From positions 134,074-198,073 of the forward strand of contig NZ_BBXC01000017.1 of the NCBI RefSeq assembly GCF_001570525.1: 64,000 bases of DNA. Direction: 5' to 3'. Of this stretch, positions 1 to 64,000 are shown one piece after another. Numbering within the stretch: position 1 is the first letter of the stretch; every line of letters starts with the position of its first letter. The notes below the pieces were generated by a model. That model saw only the letters and a list, made by a program, of their open reading frames with translations. It was not told the DNA's origin and did not search any database. The translations under genes were made by a program, and so were the position numbers. This DNA is from Herbidospora sakaeratensis (GTDB lineage Bacteria > Actinomycetota > Actinomycetes > Streptosporangiales > Streptosporangiaceae).

Positions 1-250
1 CCAGCCACGGCCGCAGACGCACCAGCAGGGGGACCCGCCGGATGCGCGGCCGGGCGTGGGCCGGCCCGGGGCGCCGCGGCGCGGCGCGTTCTTCCTGGTG
101 TGTACGCAGCAACTCGGCCCGCAGCCCCTCGCGGAACTCGGCCCGGGGACCGGCGCCCTCATGGCCTGCGGCCTCACGGCGGCCGAGCTCCTCGAGCCGG
201 GCGGCGACGCGCGCGGCACGCCGCGCACGCGGAAGACGCCACCACCCCAT
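1..250 (-). CDS. N-terminal part of DUF5667-type anti-sigma factor (RsbN-like), cut by the window edge
   Basis: Reading the minus strand from an ATG at 250 (GGGAG about 8 nt upstream) gives an open frame that runs off the left edge. It shows a basic start, then RLEELG and GPRAEFREGLRAELL, the pattern at the N-terminus of DUF5667 proteins. In Streptomyces the gene next to bldN encodes RsbN, a membrane anti-sigma factor with this cytoplasmic domain. It lies 81 nt downstream of the sigma gene on the same strand. The transmembrane part is outside the window. The family call is inferred from pattern and context; an alternative GTG start lies 27 nt upstream. Confidence 0.6.
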   Translation of the reverse strand, partial: MGWWRLPRARRAARVAARLEELGRREAAGHEGAGPRAEFREGLRAELLRTHQEERAAPRRPGPAHARPRIRRVPLLVRLRPWL

Positions 251-331
251 CGCCAGAGCTCCCGCTCGAAGATCCACCCACCCCTGCGAATGGACCAACG
301 ACGACGCGTCGGAGTGGTTACGGGGCGTTTC

Positions 332-967
332 TCAACTGAGATCTTTCGGCAGCGACCTGGCCAGCGCCTTGATGGCCCGGAACTGGAGGGCCTTGATCGC
401 GCCGCTCTTCTTGCCCATCGCGGCGGCGGTCTCGGCGAGCGACATGCCGTACAGGAAACGCATGATCACGCACTCCTGCTGCTCGGGATTAAGCTGCTGG
501 ACGGCGCGCATGACGTGCTCGTTCACCATGTTGGTGATCGCGGCGTTCTCGGGGATGTGGGGGCCGTCGAGCGGGGTGTCGAGCACCTCGGCGGTGGACA
601 CCTCGAGGCGGCTGCGGCCCGACTTGTAGTGGTCGGTGATCAGGTTGCGCGCGATGGTCACGAGCCAGGCGCCGAAGTCGCGGCCCTGCCAGGTGAAGTC
701 GGAGATGTTGCGCAGGGCGCGCAGGAACGTGTCGCTCGTCAGGTCTTCGGCGAGGGGGTGGGAGCCCACGCGGAAGAAGACGTACCGGTAGACGAGGTCG
801 ACGTACCGGTCGTAGAGCTGCCCGAAGGCCTCGGTGTCGCCCGTTTTGGCGCGCAGCACCAGCGTGCGCATCTCGTCGAACTCGGGCGAGACCGCCTCGG
901 GCGCGGACTGCAACGCTCCAGCGGTGACCGAAGGGGCCAGCCCGGCTAACGACCAACTGTTCAGCAT
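332..967 (-). CDS. bldN: ECF RNA polymerase sigma factor, BldN-like
   Basis: A 211-residue ECF sigma factor. Region 2 spans about residues 33-112 (LYDRYVDLVYRY, then EDLTSDTFLRAL, FTWQGRDFGAWLVTIARNL) and region 4 about 148-208 (RAVQQLNPEQQECV, then MGKKSGAIKALQ). The residue pattern follows Streptomyces BldN closely, including a non-conserved N-terminal extension of about 30 residues. BldN controls aerial development genes such as the chaplins in Streptomyces; that role here is by homology. The start at 967 was chosen because the frame further upstream has no sigma-like sequence and would run into the divergent gene at 1134. The anti-sigma gene follows on the same strand. Confidence 0.85.
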   Translation of the reverse strand: MLNSWSLAGLAPSVTAGALQSAPEAVSPEFDEMRTLVLRAKTGDTEAFGQLYDRYVDLVYRYVFFRVGSHPLAEDLTSDTFLRALRNISDFTWQGRDFGAWLVTIARNLITDHYKSGRSRLEVSTAEVLDTPLDGPHIPENAAITNMVNEHVMRAVQQLNPEQQECVIMRFLYGMSLAETAAAMGKKSGAIKALQFRAIKALARSLPKDLS

Positions 968-1133
968 CCGGATATCCCATGGGAGAGGGGAAGTCGGCGT
1001 GCTCGCCACTCTAGAAATCTCCCATAAATTACACAATGAGGGCTGTCTCTGTAATCCCTTCCGTAACGGACGCTTCCGACGAGTCTCGCTGGCTGGGCGT
1101 GTGGACAGGGACAGGCCATAGAGTTGGTCCGTC

Positions 1134-2720
1134 ATGGAACTCGTTGTCGCAGTCATCGCGTTCGCGGGGGCGATCCTCGCCGCGGTCACCACAGGCGTCC
1201 TGGTCGGGCGGATCCGCGAGGAGTCCTCCGGCTGGCTCGTGGCGTGGGCGATCACCACGGTCGCGGTGTGCCTCGGGCTCGGCGCGATCGCCGTCGGCAC
1301 CCTTCTCGGGTTCGGCCCCCTGACCTTCCGCGTGTTCCAGATCGGCGGCGCGCTGCTGGCGCCGCTGTGGCTGGCCGGTGGACTGATCCAGCTGCTCGCC
1401 GAGTCACGGTCCGCCCGGCTCGGCGGCTGGCTCCTGGGCGGTGGCCTGAGCTTCGTCGGCGTGGTCATCATGACCCTCGACCCGGTGCAGAGCGGCTTCA
1501 ACAAGACGCTGCCCCTCGCCAGCGAGAAGTGGGACATCCCGCCCGAGTGGCTGCTGCGCGGCGTCCACGTGCTCGACCTGGTGATCCTTTTCGTCGCGCT
1601 GATCGTCGCGCTGATCCGGATGCGGTCGGGCGACGACTACGACGCCGACAACATGAACGCCACCGTCGTGCTGGCCCCCATCGGCATGGCCGCGATCGGC
1701 TCCCAGCTCTTCCTGGTGCAGGGCGTCTTCGTGGCGGCCCTGCTGGCCGCCATCCCCGGCGGCCTCTGGTACGCCGTCAGCCGCCCCCTCGCCCCCTACG
1801 ACGAGGAGGACGAACCGGCGGCGGCGCAACAACAGGGCCCGCCGAGCGGCCCGATGCCGGTGCAGCCCCAGCAGCCGGTCTGGCAGGAGCAGAGCCTCGG
1901 CCGCCGCGTGGCCGGCATGCAGCAGCAGCCGATGGCCAGCCCCATGACGGGCTCCATGAGCGGGCCGATGAGCGCCCCCATGGGCGGTCCCATGGGCGGC
2001 CCGCCGATGCCCACCACCGGCCCGCAGCCGGCGGTCCCGCCCGCCCCCCGCTCGGGCCTGGGCGACCTGGTCGCCGAATACCGCGCCGGCGAGCAGCAGG
2101 GCGGCGGGTTCGACTACGCCTCCCGCATGCAGCCCCCGCCGCAGCCGCAGCAGCCGCCCCAGCCGCCGCTGCCTCCCGACTTCGGCGCCCCGGCGACCGG
2201 CACCTTCATGGCCGCCGACGCCTACAACCCCCAGGCCCCCGAATACGCCATGCCGGTGCCGCCCCCGACGGCCTCCACCGAGTTCCAGATGCCGAACACC
2301 GGGGTGCTCTACCCGGGCCAGGTCCAGGCCGCCCAGTCGATGGCCGCGGCGCAGGTCCCGGCGACGGCGACCGGTTCGGTCCGGCCCTCGCCGAGCATCT
2401 ACGGCATGCTGACCGTCTTCACCCTGATGGACGGCGCCGGGGAGGCCTTCGACAAGCTGGCCGAGGACACCGTCGAGCAGGTGCTCCGCAACGAGCCCGA
2501 CACGCTGCTGTTCGTCTGCCATGGCGTGAAGTCGGCCCCGCTCCAGCGGCTGGTCTACGAGCTCTACCGCGACCAGACGGCCTTCCACGACCACCAGCGG
2601 CAGGCCCACATGGAGCGGTTCGCCACCGAGCGTCAGCCGCTGGTGCTGGCCACGAATGTGATCGAACTCACGGTCAACGCGGCCAAGGTCGTGCCGCTGC
2701 CCACGACGTTCAAGATCTGA
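1134..2720 (+). CDS. Multi-pass membrane protein with Gln/Pro/Met-rich linker and C-terminal ABM-like domain
   Basis: A 528-residue protein. Residues 1-215 hold about six hydrophobic helices separated by short polar loops. Residues 220-405 are low complexity, rich in Gln, Pro and Met-Gly-Gly-Pro units, so probably an unstructured cytoplasmic tail. Residues 408-528 look like a compact alpha/beta domain (ending VVPLPTTFKI) that resembles the antibiotic biosynthesis monooxygenase (ABM) ferredoxin-like fold; this is pattern matching only. It is divergent from the bldN-like gene, and its stop overlaps that of the convergent glutaredoxin-like gene. No function is known to me. Confidence 0.8.
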   Translation: MELVVAVIAFAGAILAAVTTGVLVGRIREESSGWLVAWAITTVAVCLGLGAIAVGTLLGFGPLTFRVFQIGGALLAPLWLAGGLIQLLAESRSARLGGWLLGGGLSFVGVVIMTLDPVQSGFNKTLPLASEKWDIPPEWLLRGVHVLDLVILFVALIVALIRMRSGDDYDADNMNATVVLAPIGMAAIGSQLFLVQGVFVAALLAAIPGGLWYAVSRPLAPYDEEDEPAAAQQQGPPSGPMPVQPQQPVWQEQSLGRRVAGMQQQPMASPMTGSMSGPMSAPMGGPMGGPPMPTTGPQPAVPPAPRSGLGDLVAEYRAGEQQGGGFDYASRMQPPPQPQQPPQPPLPPDFGAPATGTFMAADAYNPQAPEYAMPVPPPTASTEFQMPNTGVLYPGQVQAAQSMAAAQVPATATGSVRPSPSIYGMLTVFTLMDGAGEAFDKLAEDTVEQVLRNEPDTLLFVCHGVKSAPLQRLVYELYRDQTAFHDHQRQAHMERFATERQPLVLATNVIELTVNAAKVVPLPTTFKI

Positions 2721-2949
2721 GGGCTTGGCGCAGCCGGTTCTCGTCGACCCGCCAGTAGTCGTGCTGCACGCCGTCGACCAGTGTGACGGGAATCATCTCC
2801 CAGTATTTCGCCAGGTCGGCGGGGTTCTGAGTGATGTCGCGCTCGTCCCATTCGACGCCGGTTTCGGCCGCGACCCGCTCGATGACGGCGCGGGCGTCGT
2901 CGCACAGGTGGCAGCCGGGTTTGCCGAGGAGCGTGATGCGGTGGGCCAT
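2710..2949 (-). CDS. Glutaredoxin-like (DUF836-type) thioredoxin-fold protein
   Basis: A 79-residue protein with the redox motif KPGCHLCDDA at residues 10-19 and the cis-Pro region MIPVTLVDG at 52-60. CxxC near the N-terminus plus this length fit the small glutaredoxin family often found beside rex in actinobacteria. It probably reduces disulfides in the cytoplasm; the partner is unknown. The ATG at 2949 is chosen because it starts directly before the first beta strand (HRITLLGKPG). It is divergent from rex and convergent with the membrane protein gene. Confidence 0.85.
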   Translation of the reverse strand: MAHRITLLGKPGCHLCDDARAVIERVAAETGVEWDERDITQNPADLAKYWEMIPVTLVDGVQHDYWRVDENRLRQALRS

Positions 2950-3032
2950 GTGCCTACCGTATGGGGCGGATTCGGGACCGGCGGCCACTCCTGACACCCT
3001 TGAAGTGAGCACGACAAGGGGGTCGCTCGACT

Positions 3033-3050
3033 TTGTGCATCACTTCACAA
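3033..3050 (+). promoter_or_regulatory. Rex operator upstream of rex-hem operon
   Basis: TTGTGCATCACTTCACAA matches the Rex box TTGTGAANNNNTTCACAA at 13 of 14 defined positions. It lies 55 bp before the rex start. Autoregulation of rex-hem by Rex is established in Streptomyces coelicolor. Confidence 0.85.
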
Positions 3051-3105
3051 AGGCACTAACCTGGAAAGCGGCCCCGAAACCGATTCCCCTCAGGAGTGCC
3101 GGCCT

Positions 3106-3804
3106 GTGATCCGCCGAACCCCGCAACAACCGCGTGAACGCGGCATCCCCGACGCGACCGTCGCCCGGCTGCCGCTCTACCTGCGCGCGTTGAACGGTTT
3201 GGCCGAGCGGGCCGTAGCAACGGTCAGTTCCGAGGATCTTGCGGTCGCGGCGGGGGTCAATTCCGCCAAACTCCGCAAAGATCTGTCGCATCTGGGATCT
3301 TATGGAACACGGGGCGTCGGCTACGACGTTCAGTACCTCATCTACCAGATCTCCCGCGAACTCGGCCTGACCCAGGACTGGGCGGTCGCGATCGTCGGAG
3401 TCGGAAACCTCGGCAGGGCCCTCGCCAACTACGGCGGGTTCGTCTCCCGGGGGTTCCGGGTGGCCGGGCTGCTCGACGCCGACCCGGAGGTCGTGGGCGA
3501 CCACATCGCCGGTCTCGTCGTGGAGCACAGCGACGAACTGGAATCGGTGATCGCCAAGCGGGGGGTGTCGATCGTGGTCATCGCGACTCCGGCGACCGCC
3601 GCGCAGGCGGTCTGCGACCGGGTCATCGCGTCCGGAGTGACGAGTATCTTGAACTTCGCCCCCGTCGTGCTCACGGTTCCTGCGGGCGTCGACGTCCGCA
3701 AGGTCGATCTGTCCATCGAACTGCAGATCCTCGCGTTCCACGAGCAGCGCAAGGTGAATGGGGGGCCCGTAATGGGCGAGGAATGGGCGGGGGAGGTCTC
3801 ATGA
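3106..3804 (+). CDS. rex: Redox-sensing transcriptional repressor Rex
   Basis: A 232-residue protein. The winged-helix DNA-binding domain covers residues 14-85 (AVAAGVNSAKLRKDLSHLG, SYGTRGVGYDV) and the Rossmann NAD(H)-binding domain starts with IVGVGNLGRAL at 96-106. Rex leaves its operator when NADH rises, so respiratory and heme genes are expressed when oxygen is short. GTG start at 3106 with CAGGAG ahead. First gene of rex-hemA-hemC-hemD-hemB; its stop overlaps the hemA start by 4 nt. The tail after residue 215 is variable. Confidence 0.95.
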   Translation: MIRRTPQQPRERGIPDATVARLPLYLRALNGLAERAVATVSSEDLAVAAGVNSAKLRKDLSHLGSYGTRGVGYDVQYLIYQISRELGLTQDWAVAIVGVGNLGRALANYGGFVSRGFRVAGLLDADPEVVGDHIAGLVVEHSDELESVIAKRGVSIVVIATPATAAQAVCDRVIASGVTSILNFAPVVLTVPAGVDVRKVDLSIELQILAFHEQRKVNGGPVMGEEWAGEVS

Positions 3805-5081
3805 GTCTGCTGATCGTGGGGCTGAGCCACCGGAGCGCACCGGTCTCGGTGCTCGAACAGGTGACGATCTCCGGCGACGCCCTGGTCAAGCTCCTCCACG
3901 ACGTGCGGCAGGACGCCCACGTCGCCGAGGCCATGGTGGTCTCCACGTGCAACCGCGTCGAGGTCTACGCCGAGGTCGACCGGTTCCACGGCGGGGTGTC
4001 GGCGATCACCACCCTGCTCGACCGCCATGCGGGGGCCGACCTGGCTCCCCATCTGTACGTCCACTATGAAGACCAGGCCGTCCACCACCTCATGTCGGTG
4101 GCCTCCGGGCTCGACTCGATGGTGGTCGGCGAGGGCCAGATCCTCGGCCAGATCCGGGCCGCGCTGCGCCTGGCCCAGCAGGAGGACGCGGTCGGCTCGA
4201 TCCTCAACGAGCTGGTCCAGCAGGCCCTGCGGGTCGGCAAGCGGTCCCACAGCGAGACCGGCATCGACCGCGCGGGCGCCTCGCTGATCGGCGTGGGCAT
4301 CACACTGGCCGAGACCGTGCTCGGGCCCATCGAGGGCCGCCGGGCGCTGGTCGTCGGCGCGGGCTCGATGAGCGCGCTGACCGCGGCCACCCTCGCGCGG
4401 GCCGGGGTCACCGAGATCGTCATCGCCAACCGGACCTTCGAACGGGCCGAGCGGCTGGCCGAGACCGTCGGCGGCCGGGCCGTGCCGCTGTCGGAGATCG
4501 CCACCGAGCTGGCCACCGCCGACCTGGTCGTCTCCTGCGTCGGCGCGGGCACCCGCGTGATCACCCCCGAGATGATCCCGGCCCGCGACCTCCCCCTGTT
4601 CCTGCTCGACCTCGCGCTGCCCCACGACATCGACACCGCCGTCCGCGCGCTGCCCCTGGTCACCCTGGTCGACCTCGAAGACATGCAGCAGTCGGGCGCC
4701 GGGTCCGACGGCGGCCGGGCCGCCGACATCGCGGCCGTCCGCCGGATCGTGGCCGACGAGGTCACCGCTTATCTCAACTCCGCCCGCGCGGCCAAGGTGA
4801 CGCCTACTGTGGTGGCGCTGCGCAGTCGCGCGGCCCAGGTGGTCGAGTCGGAACTCGGCCGGCTCCACTCCCGCATGCCCGACCTCGACGAGCGTCAGCG
4901 AGACGAAGTGGCACAGGCGGTCCGGCGAGTGGTAGACAAACTGCTCCACGAGCCGACTGTGCGTGTCAAACAGCTCGCCGCGTCTCCGGCAGGCGATCAT
5001 TATGCGGAGGCGCTGCGCGAGCTGTTCAACCTGGACCCGAAGGCGCCCGACGCCGTTTCCCGGATGGAGATCGAGCAGTGA
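3801..5081 (+). CDS. hemA: Glutamyl-tRNA reductase
   Basis: A 426-residue enzyme that reduces glutamyl-tRNA(Glu) to glutamate-1-semialdehyde with NADPH, the first committed step of C5 heme synthesis. The catalytic cysteine is Cys50 in VVSTCNRVEVYAEV. VASGLDSMVVGEGQILGQI marks the substrate domain and VVGAGSMSALTA the NADPH-binding domain, followed by a helical dimerization tail. The ATG at 3801 overlaps the rex stop (ATGA), which implies translational coupling; GGGGGAGG precedes it. The stop overlaps the hemC GTG. Expected to be under Rex control through the operator at 3033. Confidence 0.97.
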   Translation: MSLLIVGLSHRSAPVSVLEQVTISGDALVKLLHDVRQDAHVAEAMVVSTCNRVEVYAEVDRFHGGVSAITTLLDRHAGADLAPHLYVHYEDQAVHHLMSVASGLDSMVVGEGQILGQIRAALRLAQQEDAVGSILNELVQQALRVGKRSHSETGIDRAGASLIGVGITLAETVLGPIEGRRALVVGAGSMSALTAATLARAGVTEIVIANRTFERAERLAETVGGRAVPLSEIATELATADLVVSCVGAGTRVITPEMIPARDLPLFLLDLALPHDIDTAVRALPLVTLVDLEDMQQSGAGSDGGRAADIAAVRRIVADEVTAYLNSARAAKVTPTVVALRSRAAQVVESELGRLHSRMPDLDERQRDEVAQAVRRVVDKLLHEPTVRVKQLAASPAGDHYAEALRELFNLDPKAPDAVSRMEIEQ

Positions 5082-5983
5082 ACCTGAGGCTGGGCACCCG
5101 CAAGAGCCTGATGGCGACCACGCAGTCGCAGCAGGTGGCGGACCGGCTGACCGAGCTCACCGGCCGCGGCGTCGACCTCGTCGGGATCACCACCTTCGGC
5201 GACGTCTCCAAGGCCCAGCTCTCCCAGCTCGGGGGCACCGGCGTGTTCGTCAGCGAACTGCGCGAGAAGCTGGCCGCCGACGAGATCGACTTCGCGGTCC
5301 ACTCGCTCAAGGACCTGCCGACCACCCCCGACCCCCGGCTCGTGCTGGCCGCGATCCCGCTCCGCGACGACCCCCGCGACGCGCTGGTGGGCGCCCGCAA
5401 GCTCGCCGATCTGGCGCCCGGCTCCCGCGTCGGCACCGGCTCGCCCCGTCGCATCGCGCAGCTGCGGCTGCTGCGTCCCGACCTCGACTACGTCCCGATC
5501 CGCGGCAACGCCGACACCCGGATCGGCAAGGTCACCTCCGGCGAGCTCGACGGCGTCGTGCTGGCCGCGGCCGGCCTCGCCCGGCTCCGGCGCGACGACG
5601 AGATCGCCAACTTCTTCGACACCGACGAGATGCTGCCGGCCCCCGGCCAGGGCGCGCTCGCGGTGGAGTGCCGGGCCGACCGGCCCGAGCTGATCAAGCT
5701 GCTGAGCACGCTCGACGACGCGCGCACCCGCGACGCCGTCATCGCCGAGCGTGCGGTCCTCGCGGCGCTGGAGGCGGGCTGTTCGGCCCCCGTCGGCGCC
5801 TTCGCCGTCGATGACGGCCACACGCTCACCCTGACCGCCACCGTGGTGTCCATTGACGGCGCCGCGGCGGTGCGGAAGTCCACCACCGGACCCATCTCCT
5901 CGGCCATGGAACTCGGGCGGGAGCTCGCGGCCACCATGATCGCGGAGGGGGCCGGGCAATTGATGGGAGAGCAGGCCCATTGA
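5078..5983 (+). CDS. hemC: Hydroxymethylbilane synthase (porphobilinogen deaminase)
   Basis: A 301-residue enzyme that joins four porphobilinogen units into hydroxymethylbilane. Landmarks are LRLGTRKSLMA at the N-terminus, FAVHSLKDLPT (residues 72-82), VGTGSPRRIAQL (118-129) and Cys235 in LEAGCSAPVG, which carries the dipyrromethane cofactor. The GTG start overlaps the hemA stop by 4 nt and the stop overlaps the next start. All catalytic landmarks are present. Confidence 0.97.
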   Translation: MNLRLGTRKSLMATTQSQQVADRLTELTGRGVDLVGITTFGDVSKAQLSQLGGTGVFVSELREKLAADEIDFAVHSLKDLPTTPDPRLVLAAIPLRDDPRDALVGARKLADLAPGSRVGTGSPRRIAQLRLLRPDLDYVPIRGNADTRIGKVTSGELDGVVLAAAGLARLRRDDEIANFFDTDEMLPAPGQGALAVECRADRPELIKLLSTLDDARTRDAVIAERAVLAALEAGCSAPVGAFAVDDGHTLTLTATVVSIDGAAAVRKSTTGPISSAMELGRELAATMIAEGAGQLMGEQAH

Positions 5984-7563
5984 CCACATCAGAGCATCAT
6001 CATGAGCATGGCATCGGGGGCTTCGTCGCCTTCGTAGGAGCTGGTCCCGGTGACGAGAACCTGCTGACGCTCCGGGGCGCCGATCTGCTGTCCAAGGCCG
6101 ACGTCGTGGTCGTCGACCGCGAGTCGTACGGCCCGCTGCTGCGGCACTGCCGGGCCGGCGTCGACGTGCGCGACGTCGCGGCCGACCCGGGCGCGCTGGC
6201 CGGCGCGGTCGGCGCGGCCAAGGCCGGGAAGCTGGTCGTCCGGGTGTGCCCGGGTGACCCGTCGTTCTTCTCGTCGGTGTCCGACGAGGTCGCGGCCTGT
6301 TCGCAGGACGAGGTCGACTTCGAGATCGTGCCCGGCGTGCCGCCGGCGACGGCGGTGCTGACGTACGCGGGCATCCCGCCGGCGTCGTCGGGGCCGGAGT
6401 TCCGGATCGTCGACGCGAGCCAGATCGACGACTGGTCCAGGCACGCCTCGGTCGAGGGCACGCTGGTGATCTACAACGGGGTCGCCGAGGCGCCCGCGAT
6501 CGGCAAGGCGCTGATCGCCGCGGGCCTGCCCGACTACACCCCGGTCGCGGTGACCAGCGACGGCACCACCACCGAGCAGTACACCGTGGTCTCCTCGCTG
6601 GGCCGTCTCGGGCCCGACCTGAAGCACGCGGGCATGACCGAACCGGCGCTCATCGTGGTCGGCGACGCCGTCGGCCAGCGTGAGAAGCACTCGTGGTTCG
6701 AGACCAAGCCGCTCTTCGGCTGGCGTGTTCTCGTGCCGCGTACCAAGGAGCAGGCCGCGGGCCTGTCGGAGCAGCTGCGGAGCTACGGCGCGGTGCCCGA
6801 GGAGGTGCCGACGATCTCCGTCGAGCCGCCGCGCACACCGCAGCAGATGGACCGCGCCATCAAGGGCCTGGTCACCGGCCGCTACGAGTGGGTGGCCTTC
6901 ACCAGCGCCAACGCGGTCAAGGCGGTGCGCGAGAAGTTCGACGAATACGGCCTCGACGCCCGCGCGTTCGCCGGGCTGAAGGTGGCCGCCGTCGGTGAGG
7001 CCACCGCCAAGGCGCTGGTCGAGTTCGGCGTGAAGCCCGACCTGCTGCCGACGGGCGAGCAGTCGTCCGAGGGGCTGCTGGAGGAGTGGCCGCCCTACGA
7101 CTCGATGCTCGACCCGATCAACCGGGTGCTGCTGCCGAGGGCCGACATCGCCACCGACACCCTGGTGGCGGGCCTGACCGAGCTCGGCTGGGAGTGCGAC
7201 GACGTGACGGCCTACCGGACCGTCCGGGCCGCCCCGCCGCCCGAGGAGATCCGCAACGCGATCAAGAGCGGCGGCTTCGACGCCGTCTTGTTCACCTCGT
7301 CCTCGACGGTGCGCAACCTCGTCGGCATCGCCGGCAAGCCGCACAACGTCACGGTGATCGCGGTCATCGGGCCGCAGACCGCCAAGACGGCCGAGGAGTT
7401 CAACCTGCGGGTCGACGTGATGGCGGACAAACCGTCGGCCTCGGCGCTGGCCGCCGCACTCGCGGAGTATGGTGCCAAGCAGCGCCAGGCGGCCGTGTCC
7501 GCCGGTGAGATCCCACGCCGCCCCTCGCAGACCCGAAGGGGTGCCCGGCGACGTCCCAAGTGA
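5980..7563 (+). CDS. hemD: Fused uroporphyrin-III C-methyltransferase-like / uroporphyrinogen-III synthase
   Basis: A 527-residue two-domain protein. Residues 14-235 resemble SUMT-type methyltransferases (FVAFVGAGPGDENLLTLRGA; VVRVCPGDPSFF). Residues 245-510 are the HemD domain (GWRVLVPRTKEQA, EWVAFTSANAVKAV, DAVLFTSSSTVRN), which cyclizes hydroxymethylbilane. This fusion is usual in Streptomyces-type rex-hem operons. The TTG at 5980 overlaps the hemC stop and is the only start that keeps the first beta strand. The methyltransferase half may act in siroheme synthesis or be structural; its motifs are less strict than in CysG. The last 20 residues are basic. Confidence 0.92.
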   Translation: MTTSEHHHEHGIGGFVAFVGAGPGDENLLTLRGADLLSKADVVVVDRESYGPLLRHCRAGVDVRDVAADPGALAGAVGAAKAGKLVVRVCPGDPSFFSSVSDEVAACSQDEVDFEIVPGVPPATAVLTYAGIPPASSGPEFRIVDASQIDDWSRHASVEGTLVIYNGVAEAPAIGKALIAAGLPDYTPVAVTSDGTTTEQYTVVSSLGRLGPDLKHAGMTEPALIVVGDAVGQREKHSWFETKPLFGWRVLVPRTKEQAAGLSEQLRSYGAVPEEVPTISVEPPRTPQQMDRAIKGLVTGRYEWVAFTSANAVKAVREKFDEYGLDARAFAGLKVAAVGEATAKALVEFGVKPDLLPTGEQSSEGLLEEWPPYDSMLDPINRVLLPRADIATDTLVAGLTELGWECDDVTAYRTVRAAPPPEEIRNAIKSGGFDAVLFTSSSTVRNLVGIAGKPHNVTVIAVIGPQTAKTAEEFNLRVDVMADKPSASALAAALAEYGAKQRQAAVSAGEIPRRPSQTRRGARRRPK

Positions 7564-7583
7564 CCTCAGAAGGTGGTTTTCGC

Positions 7584-8570
7584 ATGAGTGCCGAGTTCCC
7601 GGTCGCCCGCCCGCGACGGCTGCGCCGGACCGTTCCGCTGCGCCGGATGGTGGCCGGAACCCGGCTCCACCCGGCCGAGCTGATCCTGCCGATGTTCGTC
7701 AAGGAGGGCATCGCCGAACCGGCTCCGGTGGGGTCGATGCCCGGGGTCGTCCAGCACACGCGCGAGAGCCTCCGCAAGGCCGCCCACGAGGCCGCCGAGG
7801 CCGGGGTGGGCGGGGTCATCCTGTTCGGCATCCCGGCCGTCAAGGACGGCCGGGGCTCCGGCGCCGACGACCCTTCGGGGATCGTCCAGCTGGCCCTGGC
7901 CGACCTGCGCGCCGACTTCGGCGACGACCTGGTGGTCATGGCCGACACCTGCCTCGACGAGTACACCGACCACGGCCACTGCGGCATCCTGACCGAGTCG
8001 GGCGAGGTCGACAACGACCTGACGCTGGAGCGCTACGCCGCCGCGGCGGTCGCCCAGGCCCGCGCCGGCGCCCAGGTGATCGCGCCCAGCGGCATGATGG
8101 ACGGCCAGGTCGGCGCGATCCGCGCGGCCCTCGACGCCGACGGCCACGCCGAGATCCCGATCCTGGGCTACTCGGTCAAGTACGCCTCCGCGTTCTACGG
8201 CCCCTTCCGCGACGCCGCCGAGTGCGCCCCCCAGTTCGGCGACCGCAGCGCCTACCAGCAGGATCCGGCGGGCCCGATCGGCGAGGCGCTGCGCGAGGTC
8301 AGGCTCGACCTGGCCGAGGGCGCCGACGCCGTCATGGTCAAGCCCGCGCTGGCCTACCTCGACGTCATCCACCAGGTCAGGGAACTGGTCGACGTCCCGG
8401 TGGCCGCCTACCAGGTGTCGGGGGAGTACGCCATGGTCGAGGCCGCCGCCGCCAACGGCTGGATCGACCGCGACCGCGTGATCATGGAATCGCTGATCGC
8501 GATCCGCCGCGCGGGAGCCGACATGATCCTCACCTACTGGGCCACCGAGGTGGCGCGGCGGCTGAGTTAG
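7584..8570 (+). CDS. hemB: Delta-aminolevulinic acid dehydratase (porphobilinogen synthase)
   Basis: A 328-residue enzyme that condenses two 5-aminolevulinate molecules to porphobilinogen. Schiff-base lysines are Lys199 (GYSVKYAS) and Lys253 (VMVKPALAY). The metal region DTCLDEYTDHGHCG (residues 121-134) keeps Cys123 and Cys133 but has Asp at the middle ligand position, so it is intermediate between the zinc (Cys-rich) and magnesium types. The ATG at 7584 follows AAGGTGG; an in-frame GTG at 7560 overlaps the hemD stop and is the alternative. Last gene of the rex-hem operon, followed by a terminator. Confidence 0.95.
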   Translation: MSAEFPVARPRRLRRTVPLRRMVAGTRLHPAELILPMFVKEGIAEPAPVGSMPGVVQHTRESLRKAAHEAAEAGVGGVILFGIPAVKDGRGSGADDPSGIVQLALADLRADFGDDLVVMADTCLDEYTDHGHCGILTESGEVDNDLTLERYAAAAVAQARAGAQVIAPSGMMDGQVGAIRAALDADGHAEIPILGYSVKYASAFYGPFRDAAECAPQFGDRSAYQQDPAGPIGEALREVRLDLAEGADAVMVKPALAYLDVIHQVRELVDVPVAAYQVSGEYAMVEAAAANGWIDRDRVIMESLIAIRRAGADMILTYWATEVARRLS

Positions 8571-8600
8571 CAGGCCTGTCTTTGAGGCAGATTCCAGCGC

Positions 8601-8638
8601 GAGATGCGGCCGGCCTTCGGCCGCCCGCATCTCGTTTT
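8601..8638 (+). terminator. Terminator after hemB
   Basis: GAGATGCGG at 8601-8609 pairs with CCGCATCTC at 8625-8633, with an inner CGGCC/GGCCG stem around a TTC loop, followed by GTTTTCC. This ends the rex-hem operon. Confidence 0.8.
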
Positions 8639-8727
8639 CCAGGGGTCGCCCTGCGAAGATCCGGTCGGTCCGGGCATTATCGGGGGCAACAGCCCGTTTT
8701 TTCTCTGTGGGGGAGGAACAGCATCTG

Positions 8728-9351
8728 ATGGTCGGGGTCCCGCTCGCTCGCCGCTCGAAACGCCGCGCGCACCGAATACCGCACCGGCTCGAAGCGGTGG
8801 TCGACTACGCCCGGCTGGGCTGGGCGAGCTGTCTGGGAGCTCATCCGCTGCGCGAGGGGCAGCGGGCGTGCTCGTGTGACCGTGTGGGTTGTCCGGATCC
8901 GGGCGCCCATCCGCTCTCGCCCGCGTGGCGCATGCAGGCCACCACCGACACGGCCCAGCTCACCCGGTGGTGGGAGCAGGAGCCAGAGGCGAATGTGATT
9001 CTGCCCACCGGACGCGTATTCGACGTGTTCGACGTCCCGGCGGAGCTCGGGATGTCCGCCCTGACCACGCTGGAGTCCCCAGGCCCGGTTGCCGCGAGCG
9101 GCGACCGGGTTCTCTTTTTCGTGGCCACGCGCGGCAACCCCGAAGACGAGGACGAGTGGTGGACGTCGTCCATCGACCACGCGCCCGAGACGATCGAGTC
9201 GAATCCGGGGCTGCGCTGGCACTGCCGTGACTCCTACGTCATGGCGCCGCCGTCGTCGCTGGTCGGTGGGGGGACCGTGCGGTGGCTCCGGCCGCCCGAC
9301 GGGCGTCCGCTGCCCGATCCGCTGCGCGTGCTGGACGTGCTCGCCGACTAG
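8728..9351 (+). CDS. Bifunctional DNA primase/polymerase N-terminal domain (prim-pol-like) protein
   Basis: A 207-residue protein. [21 protein letters not shown], then [32 protein letters not shown] and the C-terminal [16 protein letters not shown] follow the order seen in stand-alone prim-pol (PF09250) proteins of actinobacteria, where the substrate-binding His and the VFDVFDVP acidic strand are landmarks. The expected catalytic D-x-D is represented by DVFDV; whether it is active is not certain. ATG 8728 is chosen because GGGGAGGAAC lies 9 nt upstream; a GTG at 8707 is inside the leader. It sits between hemB and hemL; no functional link to heme is known. Confidence 0.75.
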
Positions 9352-9362
9352 GCTCGGTGGCC

Positions 9363-10655
9363 GTGAGTCGTACCGATGAATCAGCGGCCCTGTTCGCGCG
9401 GGCCAAGGAGATCGTGCCGGGTGGGGTCAACTCGCCGGTCCGGGCGTTCAACTCGGTGGGGGGCACGCCCCGCTTCATGGCGTCCGGGCAGGGGCCGCAC
9501 ATCACCGACGCCGACGGGAACACCTACGTCGACCTGGTCTGCTCGTGGGGGCCGATGATCCTTGGCCACCGTCACCCGGCGGTGGTCGAGGCGGTCGCCG
9601 AGGCGATGTCGGGCGGGTTCTCCTTCGGCACGGCGACCGAGGGCGAGGTGCTGCTGGCCGAGGAGATCGTCTCCCGGGTCGCGCCGGTCGAGAAGATCCG
9701 CCTGGTCAGCTCGGGCACCGAGGCCACCATGAGCGCCGTACGGCTGGCGCGCGGCTTCACCGGCCGCTCGAAGATCGTCAAGTTCGCCGGCTGCTACCAC
9801 GGCCACGTCGACGCGCTGCTGGCCTCGGCCGGGTCGGGCGTGGTGACGTTCGGCCTGCCCGACACCCCGGGCGTGACCGGCGCGGCGGCGGCCGACACCC
9901 TGGTGTTGCCCTACAACGACCTGGCGGCCGTCGAGGAGGCGTTCACGCTCCACGAGATCGCCGCGGTCATCACCGAGGCGTGCCCGGCCAACATGGGCGT
10001 GGTGCCGCCCGCCGAGGGGTTCAACCGGCGGCTCAAGGAGCTCTGCGCGGCCAACGGCGCGCTGCTCATCGTCGACGAGGTGCTGACCGGCTTCCGGGTC
10101 TCGGCCGCGGGGTGGTACGGCCTCGACCCGGTGGACGCCGACCTGATGACCTTCGGCAAGGTCATGGGCGGCGGGCTGCCCGCCGCCGCGTTCGGCGGAC
10201 GGGCCGACGTGATGGCCCGGCTGGCCCCTGAGGGGCCGGTCTACCAGGCGGGCACCCTGTCGGGTAACCCCCTGGCCTGTGCGGCCGGTCTGGCGACGCT
10301 GCGGAACTGTGACGCCGACGTCTACGCGCGGATCGACGCGGCCGCCCTGGCCCTCGGCGACGCCGTGTCGGGCGCTCTGGCGGCCGAAGGCGTCGCGCAC
10401 CGGCTCCAGCGGGCCGGCAACCTGTTCTCGATCTTCTTCACCGAGGGGCCGGTGACCGACTTCGTGTCGGCGAAGACCCAGAACACGGCCGTGTTCACCG
10501 CGTTCTTCCACGCGATGCTCGACCAGGGCGTCTATCTTCCCCCGTCGGCCTTCGAGGCCTGGTTCCTGTCGTCGGCCCATGACGACGGAGCTCTGTCGAA
10601 GGTCGTCGATGCTCTTCCGGTCGCGGCCAAGGCCGCGGCCCAGGTCGCCGGTTAG
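9363..10655 (+). CDS. hemL: Glutamate-1-semialdehyde 2,1-aminomutase
   Basis: A 430-residue PLP enzyme that converts glutamate-1-semialdehyde to 5-aminolevulinate, the step between HemA and Hem[12 protein letters not shown] is at residues 19-29, [10 protein letters not shown] at 116-125, [12 protein letters not shown] at 234-245, and the PLP lysine is Lys266 in [11 protein letters not shown]. The GTG at 9363 begins the conserved [13 protein letters not shown] segment; sequence upstream is unconserved and belongs to the previous gene. Stop codons of hemL and the small convergent gene overlap. Confidence 0.96.
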
Positions 10656-10771
10656 GCGCTCCGGGCGCGGTTCTTGGCGCGCGACTGGCGGGCGTTGGTG
10701 GCCAGGGTCTCCAGGTACGAGACGCGGGCGGTGGCGGACTGCTTCGTGAAGAGGTTGTTGATGATTCGCAT
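10652..10771 (-). CDS. Possible 39-residue basic small protein
   Basis: A short open frame from ATG 10771 encoding 39 residues, beginning [20 protein letters not shown] and ending RAKNRARSA. Codons are almost all G or C in third position from residue 3 on, like neighbouring genes, and the product is predicted helical and very basic. It is divergent from the LysR gene (72 nt between starts) and its stop overlaps the hemL stop. No strong ribosome site is seen. I do not recognise a family; it could be a real small protein or a chance frame. Confidence 0.5.
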
Positions 10772-10843
10772 GTCTTCATCATGCAACGCTTAATAGTTGA
10801 GGACAAGCGAGATTTTCTTGGGTGGACCCTTTAGACTGGCTAC

Positions 10844-11764
10844 ATGTTGGACTTGCACCGTCTGAAGGCCCTCCACGCGGTCGCCACCTACGGTTCGGTC
10901 GGCGCGGCGGCCGAAGCGCTCATGGTCACCCCCTCGGCGATCTCCCAGCAGCTCGCGAAGCTGGAGAAGGAGACCGGCGCGGTGCTCGTCGAGCGCAACG
11001 GCCGCGGCGTGAAGCTCACCGACGCCGCCGGGCTGCTCGCCGAGCACGCCGAGAAGATCCTCGCCCTGGTCGAGACGGCCGAGGCCGACTTCGAGGCGCT
11101 GCGCGGGGCGGTGGTCGGGCGGTTGTCGATCGCGGCCTTCCCGACGGCCGCGCGCGGCATCTTCCCGGCCGCGCTGAAGCTGCTCAACGAGCAGCACCCC
11201 GACCTGGGCATGCTGTTCTGGGAGCGCGAGCCCGAACGGCAGATGCGCGAGGTCTCCCGGGGTGAGATCGACCTGGCGGTGCTGCAGGACTGGCTGAACC
11301 GCCCGATGGCCATCCCCGAAGGGCTGTCGCGGGCCGCTCTCCTCGACGACGTCGCCGACATCGCCGTGCCGGCCGACCACCCGCTCGCCGACCGGCGCGA
11401 GATCTCCCTGTCGGAGCTGCCCGACGACCGCTGGATCACCTCGGCGCCGGGCACCGTCTGCCACGACTTCCTGCTGTTCCTGGTGCGCTCGGCCGGCAAG
11501 GAGCCCGACATCGTCTGCATGGCCGACGAGTACCCGACCCAGCTCGCGCTGGTCGCGGGCGGCCACGGCCACGCGCTGATCCCCAGGCTCGGGCGGGGCG
11601 TGCTGCCGGAGGGGGTTCGGGCGATCCCGATCCTGCCCCGGCCGACCCGCCGCATCTACGCCCTGTGGCGTACTGACGCGGCGCGGCGCCCGGCCATCCG
11701 GGCCGCCGTCGACGCGCTGCGTACGGTCTGCGGTCAGTTGGAGACCACACTCGAGCTCGTCTGA
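10844..11764 (+). CDS. LysR-family transcriptional regulator
   Basis: A 306-residue regulator. The N-terminal helix-turn-helix (LHRLKALHAVATYGSVGAAA, then TPSAISQQLAKLEKETG) spans residues 4-60; the effector domain starts near residue 90 (GRLSIAAFPTAARGIFP) and carries ELPDDRWITSAPGT and LALVAGGHGHALIPRLG. The effector is unknown. The start at 10844 lies 6 nt after a TAGACT -10-like hexamer, so the mRNA may be nearly leaderless. Divergent to the 39-residue frame, which may be its target. Confidence 0.92.
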   Translation: MLDLHRLKALHAVATYGSVGAAAEALMVTPSAISQQLAKLEKETGAVLVERNGRGVKLTDAAGLLAEHAEKILALVETAEADFEALRGAVVGRLSIAAFPTAARGIFPAALKLLNEQHPDLGMLFWEREPERQMREVSRGEIDLAVLQDWLNRPMAIPEGLSRAALLDDVADIAVPADHPLADRREISLSELPDDRWITSAPGTVCHDFLLFLVRSAGKEPDIVCMADEYPTQLALVAGGHGHALIPRLGRGVLPEGVRAIPILPRPTRRIYALWRTDAARRPAIRAAVDALRTVCGQLETTLELV

Positions 11765-11821
11765 ACTCTTCGGCTGGCCTGACGCCGTCTCGTCATCTGG
11801 CCCGAGTAGGCTGGCGCCACC

Positions 11822-12445
11822 ATGACTGAGACGACCGTCGTTCACCTGTTGCGCCATGGTGAGGTCTACAACCCGGGCGGGGTCCTCTACGGCAGGCTGC
11901 CCGGCTTCCACCTGTCGGACAACGGCCGGGCGATGGCCGACATGGTGGCCAAGTCGATCGCCAGCCGCGACATCGTGACCCTGTGGAGCTCGCCGATGGA
12001 GCGCGCCCAGGAGACCGCCGCCCCCTCCGCCGAGGCGCTCAAGCTCCCCGTCGTCCTCGACGAGCGGCTGACCGAGGCCATGAACGTCTTCGAGGGCAAG
12101 CCGGTCGCCGGCGACAACCGCGCCTTCTTCCGCGACCCCCGCAACTTCTGGCACTTCCGCGACCCGCGCCGCCCCTCGTGGGGCGAGGCCTACCGCGACG
12201 TCGTGGCCCGCATGAAGTCGGTGATCGACGACGCCCGCGCCGAGTCGCGCGGCCACGAGGCCCTGCTGGTCTCCCACCAGCTGCCGATCTGGATCATCCG
12301 CCTGGCCGCCGAGAGCAAACGCCTCTGGCACGACCCCCGCCGCCGCCAGGCCAGCCTGTGCAGCCTGACGACCTTCACCTTCGACGGCGACCGCCTCATC
12401 AGCGTCGGCTACAGCGAACCCGCCGCGGCGCTGCTCAAGAGCTAG
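11822..12445 (+). CDS. Histidine phosphatase family protein (phosphoglycerate mutase-like)
   Basis: A 207-residue protein with the RHG motif HLLRHGEVYNPGG (residues 8-20), catalytic His11, the SSPMERAQETA segment (56-66) and the second histidine in LLVSHQLPIW. It is a phosphatase or mutase acting on an unknown phosphorylated metabolite. Actinobacteria commonly keep it just ahead of the ResA-CcdA-ResB-CcsB genes, as here. A TAGGCT hexamer at 11807 places the transcript start within a few nt of the ATG. Confidence 0.9.
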   Translation: MTETTVVHLLRHGEVYNPGGVLYGRLPGFHLSDNGRAMADMVAKSIASRDIVTLWSSPMERAQETAAPSAEALKLPVVLDERLTEAMNVFEGKPVAGDNRAFFRDPRNFWHFRDPRRPSWGEAYRDVVARMKSVIDDARAESRGHEALLVSHQLPIWIIRLAAESKRLWHDPRRRQASLCSLTTFTFDGDRLISVGYSEPAAALLKS

Positions 12446-12448
12446 TTC

Positions 12449-12868
12449 TCACCAGAGCGAGAAGAAGCTGCGCAGCGGGTGGGGATGGTAGGAGTCGTAC
12501 AGCGCGAAGTTGATGAAGGGCGCCGAGGCGACTCCGAGCCGGGCGAACGAGCGGTTGAGCTCGGTCGTCTTCCGCAGGTAGGAGGCGCCGGGGTCGCGGC
12601 GGGCGAGCACCTTGGCGACCAGGGATGCCGCGCCCGCCAGGATCGTGCCGGTGACGAGCACGTCCTTCGACGCCACCATGATCTCCGCGTCCTTCTCCAG
12701 CGGCCTGCTGTGCAACGTTCTCCGCTCGGTCAGCCATCCGGTCGCGATGGCGGCGTTGACGAGCAGGTCGTAGAAGGGGGCGCGGGCGGGTCTGCTGAAC
12801 GCGGCCGCCGCCAGGCCCAGGCGGCCGATCGACACGGCCGTCATCTGCATCATCGTCATGATCGTCAC
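12449..12868 (-). CDS. Hypothetical membrane-associated protein, paralog of the next gene
   Basis: A 139-residue protein I do not recognise. It shares a spaced pattern with the upstream protein (12879-13379): GWLTERRTLHSR against GWLIEQHTLRTQ, LNRSFARLGVASAPFINFAL against LNRVFAGGAIAFTPRVNFNI, and a matching HPHPLRSFF/RPGTIFRLF end. Two moderately hydrophobic helices are likely (residues 70-90 and 108-125). The GTG at 12868 has GAGG 8 nt upstream and starts 10 nt after the previous stop, so the pair is one transcript. Confidence 0.75.
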   Translation of the reverse strand: MTIMTMMQMTAVSIGRLGLAAAAFSRPARAPFYDLLVNAAIATGWLTERRTLHSRPLEKDAEIMVASKDVLVTGTILAGAASLVAKVLARRDPGASYLRKTTELNRSFARLGVASAPFINFALYDSYHPHPLRSFFSLW

Positions 12869-12878
12869 CGCCGATTCC

Positions 12879-13379
12879 TCAGGTGAACAGCCGGAAGATC
12901 GTTCCGGGCCGGTAGGAGCGCAGGATGTTGAAGTTCACGCGCGGGGTGAACGCGATCGCGCCGCCCGCGAAGACGCGGTTCAGCCGCCTCATCAGCGTGT
13001 ACCAGCGGTAGTAGCGCCTCCCTTGGGGCGAGGCGTCGGGCGTGAGGTGACCCTCGTCGTCCAGCGGCAAACCCTTGGGGAACTCGCGCTGGAGGAGTTC
13101 GGCCGTGGCGATGGTGGCGATGTTGGTGACCGCTGATCCCACGACGGCGAGGTCCTTCAGCCTGACGGCGGCGTCGGTCGCGTGATCGAGGTGGCGCTGG
13201 GTCCGGAGGGTGTGCTGCTCGATCAGCCATCCCCCGGTGAGCATCGTGTTCGCCACGACGTCGTACCTGCTCCACAACCGTCCGGCGCCGTCGGTTTCCG
13301 GTGGTTGCGGACTGCCGACGAGAGCGGCGGCGGCGCCGAGTTGGTGGACGGATGCCGCGGAAGTGGTGAGCAGACTCAT
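12879..13379 (-). CDS. Hypothetical membrane-associated protein, paralog of the following gene
   Basis: A 166-residue protein of unknown function, first gene of a two-gene unit. Predicted hydrophobic segments lie near residues 7-22, 78-93 and 135-150. A central loop (LLQREFPKGLPLDDEGHL) is absent from the shorter paralog. The shared pattern (GWLIEQHTL, VRLKDLAVVGSAVTNIATI, LNRVFAGG) shows that one arose from the other by tandem duplication. Convergent with the histidine phosphatase unit and divergent from the cytochrome c maturation genes. Confidence 0.75.
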   Translation of the reverse strand: MSLLTTSAASVHQLGAAAALVGSPQPPETDGAGRLWSRYDVVANTMLTGGWLIEQHTLRTQRHLDHATDAAVRLKDLAVVGSAVTNIATIATAELLQREFPKGLPLDDEGHLTPDASPQGRRYYRWYTLMRRLNRVFAGGAIAFTPRVNFNILRSYRPGTIFRLFT

Positions 13380-13580
13380 TGGTGACCCCCGTGTGGATGC
13401 GGCTCACAGGGCTTCCCACGGCGAGCCGTGAACGTGACGGGCTCTTCTTGCGCTCTTTGTCAACTCTGCGACCTGGGATTTCTCGTGTCAAGCGAGCGCC
13501 TGGCCGCCCGGACCGACCACTGGCCGGGTGGGTCGATACTATGTTTGCTCTACCGGTTGTAGTTCAAGGAGATCTCCTCC

Positions 13581-14159
13581 ATGTCCCCCTTCTCGCGTGC
13601 TCTCCTCGCCGTATGCTCGGCGCTGGTCCTGACCGGATGCGCCGGGAACGTCGGAGGGTCGGGGCAGCCGGAGTCCGATGACACCCGGTTCGTCGCCGGC
13701 GACGGCAAGGTCCAGGTGTTCGAGGCCGGTGACCGCAAGCCCGCTCCCGTCGTCGAGGGGCAGACCCTTGAGGGCACGGCCACGAAGATGGCCGCCGGCA
13801 AGGTCACGGTGATCAATTTCTGGGCCTCGTGGTGCGCGCCGTGCCGGGCCGAAGGGCCGACGCTCAAGGACGTCGCCGCCCGCACCAAGGCCGACGGCGT
13901 CGACTTCCTGGGCATCAACTTCAAGGACCAGAAGGCCGCCGCCACCGCCTACGACGCGCAGCTCACGCCGGGCTACCCGAGCATCCACGACCAGAGCGGC
14001 AAGGTGCTGCTCGGCTTCTCCGGCACGGTCCCGCCCGCCGCCATCCCCTCGACGCTCATCATCGACCGGGAGGGGCGGATCGCGGCCCGCGCCCTGGGGG
14101 CCGTGAAGTACCAGGCTCTCCTCGACGCCGTGACCAAGGTCTCCAGTGAATCTCGCTGA
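13581..14159 (+). CDS. resA: TlpA/ResA-like thioredoxin lipoprotein
   Basis: A 192-residue exported thiol-disulfide protein. The signal peptide ends in the lipobox LTGC (Cys20), so it is a lipoprotein facing outward. The redox site is WASWCAPCRAE (Cys85 and Cys88), followed by FLGINFKD and the cis-Pro region VPPAAIPSTLIIDREG. It keeps the CxxCH thiols of apocytochrome c reduced before heme attachment. AAGGAGAT lies 8 nt before the ATG. First gene of the tlpA-ccdA-resB-ccsB operon; its end overlaps ccdA by 14 nt. Confidence 0.93.
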   Translation: MSPFSRALLAVCSALVLTGCAGNVGGSGQPESDDTRFVAGDGKVQVFEAGDRKPAPVVEGQTLEGTATKMAAGKVTVINFWASWCAPCRAEGPTLKDVAARTKADGVDFLGINFKDQKAAATAYDAQLTPGYPSIHDQSGKVLLGFSGTVPPAAIPSTLIIDREGRIAARALGAVKYQALLDAVTKVSSESR

Positions 14160-14874
14160 CACCGTCGCCTCCGGGTCGCTGCTGGTCGCGCTGCCGATCG
14201 CGCTGCTCGCGGGCCTGGTGTCGTTCCTGTCGCCCTGCGTGTTGCCGCTGGTGCCGGGCTATCTGTCGTACGTGACCGGCATGAGCGCCGACCCCAAGCG
14301 GGGGCGGCTGGTGCTGGGCTCGGCATTGTTCGTGCTCGGGTTCGCCCTCGTCTTCGTGCTGGGCGGCGCGTTGTTCGGCGGGCTCGGGGCGGCGATGCTC
14401 GGCAACGCCGAGGTGATCACGCGGGTGCTGGGCGTGGTCACGATCGTGATGGGGCTGGCCTTCATCGGCATCATCCCCGGCATGCAGCGCGACTTCCGCA
14501 TCCACAAGGCGCCGGCGGCCGGGCTCGCCGGGGCGCCGCTGCTGGGTATCGTGTTCGGGCTCGGCTGGACGCCGTGCATCGGCCCCACGCTGGCCGTCGT
14601 GCTGACCCTCTCGGTCGATCAGGGCAGCGCCGCCAGGGGCGCGCTGCTCGCGTTCGGCTACGCACTCGGGCTCGGGCTGCCGTTCGTGGCGGCCGGGCTC
14701 GCCTACCGCAAGGCGCTCCACACGTTCCGCGCGGTGCGCCGACACACCCAGCTCATCACGCGGATCGGAGGAGCCATGCTGGTCGCCGTCGGGCTGCTGC
14801 TGGTCACCGGTCTGTGGGGTGAGCTCATCGCCGGTCTCCAGGTGTGGATCGGCGGATTCGAGCCGGTGATATGA
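14146..14874 (+). CDS. ccdA: Cytochrome c biogenesis transmembrane protein CcdA
   Basis: A 242-residue, six-helix membrane protein. The two redox cysteines sit in SFLSPCVLPLVPGYLS (about residue 29) and GWTPCIGPTLA (about residue 144), both typical of CcdA. It carries electrons from cytoplasmic thioredoxin across the membrane to the TlpA/ResA lipoprotein. The GTG at 14146 lies inside the end of the previous gene and the stop overlaps the resB ATG, so the three genes are translationally coupled. Confidence 0.95.
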   Translation: MNLADTVASGSLLVALPIALLAGLVSFLSPCVLPLVPGYLSYVTGMSADPKRGRLVLGSALFVLGFALVFVLGGALFGGLGAAMLGNAEVITRVLGVVTIVMGLAFIGIIPGMQRDFRIHKAPAAGLAGAPLLGIVFGLGWTPCIGPTLAVVLTLSVDQGSAARGALLAFGYALGLGLPFVAAGLAYRKALHTFRAVRRHTQLITRIGGAMLVAVGLLLVTGLWGELIAGLQVWIGGFEPVI

Positions 14875-16418
14875 CACTGACCGACGAAGAGAAGACGACC
14901 GGCAACGGCCCCGCGGGGCTGGGCGTGGTCGGCTGGCTGCGCTGGGGCTGGCGGGTGCTCACCTCGATGCGCACCGCCCTCATCCTGCTGTTCCTGCTGG
15001 CCCTGGCCTCGGTGCCCGGGTCGCTCTACCCGCAGCGCGGGGTCGATCCGGGCGCGGTCGCCCGCTACTTCCAGAACGATCCCACCAAGGCCGAGTGGCT
15101 CGACCGGTTCTCGCTGTTCGACGTCTTCACCTCGCCCTGGTTCGCGGCGATCTACCTGCTGCTGTTCCTGTCGCTGATCGGCTGCGTGCTGCCGCGCACG
15201 ATGGTGCACCTGAAGGAGATGCGGCGTACGCCGCCGCCCGCGCCGCGCAACCTGTCGCGGCTGCCGCACCACGCCGACATCGAAGGCGACCTCGCCTCGG
15301 CCGAGGCCTACCTGCGGTCGAAGCGCTGGCGGGTGGTCACCGGCGACGGCTGGGTGTCGGCCGAGAAGGGGCACCTGCGCGAGACCGGCAACCTGCTCTT
15401 CCACGTCGCGCTGCTCGTGCTGCTGGTCGCCGTCGGGGTGGGCGGGCTGTTCGGCTACCGGGGCAACGTGCTCGTGGTCGAGGGCGACGGGTTCGCGAAC
15501 ACGGTGGCGGCCTACGACCGTTATCTGCCCGGGTCGCAGGTGTCGCCCGAGGACCTGCAGCCGTTCTCGTTCACGCTCAAGGACTTCCAGGCGAGCTACA
15601 TCGGGCCCGGCCACGAGAAGCAGGGCCAGCCGCTCGACTACTTCGCCAAGCTCACCGTGCAGGACTCGCCGAGCTCGCCGGAGCGCGAGTTCACCCTCCG
15701 GGTCAACGAGCCGCTCGACGCCGACGGCGCGCTGACGTACCTGATCGGGCACGGCTACGCCCCCACGTTCCGGATCACCGGCGGCGACGGGAAGGTCGCC
15801 TTCGAGGGCGCGGTGCCGTGCCTGGTGAACGACACCTCGACCTACGAGTCGGAATGCGTCATCAAGGTGCCCGACGCGGCCCCCGACCAGCTGGCCTTCC
15901 TGGGCCGGTTCCTGCCCTCCACGGTGCCGAACGGCGCCGAGTGGTTGTCGGTCTTCCCGGGCGCGGTCAACCCGACCGTGCAGATCTGGCCGTTCAAGGG
16001 CGACCTGGGGCTCGACGCGGGAACCCCTCAGTCGGTGTACGACCTGAGCGGCCACCAGAACCTCAAGCCGCTCGGCCAGATGACCGCCTCGCCGAAGCCG
16101 ATGGCCGTCGGCGAGGCCGTCGACCTGCCCGACGCGGCGGGGAAGATCGAGTTCACCGGTGTGAAGGAGTGGATCACCCTCCAGACCACCTACGACCCGG
16201 GCCGTTTCCCGGCCCTGCTCGCCTCCGGCGCCGCCATCCTCGGCCTGCTGCTGTCCCTGCTCATCCACCGCCGCCGCGTATGGGTGCGGGTAAGGGACGG
16301 AGGGGTCACGGTGGGAGGATTGACGCGCACCGAGGGCGGAGACTTCGGCGAGGAGTTCGCCGAGCTGACGAAAGCCCTGGAACACCACGCTCGCGCAGAG
16401 GTGAAGGATGTCTCCTGA
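14871..16418 (+). CDS. resB: Cytochrome c biogenesis protein ResB (Ccs1)
   Basis: A 515-residue membrane protein. Helices lie near residues 23-45 (MRTALILLFLLALASVPGSL), 88-107, 170-195 and 445-465, with a large extracytoplasmic domain (about 200-440) between the third and fourth, the ResB layout. PGSLYPQRGVDPGAV is the conserved first loop. With CcsB it forms the system II heme exporter and ligase. ATG overlaps the ccdA stop; its end overlaps ccsB by 11 nt. Confidence 0.94.
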   Translation: MTLTDEEKTTGNGPAGLGVVGWLRWGWRVLTSMRTALILLFLLALASVPGSLYPQRGVDPGAVARYFQNDPTKAEWLDRFSLFDVFTSPWFAAIYLLLFLSLIGCVLPRTMVHLKEMRRTPPPAPRNLSRLPHHADIEGDLASAEAYLRSKRWRVVTGDGWVSAEKGHLRETGNLLFHVALLVLLVAVGVGGLFGYRGNVLVVEGDGFANTVAAYDRYLPGSQVSPEDLQPFSFTLKDFQASYIGPGHEKQGQPLDYFAKLTVQDSPSSPEREFTLRVNEPLDADGALTYLIGHGYAPTFRITGGDGKVAFEGAVPCLVNDTSTYESECVIKVPDAAPDQLAFLGRFLPSTVPNGAEWLSVFPGAVNPTVQIWPFKGDLGLDAGTPQSVYDLSGHQNLKPLGQMTASPKPMAVGEAVDLPDAAGKIEFTGVKEWITLQTTYDPGRFPALLASGAAILGLLLSLLIHRRRVWVRVRDGGVTVGGLTRTEGGDFGEEFAELTKALEHHARAEVKDVS

Positions 16419-17331
16419 TCGTTTGGCCACGTTGAGCGACCAGCTCGTGCTGGCCGCCATTCTCCTCTACCTGGCCGCGATGATCGGCTACGCCCTGGAG
16501 CTGGCCTTCGGCCGGGTCACCGAGACGGTCAGGGAGCGCCGTCTGGCGACCGTCGGCGGCCCGTCCGACGACCTGCCCGAGCCCGAGCCCGCGCCGGAAC
16601 CCGCGTCGTGGGCCCCCAAGGCGGGCCTGGTCGGCACCGGCGCCATGTGGCTCGGCTGGGCCGCCAACGTGGGCGCGACGCTCACGCGCGGCCTGGCGGT
16701 CGACCGCTGGCCGTGGGGCAACATGTACGAGTTCGTCGTCGCCATGCTGCTCGCGGCCGTGACGGTGTTCCTGCTGCTGCAGGTGCGCTATCCGGTGCGG
16801 TTCCTCGGCGCGTTCGTCGGCGTGGTCGCCGCGATCGGCCTCGGCTTCGCGGTCCGCGTCCTCTACACGCAGGCCGGCCCGGTCGTGCCCGCGCTCGACT
16901 CGTACTGGGTGGCCATCCACGTCACCGCCGCCGTCGCGGCCAGCGGCCTGTTCATCGTCGGCGCGGCCGCCGCGGGGCTGTTCCTGGTGCGCAAGGAGGG
17001 CCCGTCGCGGCTGCCGTCGCGGGCCGACCTCGAACGCGTCGCCCACCGGGTCATCGTCATCGCGTTCCCGGTCTGGACGTTCGCCGTCATCTCGGGCGCG
17101 CTCTGGGCCGACAAGGCGTGGGGCCGCTACTGGGGCTGGGACCCGAAGGAGGTCTGGGCGTTCATCACCTGGGTGGCCTACGCCGCCTACCTGCACGCCC
17201 GCGCGACCGCCGGCTGGAAGGGCAAGGCCGCGATGATCGTCTCGCTGATCGCGTTCGCCTGCCTGATGTTCAACCTGGTCGGGGTGAACATCTTCATCGG
17301 CGGCCTGCACTCCTACGCCGACGTGAAGTAA
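16408..17331 (+). CDS. ccsB: Cytochrome c biogenesis protein CcsB (CcsA/ResC type)
   Basis: A 307-residue protein with about eight membrane helices. The tryptophan-rich WWD motif is read as WGRYWGWDPKEVWAFITW (residues 235-252), which binds heme on the outer face; conserved histidines occur in YWVAIHVTAAVA and at the C-terminus (GGLHSYADVK). Together with ResB it moves heme outward and attaches it to apocytochrome c. A Pro/Glu-rich cytoplasmic loop follows helix 1. Last gene of the operon. Confidence 0.95.
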   Translation: MSPDRLATLSDQLVLAAILLYLAAMIGYALELAFGRVTETVRERRLATVGGPSDDLPEPEPAPEPASWAPKAGLVGTGAMWLGWAANVGATLTRGLAVDRWPWGNMYEFVVAMLLAAVTVFLLLQVRYPVRFLGAFVGVVAAIGLGFAVRVLYTQAGPVVPALDSYWVAIHVTAAVAASGLFIVGAAAAGLFLVRKEGPSRLPSRADLERVAHRVIVIAFPVWTFAVISGALWADKAWGRYWGWDPKEVWAFITWVAYAAYLHARATAGWKGKAAMIVSLIAFACLMFNLVGVNIFIGGLHSYADVK

Positions 17332-17338
17332 CCGCCGG

Positions 17339-17635
17339 TCAGTCCTCTTCGCGCAGCTTGCGCTCCAGGCTGCGCAGGAAGTCGGGGTCGTCGTCGGGAC
17401 CCCTCGGCGCCTCGGGAGGCGGTGAGGGGAGCAGGTTCTGCCCGGGGGTGATCGGCTCGGGCACCGGTCGCCCGGCGAGCAGCCACAACACGCCGCCCAT
17501 CGCCGGAATCATCACGACCAGAACCCACGCGGCCTTGGGGAGGGTCCGCACGATCTCCGGGGGAGTGGTGATGACGTCGAAGAGGCAGTAGAGCCAGAAG
17601 GCCAGCAGCGCCAGCCCGACAACCACGTTCGCCAT
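17339..17635 (-). CDS. PLDc_N domain small membrane protein
   Basis: A 98-residue protein with two helices (residues 3-20 and 36-55) and the PLDc_N pattern LALLAFWLYCLFDVITTP ... KAAWVLVVMIPAMGGVLWLL. The cytoplasmic tail is Pro- and acid-rich and ends in a charged helix. Function unknown; such proteins resemble the N-terminal membrane part of cardiolipin synthases without the catalytic domain. Start at 17635 or an in-frame ATG at 17653. Convergent with ccsB. Confidence 0.85.
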   Translation of the reverse strand: MANVVVGLALLAFWLYCLFDVITTPPEIVRTLPKAAWVLVVMIPAMGGVLWLLAGRPVPEPITPGQNLLPSPPPEAPRGPDDDPDFLRSLERKLREED

Positions 17636-17770
17636 TCCAACACGGTATGCCATCCCATGGCCTGATCGTGTTGCGTCTTGCATAGCGACCGACGAAGCGG
17701 GATGACTCGGACCAGACGGGCATCGTACGCTGCATCGGTACAGCACCTTGCCGACGCAAAGAGAGGTGCG

Positions 17771-18646
17771 ATGGCGCAGCAGGGCGACAGGGGCCGCCAC
17801 CGGCGAGGGAATCGGTGGTGGCAGCGGAGCCACGCAGGGGCCGGCTATGTCTCCCGTCGCGGGGCGGAGGCGACGCAGGAACGCATCGAAACAGTGGTCA
17901 CCGACAGATGGGCCGACGTCCCGAGGGCCGTCGAGACCCCGGTGACCGCCCCGGTCGTGGACCGTCCGCAGTACACCTGGCGCGACTTCGAGCTGGACGA
18001 CCAGCCCGCCCGCGCCGAGCCGCACCACCCCGACAGCCCCGACTACCGTGACGGCCGCCGCAACTGCGGCGCCCTGGAGACGATCCTCTACCGGCAGTGG
18101 GACGCCATGGACGGCCCCCCGCCCCCGGATGTCATCCGCGCCGTCGACAGCCTGGCACGGTTACCCGACCGCCTGAAGGAGATGCTGGCGGTCGGCCTCG
18201 ACGGCATCTACGTCGGCCCCGGTGGCGTGCCCGACCTCGACGACATGGGCTACCTGCGGGGCGCCCCGCTCCCCAGCGGCCGCGCGACCTGGGACATCTG
18301 CGCCGGCGCGTACGGCGACCGGAAGATCGTGGTCGGCGATCGCCCCAGCCCCACGCCCGATGTGATGATGCACGAAGTCGGTCATGCGCTGGACGACGTG
18401 GACTCCCGTCCGGGAGAGTGGGTCTCGGACTCACCCGAGTTCGCCGCCCTCTACGACGAGTGCATCCCCCATCTGGCCTCCGCCTTCCACAAGCAGTCCG
18501 GAGAACTCGGCCGCAAGGAGTTCTTCGCCGACGCCTTCGCCGCCATAGCGTCGAGGCAGCGTCCCGCCCTGATAGACATGCTGGGTGGCGACACCCGCAC
18601 GGCACTCAACGTCATGCTCTTCTTCAACAGGCGCTACGGAATCTAG
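17771..18646 (+). CDS. Zincin-like metallopeptidase domain protein (anthrax lethal factor-like fold suspected)
   Basis: A 291-residue protein with a zinc site MMHEVGHALDDVD (His201, Glu202, His205) and a downstream glutamate in KEFFADAFAAIASR (about residue 250) that fits the third ligand. The first 80 residues are basic and low complexity with no clear signal peptide. The HEVGHALDD...EFFADAFA arrangement resembles ATLF-like zincins (lethal factor, Pro-Pro endopeptidases). The substrate is unknown. ATG 17771 follows GAGAGGTG; the small acidic gene 12 nt downstream is probably a partner. Confidence 0.7.
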   Translation: MAQQGDRGRHRRGNRWWQRSHAGAGYVSRRGAEATQERIETVVTDRWADVPRAVETPVTAPVVDRPQYTWRDFELDDQPARAEPHHPDSPDYRDGRRNCGALETILYRQWDAMDGPPPPDVIRAVDSLARLPDRLKEMLAVGLDGIYVGPGGVPDLDDMGYLRGAPLPSGRATWDICAGAYGDRKIVVGDRPSPTPDVMMHEVGHALDDVDSRPGEWVSDSPEFAALYDECIPHLASAFHKQSGELGRKEFFADAFAAIASRQRPALIDMLGGDTRTALNVMLFFNRRYGI

Positions 18647-18658
18647 GTAGGTCCCCTG

Positions 18659-18898
18659 ATGTTCGTGATCCGGCTCGCTGACGGCACGCTGCGGGTCCCG
18701 CAGTCGTTGACCAGCGACGACGGCCGCCTGATCGGCAACGCGTATGTCGAGATAGCGCCCGGCGAGCCGGACTACGACCAGTGGCTGGAAGAGTCCATCA
18801 CCGAGGAGGAAGAAGCCGACCGCCGCAGAAGATGGCAAGAAGAGAATGATGCTCTAGAACAAGAATTCCTAGCCTTCAAGGCAGAGCAGGAAAAATAA
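18659..18898 (+). CDS. Small acidic protein downstream of the zincin
   Basis: A 79-residue protein, not recognised. Residues 1-35 look like a small beta unit (FVIRLADGTLRVP, GNAYVEIAPGEPDYDQW); the rest is a highly charged helix. It starts 12 nt after the zincin stop behind AGGTAGGT. Proximity and acidity suggest a binding partner or inhibitor of the protease-like protein; this is inference only. Confidence 0.7.
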   Translation: MFVIRLADGTLRVPQSLTSDDGRLIGNAYVEIAPGEPDYDQWLEESITEEEEADRRRRWQEENDALEQEFLAFKAEQEK

Positions 18899-19170
18899 CA
18901 AGCGAGCGGTGGTGCAATTTCACATGCCACCAAGTGGTCAAATATTTAAATAAAACTAGGCCGTCGGCGGAAATACCCAGGCCAGATCCATGAATTGCCG
19001 CAGCGCGCCGGCGTCTGGACTGAGGAGCGCAGGGGAGCGAAGCGACCCGGAGCGACGAGGGAAGACGCCGGATATAAGCGCGAGGACCCCGCGCCGAAGG
19101 CGCGGCTTCAGACACGTACCGTTCCCGTGGTTTTTCTCTCCCTCGGCGCCGTAGGCGCCTCAGAACAGAG
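18899..19170. other. Intergenic stretch with hairpins, no gene seen
   Basis: An AT-rich start (ATATTTAAATAAAAC at about 18940) is followed by GC-rich hairpins: CCGCGCC-GAA-GGCGCGG near 19089-19105 and GGCGCC-GTA-GGCGCC near 19146-19160. No convincing coding frame on either strand. Confidence 0.5.
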
Positions 19171-19199
19171 AAAAGGCGCGGCTTCGGGTACGCCGCGCC
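19171..19199 (-). terminator. Terminator of bldC
   Basis: On the minus strand GGCGCGGC (19199-19192) pairs with GCCGCGCC (19182-19175) and is followed by TTTTCTCT, 24 nt after the bldC stop. Confidence 0.75.
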
Positions 19200-19222
19200 T
19201 CTCTGCTTCTTCCCGTGGAGCT

Positions 19223-19429
19223 CTATCCGTTCGGCTTGTCGGCCGTCAAGACGTCTTCTCCACGGAGAAGGGCGTGCACTTCCGACTCGCGGAAACGCCG
19301 GTGCCCTCCGGGGGTACGGATGCTGCTGATTCGCCCCGCCGCGGCCCAGCGAGTCACGGTCTTCGGGTCGACCCGGAAGAGGGCGGCAACCTCTCCAGGG
19401 GTCAGCAGTCGCTCGCTGCTACTCTCCAC
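19223..19429 (-). CDS. bldC: Developmental regulator BldC (MerR-like DNA-binding domain)
   Basis: A 68-residue protein, the same length as Streptomyces BldC. LLTPGEVAALFRVDPKTV, TRWAAAGRISSIRTPGGHRR and FRESEVHALL form the winged helix of the MerR superfamily without an effector domain. BldC polymerizes head to tail on DNA and delays differentiation in Streptomyces. The GTG at 19429 has GGGGGAGAG a few nt upstream and gives the canonical length; an ATG 18 nt upstream is in frame but poorly placed. A terminator follows. Confidence 0.93.
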   Translation of the reverse strand: MESSSERLLTPGEVAALFRVDPKTVTRWAAAGRISSIRTPGGHRRFRESEVHALLRGEDVLTADKPNG

Positions 19430-19687
19430 AATCTCTCCCCCTCGCATCCCGCGTCATGCAGCGGGCGGACAGGTAACCAGTGTGCCGAGCGAAGCCTGAT
19501 TTATCCGTGGTTTTCAGAGAAGATCACGGGATGTTACCGGCTCAGTGCCCGATTGTTATATGATAGAGCCTCTTTGGGGCGCTCATGGGTGTTTCTTTAC
19601 GAAAGCGCCGTGATGGGCACACTAGCAGCGCTCGTGCCGGATGCGAAGAGAGTCCGCCATACGGGACAGTGACGTAACCTCTACGGC

Positions 19688-19894
19688 GTGCATCCGGTAA
19701 TCGTCTACACCCTGTCCCGCCTGGGCCTGTTCGCCGTCGCCCTGGGCGTCCTCTATCTGCTGGGTCTGCGGACCTACGTGTTGCTCGCAGTGGCCGTGGT
19801 GCTGAGCGGGCTCGCCAGTTACGTTCTGCTGTCGAAGCAGCGGGACGCGGTCAGCGAGAAGATCAGCGACAAGAGGCGCCAGCCCGAGGGCTAG
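19688..19894 (+). CDS. DUF4229 family small membrane protein
   Basis: A 68-residue protein with two membrane helices (residues 3-24 and 29-48) and a basic cytoplasmic tail (SKQRDAVSEKISDKRR). VIVYTLSRLGLF at the start and SGLASYVLLSKQRD after helix 2 fit DUF4229, found widely in actinobacteria near menaquinone and respiration genes. GTG start. No function is known. Confidence 0.85.
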   Translation: MHPVIVYTLSRLGLFAVALGVLYLLGLRTYVLLAVAVVLSGLASYVLLSKQRDAVSEKISDKRRQPEG

Positions 19895-21109
19895 TCAGGG
19901 CATCGGGAACATTCCGACTCGGGCATGGTACTCGTGCCCGAGCTTCGTGGTGTCGCTTCCCACCAAAAGCCCCTTCTTTACCGGGAGAAAGGCCTTCACC
20001 CCGATTCCTCTCTCCCGGCCGGGATTGAACCCGAGCGCCTTTCCGGTACGTGGATGGAGCGCCGCGATGCCCTCTCGCGCGACCGCTCCCGGACCGGCGG
20101 AGTCCTTTCCCAGCGGGTTGTCCATCCAGCGTTGGTGCCCTCCGACGTAAACGGCCGCGCCGGTGATGGCGACGCTGTAGAGCGAATCGCCGCCCGTGTG
20201 GTTGACCCATGTCGGCTTCACGTTCGCGCCTTTCGCGTACGTCTCGAAGCGCGCCGCGGTGTCGCAGAGTTTCCCCGTCTTGGGCGCCGCGCCTCCGGTG
20301 GTGACGACCACGAAATAGGAGCCGTCGGGGGAGACGTCGAGTCCGCGTACATAGGAGGGAAAACCGTCGCGGCAATGGGGGGCGTAGGCATTGGTGCGCC
20401 ATCGGGCGACCCTGCCGGTCTTCAGATCGATCTGGCCGAGCTGGTCGCGCGGCTGCCCGCCGAGGGTGGTGAAGGAGCCGTCGAGAATCAGCCGGTCTTT
20501 CGTCGCCGCCATCGCGTGGACCTTCGGATCGCCTTCTGACCGGCCGCCGCCGACGGCGACGGTGAACGCGGGGTCGACGGCCCCGGTCGCGGCGTCGAGG
20601 CGGGCCAGGGCGGTGCGCTGGGCGCGGCCGATGTGGGAGAAGTCACCCCCGACGTAGAGGTGCGCGCCCCGGCGTACAAGAGAGGTGATCTCGCCGCCGT
20701 AGGCGGCGCCCCCGAACGACGCGACCGGGACGCCCGACGGGACGGAGAAGGCGGCGAGGCCCCGGGAGAAGGAGCCGCCGGCGTAGACCGTGCCGTCGGC
20801 GCCGGCCGCGAGCGCGTTGACCGCGCCGTCGAGGAAGGGGGCGAAGGGGGAGATCCGGCCGGTCGTCAGGTCGAAGGCGAACAGGTTGGTGCGGCGCAGG
20901 GTGGACGTGCCCGACTTCACCGAGGAGAACTCGCCGCCGACGACCACGGTGTTCCCCACCAGCGCGAACGCGTTGACGATCCCGTCCAAGACGTGGGGCG
21001 TGTGGTTCACCGGATTCGGCGACACGACCGAGGGGTGACGGATGCCCGCCCAGGCCGGAGTGGCCACGAGCGCGAGAGCGCTTACTGTGATCATGAATCT
21101 GGCACGCAT
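19895..21109 (-). CDS. Secreted beta-propeller-like protein
   Basis: A 404-residue exported protein: the signal peptide is MRARFMITVSALALVATPAWAG. The mature part repeats a unit with GNTVVVGGEFSSV, DGTVYAGGSFSRG, GAHLYVGGDFSHIG, KDRLILDGSFTTLGG and AAVYVGGHQRWMD, about 50 residues apart, which suggests a propeller of the delta-60/Kelch-like kind. Two cysteines (PHCRDGF, KLCDTA) may form a disulfide. The ATG at 21109 has AGGA 7 nt upstream. Function unknown; convergent with the DUF4229 gene. Confidence 0.8.
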   Translation of the reverse strand: MRARFMITVSALALVATPAWAGIRHPSVVSPNPVNHTPHVLDGIVNAFALVGNTVVVGGEFSSVKSGTSTLRRTNLFAFDLTTGRISPFAPFLDGAVNALAAGADGTVYAGGSFSRGLAAFSVPSGVPVASFGGAAYGGEITSLVRRGAHLYVGGDFSHIGRAQRTALARLDAATGAVDPAFTVAVGGGRSEGDPKVHAMAATKDRLILDGSFTTLGGQPRDQLGQIDLKTGRVARWRTNAYAPHCRDGFPSYVRGLDVSPDGSYFVVVTTGGAAPKTGKLCDTAARFETYAKGANVKPTWVNHTGGDSLYSVAITGAAVYVGGHQRWMDNPLGKDSAGPGAVAREGIAALHPRTGKALGFNPGRERGIGVKAFLPVKKGLLVGSDTTKLGHEYHARVGMFPMP

Positions 21110-21174
21110 GGCCAAGTCCTAGCAGACGCAGAGTAATCAACGCACTACGTTGCGCACATTCGACCGGGCATGGC

Positions 21175-21202
21175 GTGACGGTGTGTGAGGTCGTCCTAGG
21201 CT
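21175..21202 (+). promoter_or_regulatory. Putative promoter of menG, near-leaderless
   Basis: GTGACG (21175-21180), 16 nt spacer, TAGGCT (21197-21202). The expected transcript start falls within a few nt of the menG ATG at 21210. Confidence 0.45.
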
Positions 21203-21209
21203 GGGCACC

Positions 21210-21938
21210 ATGACGCGCGCTTCGCTGGACAAACAGCCCCATGAGGTCGCGGCCATGTTCGACCGCACGGCCGCGCGCTACGACCTGGTCAACGACGTGC
21301 TGTCGCTCGGCCAGGACCGGCTGTGGCGGCGGGCGACCGCGTCCGCGATCGACGCCGGCCCGGGCGAGCTGGTGCTCGACCTGGCGGCCGGCACCGGCAC
21401 CTCGACCGACGCGTTCACCCAGCTCGGGGCGCGTGCCATCGCCTGCGACTTCTCGATCGGCATGCTGCAGACCGGCGTGCGGCGGCGGGGTTCGTCGGGG
21501 CTGAGCGGCGGCGTCGCGGGTGTGACGTTCGTCGCGGGCGACGCGCTGCGGCTGCCGTTCGCCGACGGGGTGTTCGACGCGGTCACGATCTCGTTCGGGC
21601 TGCGCAACGTCGCCGACACCCGGCAGGCGCTGGAGGAGATGCTGCGGGTGACCCGTCCCGGCGGGCGGCTCGTGGTGTGCGAGTTCTCCCGGCCGAAGCC
21701 GAAGGCGTTCGACACGGTCTACACGCAGTATCTGATGCGCCTGCTGCCGGTGGTGGCCCGCGCGGTCAGCTCCAACCCCGACTCCTACGAATACCTCGCC
21801 GAGTCCATCCGCGACTGGCACGACCAGAAGAGCCTCGCGGCGGTCGTCCAGAGCGCCGGGTGGAAGCGGGTGGCGTGGCGTGACCTGAGCATGGGGATCG
21901 TGGCGCTGCACCGGGGCATCCGACCGGAAAAGTCATGA
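21210..21938 (+). CDS. menG: Demethylmenaquinone methyltransferase
   Basis: A 242-residue SAM-dependent enzyme that makes the last methylation of menaquinone. Family marks are [20 protein letters not shown] (residues 16-35), the SAM motif [16 protein letters not shown] (50-65), [17 protein letters not shown] and [12 protein letters not shown]. Located just ahead of the menaquinone-using complex I genes. No recognisable ribosome site, consistent with a leaderless transcript. Confidence 0.95.
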
Positions 21939-22016
21939 AATTTGCACCGGCACGCCAGGTAGAACGATGTTTTCGTCACGACTGTGCATGTTTACCCGCC
22001 GGTAGGTGTCTACCCC

Positions 22017-22047
22017 CTGACGAAGGTGTCGGAAGAGGGACTAGACT
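22017..22047 (+). promoter_or_regulatory. Putative promoter of the menJ-like/nuo transcription unit
   Basis: CTGACG (22017-22022) and TAGACT (22042-22047), 19 nt apart, lie immediately upstream of the Rex box, which would cover the transcript start. Confidence 0.4.
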
Positions 22048-22061
22048 GCGGCGCGACAAGT

Positions 22062-22079
22062 TTGTGAAGTAGTTCACAA
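22062..22079 (+). promoter_or_regulatory. Rex operator upstream of the menJ-like gene and nuoA-N
   Basis: TTGTGAAGTAGTTCACAA is a perfect match to the Rex box (TTGTGAA-N4-TTCACAA) and lies 70 bp before the start of the first gene. Control of respiratory chain genes by Rex is known in Streptomyces. Confidence 0.9.
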
Positions 22080-22148
22080 AGGCACGAAAGGCTCAGCCTA
22101 CACGGTCTGCGGCCCCAAGAAACTCAAAAGGACAGGACAGGTCCCCTC

Positions 22149-23414
22149 GTGAGCGAGCCAGCCCTTGCGGCGCGGCGGAGCGAGACCGATGCCGACGTGA
22201 TCGTCGTCGGCGCCGGCCCCGCCGGATCGACGACCGCGTTTTATCTGGCGCAGTCCGGGCTGTCGGTCCTGTTGCTGGAGAAGACGACCTTCCCCAGGGA
22301 GAAGGTCTGCGGCGACGGCCTGACCCCCCGCGCGGTCAAGGAACTGCTCGCGATGGGCGTCAACGTCGACGCGCCCGGCTGGATCAGGAACAAGGGCCTG
22401 CGCGTCGTCGGCGGCGGTCTGTCGTTCGAGCTCGACTGGCCTGAGTTGTCCGACTTCCCCGACTTCGGGCTCGTCCGCACGCGCAAGGACTTCGACGTCA
22501 TCCTGGCCGACCACGCCGTGTCGAAGGGCGTCACCCTGCTCCAGGGCGTGAACGTGACCGCCCCGGTGATCGACGAGCGCAGCGGCCACGTCGTCGGGGT
22601 GAAGACCGCCTCGGGCGACGTCTACCGCTCCCGCCTGGTGATCGCGGCCGACGGCAACTCCACCCGCATCTCCCTGGCCATGGGCCTGCACAAGCGCGAA
22701 GACCGCCCGATCGGGGTCGCGGTCCGCACCTATTACACGAGCCCCCGCCACACCGACGACTACCTCGAGACCTGGCTGGAGCTGTACGACGGCGAACGCC
22801 TGCTGCCCGGCTACGGCTGGGTCTTCGGCGTCGGCGACGGCACCTCCAACGTGGGCCTCGGGCTGCTCAACACCAGTGAGGCGTTCAAGAAGATCGACTA
22901 CCGCGACCTGCTCCGGCGCTGGACCAAGAACATGCCGGCCGAGTGGGGCTTCGTCGAAGAGAACATGGTCGGCCCGATCCGGGGTGCCGCGCTGCCGATG
23001 GCCTTCAACCGGCAGCCCCACTACACCCGGGGCCTGGTTCTCGTCGGCGACGCCGGTGGGATGATCAACCCTTTCAACGGCGAGGGCATCGCGTACGCGA
23101 TGGAGACCGGCCGCATCGCGGCCGACGCCGTGGTGACCGCGCTCGCCCAGCCGACCCCCGCCGCGCGCGAGCGGGTCCTGCGGGCCTATCCGCGGATACT
23201 CAAAGACGCGTACGGCGGATATTTCACTCTGGGCCGGGCCTTCGTCGAGGCGATCGGCAAACCAGGCGTGATGAACTTCCTGACGCGGCACGCGCTGCCC
23301 CACCCCCGGTTGATGAGGTTCGGCCTGAAACTCCTGGGCAACCTGACCGACCACGGTGGCGACGCGTCAGACCGGATCATCAACGCCCTGTCGAAGGTCG
23401 CGCCGTCGGCATGA
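22149..23414 (+). CDS. menJ: Geranylgeranyl reductase family FAD protein (menaquinone reductase MenJ-like)
   Basis: A 421-residue flavoprotein. The FAD-binding motif is [21 protein letters not shown] (residues 17-37) with [17 protein letters not shown] after it and [20 protein letters not shown] at about 300-319. Mycobacterial MenJ saturates one isoprene unit of menaquinone; position between menG and nuoA supports the same role. The GTG at 22149 gives the full dinucleotide fold. First gene behind the Rex operator. The symbol is by homology of family and context. Confidence 0.85.
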
Positions 23415-23467
23415 CACCACTGGATCGAAGAATCATGACCACATTCACCGAGAGGACGCCTTAAGCG

Positions 23468-23827
23468 ATGGAGCTCTACGCCCCCATCCTGGTGCTCGCG
23501 GTCCTCGGGGCGGGATTCGCCGTCTTCTCCGTGAGCATCGCCCCGTTCACCGGGCCGAAGAGGTGGAACCGCGCCAAGCTCGACGCGTACGAGTGCGGTA
23601 TCGACCCCACGCCGCAGCCGATCGGCGGCGGCCGGTTCCCGCTGAAGTACATGATCACAGCGATGCTCTTCATCGTCTTCGACATCGAGATCATCTTCCT
23701 CTACCCGTGGGCCGTGGCCTTCGACAAGCTCGGGGTCTTCGGTCTGGTCGAGATGGTGCTGTTCATCGTCACCGTGCTCGTGGCGTACGCCTACGTGTGG
23801 CGGCGTCGCGGATTGGACTGGGACTAA
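23468..23827 (+). CDS. nuoA: NADH-quinone oxidoreductase subunit A
   Basis: A 119-residue membrane subunit with three helices. [11 protein letters not shown] (residues 38-48) is the invariant loop near the quinone tunnel, and [11 protein letters not shown] (70-80) is the second signature. First of fourteen contiguous nuo genes; the TAA stop overlaps the nuoB ATG by one base. Confidence 0.97.
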
Positions 23828-24378
23828 TGGGCCTTGAAGAGAAACTGCCCAGCGGCTTCGCGCTGACCACCGTCGAGCAGGTCGCCGGCTGGGCGCGCAA
23901 GAACTCCGTCTGGCCGGCCACCTTCGGTCTCGCGTGCTGCGCGATCGAGCTCATGTCCACCGGTGGCCCCAAGCACGACCTGGCCCGCTTCGGCATGGAG
24001 CGCGCCTCCGCGTCGCCCCGCCAGGCCGACCTGATGATCGTGGCCGGTCGCCTGTCGCAGAAGATGGCGCCGGTGCTGCGCCAGATCTACGACCAGATGG
24101 CCGAGCCCAAGTGGGTCATCTCCATGGGCGTGTGCGCCTCGTCCGGCGGCATGTTCAACAACTACGCGGTGGTCCAGGGCGTCGACCACGTCGTGCCCGT
24201 CGACATCTACCTGCCCGGCTGCCCGCCGCGGCCCGAGATGCTCATCGACGCGATCGTCAAGCTGCACGACAAGATCCAGAACATGAAGTTCGGCGCCCAC
24301 AGGGAGAAGCAGGTCGAGGAGCTCGAGCTCCAGGCGCTGCGGACCCTGCCGCTCATCGACCAGGGAGGGCAGAAATGA
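23827..24378 (+). CDS. nuoB: NADH-quinone oxidoreductase subunit B
   Basis: A 183-residue subunit that carries the terminal cluster N2. Ligands are the tandem cysteines in [12 protein letters not shown] (about residues 37-38), one in [12 protein letters not shown] and one in [12 protein letters not shown]. It hands electrons to menaquinone at the peripheral/membrane arm junction. The stop overlaps the nuoC start (ATGA). Confidence 0.97.
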
Positions 24379-25024
24379 GCGACAACCTTCCTGAGGTCCC
24401 GGAGCAGCCGATCGCCCGGACCGGCATGTTCGGAACCTCCGGCACCGGCGACACCTCCGGCTACGGCGGCCTCGTGGTCCGCCGCCCGGCGCCGGTCTCC
24501 AGCCCGCGCCCCTACGGGAGCTACTTCGACGAGATCGTCGACGGCCTCGACCACGAGGGCGTCGAGCGGGTCGTCGTCGACCGCGGCGAGCTGACCCTCC
24601 ACGTGGCGCGCGAGCACCTCGTCGAGGTCATGCAGAAGCTGCGCGACGACCCCGCCCTGCGGTTCGAGCTGTCCCTGGGCGTCTCGGGGGTGCACTACCC
24701 CCACGAGACCGGGTCGGAGCTGCGCGCGGTCTACCACCTGTGCTCGATCACCCACAACCGCCGCGTGCGGGTGGAGTGCGCGACGCCCGACACCGACCGG
24801 CACATCCCGTCGACGGTCTCGGTCTACCCGACGCACAACTGGCACGAGCGGGAGACCTACGACTTCTTCGGCATCGTCTTCGACGGGCACCCGGGTCTCA
24901 CCCGGATCGAGATGCCCGACGACTGGGAGGGCCACCCGCAGCGCAAGGACTACCCGCTGGGCGGCATCCCGGTCGAATACCGCGGCGCCGAGATCCCCGC
25001 GCCGGACCAGAGGAGGTCGTACGC

Positions 25025-25028
<4 letters not shown>
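24375..25028 (+). CDS. nuoC: NADH-quinone oxidoreductase subunit C
   Basis: A 217-residue 30-kDa-type subunit. The conserved domain runs from about residue 60 ([18 protein letters not shown]) to the signature [21 protein letters not shown] (152-172) and [11 protein letters not shown]. The N-terminal 50 residues are a Gly/Thr/Pro-rich extension common in actinobacteria. It pairs with NuoD in the peripheral arm. Stop overlaps the nuoD start. Confidence 0.97.
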
Positions 25029-26337
<1,309 letters not shown>

Positions 26338-26341
<4 letters not shown>

Positions 26342-26991
26342 CCTACTCCCCAGAGGTCCGCGAGCGTCTCGAACTGGACGCCAAGGAGATCATCGGCAAG
26401 TACCCCAAGGCCCGGTCGGCGCTGCTCCCGCTGCTCCACCTGGTCCAGTCGGAGGACGGCTACGTCTCCGACGCCGGTCAGGAGTTCTGCGCCGAGATGC
26501 TGGGCCTGTCGAAGGCCGAGGTCGTCGGCGTCTCGACGTTCTACACGATGTACAAGCGCAAGCCCGCCGGTGACTACCACGTCGGCGTCTGCATCAACAC
26601 CCTGTGCGCGGTGATGGGCGGCGACCAGATCTGGGAGGAGCTCAGCGAGCACACCGGCATCGGGCACGAGGAGGCCACCTCCGACGGCAAGGTGTCGCTG
26701 GAGCGCATCGAGTGCAACGCGGCCTGCGACTTCGCGCCGGTGATGATGGTGAACTGGGAGTTCTTCGACAACCAGACGCCCGAGTCGGCCAAGCAGCTCG
26801 TCGACGACCTGCGGGCCGGCAAGCCCGTGGTCCCGACCCGCGGCCCCGGCCGGCTCTGCACCTTCAAGGAGACCTCGCGGGTGCTCTCGGGCCTGCCCGA
26901 CGAGCTCGCCGGCGAGGGTCCCTCGGCCGCCGGTCCCTCCCTTGAGGGCCTGCGCGTCGCCAAGGCCAACGGCTGGGAGGCTCCCAAGTGA
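26338..26991 (+). CDS. nuoE: NADH-quinone oxidoreductase subunit E
   Basis: A 217-residue 24-kDa-type subunit with the [2Fe-2S] cluster N1a: cysteines in [14 protein letters not shown] and [14 protein letters not shown] (C-x4-C ... C-x3-C). The last 50 residues are a variable tail. Forms the NADH dehydrogenase module with NuoF and NuoG. Overlaps nuoF by 4 nt (GTGA). Confidence 0.97.
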
Positions 26992-28274
26992 CCACGCTGA
27001 CTCCGGTCCTCACCAAGAACTGGGACCTGCCCAACTCCTTCACGCTGGAGGGCTACGGCGACTACTCCGCCGCCCGCAGCGCGCTGGCGATGGACCCCGA
27101 CGCGATCATCCAGGCGGTCAAGGACTCCGGTCTGCGCGGCCGCGGCGGCGCGGGCTTCCCGACCGGCATGAAGTGGGGCTTCATCCCGCAGGGTGACGGC
27201 AAGCCCCACTACCTCGTCGTGAACGCCGACGAGTCGGAGCCGGGCACCTGCAAAGACATCCCGCTGATGATGGCCAATCCGCATTCCCTCATCGAGGGCG
27301 TGATCATCACGGCGTTCGCCATCCGGGCCAACTACGCCTTCATCTACATCCGCGGCGAGGTCGTCCACGTCATCCGGCGGGTGCAGGCGGCGGTGCGCGA
27401 GGCGTACGAGAAGGGCTACATCGGGCGCGGCATCTTCGGCAGCGGCTACGACCTGGAGATCGTCGTGCACAGCGGCGCCGGGGCGTACATCTGCGGCGAG
27501 GAGACGGCGCTGCTCGACTCGCTGGAGGGCTTCCGGGGCCAGCCCCGGCTCAAGCCGCCGTTCCCGGCCGTCGCGGGCCTCTACGCCGCGCCGACGGTCG
27601 TGAACAACGTCGAGTCGATCGCCTCGGTCCCCTCGATCGTGGCCAACGGCGCCGAGTGGTTCGCCGGCATGGGCACCGAGAAGTCCAAGGGCTTCGGCAT
27701 CTTCTCGCTGAGCGGCCACGTCACCCGTCCGGGCCAGTACGAAGCCCCGCTGGGCATCACCCTGCGGGAACTGCTCGACATGGCGGGCGGCATCCGCGAG
27801 GGCCACCGGCTGAAGTTCTGGACGCCGGGCGGCTCCTCGACGCCGATCTTCACCGACGAGCACCTCGACGTGCCGCTCGACTTCGAGTCGGTCGGCGCCA
27901 AGGGCTCCATGCTCGGCACCCGCGCGCTGCAGATCTTCGACGAGACCACCTGCGTGGTCCGGGCGACGCTGCGCTGGACCGAGTTCTACGCCCACGAGTC
28001 GTGCGGCAAGTGCACCCCCTGCCGTGAGGGCACCTTCTGGCTCAAGCAGGTGCTCAAGCGGCTGGAGAAGGGTCAGGGCACCGAAGACGACCTGACCACG
28101 ATCACCGACATCGCCGACAACATCCTGGGCCGGTCGTTCTGCGCCCTGGGCGACGGCGCGACGAGCCCGATCTACTCCTCGGTGCAGCACTTCCGCGACG
28201 AATACCTCAAGCACTTCGAGATCGGCGGCTGCCCGTTCGATCCCGCACTCGCAACCGTGTGGGGGAGCAAGTGA
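26988..28274 (+). CDS. nuoF: NADH-quinone oxidoreductase subunit F
   Basis: A 428-residue 51-kDa-type subunit that oxidizes NADH. NADH site: [15 protein letters not shown] (residues 47-61); FMN region: [17 protein letters not shown]; cluster N3 ligands in [12 protein letters not shown] and a further Cys in [14 protein letters not shown] start overlapping the nuoE stop. The entry point of the complex. Confidence 0.97.
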
Positions 28275-30658
28275 CCATCCAAGCAACCCAGCCCGAGGAG
28301 CGCGCGGTCGTCGAGATGGTCACCCTGACCATCGACGGCTTCCAGGTCAGCGTGCCGAAGGGCACGATGATCATCCGGGCGGCCGAGCTGCTGGGGATCC
28401 AGATCCCCCGCTTCTGCGACCACCCGCTGCTCGACCCGGCGGCCAACTGCCGCCAGTGTCTCGTCGACATCCCCGACGCGGGCAACGGCCGGGGCTTCCC
28501 CAAGCCGCAGCCCTCGTGCGCGATCGAGGTCGCCCAGGGCATGGTCGTGCAGAGCCAGCTCACCTCGCCGGTCGCCGAGAAGGCGCAGCGCGGCGTGATG
28601 GAGATGCTGCTGCTCAACCACCCGCTCGACTGCCCGGTCTGCGACAAGGGCGGCGAGTGCCCCCTGCAGAACCAGGCGATGTCCAACGGGCAGGGCGAGT
28701 CGCGGTTCGTCGAGCAGAAGCGCACCTTCGAGAAGCCGATCGCGTTGTCGACCGAGGTGCTGCTCGACCGTGAGCGCTGCGTGCAGTGCGCACGCTGCCT
28801 GCGCTTCTCCGACCAGATCGCGGGCGACCCGTTCATCGAGTTCTTCGAGCGCGGGGCCAAGGAGCAGGTGGGCGTCGCCGACGGCGAGCCGTTCCAGTCC
28901 TACTTCTCCGGCAACACCGTCCAGATCTGCCCGGTGGGCGCGCTGACCGGCTCGGCCTACCGCTTCCGGTCGCGCCCGTTCGACCTGGTCTCCCAGCCGA
29001 GCGCGTGCGAGCACTGCGCCTCCGGCTGCTCCCTGCGCACCGACCACCGGCGCGGCAAGGTCACCCGCCGCCTCGCCGGCGACGACCCGCAGGTCAACGA
29101 GGAGTGGAACTGCGACAAGGGCCGGTGGGCGTTCTCCTACGCCACCCAGCCCGACCGGCTGCGCAGCCCGCTGGTCCGCAACGACGAGGGCGTGCTGGTC
29201 CCGGCCTCCTGGCCGGAGGCCTTCGCGGCCGTCGCCGCCGGGCTCGCGGGCCGCAAGGCCGGCGTGCTCACCGGCGGCCGGCTGACCGTCGAGGACGCCT
29301 ACGCCTACAGCAAGTTCGCGCGGGTCGCCCTCGGCACCAACGACATCGACATGCGGGCCCGTCCCCACTCCGCCGAGGAGGCCCAGTTCCTGGCCCACTC
29401 GGTGGCCGGCAAGGGCATCGAGATCTCCTACGCCGACCTCGAGAACGCCCCGGCCGTGCTGCTGGCCGGGTTCGAGCCCGAGGAGGAGTCGCCCATCGTC
29501 TTCCTGCGGCTGCGCAAGGCGGCCCAGAAGAAGGGGCTCAAGGTCTACTCGCTGGCGCCGTTCGCCACGCCGGGCCTGGCCAAGATGGGCGGCACCCTGA
29601 TCCGGACCGTCCCCGGCGCCGAGGCCGAGTCGATCGGGGAGCTCATCTCCGACGGCGTCAAGCTTCCCGCGGGCACGATCATCATGGCCGGTGAGCGGCT
29701 GGCCTCGGCCAAGGGCGCGCTGTCGGCCCTGGTCCGGCTGGCCGGCTCGACCGGCGCCCGGCTGGCCTGGGTGCCGCGCCGGGCCGGTGAGCGCGGCGCC
29801 GTCGAGGCGGGCGCGCTGCCCAACCTGCTGCCGATCGGCCGCCCGGTCGACGACGAGGCCGCCCGCGCCGAGGTCGCCCGCCTCTGGAACGTCGCCTCGC
29901 TGCCGGCCCAGGTCGGCCTCGACACGAGCGAGATCCTGCGGGCCGCCCTCGACGAGCGGCTCGACGCGCTGGTCATCGCGGGCGTCGACCCGAACGACCT
30001 GCCCGACCCCGAGCTCGCGTTGCGGGCCCTGGAGAACACGCCGTTCATCGTCAGCCTGGAGATCCGGGCCAGCGCCGTCACCGACCGCGCCGACGTGGTG
30101 CTGCCGGTCGCGGCGGTCGCCGAGAAGGCCGGCACGTTCGTCGACTGGGAGGGCCGCGGCCGCTCCTTCGAGGCGTCCGTCCCGCAGCCCGGTCTGATGA
30201 GCGACCTGCGCGCCATCGCCGCCATCGCCGACGCGATGGACGTCCACCTGGGCCTGCCCGACGTCGCCGCGGTCCGCCGCGAGCTCGGCGCCCTGGGCGC
30301 CTACAAGGGCGGTCGCCCCGTGGCGCCGAGCGTCACCGGCGGCACGGTCGCCGAGCCCGGCGCGGGCGAGGCGGTCCTGGCGAGCTGGCACCTGCTGCTC
30401 GACGACGGCAAGCTGCAGGACGGCGAGCCGTTCCTCGCGGGCACCGCCCGCGACGCGGTCGCGCTGCTGTCCCCGGCCACCGCCGCCGAGATCGGCGCGG
30501 TCGACAAGGTCAGCGTCAACGGCGTCATCCTGCCGCTGCGGATCGCCGACCTGCCCGACCGGGTCGTCTGGGTGCCGGCCAACTCCGGCGGAGTCTCGGT
30601 CACCCGCGACGTGCGGGCCGAGGCGGGCGACGTCGTCACGATCGGAAGTGCCTCATGA
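28271..30658 (+). CDS. nuoG: NADH-quinone oxidoreductase subunit G, with N7 cluster motif
   Basis: A 795-residue subunit with the iron-sulfur wire. The N-terminal ferredoxin domain binds N1b ([17 protein letters not shown]), then [17 protein letters not shown] and [13 protein letters not shown] with ICPVGAL for N4/N5. A further set, Cys246-x2-Cys249-x3-Cys253-x27-Cys281, matches the extra N7 cluster found in only some bacteria. The rest is a molybdopterin-oxidoreductase-like domain lacking the cofactor. GTG 28271 overlaps the nuoF stop. Confidence 0.96.
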
Positions 30659-32022
30659 GCCTCCTGACAACGGCCAGCGTGCTGGCCGCCCCGGCCGCGC
30701 CGGGCAGCCCCGGCCCCGGCCTGGCCGACTTCGGCCACGATCCCGTGTGGATCAGCATCATCAAGGGCCTGGTCATCTTCGTCTTCCTGCTGCTGGGCGT
30801 GCTGTTCGGCGTGTGGCTGGAGCGCAAGCTCATCTCGCGCATGCAGCACCGCTACGGCCCCAACCGGGCGGGCAAGTTCGGCCTCCTCCAGACCGTCGCC
30901 GACGGTCTGAAGATGGGCCTCAAGGAAGACCTGATGCCCCGCAAGGTCGACAAGGTCATCTTCTTCCTGGCGCCGGTGGTCATCTCGGTGCCGGCGATCC
31001 TGGCCTACTCGGTCATCCCGATGGGCCCGGTCGTCTCGATGTTCGGCCACCAGACGCCGCTCCAGCTGACCGACATGCCGGTCGCCGTCCTGTTCATCCT
31101 CGCGATGTCCTCGATCGGCGTCTACGGCATCGTGCTGGCCGGGTGGGCGTCCAAGTCGCCCTACGCGATCCTCGGCGGGCTGCGCTCGTCGGCCCAGGTG
31201 GTCTCCTACGAGATCGCGATGGGCCTGTCGTTCGTGGCGGTCTTCCTGTACGCCGGCACGCTCTCCACCTCCGAGATCGTCGCCAAGCAGGCCGACGGCG
31301 GCACCGCGACGCTCTTCGGCGTCGACGTCCCGCTGCCCAGCTGGTACGCCATCCTGCTGATCCCGTCGTTCCTCATCTACGCGATGACGATGTTCGGCGA
31401 GGTCAACCGGGTGCCCTTCGACCTCCCCGAGGGCGAGGGCGAGCTGGTCGCCGGCTACCACACCGAATACAGCTCCTCGCTGAAGTTCGCGATGTTCCAG
31501 CTGGCCGAATACGTCAACGTGTTCGTGGTCTCCGGTGTGATGGTCACGCTGTTCCTCGGCGGCTGGCGGGCCCCCTGGCCCATCTCGATCTGGGACGGCG
31601 CGAACGTCGGCTGGCTGCCGCTGCTGTGGTTCTTCGTCAAGATCGTGCTGATCTTCTGCTTCTTCGTCTGGGTCCGCGCCTCGCTGCCGCGGGTCCGCTA
31701 CGACCAGCTCATGGCCTTCGGCTGGAAGGTCCTGATCCCGCTGAACCTGGCGTGGATCCTGCTGGTCGCCACCTTCCGCGCGCTGCGTGTCGAACAGAGC
31801 ACCCCGGTCTTCATCCTGATGGCCATCGTGGTGGTCGGCGCCCTCGCGGTCTTCTTCCGATTCGACACCGTGCAGCAGCGCCGCCGCGAGGCCCGCGCCG
31901 AGCAGGTCGAGGAGGAGTTCGAGCAGCTCCGCGAGGAGCCCACCGCCGGTGGATTCCCGGTCCCGCCGCTGGATCTGCCGCACTACCACGGGGCGAATCG
32001 CAAGGAGGTCCCCAGTGCCTAA
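30655..32022 (+). CDS. nuoH: NADH-quinone oxidoreductase subunit H
   Basis: A 455-residue membrane subunit with eight to nine helices. [20 protein letters not shown] (residues 59-78) and [20 protein letters not shown] (about 248-267) are the signatures of the ND1 family at the quinone entrance. The C-terminal 50 residues after the last helix are a soluble tail typical of actinobacteria. Overlaps nuoI by 8 nt. Confidence 0.97.
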
Positions 32023-32530
32023 GTTCGACTGGCTGAACCCCGTCAAGGGATTCGGCGTCACCTTCCACCACATGTTCAAGAAGCCGGTGACGGTGAACTA
32101 CCCGGAGGAGAAGCGGCCCACGGCGCCGCGTTTCCACGGGCGGCACCAGCTCAACCGGTGGCCCGACGGCCTCGAGAAGTGCGTCGGCTGCGAACTGTGC
32201 GCGTGGGCCTGTCCCGCCGACGCCATCTTCGTGGAGGGCGCCGACAACACCGACGAGGAGCGCTTCTCGCCGGGTGAGCGTTACGGCCGGACGTACCAGA
32301 TCAACTACGCGCGCTGCATCCTGTGCGGGTTGTGCATCGAGGCGTGCCCCACGCGGGCGCTCACGATGACCAACGAGTACGAACTGGCCGACTCCAGCCG
32401 CGAGGCGCTCATCTACACCAAGGAGATGCTGCTCGCCCCGCTCACCGCGGGCATGGAGCAGCCGCCCCACGCGATGCGCCTCGGCGAGACCGAAGACGAC
32501 TACTACCGACTGGGACGCGACAATGGGTGA
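32015..32530 (+). CDS. nuoI: NADH-quinone oxidoreductase subunit I
   Basis: A 171-residue ferredoxin-type subunit with two [4Fe-4S] sites (N6a, N6b): [16 protein letters not shown] and [19 protein letters not shown] start at 32015 with AAGGAGGT 8 nt upstream, inside the end of nuoH. It links NuoG to NuoB. Its end overlaps nuoJ by 8 nt. Confidence 0.97.
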
Positions 32531-33275
32531 GACCATCACGTTCTGGGTGCTCGCCGTCGTCTCCGTCAGCGCGGCGCTCGGGCTCGTCTTCAGCCGCAAG
32601 GCCGTCTACTGCGCCTTGATGCTCGGCGTGGTGATGCTCTCGCTGGCGGTCCTCTACGCGGTCCAGGACGCCCCGTTCCTGGCGGCGGTGCAGATCATCG
32701 TCTACACCGGCGCCGTGATGATGTTGTTCCTGTTCGTGCTGATGCTGGTCGGCGTCGACTCGTCCGACTCGCTGGTCGAGACGATCAGGGGCCAGCGGTT
32801 CTGGGCGATCGTCGCCGGGCTCGCCTTCGCCGCCCTGGTGGCGCTGGGCATCGGCAACGTGGTGTTCGCCCCGGCCACCGGCCTCGGCGCGGTGAACGCG
32901 GCGGGCAACGTGCCGTCGCTGGCCGAGCTGATCTTCACGCGCTACGTGTTCGCCTTCGAGGTCACCTCGGCGCTGCTGATCACCGCGGCGCTGGGCGCGA
33001 TGGTGCTGGCCCACCGCGAGCGCCTGGAGCAGCGCGCCACCCAGCGGGAACTGTCCCGCGAGCGCTTCGTCAAGTACGGCGAGGAGGGCATCGACCCCTC
33101 GCCGCTGCCCGGCCCCGGCACCTACGCCCGCGCCAACGCGATCGACATGCCCGCGCTGCTGCCCGACGGCAAGATCTCCAAGCTGTCGGTCAACCGCTAC
33201 ATCGCCAGGTACGAGGCCGAAGAAGGCACCATCGACCCGAAGGTGGCCGAGATCCTGGAAGGTGAGGACAAGTGA
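32523..33275 (+). CDS. nuoJ: NADH-quinone oxidoreductase subunit J
   Basis: A 250-residue membrane subunit with five helices in the first 170 residues ([38 protein letters not shown]) and an actinobacterial soluble tail of about 80 residues ending near [18 protein letters not shown]. It sits next to NuoA, NuoK and NuoH in the first part of the membrane arm. Overlaps nuoK by 4 nt. Confidence 0.96.
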
Positions 33276-33568
33276 CCACCCACTACCTCGTGCTCAGCGC
33301 GCTGCTGTTCGCGATCGGCGGGATCGGCGTCCTCGTACGGCGCAACGCCATCGTCGTGTTCATGTGCGTGGAGCTCATGCTCAACGCGTGCAACCTGGCG
33401 TTCGTCACCTTCGCCCGCCAGAACGGCAACGTCGACGGCCAGGTCATCGCCTTCTTCGTGATGATCGTGGCCGCCGCCGAGGTCGTCATCGGCCTGGCCA
33501 TCATCGTGACGATCTTCCGAACCCGCAGGTCCGCGTCGGTCGACGACGCCAGCCTGCTGAAGTACTAA
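33272..33568 (+). CDS. nuoK: NADH-quinone oxidoreductase subunit K
   Basis: A 98-residue, three-helix subunit. Membrane glutamates used for proton transfer are visible in [14 protein letters not shown] (residue 35) and [11 protein letters not shown] (residue 71). GTG start overlapping the nuoJ stop. Confidence 0.97.
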
Positions 33569-33577
33569 GAGGTGGCC

Positions 33578-35482
33578 GTGGAACCCGCAGAGATCCTGTC
33601 GCACGCCGGCGGGGGTGCGATCAGCCTGGCCTGGCTGATGATCGTGCTGCCCCTCGCCGGTGCCGCGATTCTCCTTATCGGTGGCCGCGCCACGAACAAG
33701 TGGGGCCACCTCCTTGGCGTGCTCATGTCGGTCGGCGCCTTCGTGGTGGCGGCCCTCGTGTTCCTCCAGCTGATCGGGCTCGACCCGGCGCAGCGCCGCC
33801 AGTCGGTGAACCTCTACGAGTTCATCCCGGGCGTGGCGAACATCGGGCTCCTGATCGACCCGCTGTCGATCTCGTTCTGCCTGCTGATCACGTTCGTCGG
33901 CTCGCTGATCCACGTCTACTCGATCGGCTACATGTCGCACGACCCGGACAGGCGGCGGTTCTTCGCCTACCTGAACCTGTTCGTCGCGGCGATGCTGCTG
34001 CTGGTGCTGGCCGACAACTACGTCGCCCTGTTCATCGGCTGGGAGGGCGTGGGCCTCGCGTCCTACCTGCTGATCGGCTTCTGGCAGTACAAGCCGTCGG
34101 CGGCGGTGGCCGCCAAGAAGGCGTTCGTGGTCAACCGGGTCGGTGACTTCGGCCTGCTGGTCGCGATGTTCCTGATCTTCGCTCAGTTCGGCACGCTGTC
34201 GTACGCCGAAGTGTTCCCGAACGCCGCCCAGGCCAGCCAGGGGGTGCAGACCGCGATCGGCCTGCTGCTCCTGCTCGGCGCGTGCGGCAAGTCGGCCCAG
34301 CTGCCGCTGCAGTCGTGGCTCCTCGACGCGATGGAGGGCCCGACCCCGGTCTCGGCCCTCATCCACGCCGCGACGATGGTCACCGCCGGCGTCTACCTGG
34401 TGGTCCGCTCGGGCGCCGCGTTCTTCCCCGAGGGCAGCACGGCCGGTCTGGTCGTGACGATCGTCGGTGTGGCCACGCTGCTGGCCGGTGCGATCATCGG
34501 TACGGCCAAGGACGACATCAAGAAGGGCCTGGCCGGCTCGACGATGTCGCAGATCGGCTACATGATGCTCGCCGCGGGCATCGGCCCGGCCGGTTACGCC
34601 TTCGCCATCGCCCACCTCATCACCCACGGCTTCTTCAAGGCCGACCTGTTCCTCGGCGCGGGCTCGGTCATGCACGCCATGAACGACGAGGTCGACATGC
34701 GGCGCTACGGCGGCCTGCGCAAGCTGCTGCCGATCACGTTCGTCACCTTCTTCATCGGCTACCTGGCGATCATCGGCTTCCCGCTGCTGTCCGGTTACTT
34801 CACCAAGGACGGCATCATCGAGTCGGTCATGCACCACAACGCGATCCTCGGCTGGCTCGCGGTGCTGGGCGCCGGCATCACCGGCTTCTACATGACCCGC
34901 ATGGTCGTGATGACCTTCTTCGGCCCGAAGCGCTGGGACGAGAAGGCCCACCCGCACGAGTCGCCGGCCGTGATGACCTGGCCGCTGATCATCCTGTCGG
35001 TCTTCTCGGTCGGCCTGGGCGCCTACCTGATCCTCAGCAACCGCCTGCTGGTCTTCCTCGCCCCGGCCGTCGGCCAGCCCGCCGAACTGCCGGTGTTCCA
35101 CCCGTTCAGCGTCCCGGGCCTGACCACGCTGGCCCTGGTCGCCGTCGGCGCCGGGATCGCGATCGCCAAGTACGGCCGGTCCGAGGTGCCGGTCGTGCAA
35201 CCGCGCGGCTCGTTCCTCACCGTCTTCGCCCGTCGTGACCTCTACGGCGACGCCCTCAACGAGGCGCTGTTCATGCGCCCCGGCCAGTGGCTCACCCGCC
35301 TGGCGGTCTTCTTCGACAACCGGGGCATCGACGGCGTGGTCAACGGCCTGGCGGCCGGTGTCGGCGGATCCTCCGGCAGGCTGCGGAAGATCCAGACCGG
35401 CTACGTCCGGTCGTACGCCCTGTCGATATTCGTCGGCGCCGCCGTGCTGGCCGGCGCCTGGTTCGTGGTTGGGACCCTGTGA
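33578..35482 (+). CDS. nuoL: NADH-quinone oxidoreductase subunit L
   Basis: A 634-residue antiporter-like proton-pumping subunit. [16 protein letters not shown] contains the key glutamate, and [33 protein letters not shown] and [18 protein letters not shown] are the usual markers; the long lateral helix occupies the C-terminus. The GTG at 33578 is preferred over 33572 because AGAGG is correctly spaced for it. Confidence 0.97.
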
Positions 35483-36993
35483 TGACCGCCATCCCGTGGC
35501 TTTCGATCCTGATGGGCGTGTCCGTCCTGGGCGCGCTCGGCGTGTCGTTCCTCAAGAACGACAAGCTCGCCAAGCAGGCGACGCTCGGCGTCTCGCTGCT
35601 CGTGCTGGTGCTGGCCGTCGTGATGACGGTCGGCTTCAGCCCCAACGGCGACCGGTTCCAGTACGCCGAGACGTATGACTGGATCCCCTCCTTCGGCGTC
35701 CACTACGCGGTGGCCGTCGACGGCGTGGCGCTGGTGCTGATCCTGCTGTCGGCCGTGCTGGTGCCGATCGTCGTGCTGGCCTCCTGGCACGACGCCGAGC
35801 AGGGCAAGCGCTCGGTCCGGACCTACTTCGCGCTGCTCCTGGTGCTCGAAGCGATGATGATCGGCGTCTTCGCGGCGACCGACGTCTTCCTGTTCTACGT
35901 GTTCTTCGAGGCCATGCTGATCCCGATGTACTTCATGATCGGGTCGTACGGCGGCGCACAGCGGTCCTACGCGGCGGTCAAGTTCCTGCTCTACTCGCTC
36001 TTCGGCGGCCTGCTGATGCTGGTGGCCGTGATCGCGCTCTACAACGTGGCCGACAAGAACAGCTTCCTGTTCCCCGACCTCATCGGCGCGGTCACCGACC
36101 CGACGACGCAGAAGTGGCTCTTCCTGGGCTTCTTCGTCGCGTTCGCGATCAAGGCCCCGCTCTGGCCGGTGCACACCTGGTTGCCCGACGCCGCCGCGCA
36201 GGCCCCGGCCGGCGCCGCGGTGCTGCTCGTGGGCGTGCTCGACAAGGTCGGCACCTACGGCATGTTGCGGTTCTGCCTGGAGCTGTTCCCCGACGCGGCC
36301 AAGTGGGCGACCCCGGTCGTCATCGCGTTGTCGGTGATCGGCATCGTCTACGGCGCCATCGTGGCGATCGGTCAGACCGACATCAAGCGGCTCATCGCGT
36401 ACACCTCGATCTCGCACTTCGGGTTCATCACGATGGGCGTGTTCGCGATGACCACCACCGCGGCCTCGGGCGCGACCCTCTACATGGTCAACCACGGGTT
36501 CTCGACCGGTGTGCTGTTCCTGGTGGCGGGCTTCCTGATCTACCGCCGCGGCTCGCAGTTCATCGCCGACTACGGCGGCGTGCAGAAGGTCGCCCCGCTG
36601 CTGGCGGGCGCGTTCCTGATCGCGGGTCTGTCGGGTCTGTCGCTGCCCGGTCTGAGCACGTTCGTCAGCGAGTTCATGGTGCTCCTGGGCACCTTCGAGC
36701 GCTACGCCGTCCCGGCCATCATCGGCACGACCGGCGTCATCCTCGCCGCCATCTACATCCTGTGGATGTACCAGCGCACCATGAACGGCCCCACCGCCGA
36801 GTCGGTCGCCGAGATGAAGGACCTCAACGGGCGCGAACGCTGGGTCGTCGCGCCGCTGATCGCCCTGATCGTCGTCTTGGGCTTTTTCCCCAAGCCGCTT
36901 CTCGACGTGATCAACCCCGCGGTCAAGGAGTCGCTCGTCAACGTGAAGGTCACCGACCCGGCTCCGGTCGTCGCTGTTAAGGAGGGCCAGTGA
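35482..36993 (+). CDS. nuoM: NADH-quinone oxidoreductase subunit M
   Basis: A 503-residue proton-pumping membrane subunit. Marks are FFEAMLIPMYFMIGSYG (key glutamate), KAPLWPVHTWLPDAAAQAP, DIKRLIAYTSISHFGFI and the SGLSLPGLSTFVSEF segment. ATG overlaps the nuoL stop by one base. The stop overlaps nuoN (GTGA). Confidence 0.97.
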   Translation: MTAIPWLSILMGVSVLGALGVSFLKNDKLAKQATLGVSLLVLVLAVVMTVGFSPNGDRFQYAETYDWIPSFGVHYAVAVDGVALVLILLSAVLVPIVVLASWHDAEQGKRSVRTYFALLLVLEAMMIGVFAATDVFLFYVFFEAMLIPMYFMIGSYGGAQRSYAAVKFLLYSLFGGLLMLVAVIALYNVADKNSFLFPDLIGAVTDPTTQKWLFLGFFVAFAIKAPLWPVHTWLPDAAAQAPAGAAVLLVGVLDKVGTYGMLRFCLELFPDAAKWATPVVIALSVIGIVYGAIVAIGQTDIKRLIAYTSISHFGFITMGVFAMTTTAASGATLYMVNHGFSTGVLFLVAGFLIYRRGSQFIADYGGVQKVAPLLAGAFLIAGLSGLSLPGLSTFVSEFMVLLGTFERYAVPAIIGTTGVILAAIYILWMYQRTMNGPTAESVAEMKDLNGRERWVVAPLIALIVVLGFFPKPLLDVINPAVKESLVNVKVTDPAPVVAVKEGQ

Positions 36994-38540
36994 TCACGGC
37001 TCCCACCATCGAGTACTTCGCTCTGGCCCCGCTGCTGATCATCTTCGGCGCGGCCGTGATCGGGGTGCTCGTCGAGGCGTTCGCGCCTCGCTACCTGCGG
37101 CGGGCGGTCCACGTCCCGCTGACGCTGCTGTCGCTGGTCGGCGCGTTCGCGCTGGTCATCCTGCAGACCGTCCGCGGCGTTCCGACGACCCCGGCGGCGA
37201 TGGGCTCGGTCGCGGTCGACGGCCCGACCCTGTTCATCTGGGGCACCATCCTGGTGCTGTCGTTCGTCAGCATCCTGCTGATCAACGACGAGGAGCAGTT
37301 CGTCCCTTCGGCGGCGGCCGTCCCCGGCTCCGCCGAGGAGGAGAAGGCGATCACCGAGGGCGCGGCGCACACCGAGGTCTACCCGCTGGCGCTGTTCGCC
37401 ATCGGCGGCATGCTGCTGTTCCCGGCCTCCAACGACCTGCTCATCATGTTCGTCGCGCTCGAGGTCATGTCGCTGCCGCTCTACCTGCTGTGCGGGCTGG
37501 CGCGCCGCCGCCGCCTGCTGTCGCAGGAGGCGTCGGTCAAGTACTTCCTGCTCGGCGCGTTCTCCTCGGCCTTCTTCCTGTACGGCACCGCGCTGCTGTA
37601 CGGCTTCGCCGGCACCGTCGACCTGGTCGGCATCTCCCGCGCCCTGGCCACCGCCGGCGGCACGGAGACCCTGCTGCTCGTCGGCACGGCCATGCTGGGC
37701 GTCGGCCTGCTCTTCAAGATCGGCGCCGCGCCCTTCCAGGCGTGGAAGCCCGACGTCTACCAGGGCGCCCCGACCCCGATCACCGCGCTGATGGCCTCCG
37801 GAACCCTGGTGGCCGCCTTCGGCGCCGTGCTGCGGGTCTTCTGGGTCGCGCTGGGCAACGACAGCTGGAACTGGCAGCCCATCATGTGGGGCGTCGCCGC
37901 CCTGACGATGGTGGTCGGCTCGATCCTGGCGATCACCCAGACCGACATCAAGCGCATGCTGGCCTACTCCTCGATCGCCCACGCGGGCTTCCTGCTCGTC
38001 GGCGTCATGGCCGTCGGCGAGAAGGGCCAGAACGCGCTGGCGCTGTCGGGCCTGCTGTTCTACCTGGTCACCTACGGCATCACCACGGTCGGCGCGTTCG
38101 CCGTCGTGACGCTCGTGCGCGACCCGGGCGGCGAGGCGTGGCACCTGTCGCGCTGGGCCGGTCTCGGCAAGCGGTCGCCGAAGCTGGCGGGCCTGTTCGC
38201 CTTCTTCCTGCTGGCCTTCGCCGGAATCCCGCTCACCAGCGGCTTCTTCGGCAAGTACGCCGTCTTCAGGTCGGCCGTCGCCCTCGGCGAGGGCTGGCTG
38301 ACCGGCCTGGTCGTGCTGGCGGTCGTGGCCTCGGCCGCGGCGGCGTTCTTCTACGTCCGGGTGATCGTGCTGATGTTCTTCAGCGACCCCTCGGCCGACG
38401 GCCCCACCGTCGTGACCCCGTCGTGGGCCACGTCGACTGTGGTCGGCTTCTCGGCATTCGCTACGGTAGCCCTGGGGGTTTTCCCGCAGCCTGTCCTCGA
38501 TCTGGCGGAAAAGGCTGCGAAGTCATTGTTCGTGCAATAA
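36990..38540 (+). CDS. nuoN: NADH-quinone oxidoreductase subunit N
   Basis: A 516-residue proton-pumping membrane subunit. FVALEVMSLPLYLLCGLAR carries the key glutamate; KIGAAPFQAWKPDVYQGAP, TDIKRMLAYSSIAHAGFLL and AGIPLTSGFFGKYAVF are the family markers. Last nuo gene; the polyprenyl synthase begins 12 nt later and is probably cotranscribed. Confidence 0.97.
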   Translation: MITAPTIEYFALAPLLIIFGAAVIGVLVEAFAPRYLRRAVHVPLTLLSLVGAFALVILQTVRGVPTTPAAMGSVAVDGPTLFIWGTILVLSFVSILLINDEEQFVPSAAAVPGSAEEEKAITEGAAHTEVYPLALFAIGGMLLFPASNDLLIMFVALEVMSLPLYLLCGLARRRRLLSQEASVKYFLLGAFSSAFFLYGTALLYGFAGTVDLVGISRALATAGGTETLLLVGTAMLGVGLLFKIGAAPFQAWKPDVYQGAPTPITALMASGTLVAAFGAVLRVFWVALGNDSWNWQPIMWGVAALTMVVGSILAITQTDIKRMLAYSSIAHAGFLLVGVMAVGEKGQNALALSGLLFYLVTYGITTVGAFAVVTLVRDPGGEAWHLSRWAGLGKRSPKLAGLFAFFLLAFAGIPLTSGFFGKYAVFRSAVALGEGWLTGLVVLAVVASAAAAFFYVRVIVLMFFSDPSADGPTVVTPSWATSTVVGFSAFATVALGVFPQPVLDLAEKAAKSLFVQ

Positions 38541-38552
38541 GGGAGCTTTTCT

Positions 38553-39536
38553 ATGGCCGCGCCGCCCGTTGTTGACCTGCCCGTCGCCGACGAGCGGCTG
38601 GCCGAGGACCTCTCCAACGGCCTCGCGGCTGTGGAGAAGCAGCTCCGTTCGGCGGTGGAAAGCGAGGACACGTTCGTCACCGACGTGTCCAAACACCTCA
38701 TAGAGGCGGGTGGCAAGCGCTTCCGCGCGATGCTCGTCCTCCTCGCCGCCCAGTTCGGCGACCACACGGCGCCCGGGGTCATCCCGGGCGCCGTCGTCAT
38801 GGAACTGACCCATGTGGCCACGCTCTACCACGACGACGTCATGGACGAGGCGTCCGAGCGCCGTGGCAAGCCGTCGGTCAACGCCCGGTGGAACAACACG
38901 ATGGCGATCCTGACGGGTGACTACGTGTTCGCGCGGGCCGCCGACATCATGGCCGACCTGGGCCCCGAGCCGGTGCGCATCCAGGCCAAGACCTTCGCCC
39001 GCCTGGTCCGCGGCCAGATCCGCGAGACCGTCGGCCCCGCCGAGGGCGTCGACCCCATCGAGCACTACATCGACGTGCTGGCCGACAAGACCGGCTCCCT
39101 GATCTCGACCTCGGCCCGGCTGGGCGCGATGCTGGCCGGCGCGCCCCAGGACGTCGTGCTGCGCCTGACGGCGGCCTGCGAGGCCATCGGGGTGGCCTTC
39201 CAGCTCGGCGACGACATCATCGACGTGGCGTCCGACACCTCGGGCAAGACCCCGGGCACCGACCTGCGCGAGGGCATCCGCACCCTCCCCGTCCTCTACG
39301 CCCTCGGCTCCGACGAGAACCCCCGGCTGCGCTCCCTGGTCGCGGGCCCGGTGCCCGAGGCCGACATCGAGGAGGCGCTGGAGCTGCTGCGCGCCTCCGA
39401 GTCGCTGAAGAAGGCACGGGCCGAGTTGGAGCGCTGGTCGGCGCGGGCGAAGGACCAGCTCTCCGAGCTCCCCGACATCCCGGCCCGCGCCGCCCTGCTG
39501 TCGCTGTGCGACTTCGTGGTGGAGCGCTCGGCCTAA
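38553..39536 (+). CDS. Long-chain polyprenyl diphosphate synthase (menaquinone side chain)
   Basis: A 327-residue trans-isoprenyl synthase. First aspartate-rich motif: LYHDDVMDEA (about residues 90-99); second: QLGDDIIDVASD (214-225); GGKRFRAMLVLL near residue 53 binds isopentenyl diphosphate. It makes the side chain (probably C40-C45) attached to menaquinone. Position directly behind nuoN and with menG/menJ upstream supports this. GGGAGC precedes the ATG. Exact chain length cannot be read from sequence here. Confidence 0.92.
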   Translation: MAAPPVVDLPVADERLAEDLSNGLAAVEKQLRSAVESEDTFVTDVSKHLIEAGGKRFRAMLVLLAAQFGDHTAPGVIPGAVVMELTHVATLYHDDVMDEASERRGKPSVNARWNNTMAILTGDYVFARAADIMADLGPEPVRIQAKTFARLVRGQIRETVGPAEGVDPIEHYIDVLADKTGSLISTSARLGAMLAGAPQDVVLRLTAACEAIGVAFQLGDDIIDVASDTSGKTPGTDLREGIRTLPVLYALGSDENPRLRSLVAGPVPEADIEEALELLRASESLKKARAELERWSARAKDQLSELPDIPARAALLSLCDFVVERSA

Positions 39537-40435
39537 CCGACCGACGCCAGTTCCTTCTCCGGTACGGGCTTCTTGACGAGGCCGTACCGGAGGCTGTCCC
39601 ACGTGAAGACCGCCAGGGCCAGCCAGACCACCCCGAACCCGAGCCAGCGCTCGGCCGGCATGGTCTCCTTGACGATCAGCACCCCCAGGAGGAACTGCAG
39701 CACGGGCGCGATGTACTGCAGCAGCCCCACGATCGTCAGCGGCACGGTGATGACCGAGGCGGCGAAGAACAGCAGCGGCACCGCGGTCACGATGCCCGAG
39801 CTGATCAGCAGCAGCGCGTGGCCGGCGCCGTGGTTGCCGAAGGTGTTGTCCCCGCCCAGGCTGAACAGGTAGATCGCGGCCGGGACCAGCATGACCAGGG
39901 TCTCGATCGTGAGGCTCTCGGCTGCTCCGACCTGGGCCTTCTTCTTGACCAGGCCGTACAGACCGAAACTGAAGGCCAGCGTGAGGGCGATCCAGGGCAG
40001 CTGCCCGTAACCCACGGTCAGGATGACCACGGCCGTGGCCCCCAGCCCCACCGCGACCCACTGCCACCGGCGCAGCCGCTCACCGAGGATGACCACCCCG
40101 AACAGGATGCTGACCAGCGGGTTGATGAAGTAGCCGAGGGCGCTCTCGACGACGTGCCCCGAATTCACGGCATAGATGTAGACGCCCCAGTTGGTCGACA
40201 CGAGCGCCCCGGCCGCCGTGAGGAGCAGTACCTGCCTGCGCGTGAGCCCTCTGATCCATTTCCAGTGCCGCCGCACCGCCAGGATCACGACGACGGCCGC
40301 GAGCGACCAGAGCATGCGGTGGGCGAGGATCTCGACGGCACCGCTGGGCTTGAGGAGAGGCCAGTACAGAGGGAACAGGCCCCAGAGGAGGTAGGCGGCG
40401 ACGCCGTACCAGACTCCTCGGCGCAAATCAGGCAT
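39533..40435 (-). CDS. rarD: EamA family transporter, RarD-type
   Basis: A 300-residue protein with ten membrane helices in two EamA repeats. YGVAAYLLWGLFPLYWPLLK at the N-terminus and HRMLWSLAAVVVILAVRRHW are RarD marks; later NWGVYIYAVNSGHVVESALG and ASVITVPLTIVGLLQYIAP. Predicted drug/metabolite exporter; the substrate is unknown. Convergent with the polyprenyl synthase gene (4-nt overlap) and divergent from msrA. Confidence 0.9.
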   Translation of the reverse strand: MPDLRRGVWYGVAAYLLWGLFPLYWPLLKPSGAVEILAHRMLWSLAAVVVILAVRRHWKWIRGLTRRQVLLLTAAGALVSTNWGVYIYAVNSGHVVESALGYFINPLVSILFGVVILGERLRRWQWVAVGLGATAVVILTVGYGQLPWIALTLAFSFGLYGLVKKKAQVGAAESLTIETLVMLVPAAIYLFSLGGDNTFGNHGAGHALLLISSGIVTAVPLLFFAASVITVPLTIVGLLQYIAPVLQFLLGVLIVKETMPAERWLGFGVVWLALAVFTWDSLRYGLVKKPVPEKELASVG

Positions 40436-40554
40436 GAACCCTAGTTTGGCTGCTTACCTTGTTTATTACAAATAAGTGATGTTGGGTTGATGGTTAAGTG
40501 GTTCTAACGGAACAAAGCTTGGCGCACCTTGGTTGAGGTGGTCAGGAGGTAGAC

Positions 40555-41217
40555 ATGGGCTGGATCTTCGGTACGAACAAGGCTTCCATGGTGAGCGCCG
40601 ACAACGCGCTCCCCGGGCGGTCCGTCACCATGCCGGTGACCGACCGGCACCTCGTCCTGGGGAGTACCCTCACCCCGCCCTGGCCCGAGGGCGCGGAGGT
40701 CGCCGACTTCGGGCTCGGGTGCTTCTGGGGCGCGGAGCGCAAGTTCTGGCAGACGCCCGGGGTGTTGTCGACGGCGGTCGGCTACCAGGGCGGGTACACG
40801 CCCAATCCGACCTACGAGGAGGTGTGTTCCGGGCTGACCGGGCACACCGAGGCGGTCCGGGTCGTCTTCGACCCTTCCCAGGTCTCCTACGAGGAGCTCC
40901 TCAAGGTGTTCTGGGAGGCGCACGACCCCACGCAGGGAATGCGGCAGGGGAACGACGTCGGGACGCAGTACCGGTCGGCTATCTACACGCACTCGGAGGC
41001 GCAGGAGAAGTCGGCGGCGGCTTCGCTGGCGGCTTACCAGGAGGTGCTTTCCGCGGCGGGGTACGGGGAGATCACTACTGAGGTGCGGGCGGCGCCGGAG
41101 TTCTTTTACGCGGAGGATTACCACCAGCAGTACCTTCACCGCAACGTTAACGGGTACTGCGGGATTGGCGGGACGGGTGTCGCTTGTCCTGTTGGTCTTA
41201 CTTCTGGTGAGGCGTAG
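40555..41217 (+). CDS. msrA: Peptide methionine sulfoxide reductase A
   Basis: A 220-residue enzyme that repairs methionine-S-sulfoxide. The catalytic cysteine is Cys56 in [14 protein letters not shown]; resolving cysteines are Cys202 (NGYCGIGG) and Cys211 (VACPVG). [19 protein letters not shown] is the other signature. AGGAGGT precedes the ATG. The 3' end is the target of the downstream island: the last 15 codons are repeated at 61595 and in altered form at 50357 and 51253. Codon use turns AT-richer over the last 40 codons, consistent with a replaced 3' end. Confidence 0.96.
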
Positions 41218-41310
41218 AGCTGCGGCTTTAGCCTGAACTGCTGGCCCTTGGTCGGCTTCCCTTGGGGAGCTGATCTTGGGCCAGATGTGTTTTCGGCGAC
41301 GAGTTTCTCT
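41173..41310 (+). repeat. Type A att-like direct repeat, left copy (msrA 3' end)
   Basis: 138 bp starting ACGGGTGTCGC inside the msrA codons for TGVA and running about 93 bp past the stop. It matches 61595-61732 with 16 differences (about 88 percent identity, counted by eye). The likely recombination core is GGTGTC. Confidence 0.8.
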
Positions 41311-41463
41311 ACAAGGTCAAGGGCGGCTCGCTTCGCTCACCGCCCCGGTGTGGCTCAGCGCATCGGCGTGCGGCCTCTTCGGGCCGGCTGCTGCGCCGAC
41401 AGGCTGCAGAGCTGCAGCCAATCGGAATTCGTTGTGAGTGCTGAGAAAGGTCGTCTGGTTCCT

Positions 41464-42417
41464 TTAGCCAAGGTCCCATACTGCTGTTTCGTAATACCCC
41501 TCCGGAACCAGTTCATCGAATGCTCGCAGGAGGGGGTAACCCAAGTCTGGCTCAACAGCGGCGATGTAGCACGCCCAACCCATCAAGCGATTCCGATACA
41601 TCTCCTCATTCTCGCCTCCGAAATCTGACATATAGGTGTCGTAGCCGAACTTTGAAATCATATGCAAGATCCATCGCATCCGGCGCTTTATCTTGCGCGG
41701 GATTCGTGGCCTACCCGATTCTCCGACATACAAGCCAGTAACGTATTGTGGGCCGCCACGACGCATAAAAGCGGTCTTGCGCGTGTTTACCGACCAGCCA
41801 GTGTCGTCGAGAATGCGGCCAATATTTTCCGAGTGACGGTCAGTGATCTCGCCGGAGAATGTGAGATCGTCTACATAGCGCGTAAAGGACAAGTCTTCTG
41901 ACCGTGCGTAATCGGAAAGAGAGCGGTCCGTGCTCAAGAAGGCTAGGTTGGATAAGAAGGGCGACGTGCTTAGGCCGATTGGCAGCCTGCCACCGATAGT
42001 AACGAGGCTAACGGCAATGTCTGCGGCCTTTTCTTCATAACCCTGATCTTGCAGTAAAGCCTTAACTGTTGTTGCACTAATCGACGGAAAGAAATCCTCA
42101 AGGTCCATGCGCAGAACACACTCTTTTGCGAGGTGCTGGCTGGCATTGCTGACCACAGAACGCCCGCGAACAAATCCATGAACATGCTCTGGGGCCTTGT
42201 ACGGAAGCAGTGTAGTAAAGCTCCGGTTCAAGTTCTTGCTGATCGCATCGAACGGACTCGCCGGCTTAATTACTTCTCTTATTCCGCCGTGCTTCTTGCG
42301 AAATGTTCGCTGAAAATAGAGCCGCCCAGCACCCGTAGGTAGAGACGAGGATAGCTTTTGTAGAGCTTCAGCCGATACGCCCGCGTGCTCAGCCAGATCA
42401 TCAACTGAGAATGGCAC
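41464..42417 (-). CDS. Retron-type reverse transcriptase
   Basis: A 317-residue reverse transcriptase. Retron marks are all present: NASQH (residues 91-95, the NAxxH motif), the catalytic DLEDFFPSIS (105-114), GLSTSPFLSNLAF, the active site FTRYVDDLTFSG with YVDD at 181-184 (retrons more often have YADD), and the VTG triplet at 226-228 followed by the basic RIPRKIKRRMR. No maturase or endonuclease domain, so it is not a group II intron protein. GTG start with GGGGG upstream. The candidate template RNA and a DUF3800 gene lie directly upstream on the same strand. Low GC. Confidence 0.9.
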   Translation of the reverse strand: MPFSVDDLAEHAGVSAEALQKLSSSLPTGAGRLYFQRTFRKKHGGIREVIKPASPFDAISKNLNRSFTTLLPYKAPEHVHGFVRGRSVVSNASQHLAKECVLRMDLEDFFPSISATTVKALLQDQGYEEKAADIAVSLVTIGGRLPIGLSTSPFLSNLAFLSTDRSLSDYARSEDLSFTRYVDDLTFSGEITDRHSENIGRILDDTGWSVNTRKTAFMRRGGPQYVTGLYVGESGRPRIPRKIKRRMRWILHMISKFGYDTYMSDFGGENEEMYRNRLMGWACYIAAVEPDLGYPLLRAFDELVPEGYYETAVWDLG

Positions 42418-42446
42418 TAGTGCCCCCGCGTAATAGAGGTGTCAGA

Positions 42447-42525
42447 CGGTAGGGTCGCACTCGTGTCCAAAGGCCATCACGCAACGCACGCGAACTCGCG
42501 CACAAGGTTGACCGCGACCCTACCG
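42447..42525 (-). ncRNA. Candidate retron msr-msd RNA
   Basis: The 129-nt gap between the DUF3800 stop and the reverse transcriptase start contains, on the coding (minus) strand, CGGTAGGGTCGC (42525-42514) and its perfect complement GCGACCCTACCG (42458-42447), 12 bp enclosing 55 nt. Inside is a strong hairpin at 42503-42486 (GUGCGCG-AGUU-CGCGUGC with wobble pairs). Position and long closing stem fit a1/a2 or the msd stem; the exact ends and branching G are not determined. Confidence 0.5.
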
Positions 42526-42546
42526 CAGGCGTGATCGTATCATAGT

Positions 42547-43248
42547 TCAATGAAGAGCGTCTTTCCGGCTAGAGATACGACCCTGCTCAAACGAGTAGAG
42601 CACAGAAATAGAAGGTTCAATCTCGCGAAATGCTCTATAAGGCCAGTCTTTTGGACTCGTGGTATTTCCCGCTTGGAGCCATCTACTTACAGCTGCCATG
42701 GAATAGTCGATGATGGCCGTAGACATGTAGTCAGACTTGGCGACCATTGCGATCTTCAGTTGCGGCAAGGGTGCAACTTTGCCGATCGTTTTGTAGGCTC
42801 GCCTGGAGGCGCTATCGGAAAGTCGGGAAATGATTGAACCCATGCCCTCGCTCTGCTCAATGTAGCAAAGCAGCTCGGGTTGATCTCGATGTCGGATCAA
42901 TAGGTCACTCAGCAACTTTACGTACATGAACTCGATTCGTTCGGATTCTGTCCCGCCCGGAACGCGCGTTCGATTAGTAGTGACCATGTATGTCCTAAAG
43001 AAAATATTCCGCATGAGCTCTAGAAATTGACTGGAAACCTCCAATGGGTCGGTCGAGCTATGAAAACCTTTCTTGCGAAATTCTTCAAATCCGGGAAGTC
43101 CGACCAGGTTGCTCCTAGCGCATAGGCGCTTATATAGATTCTGAATCTGCTTTTCTGTATCATCCGCATTCGTTCCAAGTTCGACCGCGCCGACGATCAG
43201 TGGCTGGGAAGTATTCCCGTTTCCTGACTCGTCCATGAAGAGCTTCAC
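42547..43248 (-). CDS. DUF3800 domain protein, probable retron effector
   Basis: A 233-residue protein opening with KLFMDESGNG, the acidic strand of DUF3800, followed by QPLIVGAVEL; DUF3800 has an RNase H-like fold with predicted nuclease activity. A later acidic strand (LLCYIEQSEGMG, about residues 135-146) and KSDYMSTAIIDYSMAAVSRWL (about 181-201) supply further candidate active-site residues. First gene of the retron cassette. DUF3800 proteins are, to my knowledge, one of the accessory classes found with retrons, so a role as defence effector is inferred. GTG start with AAAGG upstream. Confidence 0.82.
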   Translation of the reverse strand: MKLFMDESGNGNTSQPLIVGAVELGTNADDTEKQIQNLYKRLCARSNLVGLPGFEEFRKKGFHSSTDPLEVSSQFLELMRNIFFRTYMVTTNRTRVPGGTESERIEFMYVKLLSDLLIRHRDQPELLCYIEQSEGMGSIISRLSDSASRRAYKTIGKVAPLPQLKIAMVAKSDYMSTAIIDYSMAAVSRWLQAGNTTSPKDWPYRAFREIEPSISVLYSFEQGRISSRKDALH

Positions 43249-43696
43249 CGTGTTAGCCTTTCAAGAGTCCCGGCCATGGCGCTGCCAGGCCGCCTGTGTT
43301 TGTCACCCACTGTCGACGGTTGTGGGGGCCGCGCTTTCATCCGAGATTCGTTAACTCTACATTCTGTCATTGGCGACATCCAGAATTTCTCGAATTATTT
43401 GGCCTTCCCTCTTCCTGTCACGAAGGTGCAGGACGGATAGAGTTACCAGCCGTGTAGGTAAGGCCGCCGGATATTTGAGCCGTCGGCAATGGGCTGCGGC
43501 CGCCAACCGACCTCCGGCAGCACCCGAGCCAGCGAGCGGTTCAAGACGATCGCCATTGGCGATCATCACTGGCCCTCAGCCACTCCCGCTGTGAGCAACT
43601 GTCCACAAGCAAGATCGAGGACTCCGGGGATTGTTCGATGCCGGGTGGACTTCCTTAGGTCCTCGACCGCACGACTAGTCCCTGACCACGAGACCC
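43249..43696. other. 448-bp stretch without a supported gene
   Basis: Probably carries the retron promoter on the minus strand close to 43250-43360 (TAGAGT near 43355). A 70-codon minus frame at 43357-43569 lacks recognisable sequence. A palindromic GATCGCCATTGGCGATC lies at about 43547. Confidence 0.4.
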
Positions 43697-43957
43697 TCAC
43701 ATAGGGCCAGGTTCGGATAGCTCCGTCCACTCGGCATCGGTCATTGCTGCTAGTCCTTCGCTTGCGGCCACCTCGTCTAACCATGCTCGGCTCAGAGAGC
43801 CTGACTGCCGCACGCATTCAACTGCAAGACGAGAGCGGACCATCCACGCCACGAGACTTCCCGTGACCTGCAACACCCGCTGCACGGTCTCAAGATCGGG
43901 CCGCTGGTCAACATCGCTGATCGGGACATTCCCGTGATTGGTATACGGCACGATCAC
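43697..43957 (-). CDS. Small hypothetical protein coupled to the upstream gene
   Basis: An 86-residue acidic protein, not recognised (MIVPYTNHGNVPISD, then VQRVLQVTGSLVAWMVRSRL, ending WTELSEPGPM). Its start overlaps the stop of the 155-residue gene by 4 nt, which implies a common transcript facing the XRE regulator. Mostly helical by inspection; possibly a regulator partner. Confidence 0.65.
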   Translation of the reverse strand: MIVPYTNHGNVPISDVDQRPDLETVQRVLQVTGSLVAWMVRSRLAVECVRQSGSLSRAWLDEVAASEGLAAMTDAEWTELSEPGPM

Positions 43958-44421
43958 TGATGGGTCCTTCCTGATTCCGGTCGACCCCTCGAAGCAAGCC
44001 CGCCATCGGCTCTCGCCGCATCCAGATAGCCCGGCACATGCGATGCGGCCAACTCGGCCGAAGGGACAGTCACTTCCCGACGACCTTCATCGCCGCCCCA
44101 GGCTCTGACGATGTAATGTCCGCTCAGCTCGGCTAGGTGGATGGTCGCCGATGTTGCGCCCATCGAGTCGAAGGCCACCAGTTCGGGAGCCTCCCAGGCC
44201 AGCGGAGCAGTGAGCGATGACGAGCCCGGGAACAAGATCAACCGTACGGTTCTGGTCTGGTAGCAGCACACATTCGCGCGAGCTAGCAACTCACAGACCG
44301 CCCGCAATGCCATGTACTGCCTGTCCGCCGGTGCATCCGCTGCGGGTGAGCATCCCTCTACTGGGACGAGCATCCGCTGGGAGGCGGCTACATTGCGTAA
44401 GTGGTGCGCTTGATCAGGCAT
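43954..44421 (-). CDS. Hypothetical protein divergent from the XRE regulator
   Basis: A 155-residue protein of unknown family. A Cys-containing helical first half (ALRAVCELLARANVCCYQTRT) is followed by beta-like strands (TVRLILFPGSSSLTAPLAW, HYIVRAWGGDEGRREVTVP). The ATG at 44421 is chosen because GGAG lies 7 nt upstream; the frame is open to 44532. It is transcribed away from the XRE gene and coupled to the 86-residue gene. XRE genes of this type often control such divergent neighbours. Confidence 0.65.
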   Translation of the reverse strand: MPDQAHHLRNVAASQRMLVPVEGCSPAADAPADRQYMALRAVCELLARANVCCYQTRTVRLILFPGSSSLTAPLAWEAPELVAFDSMGATSATIHLAELSGHYIVRAWGGDEGRREVTVPSAELAASHVPGYLDAARADGGLASRGRPESGRTHQ

Positions 44422-44549
44422 GATCTGCTCCGGGGTTGACGGGCTCGCGCCTTCCCCCTGAGATTGCCTTTGGGCGTCACACTGGTTCAATGCGATCGGC
44501 CGGAACCGGGATTGCCGTTTGTCGTCAATCACTATGACGTGAGGCGGAA

Positions 44550-45500
44550 ATGACGAAGATCTCAGCGGAGCGACGACGCGCCATCGAACGTGAAGCGAGG
44601 GAGATCATGCACGACTCTCTCCGTCGTGGCCTTGCGACAGAAGAGACGGTGGATCGCATATTGCGCGCCGTTCCTGACCTGCTGCCCCTCGAAGCGTGGC
44701 GATTCGCGAACGGATGGACTCGCGGCGAAGTCAGCGCGCGACTCGACCAGCTCTACCAGTCGGCCGGCCTCGCGCCACCCGGTATCGACCAGGCGTCCAT
44801 ATGCCGATGGGAGCACGGAGAACGACGGCCCAGCGACGAGAGGATCGAATACCTCTGCCGTCTCTACCGCACCCGTCCCGACAAGCTTGGTTTCGGGATC
44901 GATCACAGCCCAGCGGACGTCGGCCACATCGAGCGGGTGGGCATCATCGACGCCTACTCCTACACGAGCCAGGCTTCCGAGGGAGATCTGATCTCCCGGG
45001 TACAGGCCGCCAGGCAGCGGATCAACATGTTCGGTCTGACCCGGAACTTCTATCGCCGAGACGGCATCCTTCCGATCTTCGAGGAGAAGTCGGCACACGT
45101 CCCCGTCCAGATCTTCGTGATGGACCCCTACTGCGACTCCCGTCGTGACCGCTACCGGATCGAGCCGTCCGAGGCTGCGATGGAGGACCCCGAGAGGTAC
45201 ATCCGGGAGATTCTCCGGCCACTGCATCAGTCGATGCTCGTCCACCCGAACCTCAAGGTCTTCACGTACAACTTCCCCTGCTCGTTCGCCATCGAGGAGA
45301 TCGACGACGTCTGCCGCGTCATGCTCTACGGGCACGGAAAGCGCGGTACTCAAGGGCCTGTCATCACGTTCAGCGGGGAGACCTCCGCGTACAACTACTT
45401 CGTCGACCAGATCCGTTGGTTGGAACGGCTCGCTGCCGAGGACGGAACTCCTGAGCCGTGGGCTAGCAAGGACATCGTCGTTCGACTGCTCGATTTCTGA
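44550..45500 (+). CDS. XRE-family regulator with C-terminal DUF5919-like domain
   Basis: A 316-residue protein. Residues 47-115 carry the helix-turn-helix (WTRGEVSARLDQLYQS, ASICRWEHGERRPSDERIEYL). From about residue 128 a second domain begins (RVGIIDAYSYTSQASEGDLI, INMFGLTRNFYRRDGILP, VPVQIFVMDPYCDSRRDRY, VMLYGHGKRGTQGPVITF); the order fits the DUF5919 domain of actinobacterial XRE proteins, which resembles a phospholipase D-like fold. Ligand unknown. GAGGCGG precedes the ATG. Confidence 0.8.
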   Translation: MTKISAERRRAIEREAREIMHDSLRRGLATEETVDRILRAVPDLLPLEAWRFANGWTRGEVSARLDQLYQSAGLAPPGIDQASICRWEHGERRPSDERIEYLCRLYRTRPDKLGFGIDHSPADVGHIERVGIIDAYSYTSQASEGDLISRVQAARQRINMFGLTRNFYRRDGILPIFEEKSAHVPVQIFVMDPYCDSRRDRYRIEPSEAAMEDPERYIREILRPLHQSMLVHPNLKVFTYNFPCSFAIEEIDDVCRVMLYGHGKRGTQGPVITFSGETSAYNYFVDQIRWLERLAAEDGTPEPWASKDIVVRLLDF

Positions 45501-45740
45501 TGCGCTCCGCAGGGGGCTCCGGCTCCGGGAGCATCGAGGCTCAGCAGCTCTGGTCTTGGGGATGGCTGAGGTGGCGGCCGGTCTCCCTGCCTGCCGTCGC
45601 CCAGGGCAAGCCAGCAGACCAGCCGCACGAGGTCAAGGCAAGCTCCACGATCACGACAAACGCCGTGAGCCTTGACCCCGCACGTCCGGCCCGCTCCCCG
45701 GAGGGGTGGGCGACGGCAGACGGGAGACCGGCGAACCAAT

Positions 45741-46337
45741 ATGTGCTGCGCTGAACTCGCGCTGCTGTCGGTCCGAGGTGGACGTTTCGGCCTCACCGAT
45801 AGGCTGCTCATCGTGGTGGAGCACTCCGACAGCGAAAGCCAGCCATGGGTATCGACTTTGGGCGGGCCACTCATCGTCATTCCAGAATCAGCCTGCCGCC
45901 ATTGGAATGGCGGACTACTGATGAAGCACCCCGACGATGAAGGAGACTACCGCCGGGCCTGCGACGTGAACGGCTACATAGGGCTCATCGATGTGGGACC
46001 AGCCAAAGCCCTCGTCCTCGGTGACGGTCCCGCCGACACCACATTTCTGGCCGGATCGAATCTCTTCGTCCGTTGGATCGCCGCGGACTCTCCAGCCCAG
46101 ATTCTGCACGCCGCTAATAAGGCGACCGACTCAGCTCGGTGGGAGGAGGAACTGACCTGGGACGTCCAAGGGCCGGTGATTCTCTTCGACTCTGTACTCG
46201 GTTATGAGGACCTCGCCACCGAGGAGCACATCCGTGTAGAGCTTCCACCGGGGCACTACACCGTTCGCGCGGCTTACATCCAAACCGAGAGGGTGTGGAC
46301 GGTCGTTGTGCAGCTTGTCCGCGACCTTCCTGCCTGA
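45741..46337 (+). CDS. Imm21-like immunity protein, orphan
   Basis: A 198-residue protein with the Imm21 pattern: WVSTLGGPLIVIPESACRHW (residues 34-53), GDYRRACDVNGYIGLIDVG, ALVLGDGPADTTFL and LFVRWIAADSPAQILH. Imm21 proteins neutralize toxins of polymorphic toxin systems. No toxin gene stands next to it, so it may protect against toxins from relatives. The 240 bp upstream holds no gene. Confidence 0.75.
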   Translation: MCCAELALLSVRGGRFGLTDRLLIVVEHSDSESQPWVSTLGGPLIVIPESACRHWNGGLLMKHPDDEGDYRRACDVNGYIGLIDVGPAKALVLGDGPADTTFLAGSNLFVRWIAADSPAQILHAANKATDSARWEEELTWDVQGPVILFDSVLGYEDLATEEHIRVELPPGHYTVRAAYIQTERVWTVVVQLVRDLPA

Positions 46338-46674
46338 GAAGTGCCTCCAAGAGACCAGCTTCACACGCTGTGTCACGCGCGCATCCGAGTCTGACTAACG
46401 GATCAGTCTTCGATCTTTCCGATTGCCAGGCGGCGGCGTGCCGCACCGCCGTACTCGGCCCTTCGCCGCCTGTCGTCCGGGCTGCGGCCTGGGGGCCGGT
46501 CCCGGACGACGCGGCATGGGCCGTCCTCCGACCGGCGCGACCGCCGTTGCCTAACGGTCGCGCCGACCTCAGCGACACGCCGCCGCCCGGTGGGACGCGC
46601 AGCCGCCGGCCCCAACCGCTACGCGGCCCTTCGGGTGCTTCGCATTGGCGCCGGCCGCTCCGCTCCGCAGTCGT
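46338..46674. other. Non-coding stretch downstream of rep with a perfect inverted repeat
   Basis: CGGCGCGACCG (46533-46543) and CGGTCGCGCCG (46555-46565) form a perfect 11-bp inverted repeat with an 11-nt loop. No T-run follows on either strand. It may be part of the replication origin or a transcription barrier. No coding frame is supported. Confidence 0.45.
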
Positions 46675-48090
46675 TTAGACCTTCTGGCGTTCGTTCTCCC
46701 GCTTAATACGTCGAGCCGTGGAGACTTGTTGCCGGGCGATCTCCGCCCAGAAGTGTTCACCCTCACTCAGCCCGCTTCCGGCATAGCGCCACTGCGATAC
46801 CGCCACCGTTTCTCGGCCGTTCAGTAGCAGTCCTGAAGCTGCGCGGGCGAACTCGGCTCGGTAGTCGGCGCGGGCCTGGCGGAGCGCGCCCAAGGTGACG
46901 GAGTAGTGGCGTGACTTGGTCGAGAAGTGGCCCCGGTAGCCGAGCATGTGTGACCACTGTTTGAGTCGCAGGTGATCGAAGCCCGGCAGCGTCGAGAGGG
47001 CCCAACAGGTGTAGATCATCCTCCGGGCGTGCTCGCTCACCCTCAGGTCTTCGATCTGGATGGGCTCCTTGACCGGCCGGTCGACGGTCCCGGCTGACTC
47101 CGCCCCCTTAGTGGCGTACTTGGCGATGTAGGCCGCCACCCGGCCGTCGGACATCCCGCCCAGTTCGGCGCTCACGTAGACCGGCTGCACGTCGAGCTGC
47201 TTGCCCCACCGCAGGGTGACACCCGGCCGGTTGTCACCGCGGACACCGGTCGAGGCGGTGACGGTCACTTGTTCGGCAGTGCTCCGGATGGCCTCTTCTA
47301 GTAAGGGGACGGTCGCCCAGGAAGGCGGAGGATCCCCAGGACCGTCCGGGCCGTCGAGACGGATCACGGCATGGAAGTGGACCAGGCCGCGCGTCTGGTA
47401 TTCGGCAACCTTGGCGTAGGACACCCGGAGCTGCCGCCGCAGGTCCGCCCGGGAGACCCCGCGTTGCCGAGCCAGCACGGCGAGCAGGTCACGGGTGAAA
47501 TGCCGCCACAGCTCACCCGCGTGGGCGTTCCACAACACCGCACCCGAGTAGTCGTAGCAATCGACGCAGATGGGCTGCCCGAGCCGGGAGTCGTTCTCGC
47601 CATGACGAACCCGGCACCCTCTCGGCCGCCCATGCGTGCACAGCGGATCGTCCCGCCGGGGACGGCACGGCAAGGTCTTGCCGTCGCGTTCGCGTCGAGC
47701 ATGCACCGAGCCGAATGACGGCGCGGTGAAGGTGGCGAACATCCGAGGATGCGCGCTGACTTCATCCGGTACGCCCTTGCCGCCCTGCAACCCGGAGATG
47801 ATCAGATGGAAGGTGTCGTCCCGGTACACCTCCGAGCAGGCCGGGCACCGGGAAGCGCGCCGGTTGCCGCACGCCGTGAGCAGGTAGCCGGTCGGCTCGT
47901 CAGCTGTTCGGTAGGACTCGACCACCTCACCGGTAGGCACGTCGACCGTGTAGCGCTCGCCATGCAGCCGGATCGGCTGACTACATCCGCCCGTGGCCTT
48001 GATCATCTGCCGCCAGCGGGAGAAGTCTGGCATCGCTGCACGTCGTACGGCTGCCAGTACGTCGAAGGACAGAGAAGGCACGTCGTTCAT
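46675..48090 (-). CDS. repSA: Replication initiator protein, RepSA-type
   Basis: A 471-residue rolling-circle initiator like that of the actinobacterial integrative element pSAM2. Zinc-like cysteines occur in CGNRRASRCPACSEVYRDD and CRVRHGE...ICVDCYDYSGAVLWNAH; the metal-binding HUH-type strand is VHFHAVIRLDG, and GRVAAYIAKYATKG holds the tyrosine region. The ATG at 48090 follows GGGAGG and overlaps the stop of the small upstream gene. It would replicate the excised circular form. Confidence 0.85.
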   Translation of the reverse strand: MNDVPSLSFDVLAAVRRAAMPDFSRWRQMIKATGGCSQPIRLHGERYTVDVPTGEVVESYRTADEPTGYLLTACGNRRASRCPACSEVYRDDTFHLIISGLQGGKGVPDEVSAHPRMFATFTAPSFGSVHARRERDGKTLPCRPRRDDPLCTHGRPRGCRVRHGENDSRLGQPICVDCYDYSGAVLWNAHAGELWRHFTRDLLAVLARQRGVSRADLRRQLRVSYAKVAEYQTRGLVHFHAVIRLDGPDGPGDPPPSWATVPLLEEAIRSTAEQVTVTASTGVRGDNRPGVTLRWGKQLDVQPVYVSAELGGMSDGRVAAYIAKYATKGAESAGTVDRPVKEPIQIEDLRVSEHARRMIYTCWALSTLPGFDHLRLKQWSHMLGYRGHFSTKSRHYSVTLGALRQARADYRAEFARAASGLLLNGRETVAVSQWRYAGSGLSEGEHFWAEIARQQVSTARRIKRENERQKV

Positions 48091-48284
48091 GTGGCCTCCC
48101 CGCCCGGGGAGGCGTCGCGCTTGACGCCGTTCGTGATGCGGACGCTCAGGACGGTGGCGACCCGTCGCCATTTCTCCTCGGACCAGCGTGGAGAACGGGC
48201 GGCTTGTCGTCTGCCCCACTCCCGAGCAGACACAGGACCGGGTTCAGAGTTCAGGTGGGCTCCTTTCCTCGTGGGCGGAGCCAC
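48087..48284 (-). CDS. Small basic protein upstream of and coupled to the rep gene
   Basis: A basic protein of up to 65 residues whose conserved-looking core is SAREWGRRQAARSPRWSE followed by RRVATVLSVRI. The stop overlaps the rep ATG by 4 nt. Start is uncertain: GTG 48284 opens the frame, but the strong AAAGGAG lies ahead of a CTG at 48254, and a GTG occurs at 48233. Small proteins of this kind often precede rep in actinobacterial elements; function unknown, possibly excisionase or replication helper. Confidence 0.6.
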   Translation of the reverse strand: MAPPTRKGAHLNSEPGPVSAREWGRRQAARSPRWSEEKWRRVATVLSVRITNGVKRDASPGGEAT

Positions 48285-48684
48285 CGCCGTACCGGGCGGG
48301 TCGCGACGTGCATCACCGACGCCGAGGCAGCCTGAAGACAGCTCTTGGCGATGGTGAGCGGCAGCGAGAGATCAGAAATGGAGTGCGGCGAGAGTGGGGA
48401 TGGCGCTCTCTGGGTGGACACCTACCGCCGGGCCGGGTCTCTCCGGCGGATCATCGGTGATCAGTTCGTGGTGTTGTGCCCGGTCTCTTGTATGCGCCTG
48501 AGTGGTTCGCCGAGATGCTCGCTGTGCCGTGCCGTGGGGAAGACGATGGCTTCTTGCGTTGCTTCGTTTGTACCACTCCGGCGAGCGTTGATGCAGGTCA
48601 CGAGATGTGAGGCAGGGATGTCCCCTGACGTTCCGTGGCGTCCCCCTGCGTCCCCTGATGCTCCTAGACGTCCCGCTGCCTATG
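48285..48684. other. Intergenic region between rep unit and integrase terminator
   Basis: About 400 bp with no supported gene. It likely contains the promoter of the rep unit on the minus strand. Repeated CGTCC/CGTCCC elements occur at 48625-48680. Confidence 0.4.
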
Positions 48685-48729
48685 AGAAAAGAAAGGGAGC
48701 TGTGGCCAGTTGGTGAGGCCGTAGCTCCC
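48685..48729 (-). terminator. Terminator of serine integrase 1
   Basis: On the minus strand GGGAGCT...GGCC (48729-48717) pairs with GGCC...AGCTCCC (48707-48695), followed by TTTCTTTTCT. Confidence 0.8.
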
Positions 48730-48754
48730 TGAAGACGTCCTCGGACGTCCTGCG

Positions 48755-50263
48755 TTAGTCCTCTCGCCAGATGGGCTCAAGAAGATCGGGGTTGAACTTC
48801 TTTCGCCCGCCGCCGCACGGGTGAATGATCACCGCGTGGAGGGCCTCGCGGATGTAGGTCCGCTTCACCGTCAGCGGGAGCCCGCCGTCCTCCTCCGCGA
48901 GGAACCAGCGTCGCCAGATCTCGCTCACGTCAGCGTTGGAGCGGCTCCGTTGCCGCTGAACGGACGCGGCGAAGCCTTGGGCCTCCGTCCGCAGTCGCGC
49001 GATCTGCTTCTCCAGGTCGGCTGCGGTCGGGAAGAAGAGTTCGTTGCTGACGTTGCCCAAGGCCCATTGGGTGCGCAGCGTTTCCAAGCGCTCCTTCGCA
49101 CCGTCGTATTCGGCCTGTTTCGCCCAGGTGGCCTGTTCGGTCGATGCGGAGAGTTGCACTTCTTCGAGCTTGGCTAACACCGCCTCTGAGATGTAGAGGT
49201 CCACCATGTCGCCACGACGCCCCAGGCCGCCGCAGCCGCCGGCAGACTTGGCGGGGCACAAGTAGATGTGCTGCACACAGTCCTTGCTGTGAGAGACACG
49301 GAGCGAGGTGTTGCACAGCGAACCGTCTGCCTTGGGCCTGCCACAGCGGAGTGTGCCGGTGAGCAGGTAATTCGGCTCGCGGAAGTCCTGCGGGAGGATT
49401 TGCCCAACGCGGCCGTCAGGGTAGACGTAGTGCCCTTTCCTGGCGTCGAAGTGGCTCTTCACCGCCATCCACTGTTCCGGCGTCACGATCGGTTCCCAGG
49501 AGCCGACGACGGGGTTACCGTCCGGCCCGCGAACCAACTCGTTGTTGATCTGCCGCCAGCCACAGACCCTGGGGTTGAGAACGGTGACCTTGAGAGAGCT
49601 CGATGTCCACGGGTTGCCCAACGAGGTGATGACTCCGTCCCGCTGCCACTGCATGGCGATCGAGTGCAGTGACCGTCCCGCGATCAGATCGAGGATCGCT
49701 TGCCGTACGAGGGGAGCTTCGGCGGGGTCGAGGGCAAGCCGGTCGGGCATCCATCCGAAGGGGCGCGTACCGCCGACAGGCAATCCCTGCTCTGCACGGG
49801 TCCGATGGGAACGGCGCATGCGCCGCTGCATCTTGCGGACCTCCATCTTGGAGATCACCGCACCGAATAGGCCCATGCTCTCGGCGTCTTCGTTGTAGAG
49901 GTCCTTCGCTCCGCGAGCGTCGGCGAAGACCCGGCCGTCCTGGTACGTGATCGCCTCGGCGAAGCGTTCGTAGTCGCCCGGTCGTCGCGCGAGCCGATCT
50001 TCCGCGACGATCACGACGCCCTGGACGGTGGTGCCGTCCGGGAGTTCACCGGCGCGCAGAGCCTTGAGCATGGCTTCAAAGTCGTCGCGGACCACGTCGG
50101 CCTTGGCCGCCGACTTGTCGTTGTCGGTGTACTCGCGGACGACCGTCCATCCGAGGCGGGCGGCAGTCTCGCGGTTGAGCTTGTGCTGGTCCTGAACACC
50201 GTGTTCATCCCGCCTGACGTCGGCGGAGATGCGAGCGTAGGAGACGACCGGAATCTGATCCAT
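48755..50263 (-). CDS. Large serine recombinase (integrase) of segment 1
   Basis: A 502-residue large serine integrase. The catalytic domain opens VVSYARISADVRRDEHGVQ with Ser13 as nucleophile, and VIVAEDRLARRPGDYERF is the second motif. A recombinase domain follows (GGTRPFGWMPDRLALDP), then the zinc ribbon (YLLTGTLRCGRPK ... HIYLCPAKSAGGCGG) and a coiled-coil stretch (TWAKQAEYDGAKERLETLR). ATG 50263 has GAGGGGG upstream. The gene starts about 95 bp from the core at 50357, the expected place for its own att site. Confidence 0.93.
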   Translation of the reverse strand: MDQIPVVSYARISADVRRDEHGVQDQHKLNRETAARLGWTVVREYTDNDKSAAKADVVRDDFEAMLKALRAGELPDGTTVQGVVIVAEDRLARRPGDYERFAEAITYQDGRVFADARGAKDLYNEDAESMGLFGAVISKMEVRKMQRRMRRSHRTRAEQGLPVGGTRPFGWMPDRLALDPAEAPLVRQAILDLIAGRSLHSIAMQWQRDGVITSLGNPWTSSSLKVTVLNPRVCGWRQINNELVRGPDGNPVVGSWEPIVTPEQWMAVKSHFDARKGHYVYPDGRVGQILPQDFREPNYLLTGTLRCGRPKADGSLCNTSLRVSHSKDCVQHIYLCPAKSAGGCGGLGRRGDMVDLYISEAVLAKLEEVQLSASTEQATWAKQAEYDGAKERLETLRTQWALGNVSNELFFPTAADLEKQIARLRTEAQGFAASVQRQRSRSNADVSEIWRRWFLAEEDGGLPLTVKRTYIREALHAVIIHPCGGGRKKFNPDLLEPIWRED

Positions 50264-50302
50264 GGAACCCCCTCGCATGAACTATTGCGGAGAGGCTAGT
50301 AC

Positions 50303-50428
50303 TACCACCAGCAGTATTTGCACAAGAACGTGAATGGATACTGCGGGATCGGCGGGACGGGTGTCAACGCAGGTGACCCGTCTAACTGGTGCCCTACGGG
50401 GCTGACCAGTTCCTCTTCCGAAGAGTAG
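50303..50428 (+). pseudogene. Detached msrA 3' end (type B)
   Basis: Without a start codon, the frame reads [20 protein letters not shown], then VNAGDPSNWCPTGLTSSSEE and a stop. The first half matches msrA residues 190-208 almost exactly but with different, AT-richer codons, so it comes from another genome. The C-terminal tail differs from the resident one yet keeps the resolving Cys-Pro. Confidence 0.8.
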
Positions 50429-50476
50429 TACGCGCGCCGGTGAGACCTCCGGCGGCTGTGGCCGTTCGGAGGTCTC
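50357..50476 (+). repeat. Type B att-like direct repeat, copy 1
   Basis: Begins ACGGGTGTCAACGC and runs through the msrA-like tail and its terminator hairpin. Matches 51253-51372 at roughly 85 percent by eye. The two copies enclose the toxin-antitoxin pair. Confidence 0.8.
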
Positions 50477-50479
50477 TTT
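50442..50479 (+). terminator. Terminator behind the type B msrA tail, copy 1
   Basis: GAGACCTCCG (50442-50451) pairs perfectly with CGGAGGTCTC (50467-50476), followed by TTTCGTT. Confidence 0.75.
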
Positions 50480-50553
50480 CGTTCGAGGATCGCTGTGCAG
50501 ACATGTCTTCAACCCCCGGACGGCTAACAAGCCACGCATATAGCATCATCGCT

Positions 50554-50910
50554 ATGACCTGGGGTACGGTTGAGCTGGAGCCTGAGGTTCGCGAGTGGCT
50601 CGAAAAGTTGCCGGTGGCCTCATTCGCGAAAGCCGCCTTCTATATCGACCTCCTGGCGGCTGAAGGCCCACTACTGGGAGAGCCGTACACGCGGCAACTC
50701 GACGGCAAGCTTCGCGAGCTGCGGTTCCACTTGGATGATCTATCAATGCGGGTGAGCTACTGGATCGCCCCGCACAGACGGATCGTCCTACTGACGGTCT
50801 TCCACAAGACGCGAATGAGGGAAGATCGAGAAGTGGATCGAGCTCGGCGGGCATTGCTGCGCTGTGTCGATCAGGCGCACACGGTGGATGTGGATGAGGA
50901 GCCGGCATGA
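50554..50910 (+). CDS. RelE/HigB-type toxin
   Basis: A 118-residue protein of the RelE/ParE superfamily, HigB/Gp49-like branch: VELEPEVREWLEKLP, then YTRQLDGKLRELRFHLDDL and IVLLTVFHKTRMR. Such toxins cut mRNA at the ribosome. A TATAGCAT sequence just upstream may be the -10 element, giving a very short leader. The toxin gene comes first and its stop overlaps the antitoxin start by 4 nt, as in higBA operons. Confidence 0.88.
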   Translation: MTWGTVELEPEVREWLEKLPVASFAKAAFYIDLLAAEGPLLGEPYTRQLDGKLRELRFHLDDLSMRVSYWIAPHRRIVLLTVFHKTRMREDREVDRARRALLRCVDQAHTVDVDEEPA

Positions 50911-51206
50911 GTGAGGACACGACGTGGGAGGAACTCCGGCGGCGGCGGCTGGCCGAGCCTGGCGCGAGTGAAGCTTATGAGGCGGCACGTCTGGCGTTCG
51001 AGCTCGGGAAAGCCGTACGGCGGATGCGAGAAGGGTACGGGTGGAGTCAGGCGGAATTGGCCGTCGCTGCGGATATGACGCAATCCGCTGTGGCACGCTT
51101 CGAAGCTGGCGGCACGGTTCCGACTCTTCCCGTACTCGAGCGGTTGGCGAGGGCGTTGAACGCTGACCTTGAGGTGCGGATCAGTCCGCGAGCCCCGGCT
51201 GCTTGA
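50907..51206 (+). CDS. HigA-type XRE antitoxin
   Basis: A 99-residue antitoxin with a helix-turn-helix at residues 35-85 (AVRRMREGYGWSQAELAVAA, TQSAVARFEAGGTVPTLPVL) that would bind the operon promoter; the N-terminal 30 residues are helical and probably cap the toxin. ATG overlaps the toxin stop. Together they form an addiction module for the island. Confidence 0.88.
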   Translation: MSEDTTWEELRRRRLAEPGASEAYEAARLAFELGKAVRRMREGYGWSQAELAVAADMTQSAVARFEAGGTVPTLPVLERLARALNADLEVRISPRAPAA

Positions 51207-51252
51207 CTCGCTTCGGGAGCCGGTGCCGCCGAGCCATCGCGCACCGGTGGGG

Positions 51253-51372
51253 ACCGGTGTCAACGCGGGTGACCCGTCCAACTGGTGCCCTACGGGGCTG
51301 ACCAGTTCCTCGTCTGAGGAGTAGTTCGCGGTTCGGGTGAGACCTCCGGCGGCACGGCCGCTCGGGGGTCTC
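51253..51372 (+). repeat. Type B att-like direct repeat, copy 2
   Basis: Begins ACCGGTGTCAACGC; codons 51256-51324 encode GVNAGDPSNWCPTGLTSSSE-type msrA tail with a stop. The sequence to its left is not msrA-like, so this is a junction rather than a gene. Confidence 0.8.
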
Positions 51373-51376
51373 CTTT
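51339..51376 (+). terminator. Terminator behind the type B msrA tail, copy 2
   Basis: GAGACCTCCG (51339-51348) pairs with CGGGGGTCTC (51363-51372) with one wobble, followed by CTTTATT. Confidence 0.7.
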
Positions 51377-51384
51377 ATTGTGCC

Positions 51385-51528
51385 CTACTTGACGAACGAG
51401 CCCATGCCGCGAGTGGTGACGATCAGGCCGTCTTGGCGCAGTTGGGCGGTGACCTTGCGGATGGTCACGCGGGCGACGTTGAACTCCGACTCCAACTGGG
51501 TGGTGGAGCGGACCGTCTCCTGGCTGGC
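51385..51528 (-). pseudogene. GntR-family regulator remnant
   Basis: The minus strand reads SQETVRSTTQLESEFNVARV, then TIRKVTAQLRQDGLIVTTRG and MGSFVK with a stop: the end of a GntR winged helix. The upstream part is cut off where the transposase remnant begins, so it is a fragment. Confidence 0.65.
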
Positions 51529-51634
51529 CGGGTGCCGGCGATTACACTGCCGCTACGAACGCCGCGCCGACCACTTCGCCTCCTTCGTCGCCATCGCCGC
51601 AGCCCTCATCTGCTACCGCCGCCTCACCAAATGA
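51527..51634 (+). pseudogene. IS5-type transposase C-terminal remnant
   Basis: The plus strand reads CRRLHCRYERRADHFASFVA followed by IAAALICYRRLTK and a stop, the usual end of IS5-group DDE transposases. All catalytic parts are missing. It abuts and truncates the GntR fragment. Confidence 0.7.
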
Positions 51635-51697
51635 GTCACCGTCTTACTGGACCCGCGCCCTACATCGAGCGCTGCCGCCCTGCCCTGACAGGGCGCA

Positions 51698-52276
51698 TCA
51701 CCCGGTTTCCGGCCAGGTCCCGTCGGGGATGCGATACATGGTGCGGGTGGATGTGAACCACTCCTGATCGAGAAAACGTCCCGTGATCCGGCCCGCCATG
51801 CACAACATGAGGTGCAGGTTCCGTCGGTCGTCCTCGCCGAGTTCCAGCCCGTCGGTATAGGCCAGGTAATCGGGGAGATCCATGTGTCCCTCCTCGTCCG
51901 GCGGCCCGGCGTAGCCGAGTTGCCGGCCGTCGTAGTAGAGATACAGCCCCTCAAGGAGGTAGCGGTCGTCGTCGTACCGGACCTGGAAGACCCGCCGCTT
52001 CCCCAGGTTGCGGATGGCGGGGTGATAGGGATAGAGGCCGAAGGCGAGGACGTGTGTCCAGCCTGGCGCGTGCGGGCCGAGCCAGACCGTGTCCGCCGGT
52101 CGTCCCTGGTAGAGGTCGATCAGTGTGCCGAGATCACACTCCTGCCGCGTTTTCTCGTCCACCCGGAGAAGTCTCGCCACCTCCTCCGGGTCGTCGCTTT
52201 CGACCCAGAGCCCATGGAAGTAGTAGCTCAGGTCATACTCGACGAGCAGATCCCACTGGTCGTGCACGGGAAGCAT
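51698..52276 (-). CDS. Candidate immunity protein for the adjacent secreted nuclease
   Basis: A 192-residue acidic soluble protein, not recognised: WDLLVEYDLSYYFHGLWVES, then LGTLIDLYQGRPADTVWLGP and RVFQVRYDDDRYLLEGLYLY. It follows the giant secreted gene by 90 bp on the same strand, and acidity, size and lack of a signal peptide fit immunity proteins of polymorphic toxins. The role is inferred from position only. Confidence 0.6.
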   Translation of the reverse strand: MLPVHDQWDLLVEYDLSYYFHGLWVESDDPEEVARLLRVDEKTRQECDLGTLIDLYQGRPADTVWLGPHAPGWTHVLAFGLYPYHPAIRNLGKRRVFQVRYDDDRYLLEGLYLYYDGRQLGYAGPPDEEGHMDLPDYLAYTDGLELGEDDRRNLHLMLCMAGRITGRFLDQEWFTSTRTMYRIPDGTWPETG

Positions 52277-52366
52277 GATGCCGCCTTGTGTCGGGTTGTG
52301 AACTTGTGTCGGGTCGTGAAGGGGTTGCCGGGCGGTGACCCGGCAACCCCGCTCAGACGAGTGACG

Positions 52367-55300
52367 CTAGTCTACGATCTTCACCCAGAATGGATTGTCG
52401 CTTACCTTGGTTGGAGTTCTCTCCGGGTCGTACGGGATAACTCGATATTGGCCATAGAAGGCCTGGAGCGCGTCCCCGTGGTTCTGGTTGTAACTGGTGT
52501 GGACGGCCCGGACGGAGTAATGGATTCTGTCCTTCGCGGCCCCTTGCTCCGTCGACGCGAAGGGATACTCGTCACACTGAAAGGCGCCGTCGGCATTGTC
52601 GTCGTAGAGATGTTTGAAGTAGTACTTACAGTAGTTTCCCGTCGTCCCGACGATGCTAAAGTCCTCCTGGGGCACATAGACGCTGTGTGACGAGAAGATT
52701 TTGCGATTGGTTTTCTCGTTTCCGTCCGACCCTCTCCAGAGGGCATAGCCCTCGGGGGTGTTCGACGGCTTGGCGTAGTTTCCGGAGATGATCTTCTTCC
52801 GCTCGTTCCCGAGGGGCCCCCTGATCGGCGGGTACTTGACGTCATCCCGATCATCGGTCGTGTCTCCCGGGCGGAAGGGTGGGAAGGTGCCAGCGTTCTC
52901 GTTCTGGTTCAGGGCGGTCTCGATGTGATTGATCACCGGCAGGAAGTTCTTGTTCTTGCTTTTCGACATGGTGAAGACGCGGTCGGCCCTGATGTTGACG
53001 CAACCGCCCTTGTGCTGCTCGCCGAATAACCCGGCCTGCCTCCAGTCGCAGCGGAAACTGGGGGCGTTGAGGTTGTTCGGCGGAACGCCGTGTCCCCAGC
53101 GGACCACCCCGAGTCGCTCACCCTTCGACCCGAGGATCTCCTGGTCCCACAGGCGCAGCTTGCCCTGCTTGCCTTCGTATGCCGTGATCGCGGGCATGAT
53201 GGAGCAGGTTGCCCGGTCCTTGGGAGCCGTGGGCTGCGACGTCGAGATGGTGAATGGGGAATATCCGCTGCGCCAGCTTTCGATTGTTTTGAGCTGACTT
53301 GGTGCCCCGCTCGTGATGGCGCATTCCGACGACGTCTCCAGGCCGATGCGGATCAGCACGTCATCGAGCTCGTCATCCAATTCGGAACGGCGAATGCCGG
53401 TATTGTAAATCCCGAAATCAGATAGTTTGAGCCAGAACTTCATGTCCTGCGGTTTCATGCCGTCGGTGGAGTCGCCGCCGTTGTAGATCTCCCGGCCCGT
53501 GTTGTTCGCCAGATACGAGTGCGCCACCCAGGTCGCCCGGAAGGAGAAGACGTCGCCGGGGTGCAACAGATTCACCAGGGCCAGCGGGATCTTCAACTGC
53601 TTGGGAACCAGTTTCGACCACGATGCCGGCTTATGATCCTTCCCGTCGCCGTCGTCCTTCTCCTCCCATCCCGTGTACCCGATCCACGCGGTCCAGCAGG
53701 CGTTGTAGGGGCGGTCCTGCATACGGGAGTAGGAGTCGACGAATCTGCCGGAGCTCGCGGTGGCGAGGCAGTCCTCTAGCGATGGATGCCGGTATTTGAA
53801 GGCGGGGATGTAGGGCGCGGCGGCGGCCGCTCTCCGCGTGTCCGGTGTGATCGGTGGGTCCTGGGCGGCCGGAGCCGGCAGAAGAGCGGCGACCTCAGCG
53901 GACGCCAGGGGCCGCTGGTAGATCTCGACCTCATCGAGGTCGCCCCGCATCCTGGTGCCCAGCGTCATGGCGGTGTCCGCGTGCCATGGTGTGAAGGTCA
54001 CGGGTGAGGTCTTTACCAGGTTCCCGTTGAGGTACAACGAAGCGGCCCCTGCCTCCGCGTCGTACACCCCGGCCAGGTGGAACCACTCGTCGACCGGTGC
54101 CTCGACGTCGGACAACACGCCTTCGACCGCCGCGTCGGCGACGTCGCCACTCGTGAAGGTGAACACCAGTCCGTGATGAGCCTCGTTGCCGAGCCGGAAG
54201 GGCGCCTGGTGGGTGCCTCGTTGCTCGGCCACGCTGTAGTCACCGTCCTTGTCGCTCCAGCGCAGCCACGCGGCCGCGGTGAAGCTCTGGTCGGTCTGGA
54301 TCACCGGATCGGCCGTCTGGGCCAGGGGCTCCTCACCGGGCTGCGTGACGTCAAGGGTGGCCTGCTGCCAGTCCGACCACGGCGAGGGTGCCTGGTCGGT
54401 GACCGCCCGCAACCGCCATCGGACCGTCCATCCGTCGGTGAGTTCGCCGCCGGGTACCGGTATTGCGGCCTGGGCGCCCGAGGCGACGCCGTCGACGCCG
54501 CCGGTCCAGATCTGGGCGCCGTCGTGCTCGATCTCGGCTTCGGCCCGCAGGGGCTGGCCGGTCGGGTGGGTGACGACGGCCCTGAGGGTGGGCGTCAGCA
54601 TGGTGAGCACCGTGGCGCCGTCCACCACCTTCGACGGGGTGATCGTCAGGGCGGTGGCGGTGGGCTTGGGCACCACGACGGTGAAGGACTGCCAGTCCGA
54701 CCAAGCCGACTGCGCGGTGGCCGAGACCGCGCGGGCCCGCCAGCGCACCTGCCACCCGTCGGTCAGCGTCCCGGCGGGAACGGCGATGACAGCCTGCGTG
54801 CCGGCCGGTGCGTCGTCCACGCCGCCGGTCCAGACCTGGACCGCGTCGTGCTCGATCTCGGCTTCGGCCCGCAGTGGCTTACCGGCCGGGTCGTTCACCT
54901 GAACCAGGAGGGAAGGGGCGCGGCTGGACGTGACGATCCCATCACCTACCTGCTCCGACGGGGTGATCTGCAGAGCGGTCACGGCCGGTTCTGAGACCGG
55001 GTCGGGCTCGTCGACGGCCAGGGACTGCCAGTCCGACCACGGCGAGGCGACCGTCGTGGCGGTGTTGACGGCCCTGACCCGCCAGCGGACCCGCCAGCCG
55101 TCGGTCAGCGTCCCGGCCGGAACCGTCAGGCTCGCCTGGGTGCCGGAGGCGACGCCGCCCACGTTCCCGGCCCAGATCTGGCCGGCCCCCTGCCCGGTGG
55201 CGGCCGGGTCGTGCTCGACCACGAAGTCAACCCGCACCTGCTGGGCGGCCGGGTCGGTGACTGTGGTGTGCAGGGCAGGGGTCACGCTCGTGGTCGTGGT

Positions 55301-58300
55301 AACACCATTCACCAGCTGTGACGGGGTCACCTGGAAGGCCCCGACCGTCGGGTTCGGCACGTCGACTGTGGCCGCCAGCCAAGCCGACCAAGCCGAGGTG
55401 GTGCCCGCCACGACGTTGGCCGCACGGGCCCGCCAGCGGACCCTCCACCCGTCGACCAGATTCCCGGCCGGGATGGCCACGGTGGCCTGCCCGCCGGAGG
55501 TGACCGTGCCCGAGGAGCCCGTCCAGATCTGGCCGGTGCCCTGCCCGGTCACGGCCGGGTCGTGCTCGACCTCGAACTGACCGGTCAGGTTCGCACTGGC
55601 GACGTCGGTGACGGTGCCGGACAGGCTCGGAGTGAGGGAGGTGAGCGTCGTGACGCCGTTCACCACCTGTGCCGGGGTGGCGGTCAGCGCGCTGACGACC
55701 GGCGCCGAGGTGACCGTGGTGACGGTCAGCGTCGGGGCCGGGCCGTAGCCGAACCAGTCCTCAGTGGGCGAGAAGACCCGGTAGTTCTCCGTCGTGCTCG
55801 ACTCGTTGGGGTGCATCAGCACCAGGCCGTGGTTGGCCGCTCCGGCCGCCCAGTCCTGGGCGATGCCGGTGACCGTCCATTCCATTGGCCCCGTGCCTGC
55901 CGAGCACCCCTCGCCCTTCCCGGTGAACGAGGTCTGGGCGTCCTCAGTCGTCGTGGCGGGCTTGTTGCCCCACAGCAGGTTGTTCTGGCTCCAGGTGCTG
56001 GTCAGGCGGCGGACCTGAATTCCGGCGCCAACCGTGGTCCCGCAGCCGCTGGAGTCGAAGTTGGTCAGCGCCAGTTTCGCGTTGGTGACATTCGCCCCGG
56101 CCAGGCCGGTCGTGGTGAACCGCAGGTGCACCCGGCCGAGTTGCCCGTCGAACCGGCCCGCCATCAGATAGGGGGCCGAGGGGTCGGCGGGAACAAAGAG
56201 GTTGTCCTCCGACCACACGTCGACGTCATTGGTGAGCGTCAGCGTGGTGGTCGGATCCACTCTCACCGGATACCTCGTCTCCGGATCGGACAGGAACGCG
56301 TGGTCCGGCTTGAGCACGAGTTCGGTCCGCCCGTCCTTCGTGACGACCTCGGTAGCGATCTTCACGCTGTCGGCCCGCTCGGCGATGGCCTTGTTCTTGG
56401 CCTCCCACATCACTGGCTGCGGCGCCGACGCCACCGTCTTTTTCTTTCCAGTACGGCTGGTCAGCAGCAACCGGCCGCCCTTGTCCTCCGACAACGTCAA
56501 CCCGCCGGTGTCCACCCCGATGCGTAACTCCAGCGGTTTCTCCGGTCGTTCTCGCAGCACCACGTCGTGGCGGAAACCGGTCGGCAGCACGGTCACCACG
56601 AGGTCCGCGCCCTTGCCGGCCGCGTCCGGGTAGGTGGCGACGTTCTTCTCTACCGTCGGACGGGGAAGCGGCGTCGGCCAGCGCAGCGAATAGGACTGCC
56701 CGTCGGCGGTGGTCATGGACACGAAAGCGCCCGTCCCGCCGTTGGCGACCGTCAGAGCGAAGCCCGAGTCGACCGCCTTGGGCGCCAGCGCCCCGTTCCG
56801 CTCGACCAGCGTCGGGTCGATCGGCACCCACACGTCGCCCTGCCTGGCCCGGACCGGCCCGGCCGTGACCTCGGTCGTGTACGTCTTCCCGTCAGGTTGC
56901 GCGTAGGTGATGCTGGTCGGTGTCGTCTCAGCGGCCACCTCCACGGCCTTCCCCTGCCCGGACGCCGTCCGCGAAGCGGCGACCCGTGCCTGCGACGGCG
57001 TGTTGGAGACGGCGGTCCCGCTCTTCCCGGCGATCCACGCCGCCGTGTCGTTCAGGCTCGCATGATGATCGTTCCCGGACGTGTCGGCCGCCGTCGCGCC
57101 CTCTCCGTCATCGAACGTCCACTGGCCTGCGGCCTGCGCGACCGTCGTAAAGGACCAGGTCCGGGGAGACATCATGTTGTCCCACAGGTCCGTCGCCCCG
57201 GTGACGACGGCCTTGTAGGTCGTCCCCGGTCGCAGTGCCTGCGCAGGGGTGAAGGTCACCTCGGTCTCGGTGCCGTCGTACCCGAGGGTGCCCTCGACCT
57301 CGGTGCCGTCGGCGTCTTCGAGGATCACCTCGGCGCCGGCGACCGGCTCGTGGAAGGCGACCTTCAGTGTCATGTCGAGCGGCACCTCGACGGCACCGTC
57401 CGCGGGTTCGGTCGAGACCACCTGTGGTGCCCGGGTGTCCTCGCCTCCGCCCTCGTATCCCTCCGTGCCGATGTCGAGCTGATCCGTCTCAACCTCGTAG
57501 GCGTCTCCCTGACGTTGCCCTGAGATCTGGCCACCGAGTTCGTCGCCGATGGTTATCTGCTCATTCTCCCCGGGTTCGTAGATCGATCGGGCGATGGCGT
57601 CCTCGTACGAGGGGAAGCTCGTGATCGGATCGGGTGAGGTGAAGAAGAAGTCCTTGATGACCGGTTGGACGGGGAGTTCGAAGTCGACCGTCAGGATGGG
57701 CGGGTGGAGCTGCCCCTTGCAGGACTCCAGCGGCGTGGTCCGGCACCCACCCGCCTCGTCGGAGCGGTAGCGGCGCCAGTTCCGCAGGTCCGACTCGTTC
57801 CCGGCGGTCAGCCGGATGCCGTAGTTGGTTGCACCATCCACCCACGCTTGGACGATCTGGTTGAGTGAATGCGTCAGGTCCCAGGCGTAGGCCATCGAGC
57901 CGGTGCAGTCGTCGCCGTAGGCGCCGAATTCGGTGTCGGCGCCCGCGTTGGTGACCGATGGCTGGGTGTTCCAGTGGAGTGTCGTCTCCTCCCAGTCGGA
58001 GGTGATGCGACTCGCGGTGATCCCGGACCCGACAGAGGTCCCGCAGGCGTTGGACTGGTAGTTCCACAGGTTCAGGTCGGCGTTCTCGACCGTGCTGCCG
58101 GCGAAGCTATCGGGAATGTCGGGGAACTTGAGGTAGCCACGCCAGCGCTTCGCGATGTTGCTTGAGTAGGACTTGCCGACCACGATCTGGTCCTGGGTGA
58201 AGGTGTCCCAGCTGTCCTGGTAGTCAACGTCGTTGATCCAAGTGTCCATGCCGCCGTTGACCCAGTCGCCAGTGTGCCCTTCATACCAGTCGTCTGCGGC

Positions 58301-59215
58301 GGCGGTCAGCGTCACCGGGTAAGTGACCAGCGGGTCGGACAGGAACGTGAGGTCCGGGGTGAAGACCAGGGTGGTGCCGTCGTCGTCGAGAGTCACGCTC
58401 GCGCGGCCGACCTTGCCCGAGTCGAGCGCGCCCTGGGAATCGGCCGCCCTGGCGTCCCGCATCAGCGTGGGCCGCACCGTGGTGACCGTCCGGTTGTCCT
58501 TGCCCACGATCGCCGGCCGTCCCGCGGTGTCCTCGGTGAGTGACAGGCCTTCGGGCAGGTCGAGCGGAACGCGGAAGGAGACGGGGGCGGTGGGCCGTTG
58601 CCGGATGACGATCTCCTGCTGGAATCCGGTCGGGGTCGCGGCCACCAGCAGGTCCCGGCCCTGCCCGTAGGCGTCCGGATAGGTCGCGGTGTTGCCCTTC
58701 AACTTCGGAGCGGGCAGTGTCGACGGCGTGGAGATCTGCACGTCGGCGCCGGCCGCCCGCGCCTTGATCAAGGTTCGGTCCTGGCCACTGGACAGCGTGA
58801 GATCTCCGGTCGCGGCTTTCGGCCTGATGGCACCGTTCGCCGCCACCAGAGTGGTGTCGATGGGCGTGAAGCCCTTACCGTCGGCGGTCCTGACACGGAC
58901 GGGTTCGGTGTGCACCTCCATCCGGACGGTTCTGCCGTCCGGATTGGCGTAGTAGGTGGCGCTCTCGGAGCGCATCGACTCGATCTCGACGCGCCGGTTG
59001 TCCATCTTGGCCTGAGCCAGGGCGAGCCCGACCGGGGTGTCGAGGGCCTTCTGCGGAGTCATGGGATCGGGTGCGGATGGTGGTGGAGGGGCAGTGGCGC
59101 CCTCGGCTTTCGCGGGCGCGCTCATCAGCGAGAGGGATAGCGTCAGAACGGTGATCAGGGCCGCCCGGCGGCGCGTCCGGGCGATGAAGCCCAACGCTGA
59201 TCGTGATGTTTTCAC
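52367..59215 (-). CDS. Giant secreted multidomain protein with C-terminal NucA/NucB-type nuclease domain
   Basis: A 2282-residue exported protein. Signal peptide: residues 1-38. Two long related blocks (about 60-520 and 770-1190) each end in a DNRLRE-like jelly-roll (WRGYLKFPDIPDSFAGSTVE; RVHLRFTTTGLAGANVTNAK). Between them is an Ig-like domain (APQVVSTEPADGAVEVP, about 600-700). Four Fn3-like repeats of about 100 residues follow (TALTATPAQVVNGVTTLTS, DGWRVRWRARA), then a LamG domain (about 1660-1800). The C-terminus has FQCDEYPFASTEQGA near residue 2212, the NucA/NucB DNase motif. Probably a contact or secreted toxin. GTG start behind AAGGTTGGA. Confidence 0.85.
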   Translation of the reverse strand: MKTSRSALGFIARTRRRAALITVLTLSLSLMSAPAKAEGATAPPPPSAPDPMTPQKALDTPVGLALAQAKMDNRRVEIESMRSESATYYANPDGRTVRMEVHTEPVRVRTADGKGFTPIDTTLVAANGAIRPKAATGDLTLSSGQDRTLIKARAAGADVQISTPSTLPAPKLKGNTATYPDAYGQGRDLLVAATPTGFQQEIVIRQRPTAPVSFRVPLDLPEGLSLTEDTAGRPAIVGKDNRTVTTVRPTLMRDARAADSQGALDSGKVGRASVTLDDDGTTLVFTPDLTFLSDPLVTYPVTLTAAADDWYEGHTGDWVNGGMDTWINDVDYQDSWDTFTQDQIVVGKSYSSNIAKRWRGYLKFPDIPDSFAGSTVENADLNLWNYQSNACGTSVGSGITASRITSDWEETTLHWNTQPSVTNAGADTEFGAYGDDCTGSMAYAWDLTHSLNQIVQAWVDGATNYGIRLTAGNESDLRNWRRYRSDEAGGCRTTPLESCKGQLHPPILTVDFELPVQPVIKDFFFTSPDPITSFPSYEDAIARSIYEPGENEQITIGDELGGQISGQRQGDAYEVETDQLDIGTEGYEGGGEDTRAPQVVSTEPADGAVEVPLDMTLKVAFHEPVAGAEVILEDADGTEVEGTLGYDGTETEVTFTPAQALRPGTTYKAVVTGATDLWDNMMSPRTWSFTTVAQAAGQWTFDDGEGATAADTSGNDHHASLNDTAAWIAGKSGTAVSNTPSQARVAASRTASGQGKAVEVAAETTPTSITYAQPDGKTYTTEVTAGPVRARQGDVWVPIDPTLVERNGALAPKAVDSGFALTVANGGTGAFVSMTTADGQSYSLRWPTPLPRPTVEKNVATYPDAAGKGADLVVTVLPTGFRHDVVLRERPEKPLELRIGVDTGGLTLSEDKGGRLLLTSRTGKKKTVASAPQPVMWEAKNKAIAERADSVKIATEVVTKDGRTELVLKPDHAFLSDPETRYPVRVDPTTTLTLTNDVDVWSEDNLFVPADPSAPYLMAGRFDGQLGRVHLRFTTTGLAGANVTNAKLALTNFDSSGCGTTVGAGIQVRRLTSTWSQNNLLWGNKPATTTEDAQTSFTGKGEGCSAGTGPMEWTVTGIAQDWAAGAANHGLVLMHPNESSTTENYRVFSPTEDWFGYGPAPTLTVTTVTSAPVVSALTATPAQVVNGVTTLTSLTPSLSGTVTDVASANLTGQFEVEHDPAVTGQGTGQIWTGSSGTVTSGGQATVAIPAGNLVDGWRVRWRARAANVVAGTTSAWSAWLAATVDVPNPTVGAFQVTPSQLVNGVTTTTSVTPALHTTVTDPAAQQVRVDFVVEHDPAATGQGAGQIWAGNVGGVASGTQASLTVPAGTLTDGWRVRWRVRAVNTATTVASPWSDWQSLAVDEPDPVSEPAVTALQITPSEQVGDGIVTSSRAPSLLVQVNDPAGKPLRAEAEIEHDAVQVWTGGVDDAPAGTQAVIAVPAGTLTDGWQVRWRARAVSATAQSAWSDWQSFTVVVPKPTATALTITPSKVVDGATVLTMLTPTLRAVVTHPTGQPLRAEAEIEHDGAQIWTGGVDGVASGAQAAIPVPGGELTDGWTVRWRLRAVTDQAPSPWSDWQQATLDVTQPGEEPLAQTADPVIQTDQSFTAAAWLRWSDKDGDYSVAEQRGTHQAPFRLGNEAHHGLVFTFTSGDVADAAVEGVLSDVEAPVDEWFHLAGVYDAEAGAASLYLNGNLVKTSPVTFTPWHADTAMTLGTRMRGDLDEVEIYQRPLASAEVAALLPAPAAQDPPITPDTRRAAAAAPYIPAFKYRHPSLEDCLATASSGRFVDSYSRMQDRPYNACWTAWIGYTGWEEKDDGDGKDHKPASWSKLVPKQLKIPLALVNLLHPGDVFSFRATWVAHSYLANNTGREIYNGGDSTDGMKPQDMKFWLKLSDFGIYNTGIRRSELDDELDDVLIRIGLETSSECAITSGAPSQLKTIESWRSGYSPFTISTSQPTAPKDRATCSIMPAITAYEGKQGKLRLWDQEILGSKGERLGVVRWGHGVPPNNLNAPSFRCDWRQAGLFGEQHKGGCVNIRADRVFTMSKSKNKNFLPVINHIETALNQNENAGTFPPFRPGDTTDDRDDVKYPPIRGPLGNERKKIISGNYAKPSNTPEGYALWRGSDGNEKTNRKIFSSHSVYVPQEDFSIVGTTGNYCKYYFKHLYDDNADGAFQCDEYPFASTEQGAAKDRIHYSVRAVHTSYNQNHGDALQAFYGQYRVIPYDPERTPTKVSDNPFWVKIVD

Positions 59216-59298
59216 TCCAACCTTTCGAACATATGTGGCAAAACGGAGTGATCATCACATGGTTTTGGATACTTGTAAAGATCATTCTTGTGGTGACT

Positions 59299-59520
59299 TG
59301 GTCCGTGGTGTCCGATTTCTCGTCGGTGGACGTGATGTAGCGCCGTGGACTGATGGATGCGCTGGTGGTTGAACCGGTCGACCCACTCGGCGGTGGCCAG
59401 TTCGACGTCGGCCAGGCCTTTCCAGGGCTTGCGGGGTTTGATCAGTTCGGTCTTGAACAGGCCGATCTGCGATTCCATCAACGCGTTGTCCAGGGCGTCG
59501 CCGACAGTGCCGATCGAAGC
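59299..59520 (-). pseudogene. IS3-family transposase (orfB) C-terminal remnant
   Basis: The minus strand reads ASIGTVGDALDNALMESQIG, LFKTELIKPRKPWK, LADVELATAEWVDRFNHQRI: the last third of an IS3-type integrase-core transposase including the DNAxxES glutamate. No start, no upstream catalytic aspartates and no orfA. Confidence 0.8.
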
Positions 59521-59984
59521 GTCGATCTTGGCTTCGAACAGATCTGCTGGGCAATCAGAGCCAGTGCAAGTGGCCGCTTGACACCGCGCGGGAGCCTCGC
59601 TGGGACAGATAAGGCTACGAATGCCGTATTTGACGACTGCCAGGGGATTCGGCGCATGGGCGGTGCGGGCCGCGACCGGCCGAAGAGCCGCAGCGCGGCC
59701 CGCGACCGCCGACGCGCGCCGGACCGCCGCAGGCGGGCCGGCCTTGAAGACGTACAGATATTTTTCTTTCTGATCATGCTGAGCGCAGCGTGTAGCTACA
59801 TGGGACGTCTGCTGGTCTGAGACGTCCTGATGTCGTCCCGGCGTGTGGTCGTGCTGCTTGTTGCCCAACTCTCATCCTCTATGTGGAGCCATACAGAGAG
59901 GAGTACGAGAAGGGAGGCAAGCATGCGACGAAGGGAGCAAGTACGTAGGCGTTGCCAGCGAGGCTGGGCAGAGGTTCCTGCTCG
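59521..59984. other. Non-coding stretch upstream of the giant gene
   Basis: About 460 bp with no recognisable gene. It contains a compositionally odd GC-rich tract (59660-59740) flanked by AT-rich sequence (ATATTTTTCTTTCTG near 59756). Confidence 0.35.
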
Positions 59985-60146
59985 GTGGCGGAAGTGACTG
60001 AGGAACTGCGGGCCAGGGTGGCTGCTTCTCGGGCGGCTCAGGGGTTGCCGCCGGTTATTGAGGATCTTGCGGTGTTGGAGCGGGTGGCGGCGGTGTTCCG
60101 GCTGGTTGGTGATGGGGAGTCGGGGCGCCGCCTGGTGGCCGCTTAG
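59985..60146 (+). CDS. 53-residue protein convergent with serine integrase 2
   Basis: A short helical protein with ELRARVAASRAAQGLPPVIE then DLAVLERVAAVFRLVGDGES. Similar small proteins accompany integrases of actinobacterial elements; the function is not known. GTG at 59985 with GAGG upstream. Its stop overlaps the integrase stop by 4 nt. Confidence 0.65.
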   Translation: MAEVTEELRARVAASRAAQGLPPVIEDLAVLERVAAVFRLVGDGESGRRLVAA

Positions 60147-61567
60147 GCGATCCAGTCGAAGGTGAAGCGGTCGGGGTCCCACCTCTTGCGTGGGTTGGCG
60201 GGGGCGACTGAGATCGTGCGTACGGTGGCGGCGACGATCGCGCGTTGCTGGGAGACGTTCATCGCTTTCCACCGGTTGAGCATCTGTTCGGCGGTGCCGA
60301 TGAAGGTGATCAGTGGTGAGTGGCGGGAGAGGCCAGCGAGCTCGGCGCGGTTCTTCTCCAGGCGAAGGTCGATCGGGGCGCGGGCGGCCATCCATTCTTT
60401 GCGACTGATTTCGCGGGTGGCCCATGCTTCGGCGAGTTCTTCAAGCTGCTCTTCGTCGGCGCGGACAAGTTCGGCGAGGTTGTGGTCGTCCCCGGTCTGG
60501 CTGCGGATGCGCTGGGCCAGGGTTGGGGAGTCGAGCGCGGTCAGCAGCATGTCGCGGACATGGTCGTCGGTTCGGGCGGTGTTGGTGGCGATGCCGCCGC
60601 AGGAGCCGCTGCCGGGGACATTTGGGCAGACGTAGCGGGGGACTCCCGTGCGAGGACGTCCGTTCATGCGGTGCCCACATCGGCCGCAGCGAAGGATGCC
60701 GGACAGTAAATAGGTGCGTCCTGTGGCGGACTGGCGGCGGTAGTCGCGGGCCGGGTCGTTGAGCAAGGCGCGGAGCCGGTCGGAATCCACTGCGGTGATG
60801 ATGGCGGGCCATACGGCCTCGGCGACGATTTCGCCGAGAAGCGGCCGGGTGGTCTCAGAAGTGCTGCGCGGAGTGTGCTCGCGTCGGCCACTGATCCGCG
60901 CTGAAGCAAGTAACCGCCGCAGCGTGGTGGGGATCCAGTGCCTGTCGGCGGGTGTACGTACATCACGCTGCTCGAAGTCACGGCAGATGCTCGACAGCGA
61001 TTCGCCGGCCAGGGCTCTCCGAGCTGCTTCCCGGATGATCGCCGCTTCTTCCTCAATGACGGTTATGCGATCGTCGGCGTAGCCGTACGGGCGCAATCCT
61101 CCTCCGGAGACCTTGCCCGCTTCGGCGTTCTGTCGTCGCTGCCGCTTTTGACGTTCTGCTTTGTGCTCTGCTTCGTGGCGGGCCGCTGCTCCGAGCATGC
61201 GGGCGATGAGGCGCCCGGTCGGTGTGCCGAGGTCGATTTCCCCGGTGACGGTGGCGAGTTCGATACCGCGTTTGTCGGCCAGGTCGATGACGTCTTCCAG
61301 CTCGCGAGGGGAGCGTGTCAGTCTGTCGACGTGCCAGCACACGATCGCGTCGACCGCACCGGCGTCAATGTCGTCCATGAGGCGTCGCCACGCAGGGCGC
61401 GGGCTGCCGGAGTAGGCGCTCACGTCGTTGTCCGGGTAGACGCCGACGATGTGCCAGCCCTTGCGCTCGACCAGAGCGCGGCAATCGGCCTCTTGGCGGG
61501 CGACTCCCAGACCTGCGCCCGCTCGATCCTGGCTGATCCGGCAGTAGATCGCTGCACGTCTCGTCAT
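60143..61567 (-). CDS. Large serine recombinase (integrase) of segment 3
   Basis: A 474-residue serine integrase. AAIYCRISQDRAGAGLGVARQ holds Ser12; IVCWHVDRLTRSPRELED and GRLIARMLGAAARHEAEHKAER complete the catalytic domain. GGLRPYGYADDRITVIEEEA starts the recombinase domain, RTYLLSGILRCGRCGHRM with VPRYVCPNVPGSGSCGG forms the zinc ribbon. The start lies 28 bp from the core at 61595, so that junction is probably its attR. It is only distantly like the integrase of segment 1. Confidence 0.93.
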   Translation of the reverse strand: MTRRAAIYCRISQDRAGAGLGVARQEADCRALVERKGWHIVGVYPDNDVSAYSGSPRPAWRRLMDDIDAGAVDAIVCWHVDRLTRSPRELEDVIDLADKRGIELATVTGEIDLGTPTGRLIARMLGAAARHEAEHKAERQKRQRRQNAEAGKVSGGGLRPYGYADDRITVIEEEAAIIREAARRALAGESLSSICRDFEQRDVRTPADRHWIPTTLRRLLASARISGRREHTPRSTSETTRPLLGEIVAEAVWPAIITAVDSDRLRALLNDPARDYRRQSATGRTYLLSGILRCGRCGHRMNGRPRTGVPRYVCPNVPGSGSCGGIATNTARTDDHVRDMLLTALDSPTLAQRIRSQTGDDHNLAELVRADEEQLEELAEAWATREISRKEWMAARAPIDLRLEKNRAELAGLSRHSPLITFIGTAEQMLNRWKAMNVSQQRAIVAATVRTISVAPANPRKRWDPDRFTFDWIA

Positions 61568-61594
61568 GGGTCACATAGATACACGCTCGTAGGA

Positions 61595-61732
61595 ACGGGT
61601 GTCGCCTGTCCTGTTGGTCTTACTTCTGGTGAGGCGTAGAGCTGCGGCTTCGGCCTGAACCACTGGCCCTGGGTCGGGTCCCTGCGGGGAGCTGATCTCG
61701 GGCCAGACGTGTGTTCGGCGACGAATTTCTCC
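61595..61732 (+). repeat. Type A att-like direct repeat, right copy (displaced msrA 3' end)
   Basis: Begins ACGGGTGTCGCC and encodes [14 protein letters not shown] and a stop, then 93 bp of msrA downstream sequence. It is GC-richer than the copy at msrA, as expected for the original chromosomal end now separated from its gene by the island. Confidence 0.8.
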
Positions 61733-61886
61733 GAGAGCTCCAGTCGAGCTGTGGTGCTCACCCCTCGACGTCGGCGGGTGGGGGTCGCGGTCCCTGTCGG
61801 GCGGAGGCCGTCTGGTTAGACTCGACGGATCACGCGCCGGTCATGCCGGTCGTACCCTGCCATCTCACTGACTTGCGAGACATTCC

Positions 61887-62216
61887 ATGATCTTCATTAC
61901 GGCGAAGTTCCACGTGCTGCCCGAGTATGCCGACCAGTGGCCGGAGATCACACGCGAATTCACCGAGGCCACTCGCGGTGAGCCTGGCTGCTTGTGGTTC
62001 GACTGGTCGCGCAGTGTCGAGGACCCGACGGAGTACGTCCTCGTCGAGGCATTTCGGGATGGCGATGCGGGAGGTGCGCACGTCCAGTCCGATCACTTCA
62101 GGAAGGCGCAGCAGACGTTGCCCCGCCATCTCGCCGAGACCCCCCGGATCGTCAACGCGACGCTTCCGCAGGACGACTGGTCACTTCTCGGCGAGATGGC
62201 CGTGCCTGAGTCGTGA
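61887..62216 (+). CDS. Putative quinol monooxygenase (ABM domain)
   Basis: A 109-residue single-domain protein: MIFITAKFHVLPEYADQWPE, TRGEPGCLWFDWSRSVEDPT, YVLVEAFRDGDAGGAHVQSD HF and the end region WSLLGEM. This is the dimeric ferredoxin-like ABM fold of YgiN-type enzymes that oxidize quinols. First intact gene to the right of the island, so chromosomal. Substrate unknown. Confidence 0.85.
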   Translation: MIFITAKFHVLPEYADQWPEITREFTEATRGEPGCLWFDWSRSVEDPTEYVLVEAFRDGDAGGAHVQSDHFRKAQQTLPRHLAETPRIVNATLPQDDWSLLGEMAVPES

Positions 62217-62300
62217 GGCAAGCTTGGGGCGTGAATGTCGACGTGCCCGCGGACGATGTCAGAGCCCCCGGGCGCAGGCCGGGCCGAATCCGCGGCACCT

Positions 62301-62440
62301 GCACTGCTCGGTGAGTTCGGTATCAGCGAGTCCAGCGCGCGGGCCGTGTTGTCGCGGTTGACCGGCCTGGTCTGATCGCCATGCGGGGATCTGGACGGCC
62401 GCCCGTCTATCACCTGACACCGCAGGCGATCGCCAGGCAT
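62301..62440 (+). pseudogene. PaaX-like regulator remnant
   Basis: One frame reads ALLGEFGISESSARAVLSRL then TGLV and a stop at 62374; a second frame continues RGSGRPPVYHLTPQAIARHR. Both pieces resemble the PaaX winged helix in the correct order, so a frameshift or deletion has broken the gene. Confidence 0.5.
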
Positions 62441-62489
62441 CGCTCCCCGGCCGCCGCGGTGGACCGGCGACTGGGTGACCGTTTCCTTC

Positions 62490-62850
62490 TCGATTCGGCA
62501 GTCGGGCCAGGCCGCGCGGCACTTCTCCTGCGGAGGACTGGAGGCCTATGCCGTCTCCTACGACGCGCGTATCACCACGACGACCAGCTCAGCGGCTGAC
62601 GAAGCCGATCGCCTACTTCATCGGCGGGTCCAGTGACTCGCCTACCCGAACGCCATGGACGACTGGGGCAGACTGCCGTCGGGGCTGCCCGCGTTCATGG
62701 GCAATCTGAAGGTCGGACACGGCGGCGAGTTCGGCCGCGTGGCGGTGCTCTACGGCGTGCCGCACATCGGTCGCCTGTGTTGGCGAAGAAAATCTCATGG
62801 TCTGCCGCCCTGGAAGGGCAAAGCCCACACCGTTATTACGGCAGCGCCAA
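62490..62850 (+). pseudogene. Alpha/beta-hydrolase (secreted esterase-like) remnant
   Basis: Fragments in shifting frames resemble one secreted hydrolase: FSCGGLEAYAVSYDARITTT, then KPIAYFIGGSSDS, then MDDWGRLPSGLPAFMGNLKV and GHGGEFGRVAVLYG. Order and spacing fit a single gene with at least two frameshifts. Confidence 0.55.
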
Positions 62851-63063
62851 GCTAGGTGACCCCCCGAGTGGATCGACTGCACATACGAGCCTGACGGACT
62901 CGGAGAAGTAAGCGCGGCAGTGCCGCGAGATTCGATACCGAAGTTCGCATGGACGATGCGGAAAATCGTGGCCCGGGTGTCCTTCCGGCGGATCACGTCG
63001 GGGCGACACTGCCGGCGGGGGATGCGGTTTATGCTCGGGAGCGATTCGGCGACAGGGGTTCGG

Positions 63064-64000
63064 ATGTTACTTCGACGGCTGCCCCCCATCCTCGCCGCGC
63101 TGATTCTGGCCGGGTTCGTGCCGCTGGCCTCGGCCGGGTCGACCGTCGTGACATGGCCCCGGGCGGCCACCACCTGCCAGGAGACGTCACCCGGTGGCGT
63201 TCCCGCCTCGTTCGGGGCGCCCGTCGCGATGGACATGGGCGGTCACTCCGACGTGACCTCGGTGGCCGTGGGTGAGCTGGACGGCCGGCCCGTCGCGATC
63301 AGCGCTGGTGTCGAGCACACCATCCGGATCTGGGACAGGGCCACGCTGAAACCGATCGGCGATCCGATCCCCGGCGACGGGCCGGTGGCGTACGGCACTG
63401 TCGACGGCAGATCCGTCATCATCGGCCGGAGCCACGGGGCGCTCCAGAGGTGGGACGCGAGCACTCGGCTGCCCGTCGGCGGACCGCTCCCCGCCGGGCG
63501 GGTTCATGCCGTCGCGTTCGGCGAGCTCGACGGCAGGCCGATCGCCGCCGCGGCGGGCAGCGACGGCGCCCACGTGTTCGATCTGGCGACCGGGCACCGG
63601 ATCGGTCCGCCCATCGGCACCGGGGTCTTCAGCGCCGTCGCGCTGACCCGCGTCCACGGCGTCCCGCTCGTGCTGACCGGAGAGGCCGACGCCGTGATCG
63701 CCTGGGATCCGGTGTCCGGAAGACCCGTCGGGAAACCGCTCACTCTTCAGGACGAGTTCATCCAGAACATCAACACGATCAGGACGACCACGATCGGCGG
63801 CCGTCCGGTGGCCCTGATCCCCACGGCCGATCTCGGGGTGATCCGCTGGGATCTGGTCACGCGTGAGGCGACCTACCACTCGCCGGAGGGGAGGTTCGGC
63901 CCTTCGTCGCTCGCCGTGCTGAACGGCCGGACCGTGTTCGTCTCGGTCGAAACCGTCGGGGGCATCGCCACCGATTCTTACGGATCGAGGCTCCGAAGCT
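63064..64000 (+). CDS. Secreted WD40-like repeat protein, C-terminus beyond the window
   Basis: At least 312 residues. The signal peptide is LPPILAALILAGFVPLASAG. The mature part repeats a unit of about 43 residues: DVTSVAVGELDGRPVAISAG ... IRIWDRATLKPIGDPIP, VHAVAFGELDGRPIAAAAGS ... HVFDLATGHRIGPPI, VALTRVHGVPLVLTGEAD ... IAWDPVSGRPVGKPL. This is the WD40-type propeller seen in many Streptosporangiales secreted proteins; function unknown. ATG 63064 has AGGGG upstream. No stop before 64000. Confidence 0.8.
   Translation, partial: MLLRRLPPILAALILAGFVPLASAGSTVVTWPRAATTCQETSPGGVPASFGAPVAMDMGGHSDVTSVAVGELDGRPVAISAGVEHTIRIWDRATLKPIGDPIPGDGPVAYGTVDGRSVIIGRSHGALQRWDASTRLPVGGPLPAGRVHAVAFGELDGRPIAAAAGSDGAHVFDLATGHRIGPPIGTGVFSAVALTRVHGVPLVLTGEADAVIAWDPVSGRPVGKPLTLQDEFIQNINTIRTTTIGGRPVALIPTADLGVIRWDLVTREATYHSPEGRFGPSSLAVLNGRTVFVSVETVGGIATDSYGSRLRS

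Follow-up and report, generated by a model that had tools for sequence, protein, structure and literature searches.

A probable integration target for two or more serine-integrase systems, and for cassette arrays, at the 3' end of msrA in Streptosporangiaceae

In the staphylococcal and enterococcal cassette chromosomes (SCC and ECC), the attB on which large serine recombinases act lies towards the 3' end of rlmH, a conserved coding gene; according to the part of PMC6222049 available to us, direct repeats of about 50 bp serve as att sites, and inverted repeats are found in attR and in the circle site. CIMEs and tandem accretion are likewise established, as set out in the accessible part of PMC5704250. 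In the window analysed here, a stretch of 64,000 nucleotides from Herbidospora sakaeratensis, three inserts are bounded by four copies of the msrA 3' end, all in one orientation. We consider it probable that two or more serine-integrase systems, whose crossover points are adjacent, use the 3' end of msrA for attachment, together with tail-replacing inserts and cassette arrays; the literature searched yielded nothing on msrA as an integration target.

The four copies, which an earlier note on this DNA had described, are real, and appear as direct-repeat families of the window: 41170-41309 with 61592-61731 (140 nt, 89%), 50354-50434 with 51250-51330 (81 nt, 91%) and 41114-41181 with 50298-50365 (68 nt, 82%). 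The note had taken each to be an ACSGGTGTC core fused to the msrA coding end; on the right side this was true of all four copies, but sequence resembling msrA lies to the left only at 41119 and 50303, the left arms at 51253 and 61595 being unrelated to msrA. By itself, ACSGGTGTC is weak evidence; the window holds 5 matches against 1.86 expected, a count of at least 5 was reached in 3 of 100 shuffles, and one of the five, on the minus strand at 47242-47250, is not at an msrA tail. As the note had also stated, the target is not a tRNA gene; ARAGORN found none in the window, and a tRNA target was dropped. No Rfam RNA reached the gathering score in 41100-62600.

The following features were assigned to msrA and to the first insert, insert A.

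40555-41217, plus strand: msrA, intact (PMSR, E 7.3e-63), with arm motif CGCAACGTTAACGG
41123-50306: insert A, 9.2 kb
41119-41147, plus strand: left junction (attL) of insert A, TACCACCAGCAGTAC followed by right arm CCGCAACGT, from alignment and empty-site joins
41464-42417, minus strand: retron-like reverse transcriptase (RVT_1; PADLOC RT_III-A 8.5e-64, RT_VII-A2 6.3e-62)
42547-43248, minus strand: DUF3800 partner of a type VII retron (PADLOC DUF3800_VII 1.8e-14; no Pfam match for the product)
45672-46337, plus strand: Imm21-family protein (Pfam Imm21 4.9e-49)
46675-48219, minus strand: RepSA replication initiator of the pSAM2 type (Pfam RepSA 3.9e-163)
48755-50278, minus strand: integrase A, a large serine recombinase (Resolvase and Recombinase)
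50282-50316, plus strand: right junction (attR) of insert A, left attP arm CTATTGCGG then TACCACCAGCAGTA (pattern match, 1 mismatch)

From about 41123 onwards, the tail of msrA would itself be the right attP arm of insert A. Insert A pairs an integrase with a replication initiator, as is characteristic of AICEs; the TraB/FtsK-type transfer protein that also belongs to an AICE had no match among the part of its ORFs that was scanned, so that self-transfer is doubtful. A close phage source of integrase A was rejected, as all 239 phage records compared fell below 60% identity, the best listed reaching 28.5%.

The middle and third inserts contain the features below.

50303-50428, plus strand: displaced msrA tail, ending NAGDPSNWCPTGLTSSSSEE, with a right arm of the integrase B type
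50354-51250: middle insert, a HigBA cassette of 0.9 kb without an integrase
50389-50910, plus strand: open frame with a HigB-like toxin (Gp49 family, 1.9e-14)
50907-51206, plus strand: HTH antitoxin (HTH_31 6.6e-15)
51250-51330, plus strand: third msrA-tail copy, right arm GTGACCC at 51269-51275 of the integrase B type
51251-61592: insert B, 10.3 kb
52367-59215, minus strand: 2282-aa protein with domain matches to Ig-like, CBM96 and NucA/NucB nuclease domains
60143-61567, minus strand: integrase B, a large serine recombinase (Resolvase, Recombinase, Zn_ribbon_recom)
61568-61636, plus strand: right junction of insert B, left attP arm GGGTCAC at 61568-61574, then msrA tail
61887-62216, plus strand: ABM-family gene (ABM 1.4e-22), found directly after msrA in L101 as the flank of the empty site

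Judging from L100, the HigB-like gene probably starts near 50503. The HigBA insert is bounded by att sites and carries no integration or transfer genes, as in a CIME; its left arm (51220-51250) fits neither integrase, and the module recurs in 10 of 101 msrA regions. One of the seven integrase B elements (L147) lacks the preceding GTGACC arm.

The empty site that the earlier note had proposed looking for was found in relatives. When all three inserts were removed, the window aligned to the same-genus locus L101 as one block of 1274 bp (91.4%); removal of the first and third alone gave one block each to L105 (2256 bp, 92.8%) and L100 (2208 bp, 93.6%), in which the 0.9-kb middle insert is present. 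None of L100, L101 and L105 contains the block of insert A or that of insert B, and L101 lacks the middle insert as well. These single-block alignments support the note's claim that three inserts accreted site-specifically at a protein-coding target, and its two serine integrases are indeed different, both matching Pfam Resolvase and Recombinase. Both marks of a serine-integrase integrative element at a fixed attB, an integrase beside an att site and an empty attB in relatives, were thus found.

The enzymology and the exact points of exchange are read from sequence patterns, which suggest two crossover points in msrA, about 48 bp apart and one for each integrase. Integrase A would exchange in YHQQY, at its His codon (about 41122/41123 and 50306/50307), apparently without use of the ACSGGTGTC core, and integrase B at the codons for GTGV (about 51250/51251 and 61592/61593). 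Each attP would comprise 50 bp with inverted arm motifs, the right arm encoding the new MsrA tail; because the exchange points were chosen by arm symmetry, that symmetry is no proof of them. The right-arm motif CGCAAYRWWAACGG occurs in msrA in all 16 regions with integrase A in segment 1 (one of these a fragment) and in 8 of the 85 others, as well as at 1 of 68 full array sites and at none of the 16 integrase A right junctions. TTATTGC, which marks the left attP arm of integrase A, was present with at most one mismatch at 14 of 16 integrase A sites and 41 of 68 full array sites (27 having no close match), against 0 of 101 host msrA genes and 61 of 20,000 random windows. At up to two mismatches, the TTATTGC pattern gave at least 128 listed matches in 60 of 341 Streptosporangiaceae genomes, and the reversed pattern 3; among those listed, all 93 that share a contig with msrA lie downstream of it, on its strand and within 43 kb, and 35 of the 128 are on contigs without msrA in draft assemblies, possible pieces of such arrays. 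In 15 of the 16 cases the integrase A junction precedes every other site downstream of msrA; in the remaining case it adjoins a remnant. The MsrA tail is intact in 100 of 101 hosts, at 51 of 68 full array sites and at 32 of 86 partial ones, and the 101 regions have 44 different MsrA C-termini.

msrA is a common target in Streptosporangiaceae. Further same-strand msrA-tail repeats follow the gene in 76 of 101 sampled regions, the number of sites detected in one region reaching seven, although the segment lengths and sites of this survey include weak matches of 13-20 bits, some of them probably due to chance. At least 121 of the 180 segments bounded by such repeats have no homologue of integrase A or B, as expected of CIMEs. 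A toxin of seven toxin-antitoxin families was carried by 60 of 72 segments of 0.6-1.7 kb, a figure that describes content and not unbiased enrichment, since the toxin queries came from the cassettes themselves. Independently of these queries, Pfam identified 13 ParE, 14 PIN, at least 6 Gp49 and 4 Fic in 190 array ORFs, counts which are lower bounds because the ORF caller missed the window's own HigBA genes; 142 control ORFs gave 4 PIN, with ParE, Gp49 and Fic outside the 25 families listed and therefore at two members each or fewer. Cassettes of 0.7-1.5 kb with the same genes and ends are found in different genera, where they occupy different array positions and have different neighbours; homology extended more than 200 bp past the right boundary in 2 of 151 cassette pairs and past the left in 4 of 113, and in only 34 of the 151 did the cassette DNA show greater similarity than msrA. 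Many cassettes end in the left attP arm of integrase A without the right arm, so that their boundaries look like attR. A tyrosine recombinase was set aside as the array builder: the integrases found at msrA are of the serine type, and no PF00589 match lay near msrA among those listed for 20 genomes. No other site-specific recombinase was found in 10 ORFs at the right ends of the larger segments L132, L136, L139, L143, L166 and L178; one of these ORFs encodes a DDE transposase.

We reasoned that the right attP arm of each element would replace, in frame, the C-terminal tail of MsrA including its cysteine, and that insertion would therefore swap the tail and keep the gene, and that displaced tails would remain on both sides of an insert as repeats on one strand. 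In related genomes, arrays of short cassettes, most of them toxin-antitoxin pairs, have accumulated at this site. Whether the integron-like arrays are made by serine-integrase elements that shuttle cassettes is, in our judgement, evenly balanced. An integrase A element beside msrA (attL) could excise by recombining either with its own attR or with that of a cassette further downstream, departing alone or together with cassettes, and integrate with them in a new host; a later exit by its own attR would deposit the cassettes and restore a usable attB at msrA, and integrase-free arrays would be the residue. This proposal begins with existing cassettes, the formation of the first lying outside its explanation.

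Ordinary accretion followed by decay, in which each cassette is the remnant of a former integrase-bearing element (a CIME) and there is no dedicated cassette transfer, accords with the established behaviour of CIMEs, with the integrase fragments inside some arrays (L102, L117, L124) and, weakly, with the lower scores of repeats in later positions (ordinal rho -0.18, p 0.016; distance from msrA, p 0.27). It is nevertheless an unlikely account, as independent decay to one recurring cassette unit is improbable when the same genes and ends recur across genera; moreover, simple decay should leave the right-arm motif in msrA, which only those 8 of the 85 regions without integrase A possess.

Arrays might also be built or moved without an integrase, by homologous recombination among the msrA-tail repeats (tandem duplication, gene conversion or uptake). 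The repeats are similar and about 100 bp long, and PF07508, the large serine recombinase family, was found nowhere in 3 of 20 array-bearing genomes (G077, G166, G216); yet the inserts are foreign DNA with precise ends, and TTATTGC-type sequence is conserved at array sites despite lying outside the part shared with host msrA, all of which leaves this explanation with distinctly poor prospects. Poorer still, and in our estimation highly improbable, is the original proposal that the four cores represent one attachment site and that exchange takes place at ACSGGTGTC. All four copies do contain the 9-mer, and exchange there fits insert B, but the resemblance to msrA at the right end of insert A begins at YHQQY, upstream of the 9-mer, and the arm motifs of insert A flank TACC/ACCA at a distance of 25 bp on each side, placing the presumed exchange about 48 bp upstream.

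The reading that we prefer is that msrA is the target of at least two serine-integrase systems. More tentatively, and somewhat against the balance of our expectation, msrA could head a serine-integrase counterpart of the integron, in which passing elements load, shuffle and unload short toxin-antitoxin and defence cassettes and each insert renews the tail, selecting against imprecise loss. If true, integron-like cassette arrays arose with a different class of recombinase and are headed by the coding end of a housekeeping gene; the locus would offer a natural system for studying the capture and retention of toxin-antitoxin cassettes, would add two actinomycete serine integrases whose targets are short coding sequences, and would account for part of the variety of MsrA C-termini.

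With SCC and ECC, as far as the available part of the source describes them, the msrA system shares serine recombinases, an attB at the 3' end of a coding gene, repeats of about 50 bp and inverted repeats. SCC and ECC are recognized by integration at rlmH and by ccr genes, whereas the target here is msrA, with two integrase families at adjacent exchange points and toxin-antitoxin arrays of units of roughly 1 kb, as compared with 32 kb for the ECC element in that excerpt (PMC6222049). In the portion of PMC5704250 consulted, CIME/ICE accretion similarly stacks integrase-less units between att sites beside an integrase-bearing element; those are one-off decayed elements, whereas msrA units are short and recurrent across genera, with boundaries that are attR-like only. 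Chromosomal integrons and CALINs also hold short cassettes, many of them toxin-antitoxin, and include integrase-free arrays (PMC8618304, available part), but the integron relies on a tyrosine recombinase acting on folded attC, in contrast to the serine integrases and coding-gene array head of the msrA system. At Streptomyces AICE hot spots, Rep-bearing integrative elements of actinomycetes stack at one site, as they do here; the hot spot in PMC9513070 is a tRNA-Arg gene, and the word msrA has no occurrence in the part of that text available, whereas in Streptosporangiaceae the stacking is at msrA itself.

Downstream of msrA in the window (G000:C17:134074-198073, from a genome of 8.6 Mb), three inserts follow one another: insert A (41123-50306), which carries integrase A, a middle HigBA insert (50354-51250), and insert B (51251-61592), which carries integrase B. 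Features of the stretch are as follows.

40555-41217: msrA, followed by three same-strand copies of its 3' end at 50303, 51250 and 61592
41331-43676: left-end cargo of insert A, a retron-like RT and DUF3800
52367-59215: very long protein (2282 aa) in insert B, combining Ig-like, CBM96 and NucA/NucB nuclease domains; it also has internal repeats of ~114 aa
59212-59868: transposase-type integrase core (rve_3) adjoining integrase B, perhaps an IS remnant

The earlier note had proposed stacked insertions at msrA, and this reading was borne out, as repeats of the msrA 3' end bound the inserts and relatives show empty sites. The ACSGGTGTC cores on which it relied held up less well; the 9-mer alone barely exceeds chance, whereas repeats of 68-140 bp carry the case. 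The two integrases are indeed different, both being large serine recombinases with ~27% identity over the aligned part. The proposed search for empty sites, carried out by deleting inserts from the window by script and aligning the joined sequence to genomes of the same genus (L100-L105), was positive. Without all three inserts, the window aligned to L101 in one block (1274 bp, 91.4%); with inserts A and B removed and the HigBA segment retained, single blocks were obtained against L105 (2256 bp, 92.8%) and L100 (2208 bp, 93.6%). Much of insert A is common to L103 (window 43676-51279) and L104 (43676-50365, gapped), and its left end is a variable cargo slot across these two genomes and that of the window, occupied by the retron-like genes in the window, by the PADLOC candidate pair PDC-M02 in L103 (978-3025) and by an NB-ARC/TPR protein in L104 (970-4180). 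Insert A contains Rep as well as the integrase; no match to TraB was found among the ORFs tested.

The closest named relatives of integrase A are from Herbidospora cretacea (98%) and H. mongoliensis (93%). The sequence CGCAAYRWWAACGG, an AT-rich right arm, was present in msrA in all 16 regions with integrase A in segment 1 (counting L117, which has an integrase A fragment only) versus 8 of 85 others, a contrast with a nominal Fisher p of 4.6e-13 among related genomes that are not independent. Among the eight exceptions, the contig of L192 stops immediately, and L179 has integrase A relatives 7 kb further on, with no second site detected. These two relatives stand back to back (L179, oriented 7253-9963), and one is stop-interrupted in G219. 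The opposite end of the element bears a TTATTGC-type motif, then msrA-like sequence starting at the residues YHQQY. Because the window's arms each lie 25 bp from TACC/ACCA, one per side, exchange can be put at about 41122/41123 and 50306/50307; since arm symmetry was the basis for choosing these points, it is not independent proof of them, and the empty sites are consistent with the choice. Fifteen of 16 integrase A junctions are in segment 1, and the remaining one adjoins a remnant. Streptomycetaceae relatives of integrase A also lie near an msrA-like tail (6/7 clear; L071-L077), with a mostly different left arm. No such tail was found near several relatives of 53-67%, so part of this integrase family uses other targets.

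Integrase B has arms GGGTCAC (61568-61574) and GTGACCC (51269-51275), 25 bp either side of 61592/61593, where its exchange can likewise be placed approximately. A GTGACC-armed tail precedes six of seven integrase B elements, L147 being the exception. A second integrase B relative (49% identity) is encoded elsewhere in the window's own genome (L099, G000:C9:540776-542218). We guess that the 2282-aa protein is secreted.

msrA was detected in 294 of 295 family genomes. From the msrA places listed, 100 regions were sampled, ranked by similarity to the window msrA and extending up to 20 kb downstream; G183, G218 and G142, with little sequence past msrA, were left out, and some regions were short owing to contig ends. 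Scanning with a ten-tail profile yielded 294 matches of at least 13 bits, every one on the msrA strand. Counting the window, 76 of 101 regions had two or more sites, with a maximum of seven, and these sites bounded 180 segments.

Of the 72 segments between 600 and 1700 bp long, 60 carried a toxin from one of seven families. Toxin density per 10 kb was 1.88 within arrays versus 0.38 outside, and 99 of 113 toxins were oriented with msrA. Clusters of short segments common to several regions, named from Pfam matches and our reading of the sequences, were HigBA (10), Phd + toxin (9), Phd + ParE/RelE (8), RHH + PIN (7), a second PIN (6), a third PIN (4), Fic (3) and PIN + HTH (3), with further clusters besides. 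Their members occupy differing array positions beside differing neighbours, and homology extended >200 bp past the cassette boundary in 2/151 pairs on the right and 4/113 on the left. Among 151 pairs, the cassette DNA exceeded msrA in similarity in 34, so that recent transfer is indicated for some pairs only; for example, L129 and L151, which belong to different genera, share 91.8% identity in the cassette and 79.5% in msrA.

TTATTGC (at most one mismatch) occurred at 14/16 integrase A sites, 41/68 full array sites and 0/101 host msrA genes. Genome-wide, the TTATTGC-type pattern gave at least 128 matches in 60 of 341 family genomes and its reverse gave three; among the matches listed, all 93 on an msrA contig were downstream on the same strand, and 35 were on contigs without msrA. 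A class-wide sample yielded the pattern in 9 of 394 genomes, seven from this family and two others at two mismatches.

Full array sites often carry the integrase A left arm and only once in 68 the right arm, which makes their boundaries attR-like. Serine integrases usually integrate by attP x attB, and attL x attR requires a directionality factor, as summarized in PMC3783163. We propose that an integrase A element at msrA could exit alone or together with cassettes, and that an exiting element could leave cassettes behind; such exits would explain the location of integrase A in segment 1, the msrA tail types and the integrase-less arrays. Among 20 genomes searched, no large serine recombinase (PF07508) was found in G077, G166 or G216. 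Decay along the array is weak. This shuttle does not explain how the first cassette formed or how the HigBA insert moved. The left arm of that insert (51220-51250; GCGCACCGGTG before the core) is also present in L100 and L105 and fits neither of the two integrases; it may belong to a third.

In the literature, mostly open-access and, for larger results, among the leading matches listed, nothing was found on msrA as a target or on serine-integrase cassette arrays. Judged from sequence comparison, msrA is an insertion hot spot throughout the family, and its toxin-antitoxin arrays resemble integrons.
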